Source: Brachybacterium ginsengisoli (GTDB lineage Bacteria > Actinomycetota > Actinomycetes > Actinomycetales > Dermabacteraceae). From it: a stretch of DNA of 64,000 nt. The notes under the pieces are model-generated. The model was given only the letters and a program-made list of their open reading frames with translations. It made no database searches and was not told the origin of the DNA. The DNA lies in the NCBI RefSeq assembly GCF_002407065.1, contig NZ_CP023564.1, positions 1,116,001 through 1,180,000 of the forward strand. The letters are read 5' to 3'. Positions 1-64,000 of this stretch are shown piece by piece (the stretch's first letter is position 1; the number at the start of each line of letters is the position of its first letter). The position numbers were made by a program, and so were the translations under genes.

Positions 1-1002
1 GCCGCGGTGCTCCGCACGGTGCTGGGCGTCGAGGATCGGCCGGGCCTCGAGCGCGAGATCAGCCGACGCGATGCCGCCGAGGTGGAGGACCGGGTCAGCG
101 CCGCCGGCGGGATCGCGGTCGCCGTGCGCACTCCGGAGCAGTGGCGCGAGCATCCGCACGCGATCGCGACCGCGCAGGATTCCTGGTCACAGGTGCAGGA
201 CCGGGGAGAGCGTCCGATGCCGGGGTCCGGCGCCCGCCCTGGCGGGCAGCCGCCGAACGGCCCGGCCACGCTCGCCGGCGTGCGGGTGCTGGATCTGACC
301 CGGGTGATCGCCGGCCCCACCTGCACGCAGGTGCTCGCGTGCCTGGGCGCCGATGTGCTCCGCATCGATCCGCCGCACCGCCCGGAGCTCCTCGACCAGC
401 ATCTGTCCACCGGGATGGGCAAGCGCTCCGCAGTGGCGGACCTGCGCCGGCAGGAGATCGCCGAGCAGCTGCGTGCCCTGGCCGCCGGGGCCGATGTCAT
501 CCTCGACGGCTACCGGCCCGGAGCACTCGCCCGGCACGGACTGGGGCTCGAAGAGCTCGAGCAGCTCGCGCCGCAGGCCGTGATCGCCTCCCTCTCCGCC
601 TGGGGCGAGCACGGGCCCTGGGGCGAGCGCGCCGGCTTCGACTCGATCGTGCAGGCCGCGACCGGGATCGCGGTGCGCTGCGGCGAGGAGGGGAGGCCCG
701 GAGCACTCGCGGTGCAGGCCCTCGACCACTCCACCGGCCACCTCCTGGCCGCGCACATCCTCGAGGCGCTCGCCCTCGGCCGGGCCGTGACGGTGCGGGC
801 GAGCCTGCTCGGCGCCGCCCGGACCCTGCTGGACCTGCCGACGCCGACAGGCGAGGTCATCGAGCCGGGCGTGGCCCGCGTCCAGGTTCGGGCAGGGGCC
901 TGCCGGATCGAAGCGGTCCCTCCGCCGCTGCTCCTCGACGGGCGCACCCTCGAGCGCGACGTCGGCCCCGACGGCGCGGCCCGCGCGCAATGGATGGCCT
1001 GA
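1..1002 (+). CDS. CoA transferase family III (CaiB/BaiF type), 5' end outside the window
   Basis: The frame is open from the first base, so the gene starts upstream. The segment from about residue 85 (motif DLTRVIAGPTCTQVLACLGA, then DVILDGYRPGALARHGLG) is the CaiB/BaiF fold that moves CoA between carboxylic acids, with the conserved RPG loop. The first ~70 residues look like the C-terminal part of a preceding CoA-transferase-like half, so the intact protein may be a two-half version. The substrate cannot be inferred. It converges with the helicase gene on the minus strand. Confidence 0.85.
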   Translation, partial: AAVLRTVLGVEDRPGLEREISRRDAAEVEDRVSAAGGIAVAVRTPEQWREHPHAIATAQDSWSQVQDRGERPMPGSGARPGGQPPNGPATLAGVRVLDLTRVIAGPTCTQVLACLGADVLRIDPPHRPELLDQHLSTGMGKRSAVADLRRQEIAEQLRALAAGADVILDGYRPGALARHGLGLEELEQLAPQAVIASLSAWGEHGPWGERAGFDSIVQAATGIAVRCGEEGRPGALAVQALDHSTGHLLAAHILEALALGRAVTVRASLLGAARTLLDLPTPTGEVIEPGVARVQVRAGACRIEAVPPPLLLDGRTLERDVGPDGAARAQWMA

Positions 1003-1066
1003 GCGGCGGCGCGACCGCCGACCTCGTCGGCACCGGCCGGTGCGATCGACACCGGCGCGCCGCCGC
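1003..1066. terminator. Stem-loop between convergent genes
   Basis: GCGGCGGCGCG at 1003-1013 pairs with CGCGCCGCCGC at 1056-1066 (11 bp). The arm begins directly after the stop codon at 1000-1002 and ends just before the helicase stop codon. There is no U-tract, as is usual for actinobacterial stem-loop terminators. It could serve both strands. Confidence 0.45.
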
Positions 1067-1068
1067 CG

Positions 1069-4000
1069 TCAGCTGAGCAGCTCGCGGAGGTCCTCGGCGG
1101 TGACGGCGGAGCGGAAGGCGTCGCCGCCGTCGGTGAGGGCGTCGAACAGCTCGGCCTTGCGGCGCTGCAGAGCGAGAACCTTCTCCTCGATCGTGTCCTC
1201 CGCGATCATCCGGTACACCATCACCTGGCGCTCCTGGCCGATGCGGTGGGCGCGGTCCACGGCCTGGTTCTCCGCGGCGGGGTTCCACCAGGGGTCCAGC
1301 AGGAACACGTAGTCCGCCTCGGTGAGGGTGAGGCCGAAGCCGCCTGCCTTCAGCGAGATGAGGAACACCGGGGCGTCGCCCTCGCGGAAGCCGGTCACCG
1401 CCGCGTCGCGATCCCGGGTGGAGCCGTCCAGATGCGCGTAGCGCACCTCGCGACGGTCCAGCTCCGCCGCGACCCGGTCCAGATAGGACGTGAACTGGCT
1501 GAACAGCAGCACGCGGTGGCCGTCGCTGATCACCTCCTCGAGGCGGTCGAACAGCGCCACCAGCTTCGAGCTCGGCACGTCCGCGTACTCCTCGGCGTCC
1601 ACCAGCGCGGGATCCAGCGCCATCATCCGCAGCAGGGTCAGGGAGCGGAACACGATGAAGCGGGAGCGGTCCAGATCCGTCTCGATCAGACCCAGCACCT
1701 TCTTCCGTTCGCGCTGCAGCACCGAGTCGTAGACCGCACGGTGCTCGGGCGAGAGCGTCACCGTGAGCACCTCCTCGTGCTTCTCCGGCAGCTCGCTCGC
1801 CACCAGCTCCTTGGTGCGGCGCAGCACGAACGGCCGCACCCTCCGACGCAGCAGCTCCATCCGGCCCGGATGGTCGCCGGTCTCGATCGGCAGGGTGTAC
1901 TGCCTGCGGAACCCGATCGCTGTGCCCAGCAGCCCGGGCGCGACCAGATCCAGGATCGACCAGAGGTCGTCCAGGGAGTTCTCCATCGGCGTGCCGGTGA
2001 TCGCGAGCCGGAACCCGGCGCGCACCCCCTTGGCCGCCCGATGCGTGCGCGAGCGACGGTTCTTCACGAACTGCGCCTCGTCCAGCACGAAGCCCTGGAA
2101 GCTGGTCCCGGCGAAGTCCTCCTCGTCGATCCGCAGCACCGAGTAGCTGGTCACCACCAGATCTACGCCGAAGATCGCGGCGGCGAGCTCGCCGCCGCGG
2201 GAGGCCGCGGTGCGGTCCAACACCCGCACCTGCAGGTCCGGGGTGAAGCGCTCCGCCTCGCGGCGCCACACCGGGAGCACCGAGGCCGGGGCGACCACCA
2301 GGAACGGCGGCGCCTGCGGGTCCTGCTCACGGGCATGGGCGATCAGCGCGAGGGTCTGGAGCGTCTTGCCCAGGCCCATGTCGTCGGCCAGCACGCCGCC
2401 CAGGCCGTGGGCGCGGAGGAAGGAGAGCCACGCGAAGCCCTCCTCCTGGTACGGGCGCAGCTCCGCATGGAGGGTGCGGGGCAGCGTGGGCGTCGGGGCG
2501 TCCTCGAGATCGCGCAGCGACAGCGCGGTGCGCTCCCACTCACGGCTGGTCACCGTCTCCTGGGCGATCTCCTGGAGGTCGTCCCACAGATCCACCTGGA
2601 AGCGAGAGATCCGCTGCTGCTCCGGCTCCCATTCGGCCAGCGCCTCGCCCTCGCGGATCAGCTCGCGCAGCGCGTCGAAGGCGGGATGGTCCAGGGAGAA
2701 GTAGGTGCGGTCGGACATCAGCAGCTTCGAGCGACCCTGGGCGAGGGCCACGAAGAGGCTCGGGAACGGGATCTGGCGTCCCTCGATGGTGATCTCGAAG
2801 CCGAGGTCGAACCAGTCGTTCTTGCCGGGGGAGGCCTGCTGGGTGATCCGCACCCGCGGGTCGCCGTCGAGCTCGCGATAGGCGTGGCGGGTGCCGGACA
2901 CCTCGACCTCGACATGGTCCAGCGCGGCCAGCGCATCCAGGACATGCTCCGTGAACTGGGCGGTGTCGGTCCCGCTGAGCAGCTCCGGGGTGTCGCTGGG
3001 GGCCATCGGCCACAGCGACATCGCCTCGGCGATCACCTCCTCCTCGTGGGCGAGATCGCGATGGGCGCCCTGGCGCTGATCCATCGGCAGCTGCCGATCG
3101 GGGTCGTGGTACCGCCAGCTCCAGCGCAGCGACAGCCGGTCGCCGGAGGCGTACCCGGCGCTCAGATGTAGGGTGGGCCGACGCGCCGCGGGCAGCTCGA
3201 CGCTGCCGTCGAGGCTGGTCATCGTGGTCAGCGAGCGCAGCTGCGGATAGGCGACCTCGAGGAACGTCTCGCGATCCGCGGGCGGCACCAGCAGGGGCCG
3301 ACGACGGTGCAGCAGGCCGCGCAGCGCCCGCGGCACGGAGGCGCCGAGCGGGGCGAGACGGGCCAGGAGCTGCTCGTCCGCGAGCTCCTCGATCTCGAGG
3401 AGGCCGGAGGCGCCCAGCAGCCGACCCTCCTCGATCCGTCGGCCGCCGATGGCCAGGCGCGGCGAGACCTCCAGCTCCTGCGTGGACTCGAGGGTGCGCA
3501 GGTCCAGGCCCACCTCGCCGCCGCCCACCAGCTCGATCCCGGCGAGCCCGGAGCCGGGCAGGAACTCCACCCCGGCGGCTCGGGCGTGCTCGAGCGACTG
3601 CCACAGCAGGGGAGAGGTGATCGAGTTCAGCCAGAGGTGGTCGATCGCACCGCTGGAGTAGGAGCGCTCCACCGAGGCCGAGGCGAAGAGACGGGTCAGC
3701 GCCTCGCCGTGCGCGGGGTCGTACTCCCGCCCGGCGAGCCGGTACTCGAAGGTGCGCCAGGAGAGATCGCCCTTGATCCAGGCGCCCTTGCGGCCACGGG
3801 TCAGCGGGCGCATGCCCAACCACAGCTCCGCGCCGGAGTGCAGGTGGGCGGCCGTGGCGGTCTCGCGGTGGTGGCGGGAGGTGCCGCTGCCGGAGGTGCC
3901 GGCCTCGAGGTCGAAGCGCAGCGCGAGCGGTCGCGGCGCGGCCTGCGAGGCGGAACCGGTGGCGTCGGTGGAGACGGTCGAGTTCAGCAGCGGCCGCAGC

Positions 4001-4392
4001 ACGCTGCGCCACTCGGCCGGCGGGCTCTCCTCCATCGCACGGGTGCCCAGGTCGTTGACCCGGTACAGGGTCGCCGCGACGTGCACGCAGGACTCGCCGA
4101 CGCTGCAGTCGCAGCCGGAGCGGCGCGGCCGCCACAGCCCGCCGGGGCCCGGGGTGTGGAAGCGGCGGGAGACCGAGTCCTCCTCGTACTCGGCGAGCTC
4201 CACCTCGGTGCGGTGGGGGACGCCGTCGGTGTCGGTGACCTCCGCCGACACGACCGAGGTGGCGGGATCCCAGGTGACATCGGCGACACCGCCGGCACGG
4301 GCGAGGCCGAGACCGCGGCTCGCGGTGCGATCGCCCACGTGGTGGCTGATCGCCGAGGGCAGCAGGCGGGGGAGGAGGACGGGATCGGACAT
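1069..4392 (-). CDS. SNF2-family DEAD/DEAH-box helicase with SWIM zinc finger
   Basis: A 1107-residue Swi2/Snf2 ATPase. Near the N terminus a SWIM zinc-binding motif is visible (C94, C96, C102, H104). The helicase core is in the C-terminal half: Walker A DDMGLGKT near residue 669, DEAQ box near residue 771, SGTPMENSLDDLWS-like motif III region, and the C-lobe signature DPWWNPAAENQAVDRAHRIGQ. These ATPases translocate on double-stranded DNA and remodel protein-DNA complexes; the bacterial role of the SWIM subfamily is poorly defined. I start at the ATG at 4392 (MSDPVLLP); a GTG 27 bases upstream is possible. The ATG follows GGAGG by only one base, so a leaderless or unusual start is possible. 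Single gene, divergent from glmM. Confidence 0.9.
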   Translation of the reverse strand: MSDPVLLPRLLPSAISHHVGDRTASRGLGLARAGGVADVTWDPATSVVSAEVTDTDGVPHRTEVELAEYEEDSVSRRFHTPGPGGLWRPRRSGCDCSVGESCVHVAATLYRVNDLGTRAMEESPPAEWRSVLRPLLNSTVSTDATGSASQAAPRPLALRFDLEAGTSGSGTSRHHRETATAAHLHSGAELWLGMRPLTRGRKGAWIKGDLSWRTFEYRLAGREYDPAHGEALTRLFASASVERSYSSGAIDHLWLNSITSPLLWQSLEHARAAGVEFLPGSGLAGIELVGGGEVGLDLRTLESTQELEVSPRLAIGGRRIEEGRLLGASGLLEIEELADEQLLARLAPLGASVPRALRGLLHRRRPLLVPPADRETFLEVAYPQLRSLTTMTSLDGSVELPAARRPTLHLSAGYASGDRLSLRWSWRYHDPDRQLPMDQRQGAHRDLAHEEEVIAEAMSLWPMAPSDTPELLSGTDTAQFTEHVLDALAALDHVEVEVSGTRHAYRELDGDPRVRITQQASPGKNDWFDLGFEITIEGRQIPFPSLFVALAQGRSKLLMSDRTYFSLDHPAFDALRELIREGEALAEWEPEQQRISRFQVDLWDDLQEIAQETVTSREWERTALSLRDLEDAPTPTLPRTLHAELRPYQEEGFAWLSFLRAHGLGGVLADDMGLGKTLQTLALIAHAREQDPQAPPFLVVAPASVLPVWRREAERFTPDLQVRVLDRTAASRGGELAAAIFGVDLVVTSYSVLRIDEEDFAGTSFQGFVLDEAQFVKNRRSRTHRAAKGVRAGFRLAITGTPMENSLDDLWSILDLVAPGLLGTAIGFRRQYTLPIETGDHPGRMELLRRRVRPFVLRRTKELVASELPEKHEEVLTVTLSPEHRAVYDSVLQRERKKVLGLIETDLDRSRFIVFRSLTLLRMMALDPALVDAEEYADVPSSKLVALFDRLEEVISDGHRVLLFSQFTSYLDRVAAELDRREVRYAHLDGSTRDRDAAVTGFREGDAPVFLISLKAGGFGLTLTEADYVFLLDPWWNPAAENQAVDRAHRIGQERQVMVYRMIAEDTIEEKVLALQRRKAELFDALTDGGDAFRSAVTAEDLRELLS

Positions 4393-4460
4393 CCCTCCAA
4401 AGTAACCGGCGACTCCCACTCCTGACGAGACGCAGACGCGGTGCGAACCCCCTCAGCGGG

Positions 4461-4466
4461 TAGTCT
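4461..4466 (+). promoter_or_regulatory. Probable -10 box for glmM
   Basis: TAGTCT in the context GGGTAGTCTC resembles the actinobacterial TANNNT -10 box. It would give a leader of roughly 85-90 bases before the GTG at 4561. Confidence 0.4.
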
Positions 4467-4560
4467 CACAGCGGAAACCGGCGGGGACGCCGCCCGCGGC
4501 CCGCGCCGCGCGGCACCGCTCCGCCGGCCCTCGGATACCCATCCCCGTGAGGAGAACCCT

Positions 4561-5907
4561 GTGGCACGACTCTTCGGCACCGACGGAGTGCGCGGACGCG
4601 CGAACGGCGACATCACCGCGGAGCTCGCGGTCGAGCTCTCGGTGGGCGCCGCCCACGTGCTCGGCACGCTGGGCGCCTTCGGCGGCACCCGGCCGCGCGC
4701 GATCGTCGCCCGCGACACCCGCCCCTCGGGGGACTTCCTCTCCGCCGCGGTGAGCGCGGGCCTGGCCTCCGCCGGGGTGGACGTGCTCGATGCCGAGGTG
4801 CTGCCCACTCCGGGCCTCGCCTACCTGGTGCAGTCCACCGGTGCGGACCTGGGTGTGATGATCTCCGCCTCCCACAACCCGGCCCCGGACAACGGCATCA
4901 AGTTCTTCGCCCGCGGCGGCACCAAGCTGCCCGACGAGGTCGAGGACGCGATCGAGGCGCGCATCGGCGAGAAGTGGGACCGCCCCCAGGGCACGGAGGT
5001 GGGCACGATCACCCGCTACGAGGGCGCGATCGAGGCCTACGTCGAGCATCTGGTCTCCACCCTCGACCGCTCGCTGGAGGGGCTCACCGTGGTCGCCGAC
5101 TGCGCCAACGGCGCCGCGAGCATCACCGGCCCCGAGGCGCTGCGCCGCGCCGGTGCGACCGTGCAAGTGATCGGCGATCTCAGCGACGGCGGCCTGATCA
5201 ACGACGGCGTCGGCTCCACCCACCTCGAGCCGCTGCAGGCCGCGGTGCGCGAGCACGGCGCGGACATCGGCGTGGCCTTCGACGGCGACGCCGACCGCTG
5301 CCTCGCGGTCGACGCCGCGGGCGAGATCATCGACGGCGACCAGATCATGGCGATCCTCGCCCTGGACCTCAAGGAGCGCGGGCGCCTCCACGACGACACG
5401 CTCGTGGTCACCGTGATGAGCAACCTCGGCCTGAAGCTCGCGATGAAGGAGCACGGCGTGATGCTCGCGCAGACGGGCGTGGGCGACCGCTACGTGCTCG
5501 AGGAGATGAACCTCGGCGGGTTCTCCATCGGCGGCGAGCAGTCCGGCCACGTGATCATCGCCGAGCACGCCACCACCGGCGACGGCGAGCTGACCGCGCT
5601 GCACCTCCTGCAGCGGATGGCGGAGACCGGTCGCAGCTCCCGGGAGCTGGCCGATGTCATGACCCGTCTTCCGCAGGCGCTGATCAACGTCAAGGACGTC
5701 GACAAGGCCAAGGCCACGATCGACCGCGGCGTGACCGATGCGATCGCGGCCGCCGAGAAGGAGCTGGGCGAGACCGGCCGGGTGCTGCTGCGCCCCTCGG
5801 GCACCGAGCCCGTCGTGCGCGTGATGGTCGAGGCGCCCAGCGACGAGAAGGCGACCGAGATCGCCGAGCGCCTCGCCGTCGTGGTGCGCGAGCGCGTCGG
5901 TCTCTGA
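4561..5907 (+). CDS. glmM: Phosphoglucosamine mutase
   Basis: Converts glucosamine-6-phosphate to glucosamine-1-phosphate, the step after GlmS on the way to UDP-GlcNAc and peptidoglycan. The 448-residue length is normal. It begins [14 protein letters not shown], has the phosphoserine loop MISASHNP with the catalytic serine at S104, the Mg-binding loop DGDADR at 241-246, and the C-terminal phosphate-binding [14 protein letters not shown]. The GTG start at 4561 has GAGGAGA 6-12 bases upstream; the frame is open further upstream but without family similarity. glmS lies 1.3 kb downstream with coaA between on the opposite strand. Confidence 0.97.
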
Positions 5908-5940
5908 GCCGCGGGCCGACGCCCGCGCAGACAGACACTC

Positions 5941-5987
5941 GCCCGCAGAGGCCTTGTCCGGAACGATCCGGTCGGGCCCCTGCGGGC
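5941..5987. terminator. Composite bidirectional stem-loop between glmM and coaA
   Basis: GCCCGCAGAGGCC at 5941-5953 pairs, with one mismatch, with the arm ending at 5987 (CTGCGGGC). Inside the loop CCGGA and TCCGG form a second small hairpin. It lies in the gap between the convergent glmM and coaA stop codons. Confidence 0.75.
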
Positions 5988-6020
5988 GATCGTCGTCCCG
6001 GGAGCTGGTGGGATCGGCGC

Positions 6021-6977
6021 TCAGACCTTCCGCAGCAGCACCGAGTGCACGCGGTGCTGGCCGTCCTTGCGCAGCACCAGGTCGGCGCGGCCGCGCGTGG
6101 GGACCACGTTCTCGGTGAGGTTCGGTCCGTTGATGCGCCGCCAGATCCCCAGCGCCGTCTCGACCGCCTGCTCGTCGGTGAGCTCGGCGTAGCGACGGAA
6201 GTACGAGCGCGGATCCGCGAAGGCGGTGCGGCGCAGCTGCAGGAAGCGATCCACGTACCAACGCCGGACGTCCTCCTGGCGGGCGTCGACGTAGATCGAG
6301 AAGTCGAAGAAGTCCGAGACCGCCATCCCCAGCCGCCCGTCGCGGCGGGGGCGGGCCGGCTGCAGCACGTTCAGCCCCTCGACGATGAGCACGTCCGGCT
6401 GCTCGACCACGACCCGCTCGTCCTCGAGGATGTCGTAGGTCAGGTGCGAGTACACCGGTGCCTCGACCCGCTCCTGCCCGGCCTTCACATCCGCGACGAA
6501 GCGCAGCAGCGCCCGCCGGTCGTAGCTCTCCGGGAAGCCCTTGCGCTGCATGATGCCGCGGGACTCGAGGATCGCATTGGGGTGGAGGAACCCGTCGGTG
6601 GTCACCAGCTGCACGCGAGGGGTCTCCGGCCAGCGCGCCATGAGCTCCCGCAGCAGGCGGGCGGTGGTGGACTTGCCGACCGCCACCGAACCGGCCACGC
6701 CGATGACGTACGGGGTGCGGTGCTGGTGCTGGTCCAGGAAGCTCTCCCGGGAGCGGCGCAGCGCCTGCGCCGCGGCGACCTGGATGTTCAGCAGGCGCGA
6801 GATCGGCCGGTAGACGGCATCGACCTCGCTGAGGTCCACCCGGTCGCCGAGCCCGCGCAGCCGGTCCACGTCCTCCTCCGACAGCGGCAGGGGTGTCTGG
6901 CGGGACAGCCTCGCCCAGTCGTCCCGGAGGATCTCCTCGAACGGGGTGACGGTGCTCGACGTCGGCGCGGCCTTCAT
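6021..6977 (-). CDS. coaA: Type I pantothenate kinase
   Basis: Phosphorylates pantothenate with ATP, the first committed step of coenzyme A synthesis. The 318 residues match the PanK-I family length. A P-loop [12 protein letters not shown] is at about residues 93-104, followed by [12 protein letters not shown] and the pantothenate-site region with KGFPESYD and [10 protein letters not shown] start at the ATG at 6977 (MKAAPTSS); the same frame continues open upstream only as a shadow of glmS. Single gene, convergent with glmM. Confidence 0.96.
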
Positions 6978-7162
6978 GAGGATGATTGTTCCAGCAGTTC
7001 GTCCTGCCGGGGTGCACCTCCGCGCCGTGGCGGGCAGACGGTCCTGCTCATTTCTGATCACTCGTGCGCGAGGCCGACCAGGGGTGCGCGAGGAGGGTGC
7101 CCGAGGTGAGGAAGGACTCGCCCCGTTCCGGGTCGGGAGCTTTCCTGCGCGCGAGGGATCGT

Positions 7163-7168
7163 TAGCGT
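7163..7168 (+). promoter_or_regulatory. Probable -10 box for a near-leaderless glmS transcript
   Basis: TAGCGT sits 7 bases before the ATG at 7176, so transcription would start at or next to the start codon. GAGGA at 7169-7173 is too close to the ATG to be an ideal ribosome-binding site. Confidence 0.4.
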
Positions 7169-7175
7169 GAGGACC

Positions 7176-9044
7176 ATGTGTGGAATCGTCGGATACGCAG
7201 GCCCTCAGGCCGCAGCACCCTCCTCCCGTCCCGTGGACGTCGCCCTGCAGGGCCTCGCCCGCCTCGAGTACCGCGGCTATGACTCCGCGGGAGTCGCCGT
7301 GATCGACGGCGGCGATGTGCGCGTCACCAAGCGCGCCGGCAAGCTCAAGAACCTCCGCGAGGCCCTCGACGGCGCCTCGGACAGCAGCGGCCAGGTCTCG
7401 ATCGCGCACACCCGCTGGGCCACCCACGGCGCCCCCAACGACCTCAACGCCCACCCCCACCTCGGCGGCCGCGACGGCGAGCTGGCCGTGGTGCACAACG
7501 GCATCATCGAGAACTTCGCGACCCTCCGCGCCGAGCTCGAGGGCCAGGGATACTCCTTCACCTCCGAGACCGACTCCGAGGCCGCCGCGCACCTGGTCGC
7601 CCGCGAGATGGAGCAGGCCGGCGACCTCACCGAGGCGATGCGCCGCGCCGCCGCGTCCCTCGAGGGCGCCTTCACCCTCCTCGCCGTCCACCGCGACACT
7701 CCCGGCACCGTGGTCGCCGCGCGCCGCAACTCCCCGCTGGTCGTGGGCCTCGGCGACGGCGAGAACTTCCTCGGCTCCGACGTCGCCGCCTTCGTCGACT
7801 CCACCAAGGAGGCGCTCGAGATCGGCCAGGACCAGGTCGTGACCGTCACCGCGGACGCCGTGTCGATCATCGACTTCGACGGCGCCGAGGTCACCGACGC
7901 CAAGCGCTACACCATCGAGTGGGACGCCGCGGCCGCGCAGAAGGGCGGCTACGACTCCTTCATGGCCAAGGAGATCCACGAGCAGGCCAGCGCCGTCGCC
8001 GACACGCTGCGCGGCCGCCTCGACGACGGCTCCCTGCAGCTGGACGAGATGGACATCGATCCCTCCGTGCTGCGCAGCGTCGACAAGATCGTGGTCGTCG
8101 CTTGCGGCACCGCGGCCAACGCCGGCGAGGTCGCGAAGTACGCGATCGAGCACTGGTGCCGCATCCCCACCGAGGTCGAGCTCGCCCACGAGTTCCGCTA
8201 CCGCGACCCGGTCGTCACCGAGAAGACCCTGGTCGTCGCCATCTCGCAGTCCGGTGAGACCATGGACACCCTGATGGCCGTGCGCCACGCCCGCGAGCAG
8301 GGCGCGAAGGTCATCGCGATCTGCAACACCCGCGGCTCCACCATCCCGCGCGAGTCCGATGCGGCGCTGTACCTGCACGTCGGCCCCGAGATCGCGGTCG
8401 CCTCGACCAAGGCGTACCTCGGCCAGATCACCGCCTGCTACCTGCTGGGCCTCTTCCTCGCGCAGACCCGCGGCAACCTCTACCCCGACGAGATCTCGGC
8501 GCTGATGGAGGATCTCGAGCGGATCCCGGAGCACATCCAGCAGGTGCTGGACGCCTCGGGGCAGGTCGAGAAGCTCGCGCAGGACATGAAGGACGTCTCC
8601 AGCGTGCTGTTCCTGGGCCGTCACGTGGGCTACCCCACCGCGATGGAGGGCGCGCTCAAGCTCAAGGAGATCGCCTACATCCACGCCGAGGGCTTCGCCG
8701 CCGGCGAGCTCAAGCACGGCCCGATCGCCCTGGTCGAGGAGGGGCAGCCGGTGTTCGTCATCGTCCCCTCCCCGAACGGCCGCCACTCCCTGCACTCCAA
8801 GGTCGTCTCCAACATCCAGGAGGTGCGCGCCCGCGGCGCCCGCACTCTGGTGATCGCCGAGGAGGGCGACGACGCCGTGCTGCCCTACGCCGACGAGGTG
8901 ATCCGGGTGCCCGCCACCCGCACCCTGTTCGCGGCGCTGCTGACCGTGATCCCGCTGCAGATCTTCTCCTGCGAGCTGGCGACGGCGAAGGGCCTGGACG
9001 TGGATCAGCCCCGCAACCTCGCCAAGTCCGTCACCGTCGAGTGA
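7176..9044 (+). CDS. glmS: Glutamine-fructose-6-phosphate aminotransferase (isomerizing)
   Basis: Makes glucosamine-6-phosphate from fructose-6-phosphate and glutamine. At 622 residues it has the usual layout: N-terminal class II glutamine amidotransferase domain beginning MCGIVGYAG, with Cys2 as nucleophile after Met removal, then two SIS sugar-isomerase domains ([13 protein letters not shown] and related loops) and the family-typical end [16 protein letters not shown]. The start at 7176 is fixed by the need for Cys at position 2; a GTG three codons upstream would block processing. Works with glmM just upstream. Confidence 0.97.
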
Positions 9045-9085
9045 CGCTGCTCTGACCTGTCCGTCTCCAGGGGTCCAGCCGCGGG

Positions 9086-9094
9086 TGTGATACT
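9086..9094 (+). promoter_or_regulatory. Extended -10 promoter of a leaderless acpS transcript
   Basis: TGTGATACT (TG, one base, then GATACT) ends 6 bases before the GTG at 9101. The expected start of transcription is then the first base of the codon. No Shine-Dalgarno sequence is present. Confidence 0.5.
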
Positions 9095-9100
9095 GCCCGG

Positions 9101-9616
9101 GTGAGCACCTTCGAGACCCCAGCGCCGACGCCCGGCCCCACCGTTGACTTCGGGGGCCGGGCGTTCGCGCCTCGTGACGACGGCACGGTCGTGGGCGTCG
9201 GCATCGACGTGGTGGGCATCTCCCGCCTGACCGCGATGCTGGAGCGCACCCCGGCTCTGCTCGATCGGCTGCTGACCCCGTCGGAGCGGGACCTCTCGGC
9301 CGCCTCCCGCGCCGCCCGGGTCGCCGCGAAGGAGGCCGTCGGCAAGGCGCTCGGCGCTCCCGGTGACTTCTCCTGGCAGGACGTCACCGTCGAGCGCACG
9401 CGGGGGAGCCGCCCCTACGTCCGCCTGCGCGGCGCGACGCTGCGGGCCGCCGAGGCGCAGTCGGTCGCGCACCTGCACCTCTCCCTCTCGCACGACGGCG
9501 ACATCGCCACCGCGATCGTCATCGCCGAGCGCGCCCGGATGTCCACGATCGGTGGACGTCCTGCTCCCGTCGACCGCCTGGAGCACGGCACCGTGCCGGG
9601 GGAGCAGGCGCCGTGA
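9101..9616 (+). CDS. acpS: Holo-[acyl-carrier-protein] synthase
   Basis: Transfers 4'-phosphopantetheine from CoA to acyl carrier proteins. The 171 residues include an extra ~25-residue N-terminal tail before the conserved [16 protein letters not shown]; that tail is absent in short AcpS proteins. The Mg-binding Asp (GIDVV) and the motif [13 protein letters not shown] are present, then [20 protein letters not shown]. The stop overlaps the start of nnr by four bases (GTGA), so the two are translationally coupled. Confidence 0.93.
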
Positions 9617-11142
9617 TCCGCGGCTACTCCGCCCAGGCGGTCCGGGACGCCGAGGCCCCGCTGCTCGCCGCCGGCGAGCCGCTCATGCACCGTGCCGCGC
9701 AGGCCCTGGCCGACCACGTCGCCCACCGGCTCGGCGCCGCCGCGGAGGACGGTCGCACCGGCGCCGCGCGCGTGCTGATCCTCGCCGGTGCCGGAGCCAA
9801 CGGCGGCGACGGACTCCATGCCGCCGCCCTGCTGCGACGCCGGGGGATCAGCGCCGACGCGATCGCGACCGCGCGGAGCCTGCACGAGGAGGGGGCCGCC
9901 GCCCTGCGCGCGGCCGGCGGAACGATCACCGCGCTCGCCGACACCGCCCCCGGCATGCTCGAGGAGCAGCTGGCCGCCACCGAGCTGGTGCTGGACGCGA
10001 TGCTCGGGATCGGCGGCCGACCCGAAGTGCCCACGGACCTCGCCCCGCTGCTGGCCGTGGTGAACGGCAGCGGCGTGCCCGTGATCGCCGTCGACCTGCC
10101 GAGCTTCGTCGATGCCACCACCGGGGAAGCCGCCCTGGAGGCGCTCCTCGTGAGCGAGACGGTCACCTTCGGCGCGCAGAAGGCCGGCCTGCTGCTGCCG
10201 GGCGGCGCCGAGCGCAGCGGGAGAGTGCACCTGGTGGACATCGGCCTGGGACCCCACCTGCACGCCGCCCCGACTGTGCTCCGCCTCGAGGACTCCGACG
10301 CCCGAGAGCTGTACCCCCGCCCCGAGCGGGACTCCAGCAAGTACACCCGCGGCGTCGTCGCGCTCGCCGCCGGCAGCGAGCAGTACCCGGGAGCAGCCGT
10401 GCTGGCCGTCTCCGGCGCCGCCCGCGCCGGTGCCGGGATGGTGCGCTGCCTCGCCCCGCAGGCGGTGCTGGACCTCGTGCTGCGCGAGCGTCCGGAGGTG
10501 GTCGGGCACCGCACCGAGCGCGCCCTCGGCGGACCCGATGCGGTGGATCTCACCGCCGTCGGTCGCACCGACGCGCTCGTCGTCGGCCCCGGACTCCCGG
10601 CCGACGACCCCCGCACCGCCGCCGGTGTCGACTGCCTGCGCGACGGCTCCGGCTCGCTCTCCCGCGGCGTGATCGACGCCGGCGCCCTCGGGATCCTCAC
10701 CGCCGAGCATCGCTTCGGCCCGGACACCGTCCTCACCCCGCATCGCGGCGAGGCCGAGCGCCTCGCCGCGCGCCTCGACGTCGACCCGGACCAGCCCGGA
10801 CCGCTGCTGGCCCCGGCGCTCGCGCAGGTCACGGGCGCGACCGTGCTGCTCAAGGGCGCCGTCACGCTCATCGCCCCGGGGGACGGCGGACCCCTGCGCG
10901 CCCAGGCCGACGGGATCGCGCAGCTGGCCACCGCGGGCACCGGCGACGTGCTCGCCGGCGTGCTGGGCACCCTGCTGGCGGCCGGTCTGCCCGGACCCGA
11001 CGCCGCCGCCCTGGCCGCGATCCTGCACGGTCGTGCCGGCCGTCTCGCCTCCCGCGACGGGCTGCAGCCGCTCGTCGCCCTCGACGTCGCCGCGCATCTG
11101 CCGGAGGCGATCGGGACTATCCTGGCGACCGCCCTGCCGTGA
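9613..11142 (+). CDS. nnr: Bifunctional NAD(P)H-hydrate repair enzyme (epimerase + dehydratase)
   Basis: Repairs damaged, hydrated NAD(P)H. The N-terminal half (about 1-220) is the YjeF_N epimerase with LAGAGANGGDGLHAAALL; the C-terminal half (about 230-509) is the ADP/ATP-dependent dehydratase with the signature TAGTGDVLAG near residue 439. The 509-residue fused form is standard in bacteria. It overlaps acpS by 4 bases, and alr follows 13 bases downstream, so acpS-nnr-alr-tsaE-tsaB-rimI probably form one operon. Confidence 0.94.
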   Translation: MIRGYSAQAVRDAEAPLLAAGEPLMHRAAQALADHVAHRLGAAAEDGRTGAARVLILAGAGANGGDGLHAAALLRRRGISADAIATARSLHEEGAAALRAAGGTITALADTAPGMLEEQLAATELVLDAMLGIGGRPEVPTDLAPLLAVVNGSGVPVIAVDLPSFVDATTGEAALEALLVSETVTFGAQKAGLLLPGGAERSGRVHLVDIGLGPHLHAAPTVLRLEDSDARELYPRPERDSSKYTRGVVALAAGSEQYPGAAVLAVSGAARAGAGMVRCLAPQAVLDLVLRERPEVVGHRTERALGGPDAVDLTAVGRTDALVVGPGLPADDPRTAAGVDCLRDGSGSLSRGVIDAGALGILTAEHRFGPDTVLTPHRGEAERLAARLDVDPDQPGPLLAPALAQVTGATVLLKGAVTLIAPGDGGPLRAQADGIAQLATAGTGDVLAGVLGTLLAAGLPGPDAAALAAILHGRAGRLASRDGLQPLVALDVAAHLPEAIGTILATALP

Positions 11143-11155
11143 ACCGAGGAGCTCG

Positions 11156-12325
11156 ATGACCATCCCGATCCCTGCCGAGGACCCTCGGCACGTGCCCAAC
11201 CGCGCGGTGATCGACCCGTCGGCGATCACCGAGAACACCCGCGCCCTGGGGACGCTCCTCGAGGAGCAGACGGCGCTGATGGCGGTGGTCAAGGCCGACG
11301 GCTACGGCCACGGCATGCTCACCGCCGCCCGCGCTGCGATCGAGGGCGGCGCCACCTGGCTGGGGGTCGCCCACCCCGCGAGCGCCCTGGCGCTGGCCCG
11401 TGCCGACCTCGATGCCCAGATCCTCACCTGGCTGTTCGAGCCCCGCACCGCGAGGACCGTGCTGCCGGAGGTGCTCTCCCAGGGGGTCGACGTCTCCGTC
11501 GGCTCCCCGGAGATGCTTGCGCTGGTCAGCGAGGCCGCCCGCCAGGCGGAACGGCGCGCCCGCGTGCACCTGAAGATCGACACCGGCATGGGGCGCAACG
11601 GTGTGCTGCCCTGGCAGATCCGCGAGATGGGCGCCGCGATGCGGGAGGACGAGCACATCCAGGTGGCGGGCGCTTGGACGCATCTGACCAGCGCCGATGA
11701 TCCTGACGATCCGGCGACCGACCAGCAGGTGGAGCTGTACGACTCCGCGTGCGCGGCGCTCGCCGACGAGGTGGGCCCGATCCCGCTGCAGCACCTCGCG
11801 AACTCCGCCGCGACCCTCACCCGGCCGGACCTCCACCGCGACCTGGTCCGCACCGGCATCGCGATGTACGGCTACCCGCCCGTGCCCACCGACGTGCCGC
11901 TGCGACCGGCGATGACCCTCACCAGCCGTCTCGCGCTGGTCAAGGAGGTGGGGGAGGGGCACAGCATCGGCTACGGCCGGATCCGCAGCACCGACCGCCG
12001 CACCCGCCTGGGCCTGGTGCCGATCGGCTACGCCGACGGCCTCCACCGCGCCGCCAGCGACCAGTGCCATCTCGTGGTCCGCACCGACTCCGGGGATCAC
12101 CGGGCCCCACAGGTGGGAAGGATCAGCATGGACCAGATCGTCATCGACCTGGGACCGGACTCGGACGCCCGCGCCGGGGACCAGGTGTTCGTCTTCGGCG
12201 ACGCCGGCGGCGACCCCAACGGCCCCGCCGCCTCCACCGCGGAGGACTGGGCCCGGGCGGCCGGGACCATCTCCTACGAGGTGCTCACCTCCGTCTCCGG
12301 CCGCGTCAGCCGCGAGGTGCGCTGA
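11156..12325 (+). CDS. alr: Alanine racemase
   Basis: Interconverts L- and D-alanine for peptidoglycan. The 389-residue protein shows the PLP-binding motif AVVKADGYGHG with the Schiff-base lysine at K46, then HLKIDTGMGRNG, the HLANSAATL region and the C-terminal beta-domain motif VGRISMDQIVIDLG. The ATG at 11156 is preceded by GAGGAG. The stop overlaps the ATG of tsaE by one base (TGATG). Confidence 0.96.
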   Translation: MTIPIPAEDPRHVPNRAVIDPSAITENTRALGTLLEEQTALMAVVKADGYGHGMLTAARAAIEGGATWLGVAHPASALALARADLDAQILTWLFEPRTARTVLPEVLSQGVDVSVGSPEMLALVSEAARQAERRARVHLKIDTGMGRNGVLPWQIREMGAAMREDEHIQVAGAWTHLTSADDPDDPATDQQVELYDSACAALADEVGPIPLQHLANSAATLTRPDLHRDLVRTGIAMYGYPPVPTDVPLRPAMTLTSRLALVKEVGEGHSIGYGRIRSTDRRTRLGLVPIGYADGLHRAASDQCHLVVRTDSGDHRAPQVGRISMDQIVIDLGPDSDARAGDQVFVFGDAGGDPNGPAASTAEDWARAAGTISYEVLTSVSGRVSREVR

Positions 12326-12927
12326 TGAGCGCGCTGACCGTCTCCACCCGTGACGCCGAGGGCACCCGCGCCGTGGCCCGGGCGCTCGCGGGAGCCCTGC
12401 GCGCCGGGGACCTCCTGGTGCTCGACGGCCCCCTCGGCGCGGGGAAGACCACCTTCACCCAGGGGCTCGGGGAGGGCCTCGGGGTGCGCGGTCCCGTCGC
12501 CTCGCCGACGTTCGTCATCGAGCGGGTCCACCCCAGCCTCGGCGACGGCCCCGACCTGGTCCATGTCGACGCCTACCGGCTCGGCGGAGAGGGCGCGATC
12601 GACGACCTCGACCTGGAGGCGGATCTCGACCGTGCGGTGACCGTCGTGGAATGGGGACGGGACCGCGTCGAGCACCTGGCCGACTCCGCGCTGCTCGTGG
12701 TGCTGGACCGGCCCGACCGGGTCGAGGACCCCCAGGACCCCGACGAGCCGCGCACCCTCCACCTGACCCCCAGCGGACCGCGCTGGGACGAGCCGGCCGT
12801 GCTGGAGCTGGAGGCCGCGCTGGCCGCGGTCACCGCTGCCGACGGAACCGCCGGGCCCGGGCAGGGATCCGACGCCCGGGGCGACATCGCCCATGATCAG
12901 ACCGCCCCTGCCGAGGAGAACCGCTGA
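12325..12927 (+). CDS. tsaE: tRNA threonylcarbamoyladenosine biosynthesis ATPase TsaE
   Basis: ATPase that supports the TsaB/TsaD complex making t6A37 in ANN-decoding tRNAs. The Walker A motif GPLGAGKTTFTQGLG is at about residues 36-50, followed by the family motif VASPTFVIERVH and HVDAYRLGG. The 200 residues include a ~40-residue acidic, Gly-rich C-terminal tail that is longer than in E. coli. It overlaps alr and tsaB by one base each (TGATG junctions). Confidence 0.94.
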   Translation: MSALTVSTRDAEGTRAVARALAGALRAGDLLVLDGPLGAGKTTFTQGLGEGLGVRGPVASPTFVIERVHPSLGDGPDLVHVDAYRLGGEGAIDDLDLEADLDRAVTVVEWGRDRVEHLADSALLVVLDRPDRVEDPQDPDEPRTLHLTPSGPRWDEPAVLELEAALAAVTAADGTAGPGQGSDARGDIAHDQTAPAEENR

Positions 12928-13631
12928 TGCTGCTGGGAATCGACACCTCCGGGGCGGTCAGCGTCGCCGTCGCCCGAGGGGAGCTGGCCGGGTCCGCGCT
13001 CGAGATCCTGGAGGTCCGCTCGGATGACCGCTCCCGTCACCACGACGAGGTGCTGCTGGACCTGATCGACGAGACCCTGCGCGCCGCCGAGGTCGAGCGC
13101 GGAGAGCTCACCGGGGTGGTCGTCGGCCGTGGCCCCGGGCCGTTCACCGGACTGCGGGTAGGGCTGGTCTCCGCCCGCTCCATCGCCGCGGTGCTCGGCG
13201 TCCCCCTGCACGGGCTGAGCTCCCTGGACGCCCTCGCCCACCAGGCGCTCGCCGGGGCCGGTCCCGCTCAGGACGGCCCGCTCACCGTCGGCGTCGCGCT
13301 CGACGCCCGCCGCCGCGAGGTCTACCACGCCCGCTACCGTCGCGACGCCTCCGGTGAGATCACCCGGATCGCGGAGCCCGCCGTGAACACCCCTGCCGAC
13401 GCGGCGGCGGACCTCACCGCCTGCGACCTGCTGGTCGGCTCCGGCACCGGGCTCTACCCCGAGCTGCTGCCCGCGACCGCCGAGCTGGTGCACGTCGACG
13501 CCGGGCACCTCCTGCTCGCGGCCGCCTCCCTCGTCGCGCGCGGCGAGGACCTCTCGAGCACCGAGCCGATGTACCTGCGCGAGCCCGACGCCGCCAAGCC
13601 CACCGCGCGCAAGAGCGCCCTGGGACGCTGA
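12927..13631 (+). CDS. tsaB: tRNA threonylcarbamoyladenosine biosynthesis protein TsaB
   Basis: Non-catalytic ASKHA-fold partner of TsaD. It begins MLLGIDTSGAVSVAVA and contains GRGPGPFTGLRVGL, the family signature. Length 234 residues. rimI follows one base after the stop. The usual third partner, tsaD, which often follows rimI in actinobacteria, is not present downstream here. Confidence 0.93.
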   Translation: MLLGIDTSGAVSVAVARGELAGSALEILEVRSDDRSRHHDEVLLDLIDETLRAAEVERGELTGVVVGRGPGPFTGLRVGLVSARSIAAVLGVPLHGLSSLDALAHQALAGAGPAQDGPLTVGVALDARRREVYHARYRRDASGEITRIAEPAVNTPADAAADLTACDLLVGSGTGLYPELLPATAELVHVDAGHLLLAAASLVARGEDLSSTEPMYLREPDAAKPTARKSALGR

Positions 13632-13632
13632 G

Positions 13633-14145
13633 ATGGCGGAGCCTGGCGACCAGGCGGCGGACGGGGGAGCGGCCCACTCCGCGACGGGCCCCTGGGGTCT
13701 GCGTCCGGCGACGATCGAGGACGTCGAGGAGATCGCCTTCGCCGAGCTCGAGCTGTTCCCGGACGAGGCCTGGAACGTCTTCCAGCTCGCCGCCGAGATC
13801 GAGCACCCCGACCGTCGCTACGTGGTCGCCGCCGAGGGCGAGGACGCCGCCGGAGCCCTGATCGGGTACGCCGGCATCATGCTCGGCGGCGACCTGGCGG
13901 ACCTGCACACCATCGGCACCCGACGCGAGGGCGAGGGCGTGGGCCGCGCCCTGCTCACCTGGTGCGAGGCCCAGGCCGTCGCCGGCGGGGCCGAGCGGAT
14001 GCTCCTGGAGGTGCGGGAGGACAACGCCCGCGCCCGCGCCGTCTACGCCGCCGCCGGGTATCGGGAGATCGACCGCCGCCGCGGCTACTATCGGATCCGC
14101 GGCCGGCGCATCGACGCCCTGGTCATGGAGCGCACGCTCGCCTGA
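13633..14145 (+). CDS. rimI: Ribosomal-protein-alanine N-acetyltransferase
   Basis: GNAT enzyme of 170 residues with the acetyl-CoA loop RREGEGVGRALLTWCE and the RimI-type segment LEVREDNARARAVYAAAGYREIDRRRGYY. RimI acetylates the N-terminal alanine of ribosomal protein S18 in E. coli. The first ~20 residues are a non-conserved tail. Last gene of the acpS-rimI operon; a convergent ABC permease gene ends 28 bases beyond. Confidence 0.88.
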   Translation: MAEPGDQAADGGAAHSATGPWGLRPATIEDVEEIAFAELELFPDEAWNVFQLAAEIEHPDRRYVVAAEGEDAAGALIGYAGIMLGGDLADLHTIGTRREGEGVGRALLTWCEAQAVAGGAERMLLEVREDNARARAVYAAAGYREIDRRRGYYRIRGRRIDALVMERTLA

Positions 14146-14172
14146 GCGCGCCCTGCCTGAGCGCACCCTCGT

Positions 14173-15885
14173 CTAGAGGTGATCGCGCACCTTCTGGAAG
14201 GCATCCGGGTAGCGGGCGTCGAGACGCACCACCGCGATCCGCAGACCGACCAGGAGCACCACCGCCCCGGCGGCCAGGGCGAGAGCCCCGGCGAGCAGGG
14301 TCAGCAGGAGGCTGCCGACGACCGCGCCCCAGATCCCGACACCGATCGCCGGGATCATCGGCACGATGATCGCGAGCATCGCCACGGTCATCGAGATCAT
14401 GGCGTTCGCGCTCGAGGCGGACTTGTCCTTCATGGGGTTGGTGCCCGGAGGCGAACTCGGGTAGGGCAGCAGCACGCTCAGCGCCATCGAGCTGCCCCAG
14501 CCGCCGATCATCGTCCCGAGGCTGATCATGACCGCCATCGGCGCCAGCTCCGCCATCCCGAACAGCAGCGGGATCAGGGCGCTCACCACGACCACTCCCG
14601 GCACCATCAGCACGGCCTGGGCGGCGATGCGACCCAGCAGGTTCGCCCGGGCGGGCAGGCCGGTGACCAGGTTGACCCAGCCGGCGGGGCCGTCGAAGCC
14701 GATCTCGTTGGACAGGCTGATCCCGCTCATGCCGCACATGAAGATCGCCATGCCCAGCATCATCGGCCGCGACTCGGGCAGCACGAATCCCATCGCACCG
14801 AAGAACAGCACGATCACCGGGTAGATGCCGAGCGCCGCGAGGTACCGGGAATCCCGCCGCCAGTACCGCAGCGACCTTCCCATCACGGCGCCGAACGGCC
14901 CGGGCCGCACCCAGCGGGGCACCAGCGGGGAGACCTTCGCATCACCGGAGGAGGAGTCGCCGGTCAGCGCCGAGGTGAGCGAGAGGTCGATCGAGCGCCG
15001 CCACCAGCGCCACACCAGGATGATCGTCGCCGCGCCGATCAGCGCCCGCAGCAGAGCGGTGAGCACCTGCCCCTCGGCGAGGTCCATCGGCACGGCGAAC
15101 AGCGCGCCGAACGGCGTCCATGCGAGAACCCCGACGACCTGCGGGAGCAGGGCCCGCACGAGGTCGAGATCCAGATCGCCCAGGCCCTGCATCGCCAGGG
15201 AGAACCCGTAGATCGCCGCGAACATCGCCAGGAATCCGAAGATCCCGCCGAGCTCACGACCGCTGCGGGAGGAGCTGCGCGAGGCTGAATGGGCGAACCA
15301 GGCCCGCGGCAGCAGCAGGCACAGGGCGAGGCCGGCGAGGTTCGCGGGGATCAATGCCACCGCCGCCACGACGATCCACCCCGCACCCTGCCCGAACAGG
15401 ACCAGCCACAGCAGCTCGAAGGCGGTCACGATCGCGACCGCGAGCAGGGTGAGCACGCTGGGCAGGCTCAGCGCCGCCGCGGCGAACATGCCGGGCTGCA
15501 GCTGTCTCGCGCTGCGCGGGAACAGGGCGAAGGCTCGCGGATCCAGGGTGTCGTCGACGCCGAAGGCGAGCACGGGGATGAGGAACCACAGCAGCACGGT
15601 CACCGCGCCGAGACCCCGCACGATCAACGGGAAGGTCTCGCCCTCGCCGGCCCACAGCGTGGTGCCCAGGAGCAGGAAGACCAGCCCCACGAGCCCGCCC
15701 AGGGCATAGAGGGCGCCGATGATGGTGCCGATCAGCTTGCCCACGTTCTTGCGGTAGGACCGCTTCCACAGCGTCCACTTCAGCCCCAGCTGGAGCCGGA
15801 TCAGCGACTTCTGGGAGATCTCTCCGTGGTGGATGCCCTGGGCGGAGGCGACCTGGGAGTGCTCGGTGCTCAGGACTCCAACCAC
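14173..15885 (-). CDS. ABC transporter permease, large multi-spanning membrane protein
   Basis: A 570-residue protein with about 12-14 hydrophobic segments spread along its length and no ATPase motif. It overlaps the end of the ATPase gene by 16 bases, so the two form one exporter. I chose the GTG at 15885 (VVGVLSTEHSQ) because GGAGGGG lies ~8 bases upstream inside the ATPase gene; the frame is open further upstream only as an ATPase shadow. The substrate cannot be read from sequence. Confidence 0.8.
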   Translation of the reverse strand: MVGVLSTEHSQVASAQGIHHGEISQKSLIRLQLGLKWTLWKRSYRKNVGKLIGTIIGALYALGGLVGLVFLLLGTTLWAGEGETFPLIVRGLGAVTVLLWFLIPVLAFGVDDTLDPRAFALFPRSARQLQPGMFAAAALSLPSVLTLLAVAIVTAFELLWLVLFGQGAGWIVVAAVALIPANLAGLALCLLLPRAWFAHSASRSSSRSGRELGGIFGFLAMFAAIYGFSLAMQGLGDLDLDLVRALLPQVVGVLAWTPFGALFAVPMDLAEGQVLTALLRALIGAATIILVWRWWRRSIDLSLTSALTGDSSSGDAKVSPLVPRWVRPGPFGAVMGRSLRYWRRDSRYLAALGIYPVIVLFFGAMGFVLPESRPMMLGMAIFMCGMSGISLSNEIGFDGPAGWVNLVTGLPARANLLGRIAAQAVLMVPGVVVVSALIPLLFGMAELAPMAVMISLGTMIGGWGSSMALSVLLPYPSSPPGTNPMKDKSASSANAMISMTVAMLAIIVPMIPAIGVGIWGAVVGSLLLTLLAGALALAAGAVVLLVGLRIAVVRLDARYPDAFQKVRDHL

Positions 15886-16793
15886 GACAGGCTCCCCTCC
15901 GCGACGTCGCCGCCGCCCACGAGGTCGATGAACGTCTGCACGAGCGATCCGCCCTGGCGGACCTCGTCGAGCGTGCCGTCGGCCAGCAGCTCGCCGTGGG
16001 CGATGATCGCGACGTGGCTGCACAGCCCCTCGACGAGCTCCATCACGTGGCTGGACAGCACCACGGTGCCGCCGCCGCTGACATAGGCGGTGAGGATCTT
16101 CCGGATCACCTGGGCGGAGACCGGGTCCACGGCCTCGAGCGGCTCGTCCAGCACCAGCAGCCGCGGGGCGTGCAGCAGGGCGGAGGCGAGCAGGATCTTC
16201 TTGGTCATGCCGGCCGAGTAGTCGACCACCAGCTTGCCGTCCTCATCCGCGAGATCCAGGGCGCTCAGCAGCGACTCCATGCGCTCCTCGACCATGGCCG
16301 GCTCCATGCCGCGCACCAGCCCCACGTAGGTGAGCAGCTCACGCCCTGTCAGCCGGTCGAAGGTGCGCAGGCCGTCGGCGAGCACGCCGAGACGGGCCTT
16401 CGCCTCGCCGGGCTCCGTCCACATGTCGTGGCCGAGCACGTGCGCGGTGCCGCCGTCGGGCCGCAGCAGACCGGTCGCCATCGACAGCGTGGTCGTCTTG
16501 CCGGCGCCGTTGGGGCCGACGATCCCGTAGAAGGAGCCGCGCGGCACGTCGAGCGAGATCCCGTGGACCACCTCGGTGCGGTCGAAGGACTTCCGCAGCC
16601 CGCGGATCGAGAGGGCGGTGCGGTCGGGGACCGCGGCCCCCTCGGCCACCGGCGCGGCGACACCTCCTACCGGCTGTGCGGCTCCGACGGCGGGGGAGGA
16701 CTGCGCGACCGGCTGAGTGAGCGGAGCCGGCGCGGAAGGGGTGCCGCCCGGCGACACAGGAGGGGAGGTGGGGACCTGGGGATCGCTCTGCAT
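15870..16793 (-). CDS. ABC transporter ATP-binding protein
   Basis: A 307-residue nucleotide-binding subunit. After a ~60-residue Pro/Ala-rich tail it shows Walker A GPNGAGKTT at about 93-101, Walker B LLVLDEPLEAVDP and the switch His in SSHVMELVE. The signature LSGGQ is replaced by YSAGMTKK near residue 191, a variant seen in exporter ATPases of Gram-positive bacteria. Divergent from the AI-2E transporter gene. Confidence 0.9.
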   Translation of the reverse strand: MQSDPQVPTSPPVSPGGTPSAPAPLTQPVAQSSPAVGAAQPVGGVAAPVAEGAAVPDRTALSIRGLRKSFDRTEVVHGISLDVPRGSFYGIVGPNGAGKTTTLSMATGLLRPDGGTAHVLGHDMWTEPGEAKARLGVLADGLRTFDRLTGRELLTYVGLVRGMEPAMVEERMESLLSALDLADEDGKLVVDYSAGMTKKILLASALLHAPRLLVLDEPLEAVDPVSAQVIRKILTAYVSGGGTVVLSSHVMELVEGLCSHVAIIAHGELLADGTLDEVRQGGSLVQTFIDLVGGGDVAEGSLSWLES

Positions 16794-16907
16794 GGCATCA
16801 CGCTAGTGCGCGGGGTGCGGGCGGTGAGACCGTCGCTCGGTGGAGGAGTGATCGACCTTCGTCGACCTCTGGCGTCATCGGCCCAGTAAGGGCCGGGCCT
16901 GCACGGT

Positions 16908-16913
16908 TAGGAT
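16908..16913 (+). promoter_or_regulatory. -10 box upstream of the AI-2E family transporter gene
   Basis: TAGGAT in the context GGTTAGGATG. The ATG follows at 16952 with GAAGGAG at 16941-16947, giving a leader of about 30 bases. Confidence 0.45.
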
Positions 16914-16951
16914 GCCCGTGAGCCACTCTGGGCTCGGACGGAAGGAGTCCC

Positions 16952-18457
16952 ATGTCGAAGCTGCGCCCCACCCCGCGCGCCCCCGGCCTCGCCACCGAGG
17001 TCGAGGAGATCCCGCTCGGCGTCCGTCGCGCCGCGGCCTGGTCCTGGCGGCTGATCGTGGTGGTCGCCGCCGCCTCGCTGCTCCTGTGGGGGCTCCTGCA
17101 GGTCGCCGGCCTGGTGGTCCCGGTGCTGATCGCGATCCTGCTGGCTGCTCTGCTCACCCCGGTGGTGAAGGTCCTCACCCGCTACACCTTCCTGGGGCGG
17201 GCCGCCGCGAGCGGCATCGCGCTGCTGGGGCTGCTGCTGGTGATCGCCGGAATGTTCACCCTCGCCGGGCGCCAGCTCTTCGCGCAGTTCGCCGACATCC
17301 AGGACAAGGCCGTCACCGGCTTCCAGTCGCTCACCGACTGGGCGACCACGACCTTCAAGATCGAAGCGCCGATGGTCGACAGCGCGATCCAGGAGGGCCT
17401 GGACAAGCTCCAGGAGAACTCCGACCAGCTGGTCTCCGGCGCTCTGGGCACCGCCGCGGTGCTCGGCAACCTCGTCACCGGCATCCTGATCTGCCTCTTC
17501 GCGCTGTTCTTCCTCCTCTCCGGAGGCTCCGGCATCTGGCGCTGGGTCGTGGGCCTGCTGCCCCCGGCCGCCCGCGTGCCCACCCATGAGGCGTTCCGCC
17601 GCGGCTGGAAGGCCCTCTCGGCGTACATCCGCACCCAGATCCTGGTCGCCGGGGTGGACGCCACCGGTATCGCGATCGGCATGATCGGCCTGGGCCTCGG
17701 CTCCTACGCGGTGCCGATCTGGCTGCTCGTGTTCCTGTTCTCCTTCATCCCGCTGGTCGGTGCGATCGCCTCCGGCGCCATCGCGGTGTTGCTGGTGCTC
17801 GTGCTCCACAGCTGGGTGGGCGCGGTGATCATGCTGGTGATCGTGCTCGCGGTCCAGCAGATCGAGGGCAACGTGCTCCAGCCCTTCCTGATGGGCAAGG
17901 CCGTCGAGCTGCACCCGCTGGCGGTCTTCCTCGGCGTGGCCGGCGGCGCGATGGTGGCCGGCATCGCCGGTGCGCTCTTCTCCATCCCGCTCATCGCCTT
18001 CGTCAACGCCACCATGCTGTACATCGTGGGCAGGGATCCGAGCCCGGAGCTCGGCCTGGACGCGGCCGGCGCCGAGCACTTCGACGCCCTCCAGCGCCGC
18101 AGCGAGGCGCAGACGGCGGAGCGTGCAGCGGCGTCCGCGTCCGCCGCAAAGCGTGAGCCGGCGCCGGCGGCTCCGGCCGCGGTGATCGCGGCCGGTTCGG
18201 CCGGCGGAGCGACAGCGGTCGCGTCGGCCGACGACGCAGCGGAAGCGGCACCGACCGACGACGCGGCGGCTCCCGCCGCCGAGGCCGCCGCGGAGCCGCC
18301 GTCGGCTCCCGTCGGCACGGAGTCCCCCGGGGCGCCGTCGGCGGCCCCCGTCGACGAGGCCCCGGCCGAGGCTTCGTCGCCCCGCACCGAGGAGCAGGGC
18401 GACGTCCCCCCGTCGGACGAGGTCCCGCCGCCCGCCCCGCGCTCGGACGACGCGTGA
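16952..18457 (+). CDS. AI-2E family transporter (UPF0118 membrane protein)
   Basis: A 501-residue membrane protein with the family layout: two N-terminal helices, a soluble loop, then a C-terminal bundle with LFSFIPLVGAIASGAIAVLL and VQQIEGNVLQPFLMGKAVEL. Members range from AI-2 exporters to Na+/H+ antiporters, so the substrate is open. The last ~125 residues, after LYIVGRDPSPELGLD, are a low-complexity Ala/Pro/Glu tail, probably cytoplasmic and disordered. The start has a good GAAGGAG site. Confidence 0.9.
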   Translation: MSKLRPTPRAPGLATEVEEIPLGVRRAAAWSWRLIVVVAAASLLLWGLLQVAGLVVPVLIAILLAALLTPVVKVLTRYTFLGRAAASGIALLGLLLVIAGMFTLAGRQLFAQFADIQDKAVTGFQSLTDWATTTFKIEAPMVDSAIQEGLDKLQENSDQLVSGALGTAAVLGNLVTGILICLFALFFLLSGGSGIWRWVVGLLPPAARVPTHEAFRRGWKALSAYIRTQILVAGVDATGIAIGMIGLGLGSYAVPIWLLVFLFSFIPLVGAIASGAIAVLLVLVLHSWVGAVIMLVIVLAVQQIEGNVLQPFLMGKAVELHPLAVFLGVAGGAMVAGIAGALFSIPLIAFVNATMLYIVGRDPSPELGLDAAGAEHFDALQRRSEAQTAERAAASASAAKREPAPAAPAAVIAAGSAGGATAVASADDAAEAAPTDDAAAPAAEAAAEPPSAPVGTESPGAPSAAPVDEAPAEASSPRTEEQGDVPPSDEVPPPAPRSDDA

Positions 18458-18488
18458 GCGACGCATCGCCCTGCGAACGCAGGGCATG

Positions 18489-18540
18489 ACGAGAAGGGCC
18501 CCCGCCCCGGCAGCAGCCGGTGGGCGGGGGCCCTTCTCGT
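18489..18540. terminator. Strong 19-bp stem-loop between the AI-2E transporter gene and greA
   Basis: The arm at 18489-18507 (ACGAGAAGGGCCCCCGCCC) is perfectly complementary to 18522-18540, with a 14-base loop. It lies between convergent stop codons and can act on both strands. Confidence 0.9.
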
Positions 18541-18569
18541 GGGCGGCCGCGCGAGACGCGGCGGCGGGC

Positions 18570-19061
18570 TCAGGCCTTGTAGGGCGTGGCCTTGAGGATC
18601 TCGATCGGGAAGGACTTCCCGTTCGGGGCGGTGTAGTCGACGGTGTCGCCGACCTTGGAGCCATGGATCGAGCTGCCCAGGGGCGACTCCGAGGAGTACA
18701 CCTCGAGGTCGTCGTCGCCGTCGGCGATCTCGCGGTTGCCCAGCAGGAAGGTGCGCTCCTTGCCGGCCATCGAGATGACCACGACCATGCCGGGCTCGAC
18801 GACGCCGTCATCCTTCGGCGCCTCGCCCACCACGGCGTTCTTCAGGAGCCGCTGGAGATCCGCGATGCGGGCCTCCATCTTCCCCTGCTCCTCGCGCGCG
18901 GCGTGATATCCGCCGTTCTCCTTGAGGTCGCCCTCGTCGCGAGCCGCGGCGATGCGCTCGGCGATCTCGGTGCGCCCCGGGCCCTCGAGCTCGGCGAGCT
19001 CCTTGGCGAGACGGTCATATGCGTCCTGGGTGAGCCAGGCGCCATTCGGCTGGCTGCTCAT
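18570..19061 (-). CDS. greA: Transcription elongation factor GreA
   Basis: Rescues backtracked RNA polymerase by stimulating transcript cleavage. The 163-residue protein has the N-terminal coiled coil with the catalytic acidic tip (AARDEGDLKENGGYHAAREEQG) and the C-terminal FKBP-like domain ending ISSPLGSSIHG-like and FPIEILKATPYKA. Start at the ATG at 19061 with AGGAG 8 bases upstream; an extended in-frame start has no family similarity. Confidence 0.96.
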   Translation of the reverse strand: MSSQPNGAWLTQDAYDRLAKELAELEGPGRTEIAERIAAARDEGDLKENGGYHAAREEQGKMEARIADLQRLLKNAVVGEAPKDDGVVEPGMVVVISMAGKERTFLLGNREIADGDDDLEVYSSESPLGSSIHGSKVGDTVDYTAPNGKSFPIEILKATPYKA

Positions 19062-19307
19062 GGGTTCACTCCTGTCGTCCTGGATAGTGCGCGGGGGAGC
19101 GAAAGCCCCCCACAACGCGAATCACGGGGCACATGTCCTCATGCGCCCCGTGTGCGGGTGATGATGAATCGGCGCAATGCCGGTTCCGGAGCACATTACA
19201 CCGAGCGGATCGCTTTCCTGGGAAGGCGATGCGGATTTCGCGTTCGGAGAAACTCGCGTCGCGCGGCCGACGGGACCGACGACGGGCGCGGAAGCACGCT
19301 CGGCATC

Positions 19308-19700
19308 TCAGCGGATCGAGCAGCGCACGATCTCCGCCGAGACGGCCTCTCCCTGGGTGGAGATCTCGACGTGGTGGTCGCTCATGCGGGTCTTCTGCGC
19401 GGGGATCTCCTCCTCGACGAAGCCGACCTGTGCACGGCCCGCGTTGAGGGCCTGGATCGAGCAGGTCGCCTCGCGGCCCGGCTTCATCGTCACGCGGAAG
19501 TCCACGGCGATCGCGTCGTGCCCGACGTGCTTGTACGCGAGCACCTCCGAGCGGACCGGTGTGCTGCCGGCCTGGACCCCCACGAAGATCACGACGGCCA
19601 GGAACACCGCCGCGGCCAGGCCGATCAGCGCGCGCGAGGTCCGTCGGCCCACGAGCGGACCCCCATAGCGGTCCGCGCGGCGATCACTGGCAGCGTTCAT
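19308..19700 (-). CDS. DUF4307 membrane-anchored protein
   Basis: A 130-residue protein with a basic N terminus, one transmembrane helix (about 24-44, ALIGLAAAVFLAVVIFVGVQ) and an extracytoplasmic domain with two cysteines. The family is confined to actinobacteria and, as here, usually lies between greA and mca. No biochemical function is established; the conserved position hints at a link to mycothiol or envelope stress. Confidence 0.85.
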   Translation of the reverse strand: MNAASDRRADRYGGPLVGRRTSRALIGLAAAVFLAVVIFVGVQAGSTPVRSEVLAYKHVGHDAIAVDFRVTMKPGREATCSIQALNAGRAQVGFVEEEIPAQKTRMSDHHVEISTQGEAVSAEIVRCSIR

Positions 19701-19814
19701 GGGGCCAGTCTCCCAGATCGGTCCCGGGAGATTCCTCCGAGCGGCCGGTCAGACGGGTCACGGAGCCTCCCGCCGGGCGCTCCTCCCTCCCAGCCGCTGG
19801 CCCTCCAGGTGGCG

Positions 19815-19820
19815 TAGGAT
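19815..19820 (+). promoter_or_regulatory. -10 box for mca
   Basis: TAGGAT in the context GCGTAGGATCGGG, divergent from the DUF4307 gene. The mca GTG lies at 19911 with GAGGAG at 19901-19906, so the leader is about 85 bases. Confidence 0.4.
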
Positions 19821-19910
19821 CGGGCGCTGGTGCGTCCCGACCCGTCGCGTGCGCGAGACGTGCACCAGAACCGTGGGACCCCGCCCCTCCCGTCGTCTCC
19901 GAGGAGAACC

Positions 19911-20822
19911 GTGACCGTCCAGCTGCCCACCCCCGACGAAACCCTGCGGATGGTGGCCGTCCACGCGCACCCGGACGACGAGTCGTCCAAGGGTGCCGGG
20001 ACGACCGCGCGATACGCGCGCGAAGGCGTCCAGGTCACGGTCATCACCTGCACCGGCGGAGAGCGCGGGGACGTGCTGAACCCGCGTCTGCTCGACGACC
20101 CCTCGCTGACCGCCGAGACGCTGCCCGCCATCCGGCGCGCGGAGATGGCGCGCGCCCAGGAGATCCTCGGCGTGGACCACGAGTGGCTGGGGTTCATCGA
20201 CTCGGGCCTGCCCGAGGGCGATCCGCTGCCGCCGCTGCCGGCCGGAAGCTTTGCGACGATCGCCGTCGAGGAGGCGGCTCGCCCGCTGGTCGAGGCGGTG
20301 CGTCGGCTGCGCCCGCACGTGATGACCACGTACGACGAGAACGGCGGCTACCCGCACCCCGACCACATCCAGTCCCACCGGATCAGCGTCGCGGCGTTCG
20401 ACCTCGCCGCGGATCCGGCCTTCGCCCCGGAGCTCGGGGAGCCCTGGGAGGTCGCGAAGCTCTACTACATCAACGGCTTCCATCGGCAGCGGTTCTCCGC
20501 GGTGGCCCGTCATCTCCGCAATGCCGGGGCCCCGAACGAGGAGCTCGAGCAGATGATGGAGCGCTTCGACGAGTCCACGGATCGGCTGCTGACCACGCGG
20601 ATCGACGTCAAGGAGTTCCTCGCCGTGCGCGATGACGCCCTGCGCGCGCACGCCACCCAGGTGGATCCCGACGGACCGTTCTTCCGCATCACCCATGACG
20701 CCGAGATCTCCGCCTGGGGCACCGAGGACTACGAGCTGCACATCTCCCGCATCGGCGTGAAGCTGCCCGAGGACGACCTGTTCGCCGGGCTGCGCCACGA
20801 GACCGTGGAGGCCCGGGCATGA
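19911..20822 (+). CDS. mca: Mycothiol S-conjugate amidase
   Basis: Cleaves mycothiol conjugates of electrophiles to release a mercapturic acid and recycle GlcN-inositol. The 303-residue LmbE-fold metalloenzyme has zinc-site motifs H20-P-D-D and H149-P-D-H, and the Mca-type DENGGYPHPDHIQSH. It implies the host makes mycothiol. It resembles Mca rather than the deacetylase MshB by neighbourhood (greA, DUF4307, small membrane protein), though the two are related. The stop overlaps the next gene by 4 bases. Confidence 0.93.
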   Translation: MTVQLPTPDETLRMVAVHAHPDDESSKGAGTTARYAREGVQVTVITCTGGERGDVLNPRLLDDPSLTAETLPAIRRAEMARAQEILGVDHEWLGFIDSGLPEGDPLPPLPAGSFATIAVEEAARPLVEAVRRLRPHVMTTYDENGGYPHPDHIQSHRISVAAFDLAADPAFAPELGEPWEVAKLYYINGFHRQRFSAVARHLRNAGAPNEELEQMMERFDESTDRLLTTRIDVKEFLAVRDDALRAHATQVDPDGPFFRITHDAEISAWGTEDYELHISRIGVKLPEDDLFAGLRHETVEARA

Positions 20823-21268
20823 ACGGCACCGGAATCGTCCTCGCCCTCGGCGAGCTGATGGCCGACCCCAGCCCCTCCGACGGCGGGGAGTTCAACTCCG
20901 TCTCCGTCTCACCGGGGCTGCCGGGCTTCCTGGCGATGTTCGTGCTCGCCGTGGCGGTCGTGCTGCTGGCGATCGACATGACCCGCCGCACCCGGCGCGT
21001 GCAGGCCCGGGCGCGTGTGCACGAGCGGATGGCGGCCGAGGACCGCGAGCGCGAGGTCGCGGCGCAGGGGAGCGACGACGAGTCGACGTCGGCCGACGAG
21101 GACGCGCAGGATGCCGAGGGCGAGACGACGCCGCAGACCCCGGTCGAGCCGCCGTCGGCCGCCGAGGCCTCGACGCTCGAGGAGCCGGTGGACGAGGACG
21201 GCCACTCCTCCGGCCCGGGCGCGACGCCCGCCGGTGCGGACGACTCGCCCTCCGACGACCAGCGCTGA
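20819..21268 (+). CDS. Small membrane protein translationally coupled to mca
   Basis: A 149-residue protein with one transmembrane helix at about 37-55 (FLAMFVLAVAVVLLAIDM), a basic juxtamembrane stretch and a long acidic Asp/Glu/Pro/Ser tail. It overlaps mca by four bases (ATGA). A small protein in this position follows mca in other actinobacteria. No function is known; a scaffold or anchoring role is only a guess. Confidence 0.75.
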   Translation: MNGTGIVLALGELMADPSPSDGGEFNSVSVSPGLPGFLAMFVLAVAVVLLAIDMTRRTRRVQARARVHERMAAEDREREVAAQGSDDESTSADEDAQDAEGETTPQTPVEPPSAAEASTLEEPVDEDGHSSGPGATPAGADDSPSDDQR

Positions 21269-21304
21269 GCGGGGCGCAGCCCACCAGCGCTGAGCGGGGC
21301 GCAT

Positions 21305-21334
21305 GCCTGCGGCTGCAGCCCTGCGGCCGCAGGC
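21305..21334. terminator. Stem-loop between convergent genes, preceded by a short direct repeat
   Basis: GCCTGCGGC at 21305-21313 pairs with GCCGCAGGC at 21326-21334. Just upstream ACCAGCGCTGAGCGGGGCGC occurs twice, 27 bases apart, the first copy covering the stop codon of the small membrane protein. Confidence 0.65.
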
Positions 21335-21335
21335 C

Positions 21336-22214
21336 TCAGAGGACGGCGACGGCGACCGCGGCGAAGTGACACCCGAAGCCGATCAGCGTGCCGGCATGGA
21401 AGATCTCGTGGAAGCCGAACCAGGCCGGTGACGGGTTGGGTCGCTTGAGCGCGTACATGACCGCCCCCGCGGTGTAGGCGAGGCCGCCGATCGCGAGCAG
21501 CCAGACCACGGCCCAGCCGCCGGAGGCCTGCAGCTGCGGCATGTAGAAGACGGCCACCCAGCCCAGCGCGATGTACGCGGGCACGTAGATCCAGCGCGGC
21601 GCTCCGGTCCAGAACAGCCGGAAGCACACGCCGAGGGCGGCGCCGATCCAGGCGATGAGCAGCAAGGTGCGGGCGGGGCGCGGCTCGAGCAGCGCGGCGG
21701 CGATCGGCGTGTAGGTGCCGGCGATGATCAGGAAGATGTTCGCGTGGTCGAAGCGTCGCAGCATGATCGCCCGCTGCGGGGTCCAGGTGCCGCGGTGGTA
21801 GACGGCGCTGATGCCGAAGAGCATCGAGGCGGTGAGGACGAACACCGCGCACGCCAGGCGGATCGGCAGGCTCTCGCCGACCGCCACCAGCAGCAGCCCG
21901 ATCACCAGCGTGGTGGGGAAGGCGATGAGGTGGAGCATGCCGCGCAGGCGGGGCTTGGGCAGCTGCAGGCCCAGCTGGGTGGCCCTGCGCGCCATCGCAC
22001 GGGTCAGGGTGCGCGGGGCGAAGGGGAAGTTCTCGGCGGTGGGCAGGTCGTCGTCGCCCGGCAGCGCGGTGCCGCCGCTCTCCGCCACCGCGCCGGTGGT
22101 CTCGGCGGCCGCGCGGGCTGCGCGTCCGTCGGGGCCGTCGTGCCCTGCGGCGTCCTGCGGTGCGGCGTCCCCGCCGCGGCGCGGGTCGGTGTCATGGGGG
22201 AGTGCGGAACTCAT
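21336..22214 (-). CDS. Hemolysin III / PAQR-family membrane protein
   Basis: A 292-residue protein with a ~80-residue polar N-terminal extension and then seven hydrophobic segments. Family residues are visible: SAVYHRGTW, RRFDHANIFLIIAGTYTP and, near the end, FHEIFHAGTLIGFGCHF, giving the conserved Ser/His/Asp metal-site residues of the CREST/PAQR fold. TrhA members act in membrane-energetics homeostasis in E. coli; a true hemolysin role is unlikely. It is divergent from the prenyltransferase gene, as Rv1085c/Rv1086 are. Confidence 0.9.
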   Translation of the reverse strand: MSSALPHDTDPRRGGDAAPQDAAGHDGPDGRAARAAAETTGAVAESGGTALPGDDDLPTAENFPFAPRTLTRAMARRATQLGLQLPKPRLRGMLHLIAFPTTLVIGLLLVAVGESLPIRLACAVFVLTASMLFGISAVYHRGTWTPQRAIMLRRFDHANIFLIIAGTYTPIAAALLEPRPARTLLLIAWIGAALGVCFRLFWTGAPRWIYVPAYIALGWVAVFYMPQLQASGGWAVVWLLAIGGLAYTAGAVMYALKRPNPSPAWFGFHEIFHAGTLIGFGCHFAAVAVAVL

Positions 22215-22435
22215 GGGGCGACACTAACCTACGCGGCCGTAAGTTAGTGGTGGGAGTGCTGTGCCGATCCGGTGTCGATTTGCTCTGATCGTCAGGCCGG
22301 GGCGGGAGCGTCATCGATAATGGGAGGAGCGGCACGGCGACGTCGGCCGCGACGCACTGCATCCGGCGGAGCGCGTCGGGCCCGAGGGTTCGGAGCGTGG
22401 CGCCGTGGTGACCGGCACGAGGGAGGGAGGCTGCG

Positions 22436-23194
22436 ATGGTCGACGACGGCCTTCTGTACCGCGTCTACGAACGGCGGCTCGCCCGCGAGCTGGAGAGCTT
22501 CGCGCTCCCGCAGCACCTCGGCGTGATCGTCGACGGCAACCGCCGCTGGGCGAAGGAAGCCGGGGAGAGCACGGAGCACGGGCATCGCGCCGGCGCCGCG
22601 AAGATCCTCGAGCTCCTCTCCTGGTGCGACGGTCTCGACATCCCGCTGGTCACCGTCTGGATGCTGTCCACGGACAACCTCCGCCGCCCGCCCGAGGAGC
22701 TCGCCGCCCTGTACGGGATCATCGGCAGCACCATCGAGGGGATCATCGAGGCCGGCTACCGCGTGCGGCTGACCGGCAACCCCGAGGCGCTCCCGGAGTC
22801 GATGCGCGCAGACATCTCGCGCGCCCAGGAGCGGGCCTCGCTGGAATCCCGGCTGACCGTCAACGTGGCCATCGGCTACGGCGGCCGCGAGGAGATCGTC
22901 GACGCCGTCCGCGAGCTGGTGCGGGATCTCGCCGACCAGGGTCGCTCCGGCGCGGACATCGCCGAGGCGATCAGCGTGGACTCCATCGCCGAGCACCTCT
23001 ACACCCGGGGCCAGCCCGATCCGGACCTCATCATCCGCACCTCCGGCGAGCAGCGGCTCTCGGGGTTCCTGCTGTGGCAGTCCGTGCATTCCGAGTACTG
23101 GTTCTGCGAGACCTACTGGCCCGGGTTCCGCCGCATCGACCTGCTGCGCGCCCTGCGCGACTTCTGCCGCCGGGAGCGCCGCTTCGGCTCCTGA
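22436..23194 (+). CDS. Short-chain cis-prenyltransferase (isoprenyl transferase)
   Basis: A 252-residue UppS-fold enzyme that condenses isopentenyl diphosphate onto an allylic diphosphate. The catalytic Asp is D33 in VDGNRRWAKEAGE; downstream are STDNLRRP and the C-terminal RTSGEQRLSGFLLWQS. The second residue after DGN is Arg where long-chain UppS enzymes have Gly, and the gene sits next to hemolysin III as Rv1086 (Z-farnesyl diphosphate synthase) does. I therefore favour a Z-FPP-type product, but decaprenyl or undecaprenyl synthesis is not excluded. Confidence 0.88.
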   Translation: MVDDGLLYRVYERRLARELESFALPQHLGVIVDGNRRWAKEAGESTEHGHRAGAAKILELLSWCDGLDIPLVTVWMLSTDNLRRPPEELAALYGIIGSTIEGIIEAGYRVRLTGNPEALPESMRADISRAQERASLESRLTVNVAIGYGGREEIVDAVRELVRDLADQGRSGADIAEAISVDSIAEHLYTRGQPDPDLIIRTSGEQRLSGFLLWQSVHSEYWFCETYWPGFRRIDLLRALRDFCRRERRFGS

Positions 23195-23270
23195 GGGGGA
23201 GCCGCGGAAGAAGTGCGAACACTCCCGTCGGCCTCCCCGGCAGACCCTGTGACCGGTGGCACACTGAGGG

Positions 23271-23298
23271 CATCGGGAGTCCGGCAGAACTCCCGATG
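23271..23298. terminator. Stem-loop after the prenyltransferase gene
   Basis: CATCGGGAGT (23271-23280) and ACTCCCGATG (23289-23298) form a perfect 10-bp stem with an 8-base loop, 76 bases after the stop codon. Confidence 0.75.
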
Positions 23299-23362
23299 AC
23301 GATCGGGTGAACGTCGGCCCCGCATCCTGTGGGGCTCGCCCGACGGCGGGTGCCGACGCGGT

Positions 23363-23368
23363 TAGGGT
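23363..23368 (+). promoter_or_regulatory. -10 box for phoH
   Basis: TAGGGT in the context GGTTAGGGTCC. The ATG at 23400 has GGGAGG at 23389-23394, giving a leader of about 25 bases. Confidence 0.4.
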
Positions 23369-23399
23369 CCAGGCATCCGCGCGATTCCGGGAGGCTCCC

Positions 23400-24860
23400 A
23401 TGGACGAGACGACCATTGCCCGCGAGACGATGCCCGCCGACGGTGAGACCGCATCGTTCCGAACCACCCAGCGGGCGGAGGTGATCGGAGCCGCGAATCC
23501 CGACGGCGCACCGGTGGTGCCCTCGCTGCTGCCCGGCGCCGCGCAGCAGATGCTGGCCGAGGTGGAGACCGGGGTGATCACCTACGTGCTGGACACCTCC
23601 GTGCTGCTCTCGGACCCCCTGTCCCTGCATCGCTTCGCCGAGCACGACATCGTGCTGCCGATCGTGGTGATCACCGAGCTCGAGGCGAAACGCCATCACC
23701 CGGACCTCGGCTACTTCGCCCGCCAGGCCCTGCGGATCCTCGACGACCTGCGCGAGCAGCACGGCAATCTCGCCCAGCCGCTCCCGATCGGCAAGGACGG
23801 CGGGCACGTGCACGTCGAGCTCAACCACATGAGCCCCGCCTCGCTGCCGGACGGCTTCCGCCTCGGCGACAACGACACCCGCATCCTCGCCGTCGCGAAG
23901 AACCTCCAGCTCGAGGGCAAGAACGTGGTGCTCGTGTCGAAGGATCTGCCGATGCGCATCAAGGCCTCGGCCTCGGGCGTCCATGCCGAGGAGTACCGGG
24001 CGGAGCTGGCCCGCGACCGCGGCTACACCGGCATGGTCAGCACCGCCGTGGACGAGCAGACCATGACCGACCTCTACGACGGCCAGAGCGTCGAGATCCC
24101 CGAGGTCGCCCACCACCCCGTCCACACAGGACTGACCATCACCAGCCCGCGCGGATCGGCACTGGGGCGCGTGACCCGGGACAAGCAGGTCACGCTGGTC
24201 CAGGGCGACCAGACCGTGTTCGGGATCGCCGGGCGCTCCGCCGAGCAGCGGGTCGCGATCGACCTGCTGCAGGACGAGTCCGTCGGCATCGTCTCCCTCG
24301 GCGGCCGCGCCGGCACCGGCAAGAGCGCCCTCGCGCTGTGCGCAGGCCTCGAGGCGGTGCTCGAGCGACGCACCCAACGCCGGATCATGGTGTTCCGCCC
24401 GCTGTTCGCCGTGGGCGGGCAGGAGCTCGGCTACCTGCCCGGTGACCAGGGCGAGAAGATGGGGCCATGGGGCCAGGCGGTGTTCGACACCCTGGGGTCG
24501 ATGGTCTCGCAGAACGTCATCGACGAGGTGCTCTCGCGCGGCATGCTCGAGGTGCTCCCGCTGACCCACATCCGCGGCCGCTCCCTGCACGACGCCTTCG
24601 TGATCGTCGACGAGGCGCAGTCCCTCGAGCGGAACGTGCTGCTGACCATGCTCTCCCGCATCGGCCAGAACTCGCGGGTGGTCCTCACCCACGACATCGC
24701 CCAGCGCGACAACCTCCGCATCGGCCGCTACGACGGCATCGCCTCCGTGGTCGAGGCCCTCAAGGAGAAGGAGCTGTTCGCCCACGTGACGCTGCAGCGC
24801 TCCGAGCGGTCCAAGGTGGCGGAGCTGGTCACCCACGTGCTGGACGAGCCGATCCCCTGA
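23400..24860 (+). CDS. phoH2: PhoH-family protein with PIN domain (PhoH2 type)
   Basis: A 486-residue fusion of an N-terminal PIN ribonuclease domain ([12 protein letters not shown], catalytic Asp near residue 65, then [15 protein letters not shown]) and a C-terminal PhoH ATPase with Walker [14 protein letters not shown] near residue 302 and Walker [13 protein letters not shown] at D404. PhoH2 proteins are described as sequence-specific RNA helicase/RNases linked in mycobacteria to a short upstream antitoxin-like gene; I see no such gene here. The start at 23400 has GGGAGG upstream. Its location agrees with mycobacterial Rv1095. Confidence 0.9.
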
Positions 24861-24897
24861 GGGGTGCGGCGGGGTCGGGCCGCGGCGGAGTCGGGGT

Positions 24898-25027
24898 CGG
24901 GCCCGCCCCGAGCCCGGCCCAGCCCGGCCACGCCTCGCCTCGCCCGGCCTCGCCCCGCCCGGCCTCGCCTCGCCCGGCCTCGCCTCGTCCCGCCCGGCCA
25001 CGCCTCGCCTCGCCCGGCCTCGCCCCG
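24898..25027. repeat. Degenerate CGCCTCGCCCGGC-type tandem repeat in a gene-free gap
   Basis: About 130 bases of nearly pure G+C built from CGCCTCGCCCGGC-like units; a ~30-base segment starting CCACGCCTCGCCTCGCC occurs twice (from about 24929 and 24992). It follows phoH closely. The stretch 24861-25210 holds no supportable gene, only this repeat and the palindrome at 25043. Confidence 0.75.
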
Positions 25028-25042
25028 CGGTGCGCTCATGGA

Positions 25043-25098
25043 ATGGCGTATAGCGACGAGAGGTGGCTATATAGCCACCTCTCGTCGCTATACGCCAT
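25043..25098. repeat. Perfect 56-bp palindrome (repeat copy A)
   Basis: The 28 bases from 25043 (starting ATGGCGTATAGCGACG) are exactly complementary to those ending at 25098, with no loop and the centre at GGCTAT|ATAGCC. Diverged copies align without gaps at 26211 and 26386. Read as codons the repeat opens with ATG and gives MAYSDERWLYSHLSSLYAI followed shortly by TGA, on both strands, because the element is symmetric. It could be a REP-like or MITE-like element, a protein-binding site or a terminator. Confidence 0.95.
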
Positions 25099-25210
25099 CG
25101 CGTGACAGGCCTGCTCGGCGTCGTGGCGACCGGTCCTCCCCAGGCCGTGGCCGTCCACAGCGGTCGCGGCCAGGCCGGCCGGGCCGGCGCACCGGTGGTG
25201 AGATCCCGGC

Positions 25211-26131
25211 ATGGAGATCAAGGGAGTGATCCTCGCGTCGGGGCTGAAGCTGGTGGAGCCAGATCCTCGCCGTCGTCGGCGGCTGCTCCGTGACGGCACG
25301 ATCCGCCGCGTGGGGCAGTGGTACGTGAGTGCCGAGGCTCCCGCAGATCTGGTGGCCCTGCTCGAGCTCGAGCTCCGCCCCACCTGTCTGGACGCCTCTG
25401 CCCTGCACGGTCTCTGGATTCCGCTGGCGAGCGGCGTCCACGCCTTCCGGCCGCGGGCCGTGGTGTCTCCAGAGCCGGCCCCGCAGGTTCTGCAGATCCG
25501 GCGTTTGCTCGACCCGGAGTCGGGAGTGCTGGTGCCGCCGCCGGAACTCGTCGAGGGAGAACGGCGTCGGGCGGCGCAGCCGGTCGTGCTGCATCGCCCG
25601 CACCTGCGCACCTGGCCGGATGACGATCCTGTTCCCGACCTTCTGCAGGTGCTGGACCACGCGGCTCGCTGCCTCCCAACCGTCAAGGCGGCCATTCTCA
25701 TCGAATCCGCGCTGAACCAGGGCAAGCTCACCCGGCCGGACCTGTCGCATCTCCTCGAGGGCCTTCCGCAGAAGCATCGGATACCGCTGTTGAGGGTGCG
25801 GTCCGATGCGCAGTCCGGCACGGAGACGGCGGTGCGCTGGTGGCTGGAGGAGCGGGGCGTGAGGGTGCGCGGTCAGGTTCGGCTCGCTGCGCGGATCCGG
25901 GTCGACCTGCTGGTGGGCACCAACTGGGTGATCGAATGCGACAGCCGACGCTTCCATGACGATCCCGACCGGTACCGAGAGGACCGCCGGCGTGACCTCG
26001 CGCTGGCGTCCCGTGGATACCGGGTCACCAGGCTCACCTGGGAGCAGGTGTTCCTGGAGTGGGAGGCGACCGAGCGGATGCTGCGATCCATGCTGCACCG
26101 GCGCGAGCATCGGCAGGTGCTTCGCGCGTGA
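25211..26131 (+). CDS. DUF559-type nuclease-like protein with AbiEi-like N-terminal wHTH
   Basis: A 306-residue protein. Residues ~1-40 (LLRDGTIRRVGQWYVSAEAP) look like the winged-helix AbiEi_4 antitoxin head seen in many actinobacterial proteins. The C-terminal ~110 residues are DUF559, a Vsr-like PD-(D/E)XK fold, with RVDLLVGTNWVIECDSRRFH and YREDRRRDLALASRGYRVTR carrying the acidic and Lys/Arg positions expected of the site; the middle Lys is replaced by Asp/Ser around ECDS, so catalysis is uncertain. It is flanked on both sides by copies of a 56-bp palindromic repeat, which suggests a mobile or repeat-associated unit. Confidence 0.75.
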   Translation: MEIKGVILASGLKLVEPDPRRRRRLLRDGTIRRVGQWYVSAEAPADLVALLELELRPTCLDASALHGLWIPLASGVHAFRPRAVVSPEPAPQVLQIRRLLDPESGVLVPPPELVEGERRRAAQPVVLHRPHLRTWPDDDPVPDLLQVLDHAARCLPTVKAAILIESALNQGKLTRPDLSHLLEGLPQKHRIPLLRVRSDAQSGTETAVRWWLEERGVRVRGQVRLAARIRVDLLVGTNWVIECDSRRFHDDPDRYREDRRRDLALASRGYRVTRLTWEQVFLEWEATERMLRSMLHRREHRQVLRA

Positions 26132-26210
26132 CCGCCGATGTCGAGCTGGGACGGCCGGTGGTCGGTCGGACTGGTGGTGGCTCACCACCTCGGGCGGCAG
26201 GTGTCAGGGG

Positions 26211-26317
26211 ATGGCCTATAGCGACGGGAGGTGGCTATATCGCCAGCTCGCGTCGCCATGCGCCAGTCCGTGACGCAGCACGCCGGAATCGGGGCTGCCG
26301 GGGGCGTGGCCGAGGGG
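26211..26317. repeat. 107-bp repeat copy B containing a diverged 56-bp palindrome
   Basis: The first 56 bases align without gaps to the perfect palindrome at 25043 but are only imperfectly symmetric. They encode, from ATG to TGA, MAYSDGRWLYRQLASPCASP. The following ~50 bases (to CGAGGGG) are shared with copy C. B and C differ at 2 of 107 positions. Confidence 0.9.
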
Positions 26318-26385
26318 CTTTGCTGGGCGTGCCCAAGGCGCTCCGCTGGAGCGGGGAGCCCGCTGGGAGCGTCAGGCGTCGCGCG

Positions 26386-26492
26386 ATGGCCTATAGCGAC
26401 GAGGGGTGGCTATATCGCCAGCTCGCGTCGCCATGCGCCAGTCCGTGACGCAGCACGCCGGAATCGGGGCTGCCGGGGGCGTGGCCGAGGGG
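26386..26492. repeat. 107-bp repeat copy C, direct repeat of copy B
   Basis: Starts 175 bases after copy B and is 105/107 identical to it, so this is a recent tandem duplication. Encodes MAYSDEGWLYRQLASPCASP from ATG to TGA. The stretch 26132-26584 holds no gene apart from these repeats and the fumC terminator. Confidence 0.9.
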
Positions 26493-26515
26493 AACTGCCG
26501 GGCCCGGGCATGACG

Positions 26516-26548
26516 ACGGGGCGCCCCACCGCTGGTGGGACGCCCCGT
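26516..26548 (-). terminator. Terminator of fumC
   Basis: ACGGGGCGCCCCACC (26516-26530) pairs with GGTGGGACGCCCCGT (26534-26548), 14 of 15 pairs, loop GCT. It lies 37 bases past the fumC stop codon on the minus strand. Confidence 0.75.
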
Positions 26549-26584
26549 GCAGGTCCGGTCGGAGCCTATGCGCCGAGCCTCGGA

Positions 26585-28000
26585 TCAGGCCTTCGGCGCG
26601 GTCATGGAGAGGACGTCGAGCGCCGAGTCGAGCTGCTCCTCGGTGAGCTCGCCGCGCTCCACGAAGCCGAGCGCCACGACGGCCTCGCGCACGGAGATGC
26701 GCTCGGCGACGGCGTGCTTCGCGATCTTCGCGGCGGACTCGTAGCCGATCAGCTTGTTCAACGGGGTGACGATCGAGGGGGAGGCCTCGGCGTAGAAGCG
26801 GGCCTTCTCCTCGTTGGCGACCAGGCCGTCGACGGTCTTGTCGGCGAGCGCGGTGGAGGCGTTCGCGAGCAGGCGGATCGACTCCAGCAGGCTCGTGCCC
26901 ATGAGCGGGATCTGCACGTTCAGCTCGAAGGAGCCCTGCGCACCGCCCCAGGCGATCGCCGCGTCGTTGCCCACGATCTTCGCGCACACCATGAGCACGG
27001 CCTCGGGGATGACGGGGTTGACCTTGCCGGGCATGATCGAGGAGCCGGGCTGGAGGTCCGGGATCGCGATCTCGCCCAGGCCGGTGTTGGGGCCGGAGCC
27101 CATCCAGCGCAGGTCGTTGCAGATCTTCGTGAGGGAGACGGCGATGGTGCGCAGCGCACCGGACATCTCCACGAGGCCGTCGCGGTTGGACTGCGCCTCG
27201 AAGTGGTCGCGCGCCTCGGTCAGCGGCAGGGAGGTCTGCTCGACGAGGTTCGCGATGACCTTCTGCGGGAAGCCGATCGGGGTGTTGATGCCGGTGCCCA
27301 CGGCGGTGCCGCCCTGGGGGACCTCGGCCGTGCGGGGCAGGGCCGCCTCGACGCGCTCGATGCCGTAGCGGATGGAAGCCGCGTAGCCGCCGAACTCCTG
27401 GCCCAGGGTCACGGGGGTCGCGTCCATGAGGTGGGTGCGGCCGGACTTCACGACCGCCTTCCACGCCTCGGCCTTCTTCTCGAGGGACTCCGCGAGGTGC
27501 GCGAGGGCGGGGAGCAGCTGCTCGACGACGCCCTGCGTGACCGCGACGTGCACGGAGGTGGGGAACACGTCGTTGCTGGACTGCGAGCAGTTCACGTGGT
27601 CGTTGGGGTGGGTCTCGGTGCCGGCGTTCGTGGCGAGGGTCGCGAGCACCTCGTTCATGTTCATGTTCGAGCTGGTGCCCGAGCCGGTCTGGTAGGTGTC
27701 CACCGGGAACTGGTCGTCGTAGTCGCCGGCGATCACGGAGTCCGCAGCGACGACGATCGCATCGGCGATGGTCCCGTCGAGGACCCCGAGCTCCTTGTTG
27801 GCGCGGGCGGCGGCCTTCTTCACCTGGGCGAGCGCATGGATGTGCGCGGGCTCGAGGCCCTGGCCGGAGATCGGGAAGTTCTCCACCGCACGCTGGGTCT
27901 GCGCCCGGTACAGGGCCGCGGCGGGCACGCGGACCTCGCCCATGGTGTCGTGCTCGATGCGGTAGCCGTCCTGCTGCGCGGCGGGCGTGGACTGGGTCAT
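26585..28000 (-). CDS. fumC: Class II fumarate hydratase
   Basis: Hydrates fumarate to malate in the TCA cycle. The 471-residue protein carries [46 protein letters not shown] and the signature loop [11 protein letters not shown] at about 319-329. The ATG at 28000 has GAGGAGG upstream. In M. tuberculosis fumC is followed upstream by glpX and DUF4245; here a pfkB gene takes the glpX position. Confidence 0.97.
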
Positions 28001-28100
28001 GAGATGGCCTCCTCAGGTCGTGGTTCGGTGGTCAGGAAGACGGGGAGTCGGGGGCGCGGGGCGGCCCGGAAAGGTGCTGGTGCTCGCTCCCGCGACGGGG

Positions 28101-29012
28101 TCAGGTGAGCTCGTGGCTCCACGGCGGGTTCGCGCCGGCCCGGGACACGGTGATCGCGGCGAGGGCCGCGGCGCGGCGCAGCACGTCGGCGAGCACGTCG
28201 CTGGGCATCGCGGCGAGCTCGGGGCGCCGTTGCGCCCCCAGCAGGTCCTTCGCTGCCAGGGCGTCGAGGATTCCGGCGGAGAAAGTGTCCCCGGCGCCGA
28301 CGGTGTCGACGGCGTCGACGACGACGGGGGAGACCTGCACGCGGCCGCTCCCGCCGAAGCCCACGGCGCCCTCGCCGCCGCGGGTCAGGACGGTCAGCGC
28401 CGGTCCCAGATCGCGCCAGGAGTCGACGACGCCCTCGACGTCCTCGGTGTCGTACAGCCAGGCGACGTCCTCGTCGGACGCCTTGACCACGTCGCACAGG
28501 GCGATGCTCTCCTCGACCTGGGCGCGCACCGCCTCGGGCGCCCCCATCAGGGTGGGTCGGGCGTTGGGGTCGTAGCTGATGGTCGCGGTCCCGTGGCAGC
28601 GCCGCAGCACGTCCACCACCGTCGCGGCGCCGGGCTGCAGCACCGCGGCGATCGACGAGGTGTGCACGGCGTCGACACGCTCGGGCAGCTCGGCGGGACG
28701 GGGATCCCAGAGCAGATCGAACTCGTAGGTCGCCGCACCGCTGGCGTCGAGACGCGCGAGCGCCGTGGAGGTCGGGGCCTCCACCGAGCTGCCGGGGGTG
28801 AGGCTCACACCGGAGGCTTCGAGATGCGCGCGGATGGCGTCGCCGCGGGCGTCGTCTCCGATGCGGGTGAGCAGCTGGGCGTCGTGGCCGAGACGGCTGA
28901 GCGCCACGGCCACGTTCATGGGGGATCCGCCGGGGTGCTCTCGACGCGTGCCATCGACGTCGATGACGATGTCCGTGAGTGCTTCTCCGACGATGAGGAA
29001 TGTCGCGGTCAC
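28101..29012 (-). CDS. PfkB-family sugar kinase (fructokinase-like)
   Basis: A 303-residue ribokinase-fold kinase. It has the N-terminal glycine motif GGSPMNVAVALSRLG and the C-terminal catalytic signature DTVGAGDTFSAGIL with the general base at D242. Fructokinase is the closest guess from length and motif spacing; other hexoses or nucleosides are possible. The GTG at 29012 is 6 bases from a -10 box. It sits between fumC and DUF4245 where other actinobacteria have glpX. Confidence 0.87.
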   Translation of the reverse strand: MTATFLIVGEALTDIVIDVDGTRREHPGGSPMNVAVALSRLGHDAQLLTRIGDDARGDAIRAHLEASGVSLTPGSSVEAPTSTALARLDASGAATYEFDLLWDPRPAELPERVDAVHTSSIAAVLQPGAATVVDVLRRCHGTATISYDPNARPTLMGAPEAVRAQVEESIALCDVVKASDEDVAWLYDTEDVEGVVDSWRDLGPALTVLTRGGEGAVGFGGSGRVQVSPVVVDAVDTVGAGDTFSAGILDALAAKDLLGAQRRPELAAMPSDVLADVLRRAAALAAITVSRAGANPPWSHELT

Positions 29013-29018
29013 CGGTCG

Positions 29019-29024
29019 ATCATC
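29019..29024 (-). promoter_or_regulatory. -10 box of a leaderless pfkB transcript
   Basis: Reading the minus strand, GATGAT ends 6 bases before the GTG at 29012, so the transcript should begin at the start codon. Confidence 0.4.
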
Positions 29025-29145
29025 GCAGGTTTCCGGGGAGGGGGCGAACCCGCATCCGCCTTTCGTGGAGGTGCTCGGCGCGGGGGTGTGGTGCGGTCGA
29101 CTCCCTCCGCACGCTCCTGGGAGCACATCACGGGGCGTGAGCGGC

Positions 29146-29151
29146 GACAAT
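29146..29151 (+). promoter_or_regulatory. -10 box of a leaderless DUF4245 transcript
   Basis: GACAAT ends 6 bases before the ATG at 29158. The intervening GGGGGAA could also act as a very close purine-rich site. Confidence 0.4.
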
Positions 29152-29157
29152 GGGGGA

Positions 29158-29892
29158 ATGCGCGAAGCCGATCACGAGACCCCCGAGGCATCGGAGCCGA
29201 CGCCCGCCGCGGCTCCGACCGGCGACGAGCGCCCCTCCGACGAGCGGGAGGAGCGCCCCGACGAGAGTGCGGAGGCGACCGGGACGGCTCGCCAGGACGT
29301 CCCGCAGGCCGCGCAGCCGAAGTCCGCGTACGAGCTGCCGTCGAGGAAGAACACCGTGCTGCGCAACATGGTGTGGGCACTCGCGCTGACCATGGCCGTG
29401 GTCGTCGTCATCGGCATCGCCTTCTTCGGCGTGGGCAGCGACCACCAGCGGGAGCGCTTGGAGAACTCCGAGGTGGATGTCGCCGCGAGCGCCGAGCGTG
29501 CCGAGGGCATCGCGCCCTTCCCGGTCGCCGTGCCGCGGCCGGGCGAGGGCTGGAGCGAGCGCTCCGCGCGCTTCACCGACGGGGGGAGCCCGCGCTGGGT
29601 CATCCAGTACAGCTCGCCGCATGAACAGCTGGTCACCCTGACCCAGGAGTCCGAGGTGAGCTCTCAGCTGCTCTCCTCCGCGCTGCCCGGCAGCGTCGTC
29701 GAGGAGGAGCTCGAGATCGACGGCGTCTCCTGCGAGCTGCTCAGAGGTGGAGAGCAGGGGGCCGAGAAGCGCGGGATCTCCTGCGAGGGTGAGGGCTTCG
29801 GCCTGCTGGTCCACGGAGGGACCGATCGCGAGGAGCTGCAGGACCTGGCAGAAGCCGCGCTCGCCGACGTCCAGGGAGACCACGCCGCCTGA
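29158..29892 (+). CDS. DUF4245 membrane-anchored protein
   Basis: A 244-residue protein with a ~70-residue acidic cytoplasmic tail, one transmembrane helix (MVWALALTMAVVVVIGIAFF, about 78-97) and an extracytoplasmic domain. It belongs to the actinobacterial DUF4245 family of unknown function, whose typical neighbour is glpX/fumC, as here. Two cysteines in the outer domain (VSCELL and GISCEG) may form a disulfide. Confidence 0.85.
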   Translation: MREADHETPEASEPTPAAAPTGDERPSDEREERPDESAEATGTARQDVPQAAQPKSAYELPSRKNTVLRNMVWALALTMAVVVVIGIAFFGVGSDHQRERLENSEVDVAASAERAEGIAPFPVAVPRPGEGWSERSARFTDGGSPRWVIQYSSPHEQLVTLTQESEVSSQLLSSALPGSVVEEELEIDGVSCELLRGGEQGAEKRGISCEGEGFGLLVHGGTDREELQDLAEAALADVQGDHAA

Positions 29893-29945
29893 CCCGTCGG
29901 CCGGCGGCCTCCCCTCGAGACCGGTGAGAGCTGGGCTCTCCGCGC

Positions 29946-29970
29946 GATGAGAGCGGGCTCATGCCCGTCT
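29946..29970. promoter_or_regulatory. Possible operator upstream of the DASS transporter gene
   Basis: TGAGAGCGGGC, a 4-base loop TCAT and GCCCGTCTCA form an inverted repeat with one bulged base, 39 bases before the transporter ATG. It could bind a regulator of the transporter-glycerate kinase pair; no regulator gene is adjacent. Confidence 0.3.
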
Positions 29971-30008
29971 CAACCCCGACTCATCGGAGCACTGCACGAT
30001 CTGCGAGC

Positions 30009-31457
30009 ATGACGACGCTCGCCCTTCCTCTCCTCGCCCCTCGCGCCGCACTGGTGCGTGCCGGCCGCGCGACCGCGCTCGCCGGTGCGGCCCTGGGGAT
30101 GTGGTTCGCGACCCCCGGATGGCCCACCGACCAGCGGATCGTGGTCATCGCCCTCGCGGCGGCGAGCGCCGCCTGGATCGCCACCACGATCGATGACACC
30201 GTGATCGCCCTCGTCGCGGTCACCGCGCTCGCCCTCTCCGGGGCGCTCCCCACTGCGGATCTCTTCAACGCGCTCGGTCACCCGACGATCTGGCTGCTCA
30301 TCGGCTCCTGCATGATCGCCGCCGGGCTCACCGCCTCGGGCGTCGCCAAACGGGTGGCACTGCGGGTCGTCGCCGGATCACGGAGCGTCCGCGGGCTCTG
30401 GTACCGCATGAGCATCGCCCTGATCCTGAGCACCTTCGCGGTGCCCTCCACGAGCGGTCGCGCCGCCCTGGCTCTGCCGATCTTCCGCACGCTGGCCGGC
30501 GTGATGCCGCGCGGGCACCAGGTGGCGCTCTCCCTGCTCGTCCCCGCCGTGATCCTGCTGTCGGCCTTCGGCTCGATCCTCGGCGCCGGAGCGCACCTCA
30601 TCGCCGCGAGCCTGGTGGAGGCCACCACCGGCACCCGGATGTCGTTCCTGTGGTGGCTGCTGCTGGGCGCTCCCGTCGCCGTCGTGTCCTCGTTCGCGAC
30701 CTGCGAGGTGATCCTGCTGAGGTTCCTCTCCCGCGAGGACCGTCGCCTCGACGTCACTCCCGTCGCCGCTGCTCTCGCCGGAGCCGGCCGGCGAGGCCGG
30801 TTCTCCGCGGCCGAGCTCCGTTCCCTCGCGACGCTCGGCGTCGTCATCGCGCTCTGGCTGTCAGAGCCGCTCCACGGAATCGATCCGGCCCTGATCGCGC
30901 TCGCCGGAGGCGTCGTGGCCGTGGTGCCGGGCCTCGGGACGGTCGCCTCGAAGCAGGCCTTCGCCCAGGTCCCCTGGCAGCTGCTGCTCTTCCTCGCGAC
31001 GACGATCGCGCTCGGGAGCGCGCTCGTACAGACCGGTGCGGCACAGCGGATCGCCGACGCCACGCTCGGCTCTCTCGCCGGGGCACGCCCGGCGCTCGTG
31101 CTGGTCGCGATCGTGGTGATCTCCGCGGCCGCTCACCTGGTGGTGCAGTCGCGGTCCGCGCGGGCGACAGTCCTGCTCCCGATCGTGCTGTCCATCGCGG
31201 CGGGCGCGGGCATCAACCCGGTCTCCGCGGCGCTGGCCTCCACCGCGGCCGCCGGCTTCTGCCTCACCCTCACCTCCTCCGCCAAGCCCGTCACGATGTT
31301 CAGCGACGTGCCCGGCATCGCCACCTTCGACCGCCCACGCCTGCTGGCGCTCGCCGGGATGACGGCTCCGCTCGTGATCGGGCTGGTCCTCCTCTGCGCC
31401 GCCTGGTTCTGGCCGCTGCTCGGAGTCCCCTTCCTGAGCCCCGTCGGCATCCGCTGA
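30009..31457 (+). CDS. SLC13/DASS-family anion transporter
   Basis: A 482-residue polytopic membrane protein with about 11-12 hydrophobic segments. It shows the two DASS-type repeats, STFAVPSTSGRAALALPIF and, near the C terminus, TLTSSAKPVTMFSDVPG, which correspond to the SNT-like Na+/substrate motifs. The family carries di- and tricarboxylates or sulfate. A glycerate kinase gene begins 30 bases downstream, so uptake of glycerate or a related hydroxy-acid is a reasonable inference. Start at the ATG at 30009; an earlier in-frame GTG/ATG has no support. Confidence 0.82.
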   Translation: MTTLALPLLAPRAALVRAGRATALAGAALGMWFATPGWPTDQRIVVIALAAASAAWIATTIDDTVIALVAVTALALSGALPTADLFNALGHPTIWLLIGSCMIAAGLTASGVAKRVALRVVAGSRSVRGLWYRMSIALILSTFAVPSTSGRAALALPIFRTLAGVMPRGHQVALSLLVPAVILLSAFGSILGAGAHLIAASLVEATTGTRMSFLWWLLLGAPVAVVSSFATCEVILLRFLSREDRRLDVTPVAAALAGAGRRGRFSAAELRSLATLGVVIALWLSEPLHGIDPALIALAGGVVAVVPGLGTVASKQAFAQVPWQLLLFLATTIALGSALVQTGAAQRIADATLGSLAGARPALVLVAIVVISAAAHLVVQSRSARATVLLPIVLSIAAGAGINPVSAALASTAAAGFCLTLTSSAKPVTMFSDVPGIATFDRPRLLALAGMTAPLVIGLVLLCAAWFWPLLGVPFLSPVGIR

Positions 31458-31487
31458 CCTGCACACCCACCGATGAAGGAGTTCGTC

Positions 31488-32735
31488 ATGCGTCATCTCT
31501 CCACCCCCACCGTCCTCGTGGCCCCGAGCGGATTCAAGGAGTCCCTGGGCGCCGGTGCCGTCGCCGAGGCGATCGCCGACGGCGTCCAGCGCGTCCTGCC
31601 TGGCGCGATCATCCGCCGGATGCCGCTCATCGACGGCGGCGAGGGGACCGCCAGGGCCCTCGTCGAGGCCACCGGCGGCACCCTGCACGAACTGACCGTG
31701 ACCGGCCCGGTCGGCGATCGGATCCCGAGCCACTTCGGGATGCTCGGCGACGGCCAGACGGCGGTGGTCGAGATGGCCGCCGCCGCAGGGCTCAGCCTCG
31801 TGCCGCGCGATCGCCGCAACCCGCTGAGGACCACCACCTATGGCGTCGGCGAGCTCCTCCTCGCCGCCCTCGACGCCGGGGCCACGCGCATCCTGGTCGG
31901 CTGCGGGGACTCCGGCACCTCGGACGGCGGTGCCGGCGCGCTCCAGGCACTCGGGGCGCGGCTGCTCGACGAGGAGGGCCGCGAGCTGGGCCTCGGTGCC
32001 CGACGTCTCGGCAGGCTCGACCGCATCTACGTGCACGGCCTCGATCCTCGGCTGGAGGACGTGGGCATCGACATCGCCTGCAACCCGACCAACGTGCTCA
32101 CCGGCCCCCGCGGGGTGGCCCGAGTGTTCGGGCCGCAGAAGGGGGCGACGCCGAAGCAGGTCGATCGGCTGGCCAAGCACCTCAAGCACTGGGCGCGGGT
32201 CCTGGAGCGGGACGTGCTGGTGGAGGCCGGGACGGACCTCCGTCGCGGCCTGGGCACCGGGGCGTCCGGCGGGCTCGGGGCAGGGCTCGCCGCGATCGGC
32301 GGGGCGCTGCACCCGCGCTTCGACGTCCTGCTGGGTGAGTTCGATCTGGAGGACGCTCTGCGAGGCGCCGATCTCGTGATCACCGCTGAGGGGTCGATCG
32401 ATGTCCAGACGCCCCACGGGAAGATCCCCTCCGAGGTGGCGCGGCGGGCGGAGGCCGCCGGAGTCCCGGTGCTCGCCGTGGCGGGCACGATCGGTGCGGA
32501 GGCGGACTGCGTTCTCGACATCGGGATCGGGGCCGTGCAGGGGATCCTCCCCGCGCCGATGACGCTGGAGGAGGCCTGCGCGCGGGGAGCGGAGCTGGTG
32601 GCCGACGCGACGGAGCGGGCCATGCGCATGCTCCTGCTCGGCATCGAGATGGCCGGGCACGAGCAGCACTCTGCTCACCGCACCGCTCCGGCCGGGCTGA
32701 CCGTTCGGCCCCGCCTCGAGCCGATCGCCGCCTGA
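31488..32735 (+). CDS. Glycerate kinase (GarK/GlxK family)
   Basis: Phosphorylates D-glycerate to 2- or 3-phosphoglycerate with ATP, feeding glycolysis. The 415-residue protein contains the family markers VAPSGFKESLGA, MPLIDGGEGTA, GCGDSGTSDGGAGAL, FGPQKGATPKQV and GASGGLGAGLAA. The ATG at 31488 follows AAGGAG by 7 bases; an earlier ATG (31473) lies before that site. Likely co-transcribed with the transporter. Confidence 0.93.
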   Translation: MRHLSTPTVLVAPSGFKESLGAGAVAEAIADGVQRVLPGAIIRRMPLIDGGEGTARALVEATGGTLHELTVTGPVGDRIPSHFGMLGDGQTAVVEMAAAAGLSLVPRDRRNPLRTTTYGVGELLLAALDAGATRILVGCGDSGTSDGGAGALQALGARLLDEEGRELGLGARRLGRLDRIYVHGLDPRLEDVGIDIACNPTNVLTGPRGVARVFGPQKGATPKQVDRLAKHLKHWARVLERDVLVEAGTDLRRGLGTGASGGLGAGLAAIGGALHPRFDVLLGEFDLEDALRGADLVITAEGSIDVQTPHGKIPSEVARRAEAAGVPVLAVAGTIGAEADCVLDIGIGAVQGILPAPMTLEEACARGAELVADATERAMRMLLLGIEMAGHEQHSAHRTAPAGLTVRPRLEPIAA

Positions 32736-32751
32736 GTCGCAGCGGCGAGGG

Positions 32752-32791
32752 GCAGCGCCCGACCCGATCGTCCGTCGTGGTGGGGCGCTGC
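32752..32791. terminator. Stem-loop between glycerate kinase gene and xseB
   Basis: GCAGCGCCC (32752-32760) pairs with GGGCGCTGC (32783-32791) in the short gap between two convergent genes. Confidence 0.55.
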
Positions 32792-32813
32792 ACCGCTGTG
32801 CGGCCCCGCGGGG

Positions 32814-33107
32814 TCAGTCCCCGGAACGGCGGGCGGCCACGGCGTCGTCGAGCCGCTCCCGCGCCCCGTCGAGCCACTGCTGGCAGCGTCGAGCGAGCAT
32901 CTCGCCGCGCTCCCACAGGCCGATGGAGTCCTCGAGGCCGCCCTGGCCGGACTCCAGGCGTCGCACCACCTCGACGAGCTGGTCGCGAGCGGCCTCGTAG
33001 GAGAGCTCAGCGATGTCCGCAGGCAGGGGGTCGGTCTCCTCGGCCGGGGTGACGCCGGCCGCCGTCGTGTCGGCCGCGGGATCGGTGTCGGGGCTGGTCG
33101 GGGTCAT
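32814..33107 (-). CDS. xseB: Exodeoxyribonuclease VII small subunit
   Basis: A 97-residue protein whose core LSYEAARDQLVEVVRRLESGQGGLEDSIGLWERGEMLARRC is the XseB helical hairpin. A Thr/Asp/Pro-rich N-terminal tail of ~30 residues precedes it. The ATG overlaps the xseA stop codon by one base (TGATG), so the subunits are made together. Confidence 0.95.
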   Translation of the reverse strand: MTPTSPDTDPAADTTAAGVTPAEETDPLPADIAELSYEAARDQLVEVVRRLESGQGGLEDSIGLWERGEMLARRCQQWLDGARERLDDAVAARRSGD

Positions 33108-34513
33108 CAGGACTCCTCAGTGGGGTCGGCGGGGTCAGGGTTGGACAGCTCGCCGAGGGGCGGCTCGTCGGCGGGAGGCATGTCGGCGGGAGGCGGTGAC
33201 GCCTCCGTCGGCGGCTGCGCGGGCGGCGTGTACGGGTCGTGCTCGACGCGCTCCACCCCGAAGCGGCCACCGGCCACCCGCACGGAGAGCGCCTGGCCGA
33301 CGCCGGGCTGGTCGGGGGCTCGGATGATCGTCCCCTCCGCGTCCTGCACCACGGCGTAGCCCCGCTCGAGGGTGGCCAGCGGGCTCAGGGAGCGCACCTG
33401 CCGGCCCAGGTGGTCGATCTCGTCGGCCGCACGGTCCAGACGGGAGCCGATCAGGGTGCGGGCCAGGGAGATGCGTGAACGGATCTCGTCGGCCCTTCCG
33501 GCGAGGATCGTGGAGGGGTTCTCCAGCACGGGCCTCGAGCGCATCGCGTCCAGCGCGGACTGCTCCCGCTCGATCCGCGCCCGGATCGCGGCCCGCAGGC
33601 GGGTGCGACCCAGCTCCAGCTGCTCGATCTCGGCGATGATGTCGGGGACCACGCGCTTGGCGGCGTCGGTGGGGGTGGAGGCGCGGACATCCGCGGCGAG
33701 GTCGATCAGCGGGGTGTCGACCTCGTGGCCGATCGCGGAGACGATCGGTGTGCTCGCATCGGCGACCAGGCGGGTGAGCTGCTCGTCGGAGAAGGGCAGC
33801 AGGTCCTCGAGGGAGCCGCCGCCGCGGGAGATGATGATGACGTCGACCTCGTCGAGCGCGTCCAGCTCGCGCAGCGCCGCGGAGACCTCCCGCACGGCCC
33901 GGGTGCCCTGCACCGCGACCTCGCGGATCTCGAACTGCACCGCCGGCCAGCGGCGTCGGGCGTTGACGGTGACGTCGCGCTCGGCCGCGGACTCCCGGCC
34001 GCAGATGAGCCCGACGGTGCGGGGCAGGAAGGGGAGCGGCTTCTTGCGGGAGGCGGCGAACAGCCCCTCGGCCGAGAGCACCCGCTTGAGCTGCTCGAGA
34101 CGGGCCAGCAGCTCGCCCAGACCCACCGGGCGGATGTCGTCGGCCTCGAGCTGGAGGCTGCCGCGCTTGGACCAGAAGGTGGGCTTCGCGTGGACCACCA
34201 CGCGCGCGCCGGGGACCGGCTCGACGGGCAGGGCGCGCAGCACGTTCTCGCGCACGGGGACGGAGAAGGACATGTCCACGTCCACGTCCCGCAGCGTCAT
34301 GAAGCTCAGCCCCGCCCCGGGCCGACGGTTCAGCTGGACGATCTCGCCCTCGACCCACAGCGGGGACATGCGCGCCACGTACTCGCCGACCTTGACCGAC
34401 AGCTGCCGCAGGGGCCAGGGGTTCTCCGCGGTGGTCTGCGCCGCCGTGGCGGCCGGGGCGGGCCGCGGCGTCGTGCCGGTGTCCGCCTCCGGGCCGGGGG
34501 AGTTCTGCGTCAT
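33107..34513 (-). CDS. xseA: Exodeoxyribonuclease VII large subunit
   Basis: Catalytic subunit of the single-strand exonuclease ExoVII. The 468 residues show the N-terminal OB fold ([19 protein letters not shown]), the catalytic region [20 protein letters not shown] and [26 protein letters not shown], and a coiled-coil C terminus. It ends in a Pro/Asp/Glu-rich tail of ~45 residues. Start at the ATG at 34513 (MTQNSPG); the frame is open upstream without similarity. Divergent from ispH. Confidence 0.96.
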
Positions 34514-34636
34514 GGGTCCACTGTGGCACGAGCTCCCGACACCTCGCCCCCGACGTGCCCGGCTGTGGAGGCAGAGCCCCTGTGGAGGGATGGTGAGTCT
34601 TGCCCCACCTGCGTCCCACCGGTGCGTCCTCGCTCC

Positions 34637-34642
34637 TACGAT
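34637..34642 (+). promoter_or_regulatory. -10 box of a leaderless ispH transcript
   Basis: TACGAT ends 7 bases before the GTG at 34650. An ATG at 34641 in the same frame overlaps the -10 box and so is an unlikely start. GGGAGG directly before the GTG is too close for a normal ribosome-binding site. Confidence 0.5.
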
Positions 34643-34649
34643 GGGAGGC

Positions 34650-35654
34650 GTGAGCACCGGAACCGTCCTTCTTGCCGAGCCGCGCGGGTACTGCGCGGGA
34701 GTCGATCGCGCCGTGGTCGCCGTCGAGCGCGCCCTGGAGCACTACGACGAGACCGTCTACGTTCGTCACGAGATCGTGCACAACAAGTTCGTGGTGGACC
34801 GTCTCAAGGAGAAGGGCGCCGTGTTCGTCGAGGAGGTCGACGAGGTCCCCGAGGGCTCGCTCGTCATCTTCTCCGCGCACGGCATCTCCCCGAAGGTCCG
34901 CGAGATGGCCGAGGAGCGCAACCTCCGCACCATCGACGCGACCTGCCCCCTGGTCACGAAGGTCCACAAGGAGGCGGTGCGCTTCGCCCGCCAGGACTAC
35001 GACATCCTGCTGGTGGGCCACACCGGCCACGAGGAGGTCGAGGGCACCGCCGGCGAGGCGCCGGAGCATGTGCAGATCGTCAACTCCCCGGACGACGTCG
35101 ACCAGGTCACCGTGCGCGATCCCGAGAAGGTCGTGTGGCTCTCGCAGACCACCCTCAGCGTCGACGAGACCATGGAGACGGTGGACAAGCTGCGCGAGCG
35201 CTTCCCGACGCTGCAGGCTCCGCCCAGCGACGACATCTGCTACGCCACCCAGAACCGCCAGGTCGCGATCAAGAAGATCGCCCCGGATGCGGACCTGGTG
35301 CTGGTGGTCGGCTCGCCGAACTCCTCGAACTCCGTGCGTCTGATGGAGGTCGCCAAGGAGGCCGGGGCCAAGGCCTCGCACCGCATCGACTCGGTCTCCG
35401 AGCTGCGTGACGAGTGGTTCGAGGGCGTCGGCACGGTGGGCGTCACCTCCGGCGCCTCGGTGCCGGATGTCCTGGTCCAGCAGCTGCTGGGCGTCCTCGC
35501 CGAGCGCGGCTACGGCGACGTGCAGCCCGTGCGCACCGCGACCGAGGATCTCATGTTCTCGCTCCCGCGCGAGCTGCGCCAGGAGATGAAGTCCCGTGGC
35601 GCGACCGATCGTCGCAGCAAGCCCACCGGCGACGGCGCCACCGCGGAGTCCTGA
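34650..35654 (+). CDS. ispH: 4-hydroxy-3-methylbut-2-enyl diphosphate reductase
   Basis: Last enzyme of the MEP pathway, making IPP and DMAPP with a [4Fe-4S] cluster. The three cluster cysteines are C15 ([11 protein letters not shown]), C99 ([11 protein letters not shown]) and C197 ([11 protein letters not shown]). HEIVHN and [12 protein letters not shown] motifs are intact. Length 334. It supplies the substrate of the prenyltransferase at 22.4 kb. The stop codon lies inside the first unit of a 14-bp tandem repeat. Confidence 0.97.
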
Positions 35655-35713
35655 TCCCGGAGTCCTGATCCCGGAGCCCTGATTCCGGAGTCCAGATCTC
35701 GGCGTCCTGATCC
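35644..35713. repeat. Five tandem 14-bp units at the ispH stop
   Basis: Units of consensus CGGAGTCCTGATCC start at 35644, 35658, 35672, 35686 and 35700; the first two are identical and the others differ at 1-3 positions. The first unit supplies the last ispH codons and TGA. Confidence 0.9.
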
Positions 35714-35797
35714 GGCGGGCGACCTCTGGGGCGCCGGGACGAGGGCCATCCCGGACATCCTCCGGCGGCAGCGCGCCATCTTCGGCATGATGGTCCG

Positions 35798-37810
35798 GTG
35801 ACCCGCCGTCCGCTGTCCCGCCCGTTCGCCGTCCTGCTCGTCGGGCTCCTCCTCGGCGCCCTGATCGTCTTCGCGCCCTCGAGCGCGCCCCGAGCACGGG
35901 CCGACGGGTACAACACCGGTCGCACCGCACCGTCGATGCTGGTCCTGGACGCATCCGGATCGATGGACGCGGCCGACGTGGACGGCCGCTCCCGGATGGA
36001 CGTCGCCAAGGAGGCCGTCACCGGGCTCGTCCCGATGCTCCCCGAGGACGCGACGGTGGGGCTGATGACCTACGGCAGCTCCACTCCGGAGGTCGCCGCG
36101 GACCCCGAGGCCGCCTGCCAGGACGTGAAGATGCTCGTCGAGCCCACAGGGCTGGACCGCGACGGCCTGATCAGCGCGATCGAGGGCGTCATCCCCTCGG
36201 GATACACCCCGATCGGACTCTCCCTGCAGAAGGCGACCGCATCCCTGCCCGAGGCGGAGATGCGCTCGATCGTGCTGGTCTCCGACGGCATCGACGAGTG
36301 CGGCGGACCACCGCCGTGCGAGGTCGCCGCGGATCTCGCCGAGAAGCACCCCGAGCTGCGCATCCACACCATCGGCTTCAAGGTCGAGCAGGACGCCCGC
36401 GACGAGCTCGCCTGCATCGCGGACGTGACCGGGGGGACCTTCGCCGACGCCACCGACTCCGAGACCCTGCGCGATGAGCTGCTGGTCAAGATGACCCGCG
36501 CCATCCAGGGCTACGCCACCCAGGGCCAGCCCATCACCGGAGGGGCCACGGTCGAGGACGCGGCGGACATGGCCCCCGGCTCGTACCTCGACGTGCTCGA
36601 GCACGGCAGCCCCGCGATCGACGACGGCGAGGGGTACTCCCGTTTCTACCGGCTCCGCGTCGCTCCCGGGGAGATCGCGCACCTCTCGGCGACGATGGTG
36701 CTCCCCGGCGGTGACGGGAAGACCAACCGGCTGGCCCAACTGATGATGCGCACCAGCTCGGAGGACGGCGTGGACTGCCGGATCGGCGAGGTCCAGGCCC
36801 GCGCCGAGGCAGACCTCGGACAGGGACCGATCACGGCGACCATCGCGACCCCGCGCATGGGGAAGACCCAGAACCTCAGCTGCTTCGGCGGGGAGTCGGG
36901 CGGCGTGGTGGTCCTCGAGGTCGAGCGCACCGGGGATCCCTCCCTCGAGGAGGCGGTGCCGGTGGAGGTCCAGTTCTTCGCCGAGGAGGAGGTGAGCACG
37001 GACGGGCTGCCGCCGGCCGCGCAGTTCACCCTCGCCCAGCAGCCGCTCGCGGTGCCGAAGGACGGGGAGCAGTTCCAGCCGGCGTTCTCCTTCGCCTCCG
37101 CCGTGCCCGCCGGAGATGGCGCGCTGCGGGGCACCATCATCCCCGGTGAGGTGCAATTCTTCCGGATCCCGGCCGAGTACGGTCAGCAGGTGCGGGCGGC
37201 GCTCGCGCTGGGGGAGTTCGAGACCCCGGAGGGGATGGAGCTCTCGCTGCAGGCACGGATGTTCTCCCCGCTGCGCGACGGCGTCTACACGTCGGTGCCT
37301 CCGAACTCCGCGACGTCGGTCGCCGGGGTGGAGAAGCCCGCGACGTCGGGGGCCACCGCGCAGCTGAACCAGGCGGCGCCGATCCAGTTCCGCAACCGGG
37401 AGGACGGCGGCACCGAGGCCCGTACCTCCTTCCTCGCCGGTGACTACTACCTCCAGCTCGCCGTGGTGCCCTCCGAGTACACCGCGCAGCGTCTGTTCGA
37501 GATCCCGTACGTCATCGATCTGGACACGGTGGGGAAGGTCGCCGACGGGCCCGAGCTGACGGGACAGGGCGCGCTCGAGGACCGCAGCGCCGCTGATCCG
37601 GGCTCCGGGCCGCAGGCGTCCGACGGGGGTGGCGCCGAGGGTGCGGGCTCCGACGGCGGGGGAGAGGTCCAGGAGCCGTCGAGCGGCGAGGAGTCCGAGG
37701 GATCGTCCCTGTCTCCGCTGGTCTGGGCCCTGCTCGGCGGGGTCGGCGGAGGGATCCTCCTGGCCGCGGCCGTCATCGGTGCGGTCGTGCTGGTGCAGCG
37801 CGGTCGCTGA
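35798..37810 (+). CDS. Secreted/membrane-anchored von Willebrand factor A domain protein
   Basis: A 670-residue protein with an N-terminal signal peptide (RRPLSRPFAVLLVGLLLGALI, cleavage near ARA), a VWA domain from about residue 45 with the MIDAS residues D51-x-S-x-S (DASGSM) and VLVSDGIDECGG, then ~350 residues of unassigned extracytoplasmic sequence, a Gly/Ser/Glu linker and one C-terminal transmembrane helix (LVWALLGGVGGGILLAAAVI). It faces outside and probably binds a partner through a metal ion. CATGAT 6 bases before the GTG suggests a leaderless transcript. Partner unknown. Confidence 0.85.
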   Translation: MTRRPLSRPFAVLLVGLLLGALIVFAPSSAPRARADGYNTGRTAPSMLVLDASGSMDAADVDGRSRMDVAKEAVTGLVPMLPEDATVGLMTYGSSTPEVAADPEAACQDVKMLVEPTGLDRDGLISAIEGVIPSGYTPIGLSLQKATASLPEAEMRSIVLVSDGIDECGGPPPCEVAADLAEKHPELRIHTIGFKVEQDARDELACIADVTGGTFADATDSETLRDELLVKMTRAIQGYATQGQPITGGATVEDAADMAPGSYLDVLEHGSPAIDDGEGYSRFYRLRVAPGEIAHLSATMVLPGGDGKTNRLAQLMMRTSSEDGVDCRIGEVQARAEADLGQGPITATIATPRMGKTQNLSCFGGESGGVVVLEVERTGDPSLEEAVPVEVQFFAEEEVSTDGLPPAAQFTLAQQPLAVPKDGEQFQPAFSFASAVPAGDGALRGTIIPGEVQFFRIPAEYGQQVRAALALGEFETPEGMELSLQARMFSPLRDGVYTSVPPNSATSVAGVEKPATSGATAQLNQAAPIQFRNREDGGTEARTSFLAGDYYLQLAVVPSEYTAQRLFEIPYVIDLDTVGKVADGPELTGQGALEDRSAADPGSGPQASDGGGAEGAGSDGGGEVQEPSSGEESEGSSLSPLVWALLGGVGGGILLAAAVIGAVVLVQRGR

Positions 37811-37846
37811 ACCGTCCGGCGGACCGTGCGCTCGCCTCCGGCCCGC

Positions 37847-39061
37847 TCAGCCGGTGCGGCCCTCCCGCAGCTCGCGCGGCGGGCGGCTCTCCGCCGGAGC
37901 GGCGAGGTCCGCGATCTCCTCGTCCTCCAGCGTGCGCGCACGACGGGTGAGCTGCTCGACGTCCTCGAGCGGGGTGCCCGACAGCCCGAGGTCCTCGAAG
38001 CGGCGTGCGGTGACCATCACCCGCGACTGCAGGGAGCCGACGGCGTCGTTGAAGGCGGCGACCGACGAGTCCAGGGAGCGGCCCACCTTGGCGAGGTGCG
38101 CGGTCATCGTCCCCAGCCGGTGGTGCATCTCCCGCCCCGTCTCGAGCACGGCCCGGGCGTCGCGGTTCAGGGTGTCGGTGCGCCAGGTGTGCGCGACCGT
38201 GCGCAGCAGGGCCATCAGCGTCGCGGGGGAGGCGATCACGACGTCCTTGGAGAAGGCGTGCTCGAGCAGCCCGGGATCGGTCTCCATCGCGGCGGCGATC
38301 ACCCCGTCGCTGGGGACGAACAGCACCGTGAACTCCGGGGTGTCCCCGAGCGCCTTCCAGTAGCCCTTCGTGGACAGCACGCCCACGTGATGACGCAGCG
38401 CCTTCGCGTGCGCGGTGCGCCGGGCGGCGGCGCGCTGGGGATCGATCTCCTCGGTCGCGTCGAGGTAGGCGTCCATCGGAGCCTTCGCATCGACCACCAC
38501 GTGGCGGTCGCCGGACAGGTGCACGACCAGATCCGGCCGCTGACGCTGGTCCCCATCGGCCCGCATGCCGGAGGGCTGCTCGGAGAAGTCGACGTGCTCG
38601 AGCATCCCCGCGGACTCGACGATGCTGCGCAGCTGCACCTCGCCCCAGCGCCCACGGGCGGTGGGTGCGCGCAGCGCGGCGGTGAGGGCGCTGGTGCCGG
38701 TCTCCAGGGAGCGGGCGCGCTGGGCGAGCTGGCCGAGGTGCGCTCGCAGCGCCCCCTCTGCCTCCACCCGGGCGGCCTCGGAGCGGGCCAGGGAGCGCTC
38801 GAGATGGGAGAGCGTCGCGGTGATGGGGGCGAGGGTGCGCTGGAGCTCGGCCTCCCGCTCCTCCTCGGCGGCATCGCGCCGTGCCACGTCGCGCTCGTGG
38901 CGCTCATCGGCCAGGCGCAGCAGCTGCCCGGCGCTGTCGGACTCCGAGCGCAGGCTCTGCTCCCGGCCACGAGCGCGCTCACGCAGGACCAGCCAGGTCA
39001 GTACCGCGCCGAGGACGGCGCCCAGCACGAGTCCCAGCAGAAGCATCGGTGTACCGCTCAT
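37847..39061 (-). CDS. rmuC: DNA recombination protein RmuC
   Basis: A 404-residue RmuC-family protein: an N-terminal transmembrane helix (LLLGLVLGAVLGAVLTWLVL), a charged coiled coil, then the RmuC nuclease-like core with GRWGEVQLRSIVESAGMLEHVDF, RPDLVVHLSGDRHVVVDAKAP and FTVLFVPSDGVI. The D...VDAK stretch is a PD-(D/E)XK-type site. In E. coli RmuC limits inversions at short inverted repeats. Convergent with the VWA gene. Confidence 0.92.
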   Translation of the reverse strand: MSGTPMLLLGLVLGAVLGAVLTWLVLRERARGREQSLRSESDSAGQLLRLADERHERDVARRDAAEEEREAELQRTLAPITATLSHLERSLARSEAARVEAEGALRAHLGQLAQRARSLETGTSALTAALRAPTARGRWGEVQLRSIVESAGMLEHVDFSEQPSGMRADGDQRQRPDLVVHLSGDRHVVVDAKAPMDAYLDATEEIDPQRAAARRTAHAKALRHHVGVLSTKGYWKALGDTPEFTVLFVPSDGVIAAAMETDPGLLEHAFSKDVVIASPATLMALLRTVAHTWRTDTLNRDARAVLETGREMHHRLGTMTAHLAKVGRSLDSSVAAFNDAVGSLQSRVMVTARRFEDLGLSGTPLEDVEQLTRRARTLEDEEIADLAAPAESRPPRELREGRTG

Positions 39062-39171
39062 GGGACCAGCACATCACGGGGGTGCGACAGCCGACGGTCG
39101 GCGCGCTCGACGGCGCTCGTTCGCGCCGGTCATCGGGCTGGCGGTCCGGACGGTCGACGGAACGGCCGATC

Positions 39172-39254
39172 GATCAGCCGCCGGTCGGCCGCCGGTCGGC
39201 TCAGTCGATCAGCCGCCGGTCGGGTCGGTGGATCGGCCGACGGTCGGGTCGGCG
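39172..39254. repeat. Short tandem GATCAGCCGCCGGTCGG repeats upstream of hxlR's stop
   Basis: GATCAGCCGCCGGTCGG occurs at 39172-39188 and 39207-39223; the 24-base unit from 39207 recurs at 39231 with two changes (GATCGGCCGACGGTCGG). Together they fill the gap between rmuC and the HxlR gene. Confidence 0.8.
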
Positions 39255-39256
39255 GA

Positions 39257-39619
39257 TCAGGCGGCCTGCGACCGGTCCCGGGAGTCCTGCACCTCGGCCA
39301 TGTGCTCGGAGGCCCAGGTCACCAGCGCCTGCAGCGGGGCGAGCAGCGAGCGGCCCAGGTCGGTGAGCTCGTACTCGACCCGCGGTGGGATCTCCGGGTA
39401 GGCGGTGCGCACCACGAGCCCGTCGGCCTCGAGGGAGCGCAGGGTCTGGGTGAGCATCTTCTGGGAGATCCCGTCGACGCGGCGGGAGAGCTGCGAGAAG
39501 CGCATGGGCCCGTCCTCGAGGGTGCCGATCAGGAGCACCGTCCAGCGGTCCCCGATCCGGTCCAGCAGGCGGCGCGACGGGCAGTCGTGGACATAGGGGT
39601 CGTACTCGATCAGCGCCAT
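39257..39619 (-). CDS. HxlR-family winged-helix transcriptional regulator
   Basis: A 120-residue DNA-binding protein with the HxlR core DRIGDRWTVLLIGTLEDGPMRFSQL, DGISQKMLTQTLRSLEADGLV and PRVEYELTDLG. A single Cys (HDCPSRR, residue 13) sits where redox-sensing members (YodB, QorR) carry their sensor cysteine. It is divergent from an NAD(P)-binding reductase-like gene, a common pairing for quinone or electrophile response. Confidence 0.92.
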   Translation of the reverse strand: MALIEYDPYVHDCPSRRLLDRIGDRWTVLLIGTLEDGPMRFSQLSRRVDGISQKMLTQTLRSLEADGLVVRTAYPEIPPRVEYELTDLGRSLLAPLQALVTWASEHMAEVQDSRDRSQAA

Positions 39620-39658
39620 GGCAGGGCCTCCTCAGGGTGGTGCGGCGATGGGGGAGTC

Positions 39659-39701
39659 GGTTACCGCGAAGTGCCTACTTCCCCTCGGAGACCAGGTTAC
39701 C
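39659..39701. promoter_or_regulatory. Divergent control region with repeated GGTTACC
   Basis: GGTTACC occurs at 39659-39665 and 39695-39701, 36 bases apart (about three helical turns), and GCCTAC/CCTACAG motifs accompany them. This lies between hxlR and the reductase gene, so it is a candidate HxlR operator. Confidence 0.35.
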
Positions 39702-39785
39702 TACAGTGAGCAGCGAGGTCCATGGGGAAACCGTGAACCGTCACCCGAGACATCGGCGCTCCTGCGAGCGCCGGAAGGAGAGAAC

Positions 39786-40436
39786 ATGTCGCGCATCGTC
39801 ATCCTCGGAGGCACCGGCTACGCCGGAGGCCACCTCGCCGCCCAGGCCGCGGACCGCGGGCACCAGGTGCTCGCCGTCAGCAGGAGCGCCCAGTCCACGC
39901 CTGCGGCGTCGGTCGAGCACCGCGCCGGCGACGTGAGGGACGAGGCCTTTCTCGCCGAGATCCTCGACGGCGCCGACGTGGTCGTCTCCGCCCTGTCCCC
40001 GCGCGGCGACATGGCCGATCTCGAGTCGTTCCGCAGCCTCCAGAAGACCCTCGCCCGCCTCGCGCAGGAGAAGTCGGTGCGCCTCGGAGTGATCGGCGGC
40101 GCCGGCTCGCTGCTGGTCGCCGAGGGCGGTCCGAAGCTCGTGGACACTCCCGACTTCCCCAAGGAGTTCGCCGAGGAGCCGAAAGTTCTCGACGCCGTGC
40201 TGCAGGACCTCCGCGCCTCAGACGAGGGCCTGGACTGGTTCTTCCTCAGTCCCGCCGCCGGCTTCGGCAGCTTCGCACCGGGTGAGGCCACGGGCACCTA
40301 TCGCGTGGGCGGCGACGTGCTGCTGAGCGACGAGTCGGGCACCTCGTTCATCTCCGGCGAGGACCTCGCCCTCGCCCTGGTCGACGAGATCGAGACCCCC
40401 GTCCACCGGCGCACCCGCTTCACCGTCGCCTACTGA
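39786..40436 (+). CDS. NAD(P)-binding atypical SDR (NmrA-like epimerase/reductase)
   Basis: A 216-residue Rossmann-fold protein. The dinucleotide motif is GGTGYAGGHLA at residues 8-18, followed by DVVVSALSP and GGAGSLLV. The active-site Tyr-x3-Lys of classical SDRs is absent, as in NmrA-type or YwnB-like members. Start at the ATG at 39786 with GGAAGGAG upstream. Divergent from hxlR and probably its target; substrate unknown. Confidence 0.85.
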   Translation: MSRIVILGGTGYAGGHLAAQAADRGHQVLAVSRSAQSTPAASVEHRAGDVRDEAFLAEILDGADVVVSALSPRGDMADLESFRSLQKTLARLAQEKSVRLGVIGGAGSLLVAEGGPKLVDTPDFPKEFAEEPKVLDAVLQDLRASDEGLDWFFLSPAAGFGSFAPGEATGTYRVGGDVLLSDESGTSFISGEDLALALVDEIETPVHRRTRFTVAY

Positions 40437-40469
40437 GCGAAGAACCGGCTCCGCGGATCGGAGACGTCT

Positions 40470-40505
40470 GCACGGGCCCGTCGACGATCGATGACGGGCC
40501 CGTGC
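40470..40505. terminator. 13-bp stem-loop terminator
   Basis: GCACGGGCCCGTC (40470-40482) and GACGGGCCCGTGC (40493-40505) are perfectly complementary with a 10-base loop, 33 bases after the reductase stop and just before the stop of the minus-strand pseudogene. Confidence 0.88.
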
Positions 40506-40518
40506 CGTGTGCCGGGGT

Positions 40519-40904
40519 TCAGGAGGGGGGCGAGCCCCTGCGCACGAGGTGGTCGAACTCGTGGGCGAAGTGCTCCGCGTCCGCCCGACGGTGCGGCGCC
40601 ATCGTGATCGTCCGGCCGGTGGAGGGGCGACCTTCTTCCGGGTGAAGAGTCCGGGGCGGTACTGGACACCCGCGACCTCCGCCGCGGCGATCGCTCGCCT
40701 GATCTTCGCCTTCTTGAGGGGGCCCGCCCCGGCGGCCAGCAGGCAGCGCTGGGCGGTCGCGATCATGACGTCGGGATAGTCCCCGGCCACGCCGGGAAGG
40801 ACCAGCAGGACCTCCTCCTCGGGGTGGAGCAGCGAGGGGATGTCGCGGCGCAGCCCCGGGTTCTCGAACAGCTCGTCGCGGTTCAGGGCGGTCGTGTAGC
40901 TCAA
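40519..40904 (-). pseudogene. Frameshifted small gene, PH-like protein of unknown function
   Basis: Two minus-strand frames are needed to make one protein. The first, from about 40904, gives DELFENPGLRRDIPSLLHPE, VMIATAQRCLLAAGAGPLK and GVQYRPGLFTRKKV; the second ends GRTITMAPHRRADAEHFAHE to the stop at 40519. The shift falls near 40620-40635. The joined sequence of ~125 residues resembles short bacterial PH-like proteins, but I do not recognise it firmly. The start (TTG at 40904) is uncertain. Either a decayed gene or a one-base sequence error. Confidence 0.6.
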
Positions 40905-41044
40905 CGAGGCACGAGAGGAGCTCCGGTCCCGAGTCCAGGAACCTGCCGCTCACCCGAGTGGAGGAGCAGGGCGGCATCCGGGGCGGCCCCCCAGGGGTCT
41001 GCGATCTCACCTCCGGAGAAGAGGTGCAGGAGTGCCGCGCCCCG

Positions 41045-41050
41045 TAGAAT
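41045..41050 (+). promoter_or_regulatory. -10 box of a leaderless ychF transcript
   Basis: TAGAAT, close to consensus, ends 8 bases before the GTG at 41059. There is no Shine-Dalgarno sequence. The gap 40905-41044 holds no gene. Confidence 0.5.
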
Positions 41051-41058
41051 CACCTCCC

Positions 41059-42144
41059 GTGGCTCTAACTATCGGAATCGTGGGACTGCCCAACGTCGGC
41101 AAGTCCACCCTCTTCAACGCCCTCACCCGCGCCGAGGTCCTCGCCGCGAACTACCCGTTCGCGACGATCGACCCCAATGTCGGCGTGGTCCCGCTGCCCG
41201 ACTCGCGGCTCGCCGACCTGGCGACCATCTTCGACAGCCAGAAGCTGCTGCCCGCGACCGTCTCCTTCGTGGACATCGCCGGAATCGTCAAGGGAGCGAG
41301 CGAGGGGGAGGGGCTGGGGAACAAGTTCCTCGCCAACATCCGTGAGGCAGACGCGATCTGCCAGGTCACCCGCGCCTTCGCCGATCCCGACGTGACCCGT
41401 GTGGACGGCTCGGTGACGCCCTCGGGGGACATGGAGACCATCACCACCGAGCTGATCCTCGCCGATCTCCAGACCATCGAGAATTCGATGCAGCGCCTGG
41501 AGAAGGACACCAAGCGCGGCCTCGTCGACGCCGCCGTGCTGGAGAATGTCGTCAAGGCGAAGGCCCTGCTGGAGACCGGCAGGACCCTCTACCAGGGCGC
41601 CGTGGACGCGGGCATCGACATCGCCGCGATCCGCGAGCTGCAGCTCATGACCGCCAAGCCCTTCATCTACGTGTTCAACACCGATGAGGAGGGCCTCGCC
41701 GACAAGGCCTCGCAGGACGCCCTGCGCAAGCTCGTGGCCCCCGCGGAGGCGATCTTCCTCGACGCCAAGTTCGAGTCCGAGCTGATCGAGCTCGACGAGG
41801 ACGAGGCTGCCGAGATGCTCGAGTCCACCGGCCAGGAGGAGTCCGGGCTCGCCCAGCTCGCCCGTGTCGGCTACGACACCCTCGGCCTGCAGTCGTACCT
41901 GACCGCCGGCCCCAAGGAGTCCCGCGCCTGGACCATCCCCAAGGGAGCCACCGCACCCCAGGCCGCCGGCGTCATCCACACCGACTTCGAGCGCGGCTTC
42001 ATCAAGGCCGAGATCGTCTCCTTCGACCAGCTCATGGAGGCAGGCTCCATGGCCGAGGCCAAGGCCAAGGGCTGGGTGCGCATCGAGGGCAAGGAGTACG
42101 TCATGAAGGACGGCGACGTGGTGGAATGGAGATTTTCGCTCTAA
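41059..42144 (+). CDS. ychF: Redox-regulated ATPase YchF
   Basis: A 361-residue Obg-like P-loop protein that binds ATP and contacts the ribosome. G1 is GLPNVGKS (9-16), then switch motif FATIDPNVG, VDIAGIVKGASEGEGLGNKF and a TGS domain at the C terminus. The last residues are VVEWRFSL, whereas the family normally ends VEFRFNV; the last codons (TGG AGA TTT TCG CTC TAA) are unusually AT-rich next to GC-rich codons. This fits replacement of the 3' end by an inserted element, because copies reading VEFRFNV-stop lie downstream at 45228 and 50048. Confidence 0.95.
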   Translation: MALTIGIVGLPNVGKSTLFNALTRAEVLAANYPFATIDPNVGVVPLPDSRLADLATIFDSQKLLPATVSFVDIAGIVKGASEGEGLGNKFLANIREADAICQVTRAFADPDVTRVDGSVTPSGDMETITTELILADLQTIENSMQRLEKDTKRGLVDAAVLENVVKAKALLETGRTLYQGAVDAGIDIAAIRELQLMTAKPFIYVFNTDEEGLADKASQDALRKLVAPAEAIFLDAKFESELIELDEDEAAEMLESTGQEESGLAQLARVGYDTLGLQSYLTAGPKESRAWTIPKGATAPQAAGVIHTDFERGFIKAEIVSFDQLMEAGSMAEAKAKGWVRIEGKEYVMKDGDVVEWRFSL

Positions 42145-42151
42145 CGTCTGG
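42121..42151 (+). repeat. Attachment-like site 1: modified 3' end of ychF
   Basis: GTGGAATGGAGATTTTCGCT and then CTAACGTCTGG. It corresponds to GTGGAGTTCCGCTTCAACGT-CTAG at sites 4 and 6, sharing AACGTCT[A/G]G at the end. It marks the border between backbone and accessory DNA. Confidence 0.65.
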
Positions 42152-42446
42152 GGTGCGCCCCTTGGCATGAGGTTACTTTCCGCGGAACTCCCGCTGTTGT
42201 AGACGTCGAAGGGGAAGCGTGGAAATCCTAGTTGTTTCCTGCAGGAAGCAAAGCGAAGTGACCCACGACGCCCCGCCACCAGACTGCCATGATGACCCTG
42301 ATCGGCGAAGTTCTCGCCGATCCAGGCTTTGCTCACTCGGACCTGCTCAGCGTCGCCCACTCGGAGAGCTTGCAGTTAGGTCGACGCGCGTCGAATGCTG
42401 AAAGATCGTCTTGGCTGCGTCGGCCCCTGCATCCTCACACCCTGTC
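42152..42446. other. Gene-free, A+T-richer stretch after ychF
   Basis: No frame shows similarity to a known family or a convincing start. Base composition drops visibly relative to ychF. It may contain debris of earlier insertions. Confidence 0.5.
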
Positions 42447-43469
42447 TTACCCGATCGTGGAGAGGAAGCTGCTGTAGTCGTCGATGGCTCTGGGAGCGAA
42501 GATCGCTCGTGGCCAGAAGATCGCGGCGGCCAGTCCGATCGCGTCATTGTCTTCCATCGCGGTGCGGGCGAGTGAGTGTGCACCGTCAAGTCGCGAGACT
42601 GTCAGGTGCGGGCCGAAGGTTGATCTGTAGACATCTTCGGTCTCGGCTACGTCGACGTTCCTGTCGTGCAATCCCACCATCAGGTGCACGGGGATCTCTC
42701 GGGTGCCTGCGGCGACAAGATCGGACTCTGCGTCCGCGCCGAAGTTCCGCATGACGAAGCGCCAGCGGTCTTTGCTCATCGGGTCGGCGGTGTCCGTCGT
42801 TGCTAAGTAGTCCTCGTAGGATGCTCGCTGTTCGAGGAGCTTGCGCGTGTGGTCGCTTTCCTCTACCGCGCGTTCGCGCTCTTGCGTGCTTGCTTTGTCA
42901 TGGTCGAGTTCGGCAAGGAGATTGAAGCGGCCCTGCCGTAGCCAGTTGATCGCCGGGCTGACGGCAACTACTCCATCGACATCCGCGCGGGCGGCGACGA
43001 CTTTGGGGAGCACCCACCCGGCCTGGCTGGCACCCCACAGAACGATTGTGTCGGTAGGGACATCATCGCGGGCCTGGGCCCAGTCGAGCACTGCCTCGAC
43101 CTCAGTGGCCCGGTCGCTCATTGACTGCGACAGCCAGTCCCCATCTGATCCTCCAACGCCTGGCTTGCTCCACGAGATGGTCGCGAAGCCGGCATCGGCT
43201 GCGCCTTCGAACCAGGCGTCGTAGAGGCCATCCTGTGTGGCTTCGGCGGCGGCGTCCCCGTGAACCATCAGAACGACACCTCTGGCAGTTCCGTCGTCGG
43301 GGAGCGTCATCACGCCGTCGAGGTTGCCTTCCGGCCCGGGAATGGAGACCCGGCGCTCTGAGAAGCGGAAGTCGTTGCCCACGAGGGCGACCCCGGTCAG
43401 GGCAACGAGTGCCGTCACGAGCGCAACTGCAGCGACGCGCAAGGATCGAGTATGTATCGGAATGATCAC
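42447..43469 (-). CDS. Alpha/beta hydrolase with N-terminal membrane anchor
   Basis: A 340-residue protein. Residues ~9-30 are hydrophobic (signal anchor or uncleaved signal). The hydrolase core has the oxyanion segment VVLMVHGDAAAE, nucleophile elbow LWGASQAGWVLP with the catalytic Ser, an acid in GLHDRNVDV and the His in LDGAHSLART. It resembles the DLH/prolyl-oligopeptidase-like esterases; the substrate is unknown and it probably acts outside the membrane. Codon use is less GC-biased than the backbone. GTG start at 43469, divergent from a GNAT gene. Confidence 0.82.
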   Translation of the reverse strand: MIIPIHTRSLRVAAVALVTALVALTGVALVGNDFRFSERRVSIPGPEGNLDGVMTLPDDGTARGVVLMVHGDAAAEATQDGLYDAWFEGAADAGFATISWSKPGVGGSDGDWLSQSMSDRATEVEAVLDWAQARDDVPTDTIVLWGASQAGWVLPKVVAARADVDGVVAVSPAINWLRQGRFNLLAELDHDKASTQERERAVEESDHTRKLLEQRASYEDYLATTDTADPMSKDRWRFVMRNFGADAESDLVAAGTREIPVHLMVGLHDRNVDVAETEDVYRSTFGPHLTVSRLDGAHSLARTAMEDNDAIGLAAAIFWPRAIFAPRAIDDYSSFLSTIG

Positions 43470-43498
43470 GAGCGTATAATATCTGATAGATTAAGCGC
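43470..43498. promoter_or_regulatory. AT-rich divergent promoter with consensus TATAAT
   Basis: TATAAT at 43475-43480 is a perfect -10 for the GNAT gene (ATG 43499). The overlapping ATCTGATAGAT (43481-43491) is a small inverted repeat that could be an operator, plausibly for the PaaX-like regulator encoded in the same operon. Confidence 0.5.
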
Positions 43499-44086
43499 AT
43501 GCATGAGGTGATCATCAGCAGAGGGATCGGTGACAGCGAGCGATCGCGTGTCGCGGAGCTGTACTGGGAGGCATTCGCTCGGAAGCTGCGTCCCGGCTTC
43601 CGCGATGATCAGACCGGCGTCCAGGCAGTGAAGGCCGGGTTGCAGTCGGAGAATGTGCTCGTCGCTCGTCGGCAGGGGGCGCTGCTCGGCGTCTGTGGCT
43701 TTTACGGCGCGAAGTCTGGGGCAGTCGACTTGAAGTGGTCGAGTCTGCGTCGCGCGCTGACCATTTCAGCTGCCGCGCGTGCAAGCACCGTTCTTGCAGT
43801 GCTGTCGAGGTCCACTTGCTCGGACGCCCTCGTGCTGGATGGCATCTGCGTCGACCGAGCCGCGCGGGGCCTCGGCATCGGCACCGCATTACTCAACGCG
43901 GCGAGCAGCTATGCGCGAAGTATAGACGTGCGGAGAGTGCGCCTGTCCGTCGTGGACAGCAACCCTCGTGCACGGGCACTCTATGAACGTCAAGGGTTCA
44001 GGCCCGTCGGCGGAGGGGCGCTCGGATTCCTTTCGGTTGTGTACGGCTTCGATGGGTACACGACGATGGAACTGAAGGTTGTGTGA
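43499..44086 (+). CDS. GNAT-family N-acetyltransferase
   Basis: A 195-residue acetyltransferase with the acetyl-CoA loop DRAARGLGIGTALLNAA (motif A) and LSVVDSNPRARALYERQGFRP (motif B). The substrate is unknown. Its stop overlaps the regulator gene by four bases (GTGA), so they are co-translated. Preceded by a consensus -10 only ~20 bases upstream; no clear ribosome-binding site. Confidence 0.87.
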   Translation: MHEVIISRGIGDSERSRVAELYWEAFARKLRPGFRDDQTGVQAVKAGLQSENVLVARRQGALLGVCGFYGAKSGAVDLKWSSLRRALTISAAARASTVLAVLSRSTCSDALVLDGICVDRAARGLGIGTALLNAASSYARSIDVRRVRLSVVDSNPRARALYERQGFRPVGGGALGFLSVVYGFDGYTTMELKVV

Positions 44087-44898
44087 TGGACATGCAGATC
44101 ACCCCCCGGACTCTCGTCGAAGCTTTCCTGCCCTTCGAGGGCGAGGTGTCGTTGGCCGAGGTGTACGCCGTGGCCAATCTTGCAGGTCTCGAGGACCAGC
44201 CTGTACGTTTGGCGATCCGTCGCCTCGTCGCTGCAGGCGGTGTAGTGCAGCATGGCAGGGGACGGGCAGGGAGCCTGACTCTCACTGGCACTGGCCTCCG
44301 GCGTCTGCAGCGAGACCGGCAGAGCCTCGCACTTGCCTTCGCCCAGGATGCTGGCGAAGTGAGGTGGGACGGGAGCTGGCTCCTGATAGCTGTCAGCGCG
44401 CCCGAGGCAGATCGCCACGTCCGCGACAGTCTGCGCCGAGAACTCCTGAAGCTGGGAGCAGCCACAATCTCGACAGGCCTTTACGCCAGCCCGCACGACC
44501 TCCGCGATATGTTGTCCGCGGATTCCATGCGGTACGTCGCGACCGCCACCACGGCTGATCTCTCGGTGCGGGGCGTGAACGACCCACTCGTGATCGCAGA
44601 GATGCTCTGGCCTAAGGCCTCCATCATCGAGCCCTATCAGGGCATCCAAGACGCCATCGCCCAAGAAGCCGATACCTCCTCACTGCCGAAAGAGGTCCGA
44701 CTGCTCATACTTGCTGAAGCGCTTGAACGTGCGATGAGAGACGACCCTCTGGTCCCTCCTGAACTGAGAAGCTGCACGTGGCCGCCAACCAAGGTTCGTG
44801 AGGAGTGGGCACACCGCTGGGAAGAGCTCAGCACTGACGGCGGAACAACGATCTACTCGGGTTGGTGGCCACCTGCACAGGCCTCCGCGCTTCTATAG
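44083..44898 (+). CDS. PaaX-family transcriptional regulator
   Basis: A 271-residue protein matching PaaX layout: an N-terminal winged helix (RTLVEAFLPFEGEVSLAEVY ... VRLAIRRLVAAGGVV), a central domain with RWDGSWLLIAVSAPEADRHVR and LGAATISTGLYASPHDL, and the C-terminal segment DPLVPPELRSCTWPP typical of PaaX-C. PaaX represses phenylacetate degradation genes using phenylacetyl-CoA; here no such genes are near, so the ligand is unknown. Start at GTG 44083 or ATG 44086. Confidence 0.85.
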   Translation: MMDMQITPRTLVEAFLPFEGEVSLAEVYAVANLAGLEDQPVRLAIRRLVAAGGVVQHGRGRAGSLTLTGTGLRRLQRDRQSLALAFAQDAGEVRWDGSWLLIAVSAPEADRHVRDSLRRELLKLGAATISTGLYASPHDLRDMLSADSMRYVATATTADLSVRGVNDPLVIAEMLWPKASIIEPYQGIQDAIAQEADTSSLPKEVRLLILAEALERAMRDDPLVPPELRSCTWPPTKVREEWAHRWEELSTDGGTTIYSGWWPPAQASALL

Positions 44899-44904
44899 GG
44901 GTGT

Positions 44905-44933
44905 CAGGAACGGCTTGGTGGCAGTTTCGGCTT
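44905..44933 (+). repeat. Attachment-like site 2 (degenerate), after the PaaX-like gene
   Basis: AGGAACGGCTTGGTGGCAGT then TTCGGCTT keeps the order GGAAC..TGGTGG.AGTT.CGGCTT of the better-preserved sites. It begins 7 bases after the PaaX stop codon. Weakest of the ten copies. Confidence 0.4.
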
Positions 44934-45227
44934 AGGCCGCGATGGCGAGCCTCGCGTGGACGAGTCGGGCCGACCGATCCTCACGTACCCGATCAACACG
45001 TTGCTGGGGGCGTGGCCGGGAGGTGAAGTGGACCTCCGTGGACACGCATGTTGGTCGTCAACTGCAGTTGGCTTCACGTGCCGGAACTTGGTGGAGCTCG
45101 GGTCTCCAAACCGACATCTCGCGGCGGGAAGGTCGAGCCCAAGGTAGCGCTGTCCTTCGGCTCGCTCGTTGGTCTGTTCAGCCAGTTGCGCCGTTCACGC
45201 GCAGACTGCCCTACGTGTGGGCATGTG
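44934..45227. other. Gene-free segment between attachment-like sites 2 and 4
   Basis: No recognised gene. The only notable content is site 3 and, at the end, an open frame running into site 4 that ends CGHVVEFRFNV-stop, a YchF-like tail without the rest of the gene. Confidence 0.5.
45078..45102 (+). repeat. Attachment-like site 3
   Basis: GTGCCGGAACTTGGTGGAGC then TCGGG. It matches the consensus GTGCCGGAACTCGGTGGAGT; the codons read N-L-V-E-L. The left flank GCAGTTGGCTTCAC resembles the flank of site 6. Confidence 0.55.
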
Positions 45228-45253
45228 GTGGAGTTCCGGTTTAACGTCTAGCG
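45228..45253 (+). repeat. Attachment-like site 4: YchF-type 3' end before the first higBA module
   Basis: GTGGAGTTCCGGTTTAACGT then CTAGCG reads V-E-F-R-F-N-V-stop, the normal YchF C terminus. The DNA from here into higB (about 60 bases) is similar to that after site 6, so the two higBA modules share the site and promoter region. Confidence 0.75.
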
Positions 45254-45284
45254 TTATTGACGCCGGTCGTTATGTCCTGGTCTC

Positions 45285-45566
45285 GTGATCAGATCGTTCG
45301 GGAGCAAGGACACCGAACGATTGTGGCGTCGTGAGCGAGTGCGCTCGATCGATCATCGGATCCATCGGGTCGCACTGCGCAAGCTTCGTCAGGTGGGATC
45401 GGCGGAGTCCATCGAGGATCTTCGGGTCCCGCCGGGCAACCGGCTCGAAGCGCTGAAGGGCGACCGCGCCGGGCAGCACAGCATCAGGATCAACGACGAG
45501 TGGCGGATCTGGTTCGTGCGGACCGACGCAGGACCGGAGGAGGTGGAGATCGTTGACTACCACTGA
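45285..45566 (+). CDS. higB: HigB-type toxin (RelE/ParE superfamily mRNA interferase)
   Basis: A 93-residue toxin with the HigB pattern: MIRSFGSKDTERLWRRE, LRKLRQV, LRVPPGNRLEALKGDRAGQH and SIRINDEWRIWFV, ending VEIVDYH. HigB cleaves mRNA on the ribosome and is neutralised by HigA. The toxin comes first in the operon, the usual HigBA order, and overlaps higA by 14 bases. The gene begins 31 bases after attachment-like site 4. Confidence 0.93.
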   Translation: MIRSFGSKDTERLWRRERVRSIDHRIHRVALRKLRQVGSAESIEDLRVPPGNRLEALKGDRAGQHSIRINDEWRIWFVRTDAGPEEVEIVDYH

Positions 45567-45855
45567 GAAGATTGCCCCGATCCACCCTGGGGAGGTCCTC
45601 ATGGAGGACTTCATCGAGGGCTTCGGGATCACGCAGAACAAGCTCGCCGTGTCGATCGGCGTCCCGCCTCGGCGGATCAACGAGATCGTGCATGGCAAGC
45701 GGGGGATCACGGCGGACACCGCGCTCCGGCTCGGCAAGCTCTTCGGCACCACCGCACAGTTCTGGCTGAACCTGCAGACGCTCTACGACCTCGACCTCGC
45801 AGAGGATCGCGTGGCTGAGCAGATCGACGCCATCGTGCCGCTGCAATCCGCATGA
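45553..45855 (+). CDS. higA: HigA-type antitoxin (XRE helix-turn-helix)
   Basis: A 100-residue antitoxin with IHPGEVLMEDFIEGFGITQN, the helix-turn-helix LAVSIGVPPRRINEIVHGKRG and ITADTALRLGKLFGTTAQFW, the classic HigA/VapI signature. The start is a TTG at 45553 inside higB, preceded by an ideal AGGAGGTGG ribosome-binding site about 9 bases upstream. It binds HigB and represses the operon. Confidence 0.92.
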   Translation: MTTTEKIAPIHPGEVLMEDFIEGFGITQNKLAVSIGVPPRRINEIVHGKRGITADTALRLGKLFGTTAQFWLNLQTLYDLDLAEDRVAEQIDAIVPLQSA

Positions 45856-46346
45856 CCTTCAGCGGGATGGACGCCGCTGAGGTAGTACGAGTCGTTGCCT
45901 GGCTCGAGGAGCGATCAGTCGTCTACCAGGTCAACGGCGGATGGGCCGTTGACGCTCTGCACGGTTCCCAGACCAGATCGCATGGTGATCTGGATGTGTT
46001 CGTCGACTCGACGACGGTCGACGCCCTCATGGAATGGTTGCTCGGTCGCGGATACAGCATCGTGGAGGACTGGCGTCCGATCCGAGTTGAGCTGCGCGCC
46101 GGCGACAGGGCGGTCGACATCCATCCGATGGACGTGGACTGTGTCGGCGACGGGGTCCAGCAGGGCTTCGGTGAAGACTCGTTCGTCCACCGAGCGCGCG
46201 AGCGCGCGGTCGGAGTGATCGGAGATCGCTCGGTAGTTGTCGCGTGCGCCGCGCGACTCATGGCGCTGAGGCTCGGTTACGACCTCCGGCCGGAGGACCG
46301 CCACGATCTCGACGTGCTTGGGAGGTTGGTCGCCGACCACTCTTGA
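45852..46346 (+). CDS. Nucleotidyltransferase (ANT(2'')/Lnu-like fold)
   Basis: A 164-residue protein with YQVNGGWAVDALHGSQTRSH then GDLDVFVD, the active-site pattern of antibiotic nucleotidyltransferases such as ANT(2'')-Ia and LnuA, and later RAVDIHPMDVD. It overlaps higA by four bases (ATGA), so it is the third gene of the toxin-antitoxin operon. It could modify an aminoglycoside or lincosamide, or act as a third TA component that modifies the toxin or tRNA; sequence alone does not decide. Confidence 0.8.
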   Translation: MTFSGMDAAEVVRVVAWLEERSVVYQVNGGWAVDALHGSQTRSHGDLDVFVDSTTVDALMEWLLGRGYSIVEDWRPIRVELRAGDRAVDIHPMDVDCVGDGVQQGFGEDSFVHRARERAVGVIGDRSVVVACAARLMALRLGYDLRPEDRHDLDVLGRLVADHS

Positions 46347-46381
46347 GGCCCGTGGCGGGCAGTTGACGCAGATGGTTGTCC

Positions 46382-46425
46382 GTGCCGGAACTCAGTGGAG
46401 TTCCGCTTCTCAAACTAACGTCTGG
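46382..46425 (+). repeat. Attachment-like site 5, after the nucleotidyltransferase gene
   Basis: GTGCCGGAACTCAGTGGAGT, then TCCGCTTCTCAAAC and TAACGTCTGG. The hairpin arms CGGAACTC/GAGTTCCG are intact. Codons read V-E-F-R-F-S-N-stop. Like site 1 it ends TAACGTCTGG rather than AACGTCTAG. Confidence 0.7.
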
Positions 46426-46644
46426 TGAGGTCTGACGGGCAACGGCTGCACATCGCCACATTCCACGTCCCCGTCGATCGGGACGTCGAGCCGTCCGAGC
46501 GCATCTACGACGGCCTAGTGTTGAGTTAGGCACTCTGTACGCGCGGCGCGAATCCTGCCCGCTGGCACGGCGTTGGTTTGATCGAAGAAGGTCTCTTGTC
46601 TACCTCCTGAACCGCTGTGCCTCTCCGAAGCTCGTGGCACTCGC
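46426..46644. other. Gene-free segment
   Basis: Nothing recognisable between attachment-like site 5 and the TetR stop codon apart from a TTGAGTTAGGCACTC-like AT-rich patch. Confidence 0.4.
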
Positions 46645-47334
46645 CTACTGCAGCTTCTCAACCCTGCTCAACCGGCCGAGCCATTCGATGAGGAGCTGGG
46701 TCTCCGCCCTGCCGAGGACATCCGGTTGTGCTGCAGCGAGCTCGATGGCAGTGGTGAGCGAGTCGTTGTCTCGTGTTCCCTTGCCGGTGATCGCCGAGAT
46801 AGCGCCTTCACGGACAGTTTGAGACAGGGCAGGATCCGGCGCTGCCAGGATGATCTGGCGCAGGGTGACGCCGATGTTGGTCACTAGGATGTGCGCGGCA
46901 GCCTGCTCAGAGGGCACCAGAAGCCTGCCCTGTTCGGCGGCCCGCGCCGTGAGCGCGCGCAGGATCTCGCTGGGACGGGACTGCGCCTCGGGGGAGTGCC
47001 CAGGGCGGACCTTCCCGTACATCAGAGTGTAGAACCCGGGGTTGGCCAGACCGAAGGCGACGTGGGCATCCCAGCCGGCACGGATGTCCTGGATGGGATC
47101 GCCCGAGGACTCCATCGACGACTTCTCGTTCAGGTAGAGGTCGAACCCGTGCTCGATGACAGCGTCGATCAGCCCTTGCTTGGAGCCGAAGAAGTGGTAG
47201 AGCGTCGGCATCTTCACCCCGACTGCGTCGCACACCGCGCGCAGGGAGAACTCCTCGCCGGGGGCGGCGGCGATGAGGTCGGCGGCTGCCGCTATCAGTC
47301 GCTCCCGTGTATCGCTTGTCGGTGCTCCTGTCAT
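46645..47334 (-). CDS. TetR-family transcriptional regulator
   Basis: A 229-residue repressor with the N-terminal DNA-binding domain TRERLIAAAADLIAAAPGEE, FSLRAVCDAVGVKMPTLYHF and FGSKQGLIDAVIEHGFDLYL. The C-terminal ligand domain is not diagnostic. It is divergent from an SDR gene across a 63-base gap that holds a TGCTAC/GTAGCA operator, so it most likely represses the SDR-SnoaL pair and itself. Confidence 0.92.
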   Translation of the reverse strand: MTGAPTSDTRERLIAAAADLIAAAPGEEFSLRAVCDAVGVKMPTLYHFFGSKQGLIDAVIEHGFDLYLNEKSSMESSGDPIQDIRAGWDAHVAFGLANPGFYTLMYGKVRPGHSPEAQSRPSEILRALTARAAEQGRLLVPSEQAAAHILVTNIGVTLRQIILAAPDPALSQTVREGAISAITGKGTRDNDSLTTAIELAAAQPDVLGRAETQLLIEWLGRLSRVEKLQ

Positions 47335-47336
47335 AG

Positions 47337-47358
47337 TGCTACGTTAGCGTATGTAGCA
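47337..47358. promoter_or_regulatory. Probable TetR operator
   Basis: TGCTAC at 47337-47342 and GTAGCA at 47353-47358 form a 6-bp inverted repeat with a 10-base spacer; inside it TACG/CGTA adds a second symmetry. It sits beside the regulator start. TAATAC at 47362-47367 may be the -10 of the SDR operon. Confidence 0.6.
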
Positions 47359-47397
47359 GAGTAATACTGTTGCATATCAACGATATGGAGGGCTGTC

Positions 47398-48153
47398 ATG
47401 GCCGATCACACGCTCAACGGCAAGAACGTCCTGATCGCGGGCGGCGCGAAGAACCTCGGCGGGCTGGTCGCTCGTCAAGCAGCCGAGGCCGGCGCGAACG
47501 TCGCGATCCACTACAACTCCGACTCCAGTCGCGCGGACGCGGAGCAGACGCTGGCCGCCGTCGAAGCGGCTGGAGGCAAGGGCGCGGTGTTTCAGGGGGA
47601 CCTCACGGTTCCGGCGAACGTGGCCGAACTGTTCGCCGACGCTGAGGCGGCTCTGGGGACGATCGATGTCGCGGTGAACACGGCGGGCAAGGTGCTGCGC
47701 AAGCCGATCGTGGAGACCACCGAGGACGAGTACGACTCGATGTTCGACATCAACTCCAAGGCCGCTTACTTCTTCATCCAGGAGGCCGGCAAGAACCTCG
47801 CCGACGGCGGCAAGATCATCACCATCGTCACCGCGCTGCTGGCCGCGTTCACCGACGGCTACTCCACCTACGCCGGAGGCAAGTCGCCGGTGGAGCACTT
47901 CACTCGCGCCGCGGCCAAGGAGTTCGCCGACCGAGGCATCTCCGTCACCGCGATCGCGCCCGGTCCGATGGACACGCCGTTCTTCTACGGCCAGGAGACC
48001 CCGGAGCGGGTCGAGTTCCACAAGTCGCAGGGTATGGGCGGTCAGCTCACGAAGATCGAGGACATCGCCCCGATCGTCCGCTTCCTCGCCTCCGAGGGCT
48101 GGTGGATCACCGGCCAGACGATCTTCGCCAACGGCGGATACACCACCCGCTGA
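47398..48153 (+). CDS. Short-chain dehydrogenase/reductase
   Basis: A 251-residue classical SDR. Cofactor motif is GGAKNLGG (a variant of TGxxxGxG), with NTAG at the nucleotide site and catalytic YAGGK (Y-x3-K). It ends with the usual ASEGWWITGQTIFANGGYTTR. Good ribosome-binding site GGAGG 6 bases before the ATG. Substrate unknown; expressed with a SnoaL-like gene and probably controlled by the divergent TetR protein. Confidence 0.92.
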   Translation: MADHTLNGKNVLIAGGAKNLGGLVARQAAEAGANVAIHYNSDSSRADAEQTLAAVEAAGGKGAVFQGDLTVPANVAELFADAEAALGTIDVAVNTAGKVLRKPIVETTEDEYDSMFDINSKAAYFFIQEAGKNLADGGKIITIVTALLAAFTDGYSTYAGGKSPVEHFTRAAAKEFADRGISVTAIAPGPMDTPFFYGQETPERVEFHKSQGMGGQLTKIEDIAPIVRFLASEGWWITGQTIFANGGYTTR

Positions 48154-48182
48154 GCTCGACCCTACGAAATAAGGAGCGCCCC

Positions 48183-48512
48183 ATGGCAGCACCCACCATC
48201 CCCGAGCCCGTGGCCTCGTTCATCACCGCGGTCAACGACCACGACGAACAAGCCTTCCTCGACGCCTTCGCTCCTGACGGGACCGTCGACGACTGGGGCC
48301 GCGACTTCACTGGGCGCGAGCAGATCAAAACCTGGAGCGACAAGGAGTTCATCGGTTCGCGCGGCACCCTCGCGGTCGAGGAGGTCGACATCGCCGCTAG
48401 CACGATCACCGTCATCGGCGACTGGCGCTCCAACCACGCGAACGGCCGCTCGAAGTTCGTCTTCGACGTCGACGGCGACAAGCTCGCGAAGATGACGATC
48501 CGCGAAGGCTGA
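48183..48512 (+). CDS. SnoaL-like / NTF2-fold protein
   Basis: A 109-residue protein with the cone-shaped NTF2-like pattern: PEPVASFITAVNDHDEQAFL, DAFAPDGTVDDWGRDFTG and a C-terminal beta sheet. Such proteins are small isomerases, hydrolases or binding proteins. It follows the SDR gene by 29 bases with AAGGAG before the ATG at 48183, so the two form one operon. Confidence 0.82.
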   Translation: MAAPTIPEPVASFITAVNDHDEQAFLDAFAPDGTVDDWGRDFTGREQIKTWSDKEFIGSRGTLAVEEVDIAASTITVIGDWRSNHANGRSKFVFDVDGDKLAKMTIREG

Positions 48513-48530
48513 GAGCCGGCACGAGCGTCT

Positions 48531-48564
48531 CGAGCGGGCGTCCAGCCAGTTGGACGCCCGCTCG
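48531..48564 (+). terminator. 14-bp stem-loop after the SnoaL-like gene
   Basis: CGAGCGGGCGTCCA (48531-48544) is perfectly complementary to TGGACGCCCGCTCG (48551-48564); loop of 6 bases. Begins 18 bases after the stop codon. Confidence 0.88.
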
Positions 48565-48614
48565 TCGCTGTCGTCTTCGAGGCCCCCGCACCACACATAC
48601 GAGGTTCACCAACC

Positions 48615-49781
48615 ATGACTACCGTCCCGCTCGCCCGCATCGGGCACCGTCGATCCGAGGTCGGCCCCGTCGAGCTCTTCTTCGACCTGGTCTACGTCTT
48701 CGCCATCATCCAACTCTCGCACCTGCTCATCGAGCACCTCTCCTGGGAGGGCGCTGCCCAGACCATCGTGGTGTTCGCCGCGGTGTGGTGGGGCTGGAAC
48801 TACACCGCCTGGGCGATGAACTGGCTGGATCCGAGCCGCACCCCAGTGCAGCTGCTCTCCGGGGTGCTCATGCTCGCCGCACTGGGCATGTCGATCGCTA
48901 TACCCAGCGCCTTCGGCGACGGAGCCTGGCTCTTCGTCGGGTGCTACCTGTTCATGGGCCTCCTCCGTCCTATGTTCATGATGATCACCTACCGCGGCCA
49001 CCAGCTCGCAGCCAACTACCGCATGCTGCTGCTGTGGACCCTGCTGGCCGGCATGTTCTGGGTCCTCGGTGCGGCACTGCCCCTCGAGTGGCGGCTGGGT
49101 CTCTGGTTGATCGCGGTGCTCATCGACTACGCGGCCCCGCTCGCCCACTACCGGATCCCCGGTATCGGCGCAGCCCCCATGCACCAGTGGGACACCGACG
49201 CCGAGCACCTGGCCGAGCGCAACCGTCTCGTCTTCATCATCGCCCTGGGCGAGTCCATCCTGCTCATGGGCGGCAGCATCGTCTCCCACGGGCAGCTCAC
49301 CCCCGGCCTCGCTCTGAGCTTGATCGTCGGCTTCGCGTCCCTGTTCGTGCTCTGGTGGAACTACTTCGCCCTCGCTGGCCCTGATACCCACGGCGGGGAC
49401 TCGTCAACTGGGGCTCTCCGATCGGCCTACGCCTATGCGCATGCTTTTATGGTCTTGGGCGCGATCCTCGTCGCCGTCTCCATCGAGCTGCGGCTCTCCC
49501 ACGACCACCTCACGCCCGCAATCGTTCTCGTGACGGCCGCAGGTCCGCTCGTATACCTGGCAGGAAACCTGCTGTTCCTCCGGTCCCGATTCGGACGCCT
49601 CGCACGGTCACGATTCATCGCAGCAGCCGTGCTGGTGGGGATCATGATCGCCGCGATGCTGCTGATCGATCACCTGCCGGTGATTGCGTTGAGCGTCGCT
49701 GTACTCTCCGTGACGGCTATTCTCGCCGCCCACACCGCGTACACGACATCGAAACAGTCGGCGCTCGATAACCGGCGATGA
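48615..49781 (+). CDS. Low-temperature-requirement protein A (LtrA) family membrane protein
   Basis: A 388-residue membrane protein with about 11-12 helices. It starts with the family motif VGPVELFFDLVYVFAIIQLS and contains AERNRLVFIIALGESILLMG and LWWNYFALAGPD, both diagnostic for LtrA. LtrA was named in Listeria for growth at low temperature; its molecular role is unclear. Own transcript, because a strong terminator precedes it. Confidence 0.92.
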   Translation: MTTVPLARIGHRRSEVGPVELFFDLVYVFAIIQLSHLLIEHLSWEGAAQTIVVFAAVWWGWNYTAWAMNWLDPSRTPVQLLSGVLMLAALGMSIAIPSAFGDGAWLFVGCYLFMGLLRPMFMMITYRGHQLAANYRMLLLWTLLAGMFWVLGAALPLEWRLGLWLIAVLIDYAAPLAHYRIPGIGAAPMHQWDTDAEHLAERNRLVFIIALGESILLMGGSIVSHGQLTPGLALSLIVGFASLFVLWWNYFALAGPDTHGGDSSTGALRSAYAYAHAFMVLGAILVAVSIELRLSHDHLTPAIVLVTAAGPLVYLAGNLLFLRSRFGRLARSRFIAAAVLVGIMIAAMLLIDHLPVIALSVAVLSVTAILAAHTAYTTSKQSALDNRR

Positions 49782-50034
49782 CCTGGCAACCTCTATCTGA
49801 GATCCTTCTGCGCCCGATCGCGGTGCTCAGGAGCGAGCGACGCGCTTTGCTTTTCAACTGCGATCCTCGGTCATAGCTGGCCGACCGCATCGCGGTGAGA
49901 ATGCTCCTTTGCGTCGCCGGTGGCTATGCGCACCTGGTCTCGGCCGTGCACTGTACGAACGGATCAGAGCAACGCTCTGACCCGCGGGATGATTAGCGCT
50001 GGCAACTTGACTACTCATCGTCAGAGGTTGGCTT
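49782..50034. other. Gene-free segment before attachment-like site 6
   Basis: No frame has recognisable similarity. A+T content is higher than in the backbone. The end carries TCAGAGGTTGGCTTGTAG, the left flank of the site, which has a matching flank at site 8. Confidence 0.45.
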
Positions 50035-50073
50035 GTAGCGGAACTCGGTGGAGTTCCGCTTCAACGTCTAGCG
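50035..50073 (+). repeat. Attachment-like site 6: best-preserved copy
   Basis: CGGAACTCGGTGGAGTTCCG (50039-50058) is an 8-bp hairpin with loop GGTG, followed by CTTCAACGTCTAGCG. The codons from 50048 read V-E-F-R-F-N-V-stop with backbone-like GC-rich codons, so this copy could be the displaced original 3' end of ychF. It directly precedes the second higBA module. Confidence 0.8.
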
Positions 50074-50104
50074 TTGATGGCGGGGTCCGTTGTGCACTGG
50101 TCTA

Positions 50105-50385
50105 GTGAGCAGATCGTCCGGCAGCAAGGACACCGAGCGCGTCTGGCATGAGCAGTACGTCAAGCGCATCGACCGGACGGTGCAGCGGGCGACCCTGCGG
50201 AAGCTCGAACTGATCCATGCGGCGATTGATGTCAATGCCCTCCGGGTCCCACCGGGGCCCAGTTGGAACGACTGCTCGGGGACCGCGGTGGACAGCGCAG
50301 CATCCGCGTCAACGCGCAGTGGCGTCTCTGCTTCGTCTGGAGACAGGGAGGTGCGGACGATGTCGAACTCGTCGACTACCACTGA
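50105..50385 (+). pseudogene. HigB-type toxin gene with a one-base frameshift
   Basis: The GTG start at 50105 gives SRSSGSKDTERVWHEQYVKR through LRVPPG; then the frame must change to read AQLERLLGDRGGQRSIRVNA and QWRLCFVWRQGG to VELVDYH-stop at 50385. The change falls at the G run 50254-50257: one extra G would restore a 93-codon gene, the same length as the first HigB. Either the toxin is dead or the G run was miscalled. Confidence 0.85.
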
Positions 50386-50683
50386 GAGCGATCTGAGCGA
50401 GCCGATCCATCATCCGGGGGAGATCCTGACGGAGGATGTCATCGAGGGCTTCGGGATCACGCAGAACGAGCTCGCGGTGTCCATCGGTCTGCCGCCGCGC
50501 CGGATCAACGAGATCGTGCACGGCCAACGGGGGATCACCGCTGATACGGCGATCCGTCTGGCACGGTACTTCGGGACCTCCGAAGAGTTCTGGATGAACT
50601 TGCAGTCGAACTACGAGCTGCGGCTCGAGCGTCGCGCTCTGCGCGAGAAGGTCGCCGCGATCACGCCGTTGCATGTCGCATGA
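50360..50683 (+). CDS. HigA-type antitoxin, second copy
   Basis: A 107-residue XRE antitoxin with IHHPGEILTEDVIEGFGITQ and LAVSIGLPPRRINEIVHGQRG, very close to the first HigA over its whole length. I start at the ATG at 50360 with GGGAGGTG about 8 bases upstream; the gene overlaps the toxin frame. It is intact although its toxin partner is frameshifted. The kinase gene overlaps its stop by four bases (ATGA). Confidence 0.9.
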   Translation: MSNSSTTTESDLSEPIHHPGEILTEDVIEGFGITQNELAVSIGLPPRRINEIVHGQRGITADTAIRLARYFGTSEEFWMNLQSNYELRLERRALREKVAAITPLHVA

Positions 50684-51201
50684 CCGGGCACCTCATCATG
50701 ATCTCCGGTCTTCCCGGCGTCGGAAAGACAAGCGTTGCTGAGATCGCCGCCGCGCGCACAGGCTCGGTGCATCTGTCCATCGATGCCGTCGAGGAGTGGA
50801 TTCTCGCCTGCGGTCTGACGCGCGGATGGCAAGTCGGCGTCGCCGCGTACGAAGCGGCTCGCGCTATGGCGGAACTGAACCTTCGCCTCGGTCGCAGCGT
50901 CATCATCGATGCGGTGAACGACAGCGAGGACGCCAGGGAGACCTGGCGGGCTGCGGCCGCGCGCACCAGTTCTCGAATCGACTTCGTGCATCTGGTGGTC
51001 GCTGATGCGCAAGAGCATGAACGGAGGCTCAGCGGCAGGGATCGCGGTCTCGCCTACGTCGGCGAACCGACCTGGACGGATGTGCAGCGCCGTCGAGCCG
51101 ACTATGCCGCGTGGTCCGATGAGGTCGTGGAACTCGACACGACAGCTCGGACTGCGGATGAGGTTGCAGGCGCACTTGCCGCGCGCCTCAGCGCGAGATG
51201 A
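50680..51201 (+). CDS. P-loop kinase-like protein (zeta-toxin/CPT-like AAA fold)
   Basis: A 173-residue protein with Walker A ISGLPGVGKTSVAEIAAART at about 8-27, a putative acceptor-site Asp in LSIDAVEEW and GRSVIIDAVNDSEDARE, and an Arg-rich lid (RRLSGRDRGLAY). The layout matches small-molecule kinases such as chloramphenicol phosphotransferase and zeta toxins. It is the third gene of the second higBA operon, mirroring the nucleotidyltransferase of the first. Substrate unknown. Confidence 0.8.
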   Translation: MTGHLIMISGLPGVGKTSVAEIAAARTGSVHLSIDAVEEWILACGLTRGWQVGVAAYEAARAMAELNLRLGRSVIIDAVNDSEDARETWRAAAARTSSRIDFVHLVVADAQEHERRLSGRDRGLAYVGEPTWTDVQRRRADYAAWSDEVVELDTTARTADEVAGALAARLSAR

Positions 51202-51227
51202 GGCCGCGTCGTCGCTGATGGTTCTTC

Positions 51228-51260
51228 GTGCCGGAACTCGGTCGAGTTCAGGATCGATGC
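51228..51260 (+). repeat. Attachment-like site 7, after the kinase gene
   Basis: GTGCCGGAACTCGGTCGAGT then TCAGGATCGATGC. The left hairpin arm is intact, the right arm is GAGTTCAG. Codons read V-E-F-R-I-D-A. Begins 27 bases after the kinase stop codon. Confidence 0.65.
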
Positions 51261-51404
51261 ACAAACCGCTTGGTCAGAGCTGATCTCCAGCAGTCGATTG
51301 GCGCGAGGGCGGATCGATCTTGTGCAGTCACATCAGTGGCGGGCGATGCGTGCCGCGTGGATGCTTGTGTGGGGGAGCGACCGGGTGGCCACGCTGCTAG
51401 ATTT

Positions 51405-51420
51405 ATCTTGACAGCAAGAT
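51405..51420. promoter_or_regulatory. Inverted repeat upstream of the VOC gene
   Basis: ATCTTGACAGCAAGAT is a 6-bp inverted repeat (ATCTTG/CAAGAT) 15 bases before the ATG. The form is typical of MarR-type operators. No MarR gene is adjacent. Confidence 0.5.
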
Positions 51421-51435
51421 GAATTGGAGGCGCAG

Positions 51436-51822
51436 ATGAAGCTGCATCACGTTCAGGTTGCCATCCCTCGCGGGGAGGAGGACGAGTCTCGTCGTTTCTA
51501 TGGCGAGGCGCTCGGATTGCACGAAGTGGCCAAGCCGCCGTCGCTGGCCGGACGTGGCGGATGCTGGTTCCGCGCCTTCGACGGTGATGTGATCACCGCT
51601 GAGATTCATCTCGGCGTGGACGACCCGTTCCTTCCTGCCAAGAAGGCTCATCCCGGTCTTCTTCTCGATTCCCGTCATGAGTTAGAGGCGACGGCAGAGC
51701 GCATCGCCGATGCGGGATACGAGCTCTCCTGGGCTGAGCGCGACACCTTCGAGGGCTATGTCCGCTTCCATGCGCGCGACGGCTTCGGGAACCGCGTCGA
51801 AGTGATGACGCTCGCGGTGTGA
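51436..51822 (+). CDS. VOC-superfamily (glyoxalase/bleomycin-resistance-like) protein
   Basis: A 128-residue protein with the beta-alpha-beta-beta-beta repeats of the VOC fold: KLHHVQVAIPRGEEDESRRF, YGEALGLHEVAKPP and GYVRFHARDGFGNRVEVMTL. His at position 4-5 and the C-terminal Glu are possible metal ligands. It may bind or modify a small toxic compound; the reaction is unknown. ATG at 51436 with GGAGG upstream. It is a single-gene unit between attachment-like sites 7 and 8. Confidence 0.85.
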   Translation: MKLHHVQVAIPRGEEDESRRFYGEALGLHEVAKPPSLAGRGGCWFRAFDGDVITAEIHLGVDDPFLPAKKAHPGLLLDSRHELEATAERIADAGYELSWAERDTFEGYVRFHARDGFGNRVEVMTLAV

Positions 51823-51862
51823 CGTGAGAGCTCCTCGGGCTTCCGTCTTCAGAGGTTGCTCT

Positions 51863-51899
51863 ATGCCGGGACTCGGTCGAGTTCCGCCTCGACGCGTGA
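51863..51899 (+). repeat. Attachment-like site 8, after the VOC gene
   Basis: ATGCCGGGACTCGGTCGAGT then TCCGCCTCGACGCGTGA. Codons read V-E-F-R-L-D-A-stop. The left flank TTCAGAGGTTGCTCT closely matches the flank of site 6. Begins 41 bases after the VOC stop codon. Confidence 0.7.
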
Positions 51900-52013
51900 T
51901 CGCCTCTGCTCCGGGTGCATGCCCGCGTCGCGCGGTGCCCGGCCGGCATCGCGTGGCGGCTTGTGTGAAGGGTTGATGGGAAGGTGGCGGTAGGGCGGCG
52001 CCATCTCCAGCGG

Positions 52014-52019
52014 TAGCGT
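52014..52019 (+). promoter_or_regulatory. -10 box of a leaderless mepB-like transcript
   Basis: TAGCGT ends 6 bases before the GTG at 52026; no ribosome-binding site is seen. Confidence 0.45.
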
Positions 52020-52025
52020 TGTCTC

Positions 52026-52457
52026 GTGAACTTTCCTGCCTTCGAGACATACGCCGCCGAGATGGGGCTCGCCATCCCGATCGCGCCGGAGGAACAGAAC
52101 AGCGACTACGAGTCGGGAATCGTGGAGATCGACCGCGACACATGGCATATCCGTACCGCACGGAACACACCCACCAAACCGGGTGCATTCGTCGCCTTCT
52201 GGAGGCGAGGCGCCGATGGAGTGACGACCCCGTTCAGTGACGCTGAACCTGCCGCGGGATTGCTGGTCTTCGTGGAGCAGCTGGGCAGACGCGGCGTCTT
52301 CCGGTTCACCGCTGCGGATCTCGCCCGGCTGGGCATCACGTCGGGGGCGCGGCCCGGCAAACGTGGCTTCCGGGTGTATCCGAGTTGGTGTGTGGATCTG
52401 AACGCCGGTGCGACGGCCGCGCAACGTGCTCAGTCGTCGTCTTTCCTCACGTACTGA
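52026..52457 (+). CDS. MepB-like protein
   Basis: A 143-residue protein matching the MepB family (third gene of the Staphylococcus mepRAB operon): ESGIVEIDRDTWHIRTARNT, KPGAFVAFWRRG..TTPF and the C-terminal GKRGFRVYPSWCVDLN. MepB has a restriction-endonuclease-like fold but no established activity. No mepA or mepR gene is near. Single-gene unit between attachment-like sites 8 and 9. Confidence 0.85.
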   Translation: MNFPAFETYAAEMGLAIPIAPEEQNSDYESGIVEIDRDTWHIRTARNTPTKPGAFVAFWRRGADGVTTPFSDAEPAAGLLVFVEQLGRRGVFRFTAADLARLGITSGARPGKRGFRVYPSWCVDLNAGATAAQRAQSSSFLTY

Positions 52458-52510
52458 GCCGATCGCTGACCGCCGCTCTGCGACCGCCTGGGTGCCGTCC
52501 AGGGATGGGT

Positions 52511-52547
52511 ATGCCCTGGAACTCGGTGGAGTGGAGTGTCGATCTGC
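52511..52547 (+). repeat. Attachment-like site 9, after the mepB-like gene
   Basis: ATGCCCTGGAACTCGGTGGA then GTGGAGTGTCGATCTGC. GGAACTCGGTGGAG is intact; the right part reads V-E-W-S-V-D-L, closer to the modified ychF end (VEWRFSL) at site 1. A CCAGGG/CCCTGG stem flanks it on the left. The remaining gap to 52711 holds no gene. Confidence 0.6.
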
Positions 52548-52711
52548 AGTCCTTCGAGGATCCGGTTGCTCCACGGGATGTGGTTCTGCTGCCCCGAATG
52601 GCACCGCCTTGCGGAAACGCCACGTGACAGGACGGCCGGGGGTCGTCGACCTTGACGCGAATGGACCGAGATCGCTCGAGCAGTCTTTCGGCTGTGCGGG
52701 GCAGGAACCGA

Positions 52712-53041
52712 CTACTCGTCCGCGGTGATGCTCTTCATCGCCTTCCATCCGTGGGTGACGCCTGCGCCGGCCCGCAGGGCGGCCGCGACCATCACGGCCT
52801 CGGCGACATCTGCCTTGGATGCCCCCGCCCTGACGGCACGCTTGGCGTGGTCCTCGATGCAGAAGGGGCATTGCGTGGTCACGGCGACGCCGACTGCGAT
52901 GAGTTCTCGGGTTGCCAGGTCGAGGTTCCCGGTGTCCTTCGTGAACACGGCCTTGTCGAATCCGAAGAAGGCCGAGACCATCTCCGGAGCGCCGTCCTTG
53001 ATGTCGGCCATGTACTTCGCGTCGTCGTTGTGGGAGTGCAT
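52712..53041 (-). CDS. Carboxymuconolactone decarboxylase (AhpD-like) family protein
   Basis: A 109-residue protein with the CMD/AhpD redox motif TTQCPFCIEDHAKRAVRAGA (C-x2-C with His), then DVAEAVMVAAALRAGAGV. AhpD-like members are thiol peroxidase partners or general alkylhydroperoxidases. Start at the ATG at 53041 with AAGGA upstream; an earlier in-frame ATG gives a non-conserved extension. It lies 149 bases downstream of the MFS gene on the same strand. Confidence 0.9.
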   Translation of the reverse strand: MHSHNDDAKYMADIKDGAPEMVSAFFGFDKAVFTKDTGNLDLATRELIAVGVAVTTQCPFCIEDHAKRAVRAGASKADVAEAVMVAAALRAGAGVTHGWKAMKSITADE

Positions 53042-53190
53042 CGTCTGATCCTTTTCCAGTCGTCGATCCTGCCTCGGTGCCCGAGGCTGTGAACGGGGCG
53101 GTGCTTCCGTGGTGAGCGGTCGGTGGGGCGCGGGCGGACTGCGGCCCTCGTTCGGGCGTCGAGGTTGCTGCTGCTGCTCGTCCTCGTCAC

Positions 53191-54618
53191 TCATCGGCGG
53201 CGCGGTCCCCGGCGCGAAGGGCAGGCTCCGCAGTGTTCACCCGGCCGCCCAGCGTGAGCAGCGCCAGGACGGCTGAGCGAGCAGGATTCCTGTTCCCACG
53301 ATGAGCGCCATGCTGTAGCCCTCGACGAGGGCCTGCGGCCCCTGCTGGCAGTCCCGGCAGTGACGGTCGCGGCGACGCCCGCCAGGACCGCAAGGCCCAG
53401 GGCGACGCCGATCTGCTGGGCGGAGTTGAGCAGCGCCGAAGCGATTCCCGCCTTGTCGGCGTCGACCCCGTACACGGCGGCCTGCGTCAGCGCCACGACC
53501 CCGAGCCCGAAGCCGAGCGCGATGACGAGCATCGCGGGGGCCATGCCGGTCCAGTAGTCCGTGTCCACGGTGATCCGCGAGAACCACAGCGACCCTCCGG
53601 CTGCGAGGAATGCGCCGAGCGCGGCGGCCCAGCGCGGCGTGAGCTTCAGCAGGAGTGTGGGCGCGATGCCCGCGCCGAGGACGATGCCGGCGGCGAAGGG
53701 CAGCCAGGACAGACCGGTGATCAGCGGGTTGAACCCGCGCACCTCCTGCAGGTAGAGGGTCACGACGTAGAAGGTGCCCATCGGGCCGATCGCCAGTCCC
53801 AGCATCGTCAGGTACGCACCGGTTCGGCTGCGGTCGGCGAACAGCGACAGTGGCACGAGAGGGCGCGAGCTGGAGCGCTGGGCGAGGACGAAGGCGACGA
53901 GGAGCACCGCGGCCAGCCCGACGAGGGTCCATGCGATCGGATCTGCGAAGCCGTCCTCGCCGAAGCGGGTGATCGAGTAGACCAGCGAGATCATGCCGCC
54001 GGTGCCGAGCACCGCGCCGATCATGCCCAGGCGGCCGGTGCGTCGCTCGGCGGCGACGAGCGTGCGGGTGCCCCAGAGCACGACGAGGCCGATGGGCACG
54101 TTGATGAAGAACACCCAGCGCCAGTCGAGCAGGTCGGTGAGCACACCGCCCAGCAGCAAGCCGATGACGATGCCGAGCCCGGACATCGCGCCGTAGAGCG
54201 AGAGCGCCCTGTCGCGCATGGAGCGCTCGGAGAAGGTCGTGGCGATGAGCGCCAGGGCGTTCGGCGCTGCCAGCGCTGCACCGAGTCCTTGGACGGCCCG
54301 GGCGATGATGAGCATCTCCACGTTGGCTCCGAGGCCGCCGACGAGCGAGGCCACGACGAAGAGGGAGATGCCGACCTGCAGGGTGCGCTTGCGCCCCCAC
54401 AGATCGCCGATCCGGCCGCCGAGCAGGAGCAGTGCGCCGAAGGCGAGGATGTACGCGTTGACCACCCACGGCAGGTGCACTGGTTCGACACCCAGTTCGC
54501 TCTGAATGCTCGGCAGTGCGATGTTCACGATCGAGTCGTCGAGCACGAGCATCAGCTGTGCCGTCGCGATCACCAGCAGGGGCACGACCGCAGAACGCGG
54601 CTGCCTCGACTCTGTCAT
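53191..54618 (-). CDS. MFS transporter (DHA2, 14-TMS drug exporter) with disrupted C terminus
   Basis: A DHA2-type exporter. Diagnostic motifs are LDDSIVNIALPSIQSELGVE (motif D1), GGRIGDLWGRKRTLQVG (motif A) and GLGIVIGLLLGGVLTDLLDWRWVFFINVP (motif C). The reading frame to 53191 ends in an Arg/Ser-rich nonsense tail. The expected last segment reads QALVEGYSMALIVGTGILLA in a second frame and then VLALLTLGGRVNT to a stop at 53187 in a third, so two small indels (near 53340 and 53280) have scrambled the last helix. The protein may be inactive, or these are sequence errors. Start ATG 54618 with GGAGAAG upstream. Confidence 0.85.
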   Translation of the reverse strand: MTESRQPRSAVVPLLVIATAQLMLVLDDSIVNIALPSIQSELGVEPVHLPWVVNAYILAFGALLLLGGRIGDLWGRKRTLQVGISLFVVASLVGGLGANVEMLIIARAVQGLGAALAAPNALALIATTFSERSMRDRALSLYGAMSGLGIVIGLLLGGVLTDLLDWRWVFFINVPIGLVVLWGTRTLVAAERRTGRLGMIGAVLGTGGMISLVYSITRFGEDGFADPIAWTLVGLAAVLLVAFVLAQRSSSRPLVPLSLFADRSRTGAYLTMLGLAIGPMGTFYVVTLYLQEVRGFNPLITGLSWLPFAAGIVLGAGIAPTLLLKLTPRWAAALGAFLAAGGSLWFSRITVDTDYWTGMAPAMLVIALGFGLGVVALTQAAVYGVDADKAGIASALLNSAQQIGVALGLAVLAGVAATVTAGTASRGRRPSSRATAWRSSWEQESCSLSRPGAAHAGRPGEHCGACPSRRGPRRR

Positions 54619-54717
54619 CCTCTTCTCCTTGTTCCTCAGGCGGCGTGGGCCGGCGGGGGTCGGGTGCATGGTCGTGCCCGACGGGGCGCCATGGCTCGGC
54701 ATGAATACAACGGAACC

Positions 54718-54736
54718 TATACCCCCTATGGGTATA
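54718..54736. promoter_or_regulatory. CsoR/RcnR-like operator upstream of the MFS gene
   Basis: TATACCC, a 5-base centre CCTAT and GGGTATA form a 7-bp inverted repeat; C/G-run arms framed by TATA are typical of CsoR-family (copper, formaldehyde or persulfide sensing) sites. It lies 100 bases upstream of the MFS start. No CsoR gene is in the window. The rest of 54619-55015 has no supportable gene. Confidence 0.5.
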
Positions 54737-55015
54737 TTGCCCAGTGCGCTGTCGCGGCCGATGCAGGGCTGTGCGTCATCCGGAGTCTGTGCGAGTCGCT
54801 CAGCTGTCGGGTTGAGCGTTCGGGGCGGCGGAGGCGATCAGACGGTTGTTCGTCATGCATCCGACGAGGGTGATGGTGCCGACCATCTGCCCGCGCAGCC
54901 ATGCCTCGAGGTCATTGCCGGCGAAGACGCCGGAGGGCTGTTCGCTGATGCGTTCGGACGCCCACTCCTCGTGAGCGGACGCGTCGAGGTGGTTGTGCAG
55001 ACGCTGCCAGGCGGC

Positions 55016-55417
55016 TTAGTGCGAGGTGGCCGTCGTCGACGTCGAGCGAGTGTCCGTCGAGGCGCTGTCCATCGCTCCGATGTAGCGAGTGAGGGCGTCG
55101 CGGTTGCGCTCCAGGAAGGTGATGCGCTCGATCATCTTGTCGCGCTGCTCGACGAGCGTGGCGCGCAGCTGGGGATCTGGATCGGCGACGACCGTGCCAC
55201 TGGTGTCCGTCAGGCACGGCAGCATGTCGCCGATGATGCGGGTCGCGATCCCCGAATCGAGCAGTCCGCGGATCTGATGCACGCGCGCCACGAGGCGCTC
55301 GTCGTACTCGCGATACCCGTTGTCCAGCCGCCGGGGCGTGATGAGCCCCTGCTCCTCGTAGTACCGCAGCATGCGCGTAGGTACCCCGGTCCTGTGTGCC
55401 AGCTCGCCGATCCGCAT
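55016..55417 (-). CDS. MerR-family transcriptional regulator
   Basis: A 133-residue regulator with the MerR winged helix MRIGELAHRTGVPTRMLRYY, EEQGLITPRRLDNGYREYDE and a coiled-coil dimer helix (LRATLVEQRDKMIERITFLE). The Ser/Thr-rich C terminus lacks a metal-binding Cys cluster, so it probably senses a small molecule or general stress. ATG at 55417 with AAGGAG upstream. Divergent from the LLM monooxygenase gene. Confidence 0.9.
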   Translation of the reverse strand: MRIGELAHRTGVPTRMLRYYEEQGLITPRRLDNGYREYDERLVARVHQIRGLLDSGIATRIIGDMLPCLTDTSGTVVADPDPQLRATLVEQRDKMIERITFLERNRDALTRYIGAMDSASTDTRSTSTTATSH

Positions 55418-55475
55418 CCGACTCTCCTTCACATTGATGTCAAGGATACCTGTGAGAGTTCCCTCGTGCTCGGAG

Positions 55476-55497
55476 TTGACATTCACATCACTGTCAA
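55476..55497. promoter_or_regulatory. Probable MerR operator
   Basis: TTGACA at 55476-55481 and TGTCAA at 55492-55497 form a perfect inverted repeat with a 10-base spacer, the common MerR-site geometry. A second half-like element, ATTGATGTCAAGG, lies at about 55434-55446 next to the regulator start. Confidence 0.65.
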
Positions 55498-55514
55498 GGT
55501 TGGACGATGTGAGC

Positions 55515-56840
55515 ATGACAGAACGCAAGATCATCCTCGGCATGGCGCTGACCGACGGCTATGGCACTCTCCCTGGGGCATGGCGCGCCCCGAACGTCGA
55601 CCCCACCAACTACGCGAAGGTCGAAGCGAACATCCGCTATGCACAGGCGGCTGAACGCGGTGGCTTCTCATTCGTGTTCACGCCCGACTTCCCGGCTGTG
55701 CGCGGCGGGCTTGAGAGCGGCACCGTCAGCAACATCATGGATCCCCTCATGGAGGCGGCCGTGATCTCGCAGGCGACGAGAAACATCGGTTTCGTGCTGA
55801 CGGGGTCCACGACCTTCCAGGAGCCGTTCAACACGGCCCGCCAGTTCAAGACGCTCGACATCATGAGCCACGGCCGCGCCGGATGGAACGCCGTCACGAC
55901 CAGCGACCAGCTCGTCGCGGCGAACTACGGCAAGCCCGTCGCCGACCGCGCCGAACGCTATCAGCGCGCTCACGAGTCGATCCAGATCGTGCAGTCGCTC
56001 TGGGGCAGCTGGGAGAAGGACGCCTGGATCCACGACCAGGAGTCGGGCCGCTTCCTCGACACCTCGAAGCTGCAGCCCGTCAACCTCGGAGGCGAGCACG
56101 TCGCGTCGCGCGGTCCGCTCGCGCTGCCGCCGTCGGAGCAGGGCCAGCCCGTCGTCTTCACCTCGGGCGGGCCGAGCCCGCATCTGCTCGAGATCGCGGG
56201 ACGCTACGCGAGTGGTTTCATCACCGAGGTGTGGACGATCGACGAGGCCCGTGCTTCGCGCGCGGCGCTGCGTAGGGCGGCGGAGGCCGCCGGTCGCAAC
56301 CCCGACGACGTGAAGTTCATCGTCGGCATCTTGACCACCGTCACCCCGACGGTGCGCGAGGGGCTCGACCGGCGCATGTCGATGTCGGGAGAGGTCATCG
56401 AGGCGCGCCTGCCGCACCTCGGCGCCATGATCGGCGTGCCGATCCAGCCCCAGCACATCGACACCCCGCTCACGACCGAGCAGCTCGCGATCGCGCACGC
56501 CAATCCGCAGGATCCGCGCTCCGAGATCGCACTCGAGGTCGCGCGCGAGGGGTGGTCGCCGCGCGACATCCTCGCCCACGGCGTGATCGACTACCACCCC
56601 GTGACGGTGGGCCCCGGATCCGTGCACGCCGACCACATGCAGGAGTGGTTCGAGGCGGGCGCGGCCGACGGGTTCTGGATGTCGCCCGACGTCTACGAGG
56701 ACGGCGTCGACGCGTTCGTCGACGAGGTCGTGCCGATCCTGCGCGAGCGCGGTCTCTACCCCGAGGAGTACGTCGGATCCACGCTGCGCGAGAACCTCGG
56801 GGTGCCCGAGCAGTACGGCCTGGGGGAGTGGATGAAGTGA
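55515..56840 (+). CDS. LLM-class flavin-dependent monooxygenase (NtaA/SnaA/DszA family)
   Basis: A 441-residue TIM-barrel enzyme that uses FMNH2 and O2. Family segments: MALTDGYGTLPGAWRAP at the start, LDIMSHGRAGWNAVTTSDQL, YQRAHESIQIVQSLWGSWEK, and the end GLGEWMK. NtaA-family enzymes oxidise nitrilotriacetate, dibenzothiophene sulfone, pristinamycin and similar compounds. The next gene encodes its flavin reductase partner and overlaps by four bases. Start at the ATG at 55515; a GTG two codons upstream is possible. Confidence 0.92.
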   Translation: MTERKIILGMALTDGYGTLPGAWRAPNVDPTNYAKVEANIRYAQAAERGGFSFVFTPDFPAVRGGLESGTVSNIMDPLMEAAVISQATRNIGFVLTGSTTFQEPFNTARQFKTLDIMSHGRAGWNAVTTSDQLVAANYGKPVADRAERYQRAHESIQIVQSLWGSWEKDAWIHDQESGRFLDTSKLQPVNLGGEHVASRGPLALPPSEQGQPVVFTSGGPSPHLLEIAGRYASGFITEVWTIDEARASRAALRRAAEAAGRNPDDVKFIVGILTTVTPTVREGLDRRMSMSGEVIEARLPHLGAMIGVPIQPQHIDTPLTTEQLAIAHANPQDPRSEIALEVAREGWSPRDILAHGVIDYHPVTVGPGSVHADHMQEWFEAGAADGFWMSPDVYEDGVDAFVDEVVPILRERGLYPEEYVGSTLRENLGVPEQYGLGEWMK

Positions 56841-57328
56841 TCACGCCGGAACGGATGCGACAGTCGAGGGCGGGTTTCGCGACGGGCCTGTCGGTCGTCG
56901 CAGCCGAGGTCGACGGCGAGATCGTGGGCATGCCCGCGAACTCGCTCGTGTCGGTCTCGCTGGATCCGCCGCTCGTGTCGCTGTCGTTCGCACACACGTC
57001 GACGACGTGGCCCGTTCTGCGGCGTGCCGAGCGGTGGGGGATCAGTGTGCTCGGGGCGGAGCAGGAGCAGGTGCTGAGCGACCTGCGTCGCCCGACCGCC
57101 GAGCGCTTCGACGGGATCGATGCCGAGGTATCAGGGCAGGCCGCGTTCGTGCGCGGGTCCCTGGCGACGATCGAGGTCGAGCCCTTGACCGCCATCGAGG
57201 CCGGTGACCGTACGCTCATGCTTCTCGAGGTGCATGCGCTCGACCGTGACGAATCGCAGGAGCCGCTCGTGTTCTTCGACAGTCGCGTGCACAGGATCGC
57301 AGCGGACCCCACGTCACCGATGGGGTGA
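56837..57328 (+). CDS. Flavin reductase (FMN-binding split-barrel)
   Basis: A 163-residue HpaC/NtaB-type reductase: RQSRAGFATGLSVVAAEVDG, GMPANSLVSVSLDPPLVSLS and the C-terminal FFDSRVHRI. It supplies reduced FMN to the monooxygenase encoded just upstream, whose stop overlaps its GTG start (GTGA). A DxxH-like end and the N-terminal strand order fit the family. Confidence 0.92.
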   Translation: MITPERMRQSRAGFATGLSVVAAEVDGEIVGMPANSLVSVSLDPPLVSLSFAHTSTTWPVLRRAERWGISVLGAEQEQVLSDLRRPTAERFDGIDAEVSGQAAFVRGSLATIEVEPLTAIEAGDRTLMLLEVHALDRDESQEPLVFFDSRVHRIAADPTSPMG

Positions 57329-57391
57329 ATGCCCGACAGGCGGGAGCGCACCGACGCCCGACGCCGACCGGAACGTCACCTGAGCAGGCCG

Positions 57392-57440
57392 CAGAGGGCG
57401 TTCCGAGTCGGTGCTCGGTGGAGTCCCGTCCCGCCGTCGG
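57392..57440 (+). repeat. Attachment-like site 10, after the flavin reductase gene
   Basis: CAGAGGGCGTTCCGAGTCGG, TGCTCGGTGGAGTCCCG and TCCCGCCGTCGG align without gaps over 37 bases to the flank and core of site 6. Codons read V-E-S-R-P-A-V. It is degenerate but in the expected position, 64 bases after the last stop codon, and marks the likely right border of the accessory region. Confidence 0.5.
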
Positions 57441-57594
57441 TTCGCAGACCGGGGGAGACTCGCGCCTGCCCCGATTCGTGCCGTTCACCTGGCTGCGGCG
57501 CTCGATCGCGAGCAGTGGCCCCACGAGCCGGCCTACGACCGCCACCTCTGCACGCTCTTCTCCGTCGGCGATGAGACCAGCCAGGTCGGGAGGT

Positions 57595-57735
57595 GCAGAT
57601 GCCTGCGAGACCGGCCCATCCGATGGCGGGCAGGTGCTCGCCGACGATGGCCACAGTCAGGACGGCGGTGATCGCGGGTCCAGCGAGGGTGCGCGCCGTC
57701 GTGGCGCTCGACGCGACGGCGCGGCAGAGCTCCGA
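57595..57735 (-). pseudogene. Fragment resembling the C-terminal end of an EamA/DMT transporter
   Basis: One minus-strand frame reads ARTLAGPAITAVLTVAIVGE then HLPAIGWAGLAGIC, the typical last two helices of an EamA-type drug/metabolite transporter. There is no start and the rest of the gene is missing. The remainder of 57329-57773 holds only site 10 and unassignable sequence, so this looks like a junction scar. Confidence 0.4.
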
Positions 57736-57773
57736 CGGGAGCGCGCCCCGGGACCTGCTTGAATGCTCCCGTG

Positions 57774-58346
57774 ATGGACATCCTCGACGCCGACCTTGAC
57801 GACCCCGTGCTCCTGCGATTCCTGCAGGAGCACCTCGACGACCTCGCGCCGACCGCGCCGACGGAGAGTCGGCATGCCCTGGACGCCGAGGCTCTGCGTC
57901 GCAGCGGCGTGCGCATGTGGGTCGCCGCAGAGGAGGGGGCGGTGCTGGGCACGGTGGCGCTCGCCGAGGTCGGGGACGCTCATGAGGAGCTCAAGAGCAT
58001 GCGCACCTCGCCCGACCACCGAGGGCGCGGCATCGCGGCGCGGATGCTGTCGCATGCCGTGGAGGATGCTCGCAGGCGAGGGGTCGAGCGGATCTCCCTG
58101 GAGACGGGGAGCGCGGACTTCTTCGCGGCGGCGCGCAGCCTGTACCGCAGGGCCGGCTTCCTCGAGTGCGAGCCCTTCGGGGCGTACGTGCACGACCCTC
58201 ACAGCGTGTTCATGACGACGACGCTGCAGCTCCCGAACGGGGGCGGCGTGCCCGTCGACGGCGAGCGGGTCGAACCGCCCCGCAGTCTGCCCGAGTCGGT
58301 GGTCCCGACCGTCCGGCTGACCGGGGGTCTCGGCGAGGCGCACTGA
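57774..58346 (+). CDS. GNAT-family N-acetyltransferase
   Basis: A 190-residue acetyltransferase: SMRTSPDHRGRGIAARMLSH (acetyl-CoA loop RGRGIA), SLYRRAGFLECEPFGAY and HSVFMTTTL. The first ~150 residues are a standard single domain close to PhnO/YiaC-like enzymes; a Pro-rich tail of ~38 residues follows and has no family counterpart. ATG 57774 or GTG 57771. Substrate unknown. Confidence 0.85.
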   Translation: MDILDADLDDPVLLRFLQEHLDDLAPTAPTESRHALDAEALRRSGVRMWVAAEEGAVLGTVALAEVGDAHEELKSMRTSPDHRGRGIAARMLSHAVEDARRRGVERISLETGSADFFAAARSLYRRAGFLECEPFGAYVHDPHSVFMTTTLQLPNGGGVPVDGERVEPPRSLPESVVPTVRLTGGLGEAH

Positions 58347-58384
58347 CCGCGCTCTCCTCGATGCTGCTCGGGCACGGAGCCGGA

Positions 58385-58738
58385 GGCCTCGCAGCGCCGA
58401 CGCTCATGCCACGCTCGGCGAGCAGGACGTCCATCCTCACGGAGACGGCCATGTCAGATCACCTCGTCCAGCTCCTGGCGGAGGGTGGCCGCCCGTTCGA
58501 GGTGGTCCCGCATCACGGCGACGACGAACGCACCGGCGAGGAGCACGGCGGTGCCGGCCGTCGCCTCGATGCCGCCCAGGTTCTCGCCCACGAGCACGGA
58601 CGGCGCGAGGACGCCGGCGAGGGCCGCGGCGATGCTGAGCCCGGCTGCGAGGAGGCTCGCGGTCGAGCGACGATGACGCGCGCGACGGCGTGCCCGCTCA
58701 CCTCCGATGCCGCGGAGGAGATGTCCGCGAGGCTGATC
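58385..58738 (-). pseudogene. Decayed copy of the XRE regulator / DUF2975 pair
   Basis: On the minus strand the region around 58454-58680 matches the 3' half of the DUF2975 gene at 61885 (including the junction TCAGATCACCTCGTCCAGCT on the plus strand), and 58385-58452 matches the first ~20 codons of the XRE gene (AVSVRMDVLLAERGMSVG). Both are truncated. It lies 3.2 kb from the intact pair in the same orientation, so a local duplication followed by decay is likely. Confidence 0.8.
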
Positions 58739-59506
58739 TCAGAACAGCGGCCATGGCACCGCCGGCATCCCGCCGCGCGGCGCCGGGAACCGCGCCGTCG
58801 CACTCAGCTCGGCGCAGCGTGCGGCGAGCGCTGCGATCTCCTCGGCGCTGATCAGCTCCGCCAGGTGGCTCCCCAGCTCGCCGCCCAGTCCGTCCCCGAC
58901 CCGCTCGACGCCCTCGAGCTCCTCGGGGGTCAGGGCCTCGCCCAGCCATCCCCACAGGATCGTCCGCAGCTTGTGCTCGCGGTGGAAGGTGAGCCCATGG
59001 TCGACGCCGTGCCGATGGCCCCCGCCCATGGCGAGGACATGGGCGCCCTTGCGGTCGGCGTTGTTGACGAGCACGTCGAACACCGCCATGCGGCGCAGCG
59101 CCGGCGAGTCCTCGTGCACGAGGGTGATGCTCTCCCCGTCACCGTCGTCTCCCTCGAGGACGCTGCGCCAGCCCGCCATCGGCAGGTGATCCGTCGGCAC
59201 CAGGTCCACGGCGTGCTGGGCGGGATCCTGCTCCTGCCACAGCTGCACCATGCCCACGCCCATCGGACCCTCGCGCAGCCAGGTGCGCGGCACGATGCCC
59301 CAGCCGAGGGCTTGTGAGATCAGGTACGCGGCCACCTCTCGGCCGGCCAGGGTGCCGTCGGGGAAGTCCCAGAGCGGGGCCTCGCCCGCGACCGGCTTGT
59401 AGACGACCCGCGTGTCGCCGATCGTGCCCACGAACGTCGCATTGGACGCCGTCGTGAGGCGGCCGATGAGCGTCAGCTCCGCGGTCGCCAGGTCCGTCTC
59501 GGGCAT
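58739..59506 (-). CDS. SCO1664-family protein (phosphatidylinositol-kinase-like fold)
   Basis: A 255-residue actinobacterial protein. It has NATFVGTIGDTRVVYKPVAG, FPDGTLAGREVAAYLISQAL, VFDVLVNNADRKGAHVL and VDHGLTFHREHKLRT, the kinase-like catalytic pattern N-N-x-D-R-K ... D-H-G. The reaction is not established. It overlaps the DUF3090 gene by one base and belongs to the conserved phosphatase/DUF3090/SCO1664 trio (compare Rv2135c-Rv2133c). Confidence 0.9.
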   Translation of the reverse strand: MPETDLATAELTLIGRLTTASNATFVGTIGDTRVVYKPVAGEAPLWDFPDGTLAGREVAAYLISQALGWGIVPRTWLREGPMGVGMVQLWQEQDPAQHAVDLVPTDHLPMAGWRSVLEGDDGDGESITLVHEDSPALRRMAVFDVLVNNADRKGAHVLAMGGGHRHGVDHGLTFHREHKLRTILWGWLGEALTPEELEGVERVGDGLGGELGSHLAELISAEEIAALAARCAELSATARFPAPRGGMPAVPWPLF

Positions 59507-60051
59507 CAGAGCTCGGGAAGGGTGCAGATGTGGCCCTCAGGGTCCATCGGCTCGCCGCAGAGCGTGCACAGGGGGCGTCCGGCCTCCACGATCTCCCGGG
59601 TGCGCCGGGTGAACGCGCGGGCGGTGCCCACCGGCATCCGCACCCGCAGCATCTCGGACTCCTCCGTGTCGATCTCGTCGAGCGCATCGTCCTCGGGGAG
59701 GGGATGCGCCTCGATGATCACCTGGGCGGTGGTGGGGTCCCAGCCGATGCCGAGGGCTCCGGCGCGGAACAGCTCCTGGACGGTGTCGAGCTCGTCGTTG
59801 TCCACGAGCTCGACGGGGGTGCCGGTGGGGACGCTGTAGCGGTTGCCCTCGACGGTCATGAGCTGGTCGAGGATCTCGTCGACCTTCTCCGCGAGCAGGG
59901 CCGCCTGCTCCTTCTCCATCGCGACGCTCTCGATCTGCGACCCGGCGCGGACCTGCAGGTAGAACGTCCGCGCCCCCGGGCGCCCGACGGTGCCGATGAC
60001 GACCCGATCCGGCCAGACGAACTCGTGCACCTGTGCTGGCATGTCGGTCAT
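59506..60051 (-). CDS. DUF3090 protein
   Basis: A 181-residue protein with VHEFVWPDRVVIGTVGRPGA and RTFYLQVRAGSQIESVAMEK near the start and a C-terminal C-x2-C...H-x-C zinc-binding motif (LCTLCGEPMDPEGHICTLPEL region). Found almost only in actinobacteria, fixed between the two partner genes seen here. No assigned function. Overlaps both neighbours. Confidence 0.92.
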   Translation of the reverse strand: MTDMPAQVHEFVWPDRVVIGTVGRPGARTFYLQVRAGSQIESVAMEKEQAALLAEKVDEILDQLMTVEGNRYSVPTGTPVELVDNDELDTVQELFRAGALGIGWDPTTAQVIIEAHPLPEDDALDEIDTEESEMLRVRMPVGTARAFTRRTREIVEAGRPLCTLCGEPMDPEGHICTLPEL

Positions 60052-60767
60052 GACTCGATCCTAGGCCTCTGGTCCTCCGCTGTGTCGGTGCCGGCCCCGC
60101 CGCCCACCGGGGCATCACCGGGGGGAGCACTTCCTGCGAGCCACGAGAGATCGCCGGCGACGGTGTTGGTCGCCAGGACCCGGGGTCGGTTCGCGCCGTA
60201 GTTCACGATCGAGACAGACGCAGGGCCCACCTCGAGACGCTGGAACAGGTCGAGATGCGTGCCGAGGGCGTCGGCGAGGATCGACTTGATGATGTCGCCG
60301 TGGCTCACCGCCGCCCAGACCGCTCCCGGCCCGCGCTCGGCCTCGACGGCGGCATCGTGGCGCCGGATCGCCGCCACCGCCCGCGACTGCATCCCCGTCA
60401 TGGACTCACCGCCGGGGAAGACGGCGGCCGACGGGTAGGACTGCACGGTCGACCACAGCGCCTCGGCGGCGAGCTCGGAGAGGGCGCGGCCCTGCCACTG
60501 GCCGTAGTCGCACTCCGTCAGGTCGGGTTCGACCAGGGAAGTCGGCGCGACCCGCTGCCGCTCGAGAATGGCCTGGGCGGTCTCCGCGCAGCGCTCGAGA
60601 GGGCTCGACACCACCGCGACCACGGGCACTGCTGCGAGCCGTTCCCCGGTTCGCGCCGCCTGGTCCCGGCCGGTCTGATCCAGGCTGACGCCGGGGGTCC
60701 GACCTGCCAGGACACCGGTCGCATTGGCTGTGGTGCGACCGTGTCGCACGAGGAGAACTGTGGCCAT
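60048..60767 (-). CDS. Histidine phosphatase (MSMEG_4193-like phosphomutase family)
   Basis: A 239-residue phosphoglycerate-mutase-fold enzyme: catalytic LLVRHGRTTAN with His at residue 9, SSPLERCAETAQAI, and the second His in AAVSHGDIIKSILADALG. The acid is in LTECDYGQWQG. Substrate unknown. First gene of the trio; the four-base overlap with DUF3090 indicates co-translation. Confidence 0.92.
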   Translation of the reverse strand: MATVLLVRHGRTTANATGVLAGRTPGVSLDQTGRDQAARTGERLAAVPVVAVVSSPLERCAETAQAILERQRVAPTSLVEPDLTECDYGQWQGRALSELAAEALWSTVQSYPSAAVFPGGESMTGMQSRAVAAIRRHDAAVEAERGPGAVWAAVSHGDIIKSILADALGTHLDLFQRLEVGPASVSIVNYGANRPRVLATNTVAGDLSWLAGSAPPGDAPVGGGAGTDTAEDQRPRIES

Positions 60768-60822
60768 GCCTTCAGCCTAGCGAGGTGTGCCGAGCGGCTG
60801 CGAGGGCACCACCCACGGCGCC

Positions 60823-61596
60823 TCAGCAGGCTCGAGGCTCCCGCGCGGCGGCCGACGGGCTGGCGCCCTCTCGCGGCATGAGGTCCGGGGTGAGCGCCTC
60901 GCGCTCGTCGAAGACGAAGCACTCGCCCTCGAAATGCTCCTCGCCGACCGACTCGAAGTACCCGAGGATCCCGCCCTCGAGCTGGAGCGCGTCGATGCCC
61001 TCGTCGCGCAGATGGATCGCGGCCTTCTCGCAGCGGATGCCGCCGGTGCAGAAGCTCACCACGGTCCGACCCTCGAGCGCCTCGCGGTGGGATGCGGCCG
61101 CCGCGGGGAACTGCGTGAACCGCTCGATCCGCCAGTCGATCGCGCCGTCGAAGGTGCCGTAGTCGACCTCGAAGGCATTGCGGGTGTCGAGCATGACCAC
61201 CTCGCGGCCCTCGTCGTCGCGGCCCTGGTCCAGCCAGCGCTTCAGGGTGGGCGGGGCGACGGCCGGAGCGCGCTCCTCGGCGGGGCGGATGGTGGGGTGG
61301 TCCATGCGGATGATCTCGTTCTTGAGCTTCACCAGCATCTTGCGGAACGGCTGCTCCTGCGACCAGCTCTCCTTCGTGGTCAGGGCCGTGAAACGGGGCT
61401 CCTCACGCAGGGAGTCCACGAAGCCGCGCACCGCGGAGGCCTCGCCGGCGAGGACCATGTTGATGCCCTCCTCCGCCAGCAGGATCGTGCCCTTCAGCCC
61501 GGCGGCCGTCGCACGCTCGCGCAGCACGGGGCGCAGCTGCTCCCGATCGGTGATCTGGGTGAACAGGTAGCCGGAGATGTTCAGGACGGATTCCAC
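60823..61596 (-). CDS. trhO: tRNA uridine(34) hydroxylase, rhodanese-like
   Basis: A 257-residue YceA/TrhO protein that hydroxylates U34 of certain tRNAs using O2. The N-terminal domain reads YLFTQITDREQLRP and GTILLAEEGINMVLAG; the rhodanese domain has the active-site loop SFCTGGIRCEKAA (Cys near residue 183) and LEGGILGYFE. All family motifs are intact. Single gene. Confidence 0.95.
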   Translation of the reverse strand: MESVLNISGYLFTQITDREQLRPVLRERATAAGLKGTILLAEEGINMVLAGEASAVRGFVDSLREEPRFTALTTKESWSQEQPFRKMLVKLKNEIIRMDHPTIRPAEERAPAVAPPTLKRWLDQGRDDEGREVVMLDTRNAFEVDYGTFDGAIDWRIERFTQFPAAAASHREALEGRTVVSFCTGGIRCEKAAIHLRDEGIDALQLEGGILGYFESVGEEHFEGECFVFDEREALTPDLMPREGASPSAAAREPRAC

Positions 61597-61670
61597 GCCC
61601 CGAGCCTAGGTCAACGGCGGGACGGGTCCGAGCGGGACAGCCGAGGCTGCCGGATCCCCCGTAAGGAGCG

Positions 61671-61883
61671 TCAGCTGTCCTCGGGCTCCCGCACGAGGAC
61701 GTCACCGGGTGTGCAGTCGAGGACGCGGCAGATCGCATCGAGGGTCTCGAAGCGGACGGCGCGCGCCCGCCCGTTCTTGAGCACCGCGACATTGGCGGGG
61801 GTGATTCCGATGGCCGCGGCGAAATCGCCCACGCTCATCCCGCGCTCGGCGAGCAGCACGTCCAGCCGGACGGAGATGGCCAC
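61671..61883 (-). CDS. XRE-family regulator (YozG-like, small HTH)
   Basis: A 70-residue Cro/CI-type protein: ISVRLDVLLAERGMSVGDFA, helix-turn-helix IGITPANVAVLKNGRARAVR and CRVLDCTPGDVLV. It starts one base after the DUF2975 stop codon, the pairing known for YozG/DUF2975. It probably represses its own operon through the CTATCG/CGATAG site upstream. Confidence 0.93.
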   Translation of the reverse strand: MAISVRLDVLLAERGMSVGDFAAAIGITPANVAVLKNGRARAVRFETLDAICRVLDCTPGDVLVREPEDS

Positions 61884-61884
61884 C

Positions 61885-62415
61885 TCAGATCACCTCGTCC
61901 AGCTCCTGGCGGAGGGTGACCGCCCGCTTGAGGAGGTCCCGCATCACGGCGACGACCAGTGCGCCGGCGATGCCCGTCGCGGCGCCGATCGTGCCGGCGA
62001 TGAGCAGGCCCAGGCCGGTGCCCGTCTCCGAGCCCTCGGTGGCGGTGGTCGCCAGGGTGACCGGGGCGAGGACGTCGGTGAGTGCTGCGGCGAGGCTGAG
62101 CCCCGCCGCGAGGAGGCACGCCCCGATGGTCACATCGACCCAGAGGAAGGGGCGCTTGGTGAAGATCGAGTCGTTCCAGGAGTGCCGCAGGAGCATGCCG
62201 GTCGCGATGAGCACGGCCTCGAAGCAGGCGATCCCCAGGATCCCGATGGCCGTCAGCGCCCCCTGGGAGCGGGCGACCACCGGGTCGATGAGGGCTTCGT
62301 CGGCGAGAGCCGTCGGCACGACGACGGTCTGGAGGAAGACGCAGGCCAGGAGCGCAAGGAGGAGCCCGGCCTCGAGGATGATGATGAGGGTCCGACGGAC
62401 GGTCTGCATGGTCAT
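61885..62415 (-). CDS. DUF2975 membrane protein
   Basis: A 176-residue protein with four predicted helices (LIIILEAGLLLALLACVFLQ; AIGILGIACFEAVLIATGML; VDVTIGACLLAAGLSLAAAL; AGTIGAATGIAGALVVAVMR) and the family loop with RPFLWVDVTIG. Function unknown; always near a small XRE regulator. ATG at 62415 coincides with the predicted transcription start. Confidence 0.9.
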   Translation of the reverse strand: MTMQTVRRTLIIILEAGLLLALLACVFLQTVVVPTALADEALIDPVVARSQGALTAIGILGIACFEAVLIATGMLLRHSWNDSIFTKRPFLWVDVTIGACLLAAGLSLAAALTDVLAPVTLATTATEGSETGTGLGLLIAGTIGAATGIAGALVVAVMRDLLKRAVTLRQELDEVI

Positions 62416-62457
62416 GCATCGAGTATCGATCGGTATCTATCGTTTGTCAATCGATAG
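62416..62457 (-). promoter_or_regulatory. Consensus promoter with overlapping operator for DUF2975-XRE
   Basis: On the minus strand TTGACA (62450-62445), a 17-base spacer and GATACT (62427-62422) form a near-consensus promoter; the ATG is 6 bases beyond, so the transcript is leaderless. CTATCG at 62437-62442 and CGATAG at 62452-62457 form an inverted repeat over the -35 box, a likely XRE operator. Confidence 0.75.
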
Positions 62458-62687
62458 GTGCGCGGTGCTCGAAAGCAGTGCTGGTGGTGGTGGGGGGGGC
62501 GGGCGCCTGCAGCGAGGTGAGTGCCCGGGCGAGAGCGCCCTGCCCGGCGCGGGGACGGCCGTTGGGAAGGAGCCGTGCGGTCGGCGGGTCGGGAAGGGGC
62601 ACGCCGGCGGCAGCGGGTTCGGGCGCACATGCCGCCCGGCGGTGCTGTGGCGCTCTGATGCCTGGCTGTCCCGGCGTCGCCAGGAGC
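62458..62687. other. Gene-free stretch
   Basis: GC-rich and without a recognisable gene on either strand; contains a GGTGGTGGTGGGGGGGGC run around 62483-62500 that may be prone to sequence error. Confidence 0.4.
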
Positions 62688-63170
62688 TCAGGCGCTCTCG
62701 GGCAGCGGGTGCTCGCCCTTGATGACGAAGTACGATCCGCGGATCGTGCCCGCGAGCTTCGACTTCTGCCGCGCGAACTTGAAGGCGGAGAGCTCCTAGG
62801 GCACCTCCATGCCCTCGGAGAGCTTCAGACCCACCGCGCGCTTGCCGCCGCCGGCCACGGTCCACAGCACGTTCAGTGACAGGCCGGACTCGTAGAACGC
62901 GTGCACCCAGTGGATGCCGTCCACGTCGTTGACGCTCAGCTCGAGCGCGGGGGAGGAGATGACCATGTCCCGCTCGCTGCGCAGGATCTCCTCGACCCAG
63001 GCGAGGGTGTCGGGCGCCTCCGCCACGGGCAGCACCGTGAAGGTGTGCTGGTACTTCGTCGAGAAGTAGCGGGCCTCGTTGGCGCGCAGACCGGCGAGGG
63101 TCGACGCGACGGGAGAGGACTCGAGGCCTTCCAGGGAGACGTCGGTGAAGGAGACGGGCTGCTGCGGCAT
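62688..63170 (-). pseudogene. Conserved-looking gene interrupted by an in-frame amber codon
   Basis: From the ATG at 63170 (MPQQPVSFTDVSLEGLESSP) the frame runs 124 codons to GMEVP, then TAG at 62796-62798, then continues in frame with ELSAFKFARQKSKLAGTIRG and SYFVIKGEHPLPESA to TGA at 62688. The sequence after the TAG keeps protein-like composition and codon bias, so the full protein was ~160 residues. A TAC-to-TAG change is the simplest cause. I do not recognise the family. Either a pseudogene, a sequence error, or a protein truncated at 124 residues. Confidence 0.7.
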
Positions 63171-63338
63171 GGGGACCTCCTGGTGCGGCGGGTGCCGACG
63201 GGGAGCTTAGACCGGTCGGCAGATCAGATCCCTTCCTGCCTCCTGTGCGGCTACGGGTGTCCGCGGGCTGTCGACGGCTCCCGTCTGTCGATGCGGACGG
63301 TCCGGTTCCGTCCGGTGGCCAGCGGATACCCTGCCTCG

Positions 63339-64000
63339 ATGACTTCCCCGCACACCAGTGCCACTGTTCCTCTGGACGGCAAGATCTTCGCCGGCGTCCG
63401 CAATGCGGAGACCGGCCAGGTGGGTGCTTCGACGCGTTTCCACTACCACCAGGAGGCGGGCGAGATCTGGGCCGAGTACTCGGGCGGGGAGATCCGCCGA
63501 GGCCACCTCGTGGGAACCCGTGACGGGGAGAAGCTCACCTTCCGCTACGCCCATCTCAGCGAGGACGGGACCACGGCGACCGGCCGCTGCGAGAGTCGGA
63601 TCGTGGTCCTCGACGACGGCCGCGTGCGGCTCGAGGAGTCGTGGGCCTGGGAGTCGCGCCCCGAGACCGGGACCAGCATCGTCGAGGAGGTGCGAGCCGA
63701 GGTTCCTCCCGCGCCCGCAGGCCGTCCGAGCGGCGTCGGGCCCAGCATCCGCCGGGCCGACGTCGAGGACGTGCCCGCCCTGCAGGCGTTCTGGGCGGTG
63801 GCCGGAGAGAACGCCTCCCGTCCCGGGGATGACGCGGCACTGGTCGAGAACCTGCTGCGCCGGGACGCCGACGCGATCCTCGTGGCCGAGGTGGACGGAG
63901 AGATCGTCGGCACCGTCATCGCGGGCTGGGACGGCTGGCGCGCCCATCTCTACCGTCTCGCGGTCGACCCCGACTCCCGAGGGCAGGGGATCGGCCGGCT
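63339..64000 (+). CDS. Two-domain protein: N-acetylglutamate-synthase-like head plus GNAT domain, 3' end outside the window
   Basis: An open frame from the ATG at 63339 runs to the right edge without a stop (220 codons seen). Residues ~1-115 (LDGKIFAGVRNAETGQVGAS, TRFHYHQEAGEIWAEYSGGE, IRRGHLVGTRDGEKLTFRYA) match small proteins annotated as n-acetylglutamate synthase, a beta-barrel family. From about residue 137 a GNAT domain follows (IRRADVEDVPALQAFW, DPDSRGQGIGR acetyl-CoA loop). GATACC upstream may be a -10. Substrate unknown. Confidence 0.75.
   Translation, partial: MTSPHTSATVPLDGKIFAGVRNAETGQVGASTRFHYHQEAGEIWAEYSGGEIRRGHLVGTRDGEKLTFRYAHLSEDGTTATGRCESRIVVLDDGRVRLEESWAWESRPETGTSIVEEVRAEVPPAPAGRPSGVGPSIRRADVEDVPALQAFWAVAGENASRPGDDAALVENLLRRDADAILVAEVDGEIVGTVIAGWDGWRAHLYRLAVDPDSRGQGIGR

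Follow-up and report, generated by a model that had tools for sequence, protein, structure and literature searches.

An array of exchangeable gene cassettes behind ychF in Brachybacterium ginsengisoli, probably built by large serine recombinases

The window, a 64,000-nucleotide stretch of the Brachybacterium ginsengisoli chromosome, contains ychF and, on its 3' side, an array of small units of one to three genes placed end to end. The features are listed below, with gene families assigned by Pfam. Site scores are those of a held-out matrix trained on 123 sites from relatives and none from the B. ginsengisoli genome, with the position of the matrix match in brackets.

41032-42144, plus: ychF (PF06071 and MMR_HSR1), its 3' end being the putative chromosomal target, left half B
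42095-42144, plus: ychF junction site, core GT 42121-42122, score 45.7 (42112)
42123-45092, plus: first unit, bounded by sites, with alpha/beta hydrolase (42447-43469, minus), GNAT (43499-44086, plus) and PaaX-like (44083-44898, plus) genes
45065-45114, plus: degenerate site, core 45091-45092, left half good and right half decayed, score 21.6 (45082)
45202-45251, plus: attR-type site, core 45228-45229, right half encoding VEFRFNV-stop, score 55.5 (45219)
45229-46396, plus: HigBA-nucleotidyltransferase cassette, with HigB-like toxin (45270-45566), HigA (45553-45855) and nucleotidyltransferase (45852-46346, PF10706) genes
46369-46418, plus: site, core 46395-46396, right half of class Q (see below), score 52.6 (46386)
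46396-50049, plus: TetR-SDR-SnoaL-LtrA cassette, with TetR (46645-47334, minus), SDR (47398-48153), SnoaL-like (48102-48512) and LtrA (48615-49781) genes
50022-50071, plus: site, core 50048-50049, score 62.3, the highest in the window (50039)
50049-51242, plus: HigA/kinase cassette, with a HigA-type antitoxin, ahead of which the domain scan recognised no HigB domain, and an AAA_33/CPT-like kinase (50680-51201)
51215-51264, plus: site, core 51241-51242, right half degenerate, score 39.9 (51232)
51242-51877, plus: VOC cassette, with a VOC/glyoxalase protein (51424-51822, PF00903)
51850-51899, plus: site, core 51876-51877, score 41.7 (51867)
51877-52527, plus: MepB unit, with a MepB-like gene (52026-52457, PF08877)
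52500-52549, plus: weak decayed site, core 52526-52527, score 14.3 (52517)
58738-60785, minus: conserved genes on the right-hand side of the array, found within the 3' flank of ychF in 8 relatives and presumably SCO1664-like, DUF3090 and phosphomutase genes

The original prediction had counted about ten copies of a hairpin with a ychF-like right arm. On the plus strand, the held-out matrix recovered eight of them (42121, 45078, 45228, 46382, 50035, 51228, 51863 and 52511; scores 14.3-62.3), two only weakly, while those at 44905 (no score above 5) and 57392 (3.1) stayed at chance level; the best reverse-strand score was 3.3, and 50 simulated 64-kb sequences peaked at 2.1. As predicted, in several copies the right arm encodes V-E-F-R-F-N-V, which is the C terminus of YchF, and the B. 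ginsengisoli ychF itself ends in VEWRFSL, encoded by the right half of its junction site. The hairpin is indeed the recurring element, but the full conserved attachment site is longer, spanning 49 bp with two arms (hairpin positions -16 to +33), and its left outer box is not ychF-derived. A genome-wide search for the hairpin, allowing at most three mismatches, gave six matches, all forward and all in the window (one being the rejected copy, near 57409), and the pattern read backwards occurred once. The sites of B. ginsengisoli are therefore confined to this region rather than scattered; a few relatives (e.g., G023 and G036) have an off-locus match. Across 39 oriented regions there were 139 forward and no reverse matches, and in the named loci that include the 3' end of ychF (49 of 49) every site lay on the ychF strand and none upstream. 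The score threshold for sites varied by analysis (15, 30, 35, 40 or 44 bits), and site halves were de-replicated by cluster for the 49-bp profile and for the box-spacing and arm-match counts.

The conserved genes (58738-60785) do not mark a fixed right-hand limit of the array, because G009 and G016 have site matches beyond their equivalents. A site precedes these genes by 63-115 bp in G003, G009 and G019; the right-half cluster formed by these three genomes (R3) was disregarded, as it was grouped solely by common downstream sequence. In the relatives compared, ychF was never joined directly to the conserved genes, and none of the 32 ychF junctions compared was completely empty.

We further compared site halves and cassettes among relatives. 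Across the ychF loci of Brachybacterium (n = 34), left and right halves are freely combined: the ychF of 32 genomes is joined to 20 different right-half clusters, and one HigBA family of right ends is found behind 16 left-half clusters, a count that omits one further site overlapping a neighbour. Whole cassettes recur as well. The HigBA-nucleotidyltransferase cassette recurs in G004 (99.3% identical) and G036 (99.2%), core to core along its full 1168 bp, with different neighbours; the TetR-SDR-SnoaL-LtrA cassette is 99.6% identical to a copy in G020 over all 3654 bp and 98.95% identical, over 2190 bp beginning at the core, to one in Microbacterium sp. MPKO10; and the HigA/kinase cassette has a counterpart in an uncultured Arachnia (88.9% across its whole length, flanks different). 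Of two adjacent B. massiliense cassettes, one is 99.1% identical to a copy in Microbacterium barkeri and the other 99.0% to one in Thermocrispum municipale, both with unrelated flanks. These comparisons suggest that single cassettes move between species and even orders. The predicted stepwise gain of small mobile units at the ychF 3' end by site-specific recombination is borne out to the extent that sequences can speak to it, as halves reassort and cassettes recur. A pair from G004 and Auritidibacter (90% overall) was set aside as crossover evidence, because the left half is that of ychF in both and ungapped identity just inside is 0.48, probably owing to an indel. Intervals between neighbouring sites (n = 245) had a median of 1448 bp, with 167 under 2 kb; some named loci duplicate those of our numbered genomes and count twice in these intervals and in the B. 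massiliense comparison. By crude gene calling, 278 of 439 genes within cassettes lie on the array strand. The loci thus hold arrays of small, recombinase-less cassettes of the kind known from integrons.

Pairs of sites that share one half allowed the crossover to be mapped, although these pairs are not independent. Base 9 tracks the left half (matching in 63/66 shared-left versus 17/23 shared-right pairs) and base 15 the right half (22/23 shared-right versus 30/66 shared-left); base 12 goes more with the right half (18/23 versus 41/66) and is ambiguous in part of the pairs, and bases 10-11 (GT) are nearly invariant. Since base 9 follows the left half and base 15 the right, exchange appears to occur at the dyad centre, on GT 10-11 or right beside it, which gives the 2-bp central crossover expected of attachment sites of large serine recombinases (LSRs). 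The right half is conserved for 22 bp past the crossover. The outer box lies 9 nt from the inner box in left halves and 4 nt in most right halves: with a spacing of 9 nt it matches at 5.5 of 7 positions in P'-type ychF ends (n = 13) and at 4.9 in left halves (n = 61), and with 4 nt at 5.1 in right halves (n = 72). The distal motif is thus 5 bp further out in P than in B half-sites, matching the attP/attB offset of LSRs; the ZD motif of the A118 LI integrase is placed at 16-24 in attP and 11-19 in attB (PMC3783163). Together, these features give the hairpin the look of an attachment-site dyad for a serine recombinase, exchange taking place at the central dinucleotide. Two observations fit an LSR model less well. 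A third class of right halves, Q, to which the B. ginsengisoli ychF belongs, has the box at 11 nt, a spacing for which the model does not account. In the left half of ychF the 4-nt box is missing (2.4/7) and at most a weak box lies at 9 nt (4.0), which sets this half apart from a plain B half.

The window has no PF00589 or PF00239 gene, in line with the claim that the recombinase lies outside it. At E 0.001 the whole B. ginsengisoli genome has no PF00239 gene, and the enzyme must therefore act in trans or have been lost. Its only PF00589 genes, at 2.05 and 2.66 Mb, are read from their neighbours as XerD and XerC, and an integron intI recombinase was not found in the genome. Internal sites also occur in G017, G024 and G037, genomes without a PF00239 gene, which counts against the LSR model unless the enzyme acts in trans or comes and goes. 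The search for a recombinase accompanying the sites, proposed with the original prediction, yielded a ychF-linked clade of LSRs in other genomes: eight ychF- or site-linked LSRs formed one group in the tree (99/98 support), with 20 others outside. Members of this distinct clade are carried by elements located at the 3' end of ychF, where ychF has a 9-nt (attP-type) half. An LSR adjoins a site in G245, G178, G244 and Nonomuraea; the G245 gene begins 9 bp past the stop codon of ychF, and that of Nonomuraea has its start codon directly against the outer box of a site. PF00239 and PF07508 were both present in all four full-length carrier LSRs scanned, and three of three LSRs scored 65.7-73.0 bits against the NCBIfam CcrB model (cut-off 900), placing them outside the Ccr family. 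N-terminal LSR remnants adjoin sites in several genomes. Among 38 genomes of the genus, the clade LSR was matched along its full length in G020 alone, which speaks against the LSR model; other LSRs that matched in part were left out of the tree.

Other sources were also considered. The LSR of G387 (51% identical over 206 aa) has no ychF or site within the 19.5 kb around it, which counts against the LSR model. A phage origin of the clade LSR was rejected: relatives among the matches listed are 31-43% identical, the LSR of phages Barnstormer and Caron being 42.7% identical over 72% of the query, and a P/P' site was absent from 5.9 kb of these two phages and from phage Kumao. A plasmid source was rejected too, identity being just 25-32% among the 15 matches listed. 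G023 has a tyrosine recombinase next to a cassette copy, some 250 kb away from its ychF.

We consider it very probable that the array was built at the ychF 3' end by LSRs of the ychF-linked clade, whose carriers would pick up and leave recombinase-less cassettes. ychF would hold a chromosomal attB with halves B/B', and an LSR-encoding carrier with attP (P/P') would insert to give ychF-B/P'-carrier-P/B'. Each cassette would have B' at its start and P at its end. Because the B' (or P') half would supply the last ychF codons and the stop, YchF would be nearly unchanged by insertion. When it excises by attL x attR recombination, helped by an excision factor, the carrier may recombine at a distal attR and remove cassettes with it; it could then enter the ychF of another cell and later exit alone, so that the cassettes stay. 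The site itself, its freely reassorting halves, the small zone of crossover, the offset of 5 bp, the ychF LSR clade and the shared cassettes all speak for this at the sequence level, and from these we infer recombination itself, the clade LSR as the likely acting enzyme and the carrier route.

The model gains from a comparison of arms. In the four LSR-bearing carriers with both ends, the P arm was compared with the reverse-complemented P' arm of the same carrier and agreed at 22, 21, 17 and 10 of 27 positions, versus 9, 11, 8 and 9 of 27 for the carrier's B' arm; the value of 10/27, in G244, counts against the model, as do those of G027 and G012 (9/27 and 7/27), which have P'-type ychF ends with no LSR seen nearby. 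At 19/27 or better, 35/61 left halves matched one of 10 P' arms and 1/61 one of 10 B' arms. In B. ginsengisoli, the left half of the site at 46369-46418 matches the attP-type arm of G043 at 22/27 and recurs in G004 and G036 with different right halves, and the nearest attP-type arm to the left half at 45202-45251 is that of G350 (16/27). Behind cassette left halves, a P' box was found in 0/322 distinct junctions (221 B', 13 Q, 88 unclear; 343 before removal of identical contexts), by a rule that finds 8/13 known P' arms, the other 5/13 having a weak box. The internal array junctions therefore look like attR sites (P/B'), against which stands one internal junction in G020 that is nearly P'.

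Among the other explanations, it is unlikely that the arrays are decayed scars of many independent LSR elements with immobile pieces between the sites; degenerate sites and remnants of LSRs are common, and so are P'-type ychF ends lacking an LSR, as such scars would leave, but single cassettes about 99% identical core to core across species and orders, with both neighbours different, largely refute this, and the halves reassort freely. Slightly harder to sustain is a tyrosine recombinase, either an integron-type integrase acting on a folded single strand or the host XerC/XerD, with the hairpin as the folded substrate. The cassettes lack a recombinase, as in integrons, the hairpin is by eye a good inverted repeat, and the XerC/XerD-like genes are the sole PF00589 genes of B. 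ginsengisoli. Tyrosine recombinases, however, use a 6-8 bp overlap, and attC exchange takes place at the outer edge, in a GTTRRRY core, whereas exchange here falls within about 2-3 bp at the dyad centre. By coordinates, none of the PF00589 places listed is inside an array, and there would be no explanation for the LSR clade, for the 5-bp offset or for the association of P' with ychF.

Another enzyme with a dinucleotide core, such as an RNA-guided IS110-type transposase, is very improbable; such transposases likewise exchange at a dinucleotide core, but LSR linkage and att-site geometry suffice for the data, and Rfam gave no RNA family at the gathering threshold over 41000-58800. Ordinary terminators or repeats resembling the ychF end by chance can practically be dismissed. 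The sites are short inverted repeats behind genes, as terminators are, yet the genome has no hairpin match outside the window, the 39 regions have no reverse-strand site, and neither the conserved two-arm structure nor the reassortment of halves fits.

The LSR reading places the system between known ones. The likeness to integrons that had been proposed holds for the cassette logic, with small cassettes that lack a recombinase lined up collinearly behind one fixed primary site, many toxin-antitoxin genes and content common to several species; it does not extend to the chemistry, since B. ginsengisoli lacks an integron integrase and exchange is at the dyad centre rather than the outer core of attC, with the site split between neighbours and a serine-recombinase geometry. 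In phage and ICE serine integrase systems, which include Bxb1 and phiC31, the LSR gene likewise adjoins the att site, but at ychF the attR-bounded segments persist as a long cargo array in integrase-less genomes. The central dinucleotide and the P and B half-sites with a distal motif shifted by 5 bp are shared with A118 LI (PMC3783163). The pneumococcal prophage PPH005 has its attB beside ychF, between a DUF951 gene and ychF, in a sequence that looks unrelated, and the relevant passages of that account describe no cassette array (PMC8637289). SCC/ECC elements (CcrAB at rlmH) also pair an LSR with the 3' end of a conserved gene; they have att sites of about 50 bp, with inverted repeats in attR, and 16/32 ECCs had multiple attR, while tandem ccrAB was not seen directly (PMC6222049). 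In sequence anatomy, the ychF loci share with them the 3'-end insertion with the gene end restored, attL and attR, and repeated attR. They differ in the target (ychF, not rlmH), in LSRs far under the Ccr cut-offs, in unit size (median 1.4 kb over 245 cassettes versus 21-78 kb for the ECCs covered there; PMC6222049), in most units lacking a recombinase and in the many actinobacterial families involved. By analogy, the ychF system would join the logic of SCC/ECC at rlmH with integron-like cassettes, and no description of it was found in the literature searched.

In an order-wide survey, at least 115 of 396 genomes (29/107 genera) matched the site model at E 1e-8 or better, with 14 candidates scored per genome and a match possibly being the right half alone. 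A phylum scan gave 54/396 matching genomes, mostly with the right half only, at native ychF ends; as read from the list, eight genomes besides B. ginsengisoli had a match including the left half. Recall of the exact-pattern scan was low (27/93 internal sites), so its counts for named genomes are "at least" values and not prevalence. On balance, we lean towards seeing here the Actinomycetota counterpart of integrons, with a common site at the ychF end and a cross-order cassette pool moved by visiting LSRs, in which the left-half spacer would record the delivering recombinase lineage.

If true, actinobacteria would share a pool of swappable genes (toxin-antitoxin, defence and enzymes), as integrons provide elsewhere. 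The system would offer a concrete, testable route by which actinobacterial accessory genes are gained or swapped at one fixed spot with an important gene undisturbed, and would unite serine-recombinase islands of the SCC type and cassette arrays of the integron type. It would also predict attP, attB and attR sequences for a clade of LSRs and supply a simple rule to delimit gene cassettes across many genomes.

We searched the single-contig Brachybacterium ginsengisoli genome (3.95 Mb, 64 kb of it the window) for the hairpin CGGAACTCGGTGGAGTTCCG and found six occurrences at up to three mismatches, all of them in the window and on the forward strand (one, at 57409, was rejected), versus one occurrence of the reversed-pattern control in the whole genome. 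At up to two mismatches the hairpin was present in 24 of 38 genomes of the genus, 13 of which carry two or more copies, and the reversed control gave none in these 38 genomes. A site matrix derived from the ychF 3' flanks of 33 relatives and five other site-bearing stretches (with the window, 34 ychF loci and 39 regions) yielded 139 forward matches, 127 of them above 18 bits, and no reverse-strand match over the 39 regions. Conservation spans -16 to +33 relative to the hairpin, with an outer (AGAGGTT) and an inner box (CGGAACNC) to the left of the GT core and an inner (GAGTTCCG) and an outer box (AACGTST) to its right. A held-out matrix that used no B. ginsengisoli site retrieved seven window sites (scores 21.6 to 62.3) and one weak one (14.3), whereas the reverse strand of the window reached at most 3.3 and 50 simulated sequences at most 2.1. 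Of the roughly ten hairpin copies in the original prediction, these eight were recovered as sites; those at 44905 and 57392 are not sites.

Clustering of 135 sites by the flanking DNA on either side revealed that one left half precedes varying right halves, and vice versa. Twenty different right-half clusters follow ychF in 32 genomes, and the right ends of one HigBA-cassette family sit behind 16 different left-half clusters. Because ychF joins different right halves, the YchF C termini vary (VEFRFNV, VEWRFSL, VEFRFAL, VEFRSGLTSGGKK and others). Among pairs of sites sharing one side, which are non-independent, base 9 goes with the left half (matching in 63/66 shared-left versus 17/23 shared-right pairs), base 15 with the right half (22/23 shared-right versus 30/66 shared-left), and base 12 tends to the right half (18/23 versus 41/66); bases 10 and 11 match in 66/66 shared-left pairs and in 23/23 and 22/23 of shared-right pairs, respectively. 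With base 9 linked to the left, base 15 to the right and bases 10 and 11 near-invariant, the predicted point of strand exchange is at or beside the central GT of the dyad, to within two or three bases.

Individual cassettes are shared, core to core, between genomes. The second window cassette (45229..46396; 1168 bp, HigBA and a nucleotidyltransferase) is 99.3% and 99.2% identical to those of the relatives G004 and G036, and the third (46396..50049; 3654 bp) is 99.6% identical in G020 and 98.95% identical over 2190 bp in a Microbacterium; the neighbours of both differ between the genomes carrying them. Two adjacent B. massiliense cassettes recur separately: Microbacterium barkeri has one of them (99.1% identity) and Thermocrispum municipale (Pseudonocardiales) has the second (99.0%), with identity dropping at the core from 0.98-1.00 inside to 0.33-0.46 outside. 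Judged from sequence, the reassorting halves and the cassettes common to different neighbours favour accretion at the ychF 3' end by site-specific recombination, as had been proposed. The third cassette was also observed in G023 (stretch L113; 99.7% over 3548 bp), where it adjoins a gene for a tyrosine integrase about 250 kb from the ychF of that genome, and cassettes may therefore enter other mobile elements.

Neighbouring sites are separated by a median of 1448 bp (245 intervals). Cargo clusters were named via ten representatives plus the window genes; HigA accounts for 41 of 439 called cargo genes, and other cargo includes FitA-like antitoxins, PIN proteins, ParE, Phd/YefM, GNAT enzymes and an Abi_2 protein. 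The putative nucleotidyltransferase gene of the second cassette (45852-46346) falls in PF10706, a family whose name derives from aminoglycoside 2''-adenylyltransferase. In the fourth window cassette, no HigB domain was recognised before HigA (50090-50390), unlike the open HigB of the second cassette, and the frame there looks disrupted.

The outer and inner boxes are 9 nt apart on left halves and 4 nt apart on most right halves; in 13 special ychF ends (VEFRSGLTSGGKK-like), the right outer box also lies at 9 nt. According to Rutherford et al. 2013 (PMC3783163), the zinc-ribbon motif of serine integrases shifts inward by 5 bp from attP (16-24) to attB (11-19). As the 9-nt and 4-nt spacings correspond to the shift described there, we named the left halves P, the ordinary right halves B' and the special ychF right halves P'. 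In four ychF-inserted elements that have both ends and encode a large serine recombinase (LSR), hereafter carriers, 22, 21, 17 and 10 of 27 positions of the P arm agreed with the mirrored P' arm of the same element, versus only 8 to 11 of 27 with its own B' arm. Across eight P'-type ychF loci, own pairs averaged 15.1 and other pairs 13.2 (permutation, 0.0087); there was no mirror in G027 and G012. The loci scanned contained 343 left halves, 322 of them distinct, which were followed by 221 B'-type boxes, 13 boxes at 11 nt and 88 right sides without a clear box. A P' box followed none of the 322 by a rule that picks up 8 of the 13 P' arms already known; one internal junction of G020 is close to P' type. 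The integrase would remove any chromosomal P|P' adjoining an attB, so the model predicts that P|P' is absent. The ychF left half, with no box at 4 nt and a weak one at 9 nt, is outside what the model explains, and the right half at 4 of 32 ychF ends (class Q, with an 11-nt spacing between outer and inner box) fits neither B' nor P'.

Class Q right halves, assigned by box spacing
42112-42150, the B. ginsengisoli ychF end
46386-46425, internal window site
Also in the relatives G008, G011 and G029

The left-half spacers between boxes seem to form subtypes matching the P' arms of different LSR elements, and the left half of the 46386 site matches the P' arm of G043 at 22/27 positions; the spacer subtype may record the delivering recombinase.

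In G020, an LSR gene is located between ychF and the first internal site, and N-terminal LSR remnants, read leftwards, adjoin the left half of some sites. We used one 57-aa remnant to query 396 genomes of the order and fetched loci around part of the matches. Elements at ychF proved to contain intact relatives: in G245 the LSR begins 9 bp past the stop codon of ychF, in G178 it comes directly after ychF, and in G244, G043, G324 and G350 it is part of an element that follows a P'-type ychF end. In Nonomuraea lactucae, the LSR start codon lies directly against a site's outer box. All four LSRs scanned contained PF00239 and PF07508. Tree building with 28 LSRs placed the eight linked to ychF or a site in one group (support 99/98), a grouping equalled by 0 of 500 label shuffles. 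The fetched stretches of 17 less similar LSR loci contained neither ychF nor a site; an exception to the linkage is G387, whose LSR is 51% identical over 206 aa with no ychF or site in the 19.5 kb fetched. A genome search found no serine recombinase in B. ginsengisoli. P'-type ychF ends were also seen with no intact LSR nearby in G012, G022, G027 and G032, possibly as non-autonomous attP-type units beside ychF. P'-type elements of G020 and G006 carry type III restriction-modification genes (the G006 restriction subunit matched weakly), and by their gene content these elements look like defence islands.

P'-type elements with type III restriction-modification genes
Stretch L085, 420-4885
Stretch L088, 2261-6823

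We propose that insertion would recombine carrier attP with ychF attB (B|B'), so that the ychF junction becomes B|P' and the distal junction P|B', and that excision would join attL and attR with an excision factor. Where a distal attR were used, the carrier would take the intervening cassettes along; once transferred and inserted elsewhere, it could exit via the nearest attR, so that the cassettes remain and the ychF attB is restored. Cassettes are probably transferred by this route. It would account for the ychF right half usually being of B' type (23 of 32 classed junctions), since carrier exit restores attB, for internal sites being P|B' with P' seen only at ychF, and for most arrays, including that of B. 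ginsengisoli, having no recombinase, since the carrier leaves its cassettes behind. The origin of new cassettes falls outside the model, and no clean empty ychF site was found among the ychF loci compared.

A pattern scan of an 84,980-genome collection detected at least 119 loci; among the matches listed, 118 are from Actinomycetota and one is from a MAG that carries a Bacillota label. Two or more sites within the retrieved stretch occurred in at least 93 loci (93 of the 119 matches listed) from at least 17 families, and none of those 119 had sites on both strands. ychF was included in 49 of the 119, and in all 49 the sites lie on its strand and downstream. The site model matched 115/396 genomes in an order sample (E 1e-8) and 54/396 in a phylum sample (E 1e-6), the latter mostly by right halves only. 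The MAG locus (L331), which was probably misbinned or mislabelled as Bacillota, and one IMG/VR viral contig (L333) carry the site. To the right of the array lie conserved genes that we take to be SCO1664-like/DUF3090, flanked in the window by 58395-58660 and 61826-62121, which are 73% identical to each other. Site matches also occur beyond this block in G009 and G016, so the array can extend past the block, or the block can move.

The closest systems to the ychF arrays are SCC/ECC at rlmH (PMC6222049), which likewise combine an LSR with a target at a conserved gene's 3' end, 50-bp att sites and repeated attR. Scored against the Ccr models, the ychF-linked LSRs fell far short of the cut-offs in 3/3 cases. 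The literature searched, of partial coverage, held no description of ychF cassette arrays. Together, these findings suggest that ychF cassette arrays, which seem undescribed so far, resemble known LSR islands at the 3' ends of conserved genes.
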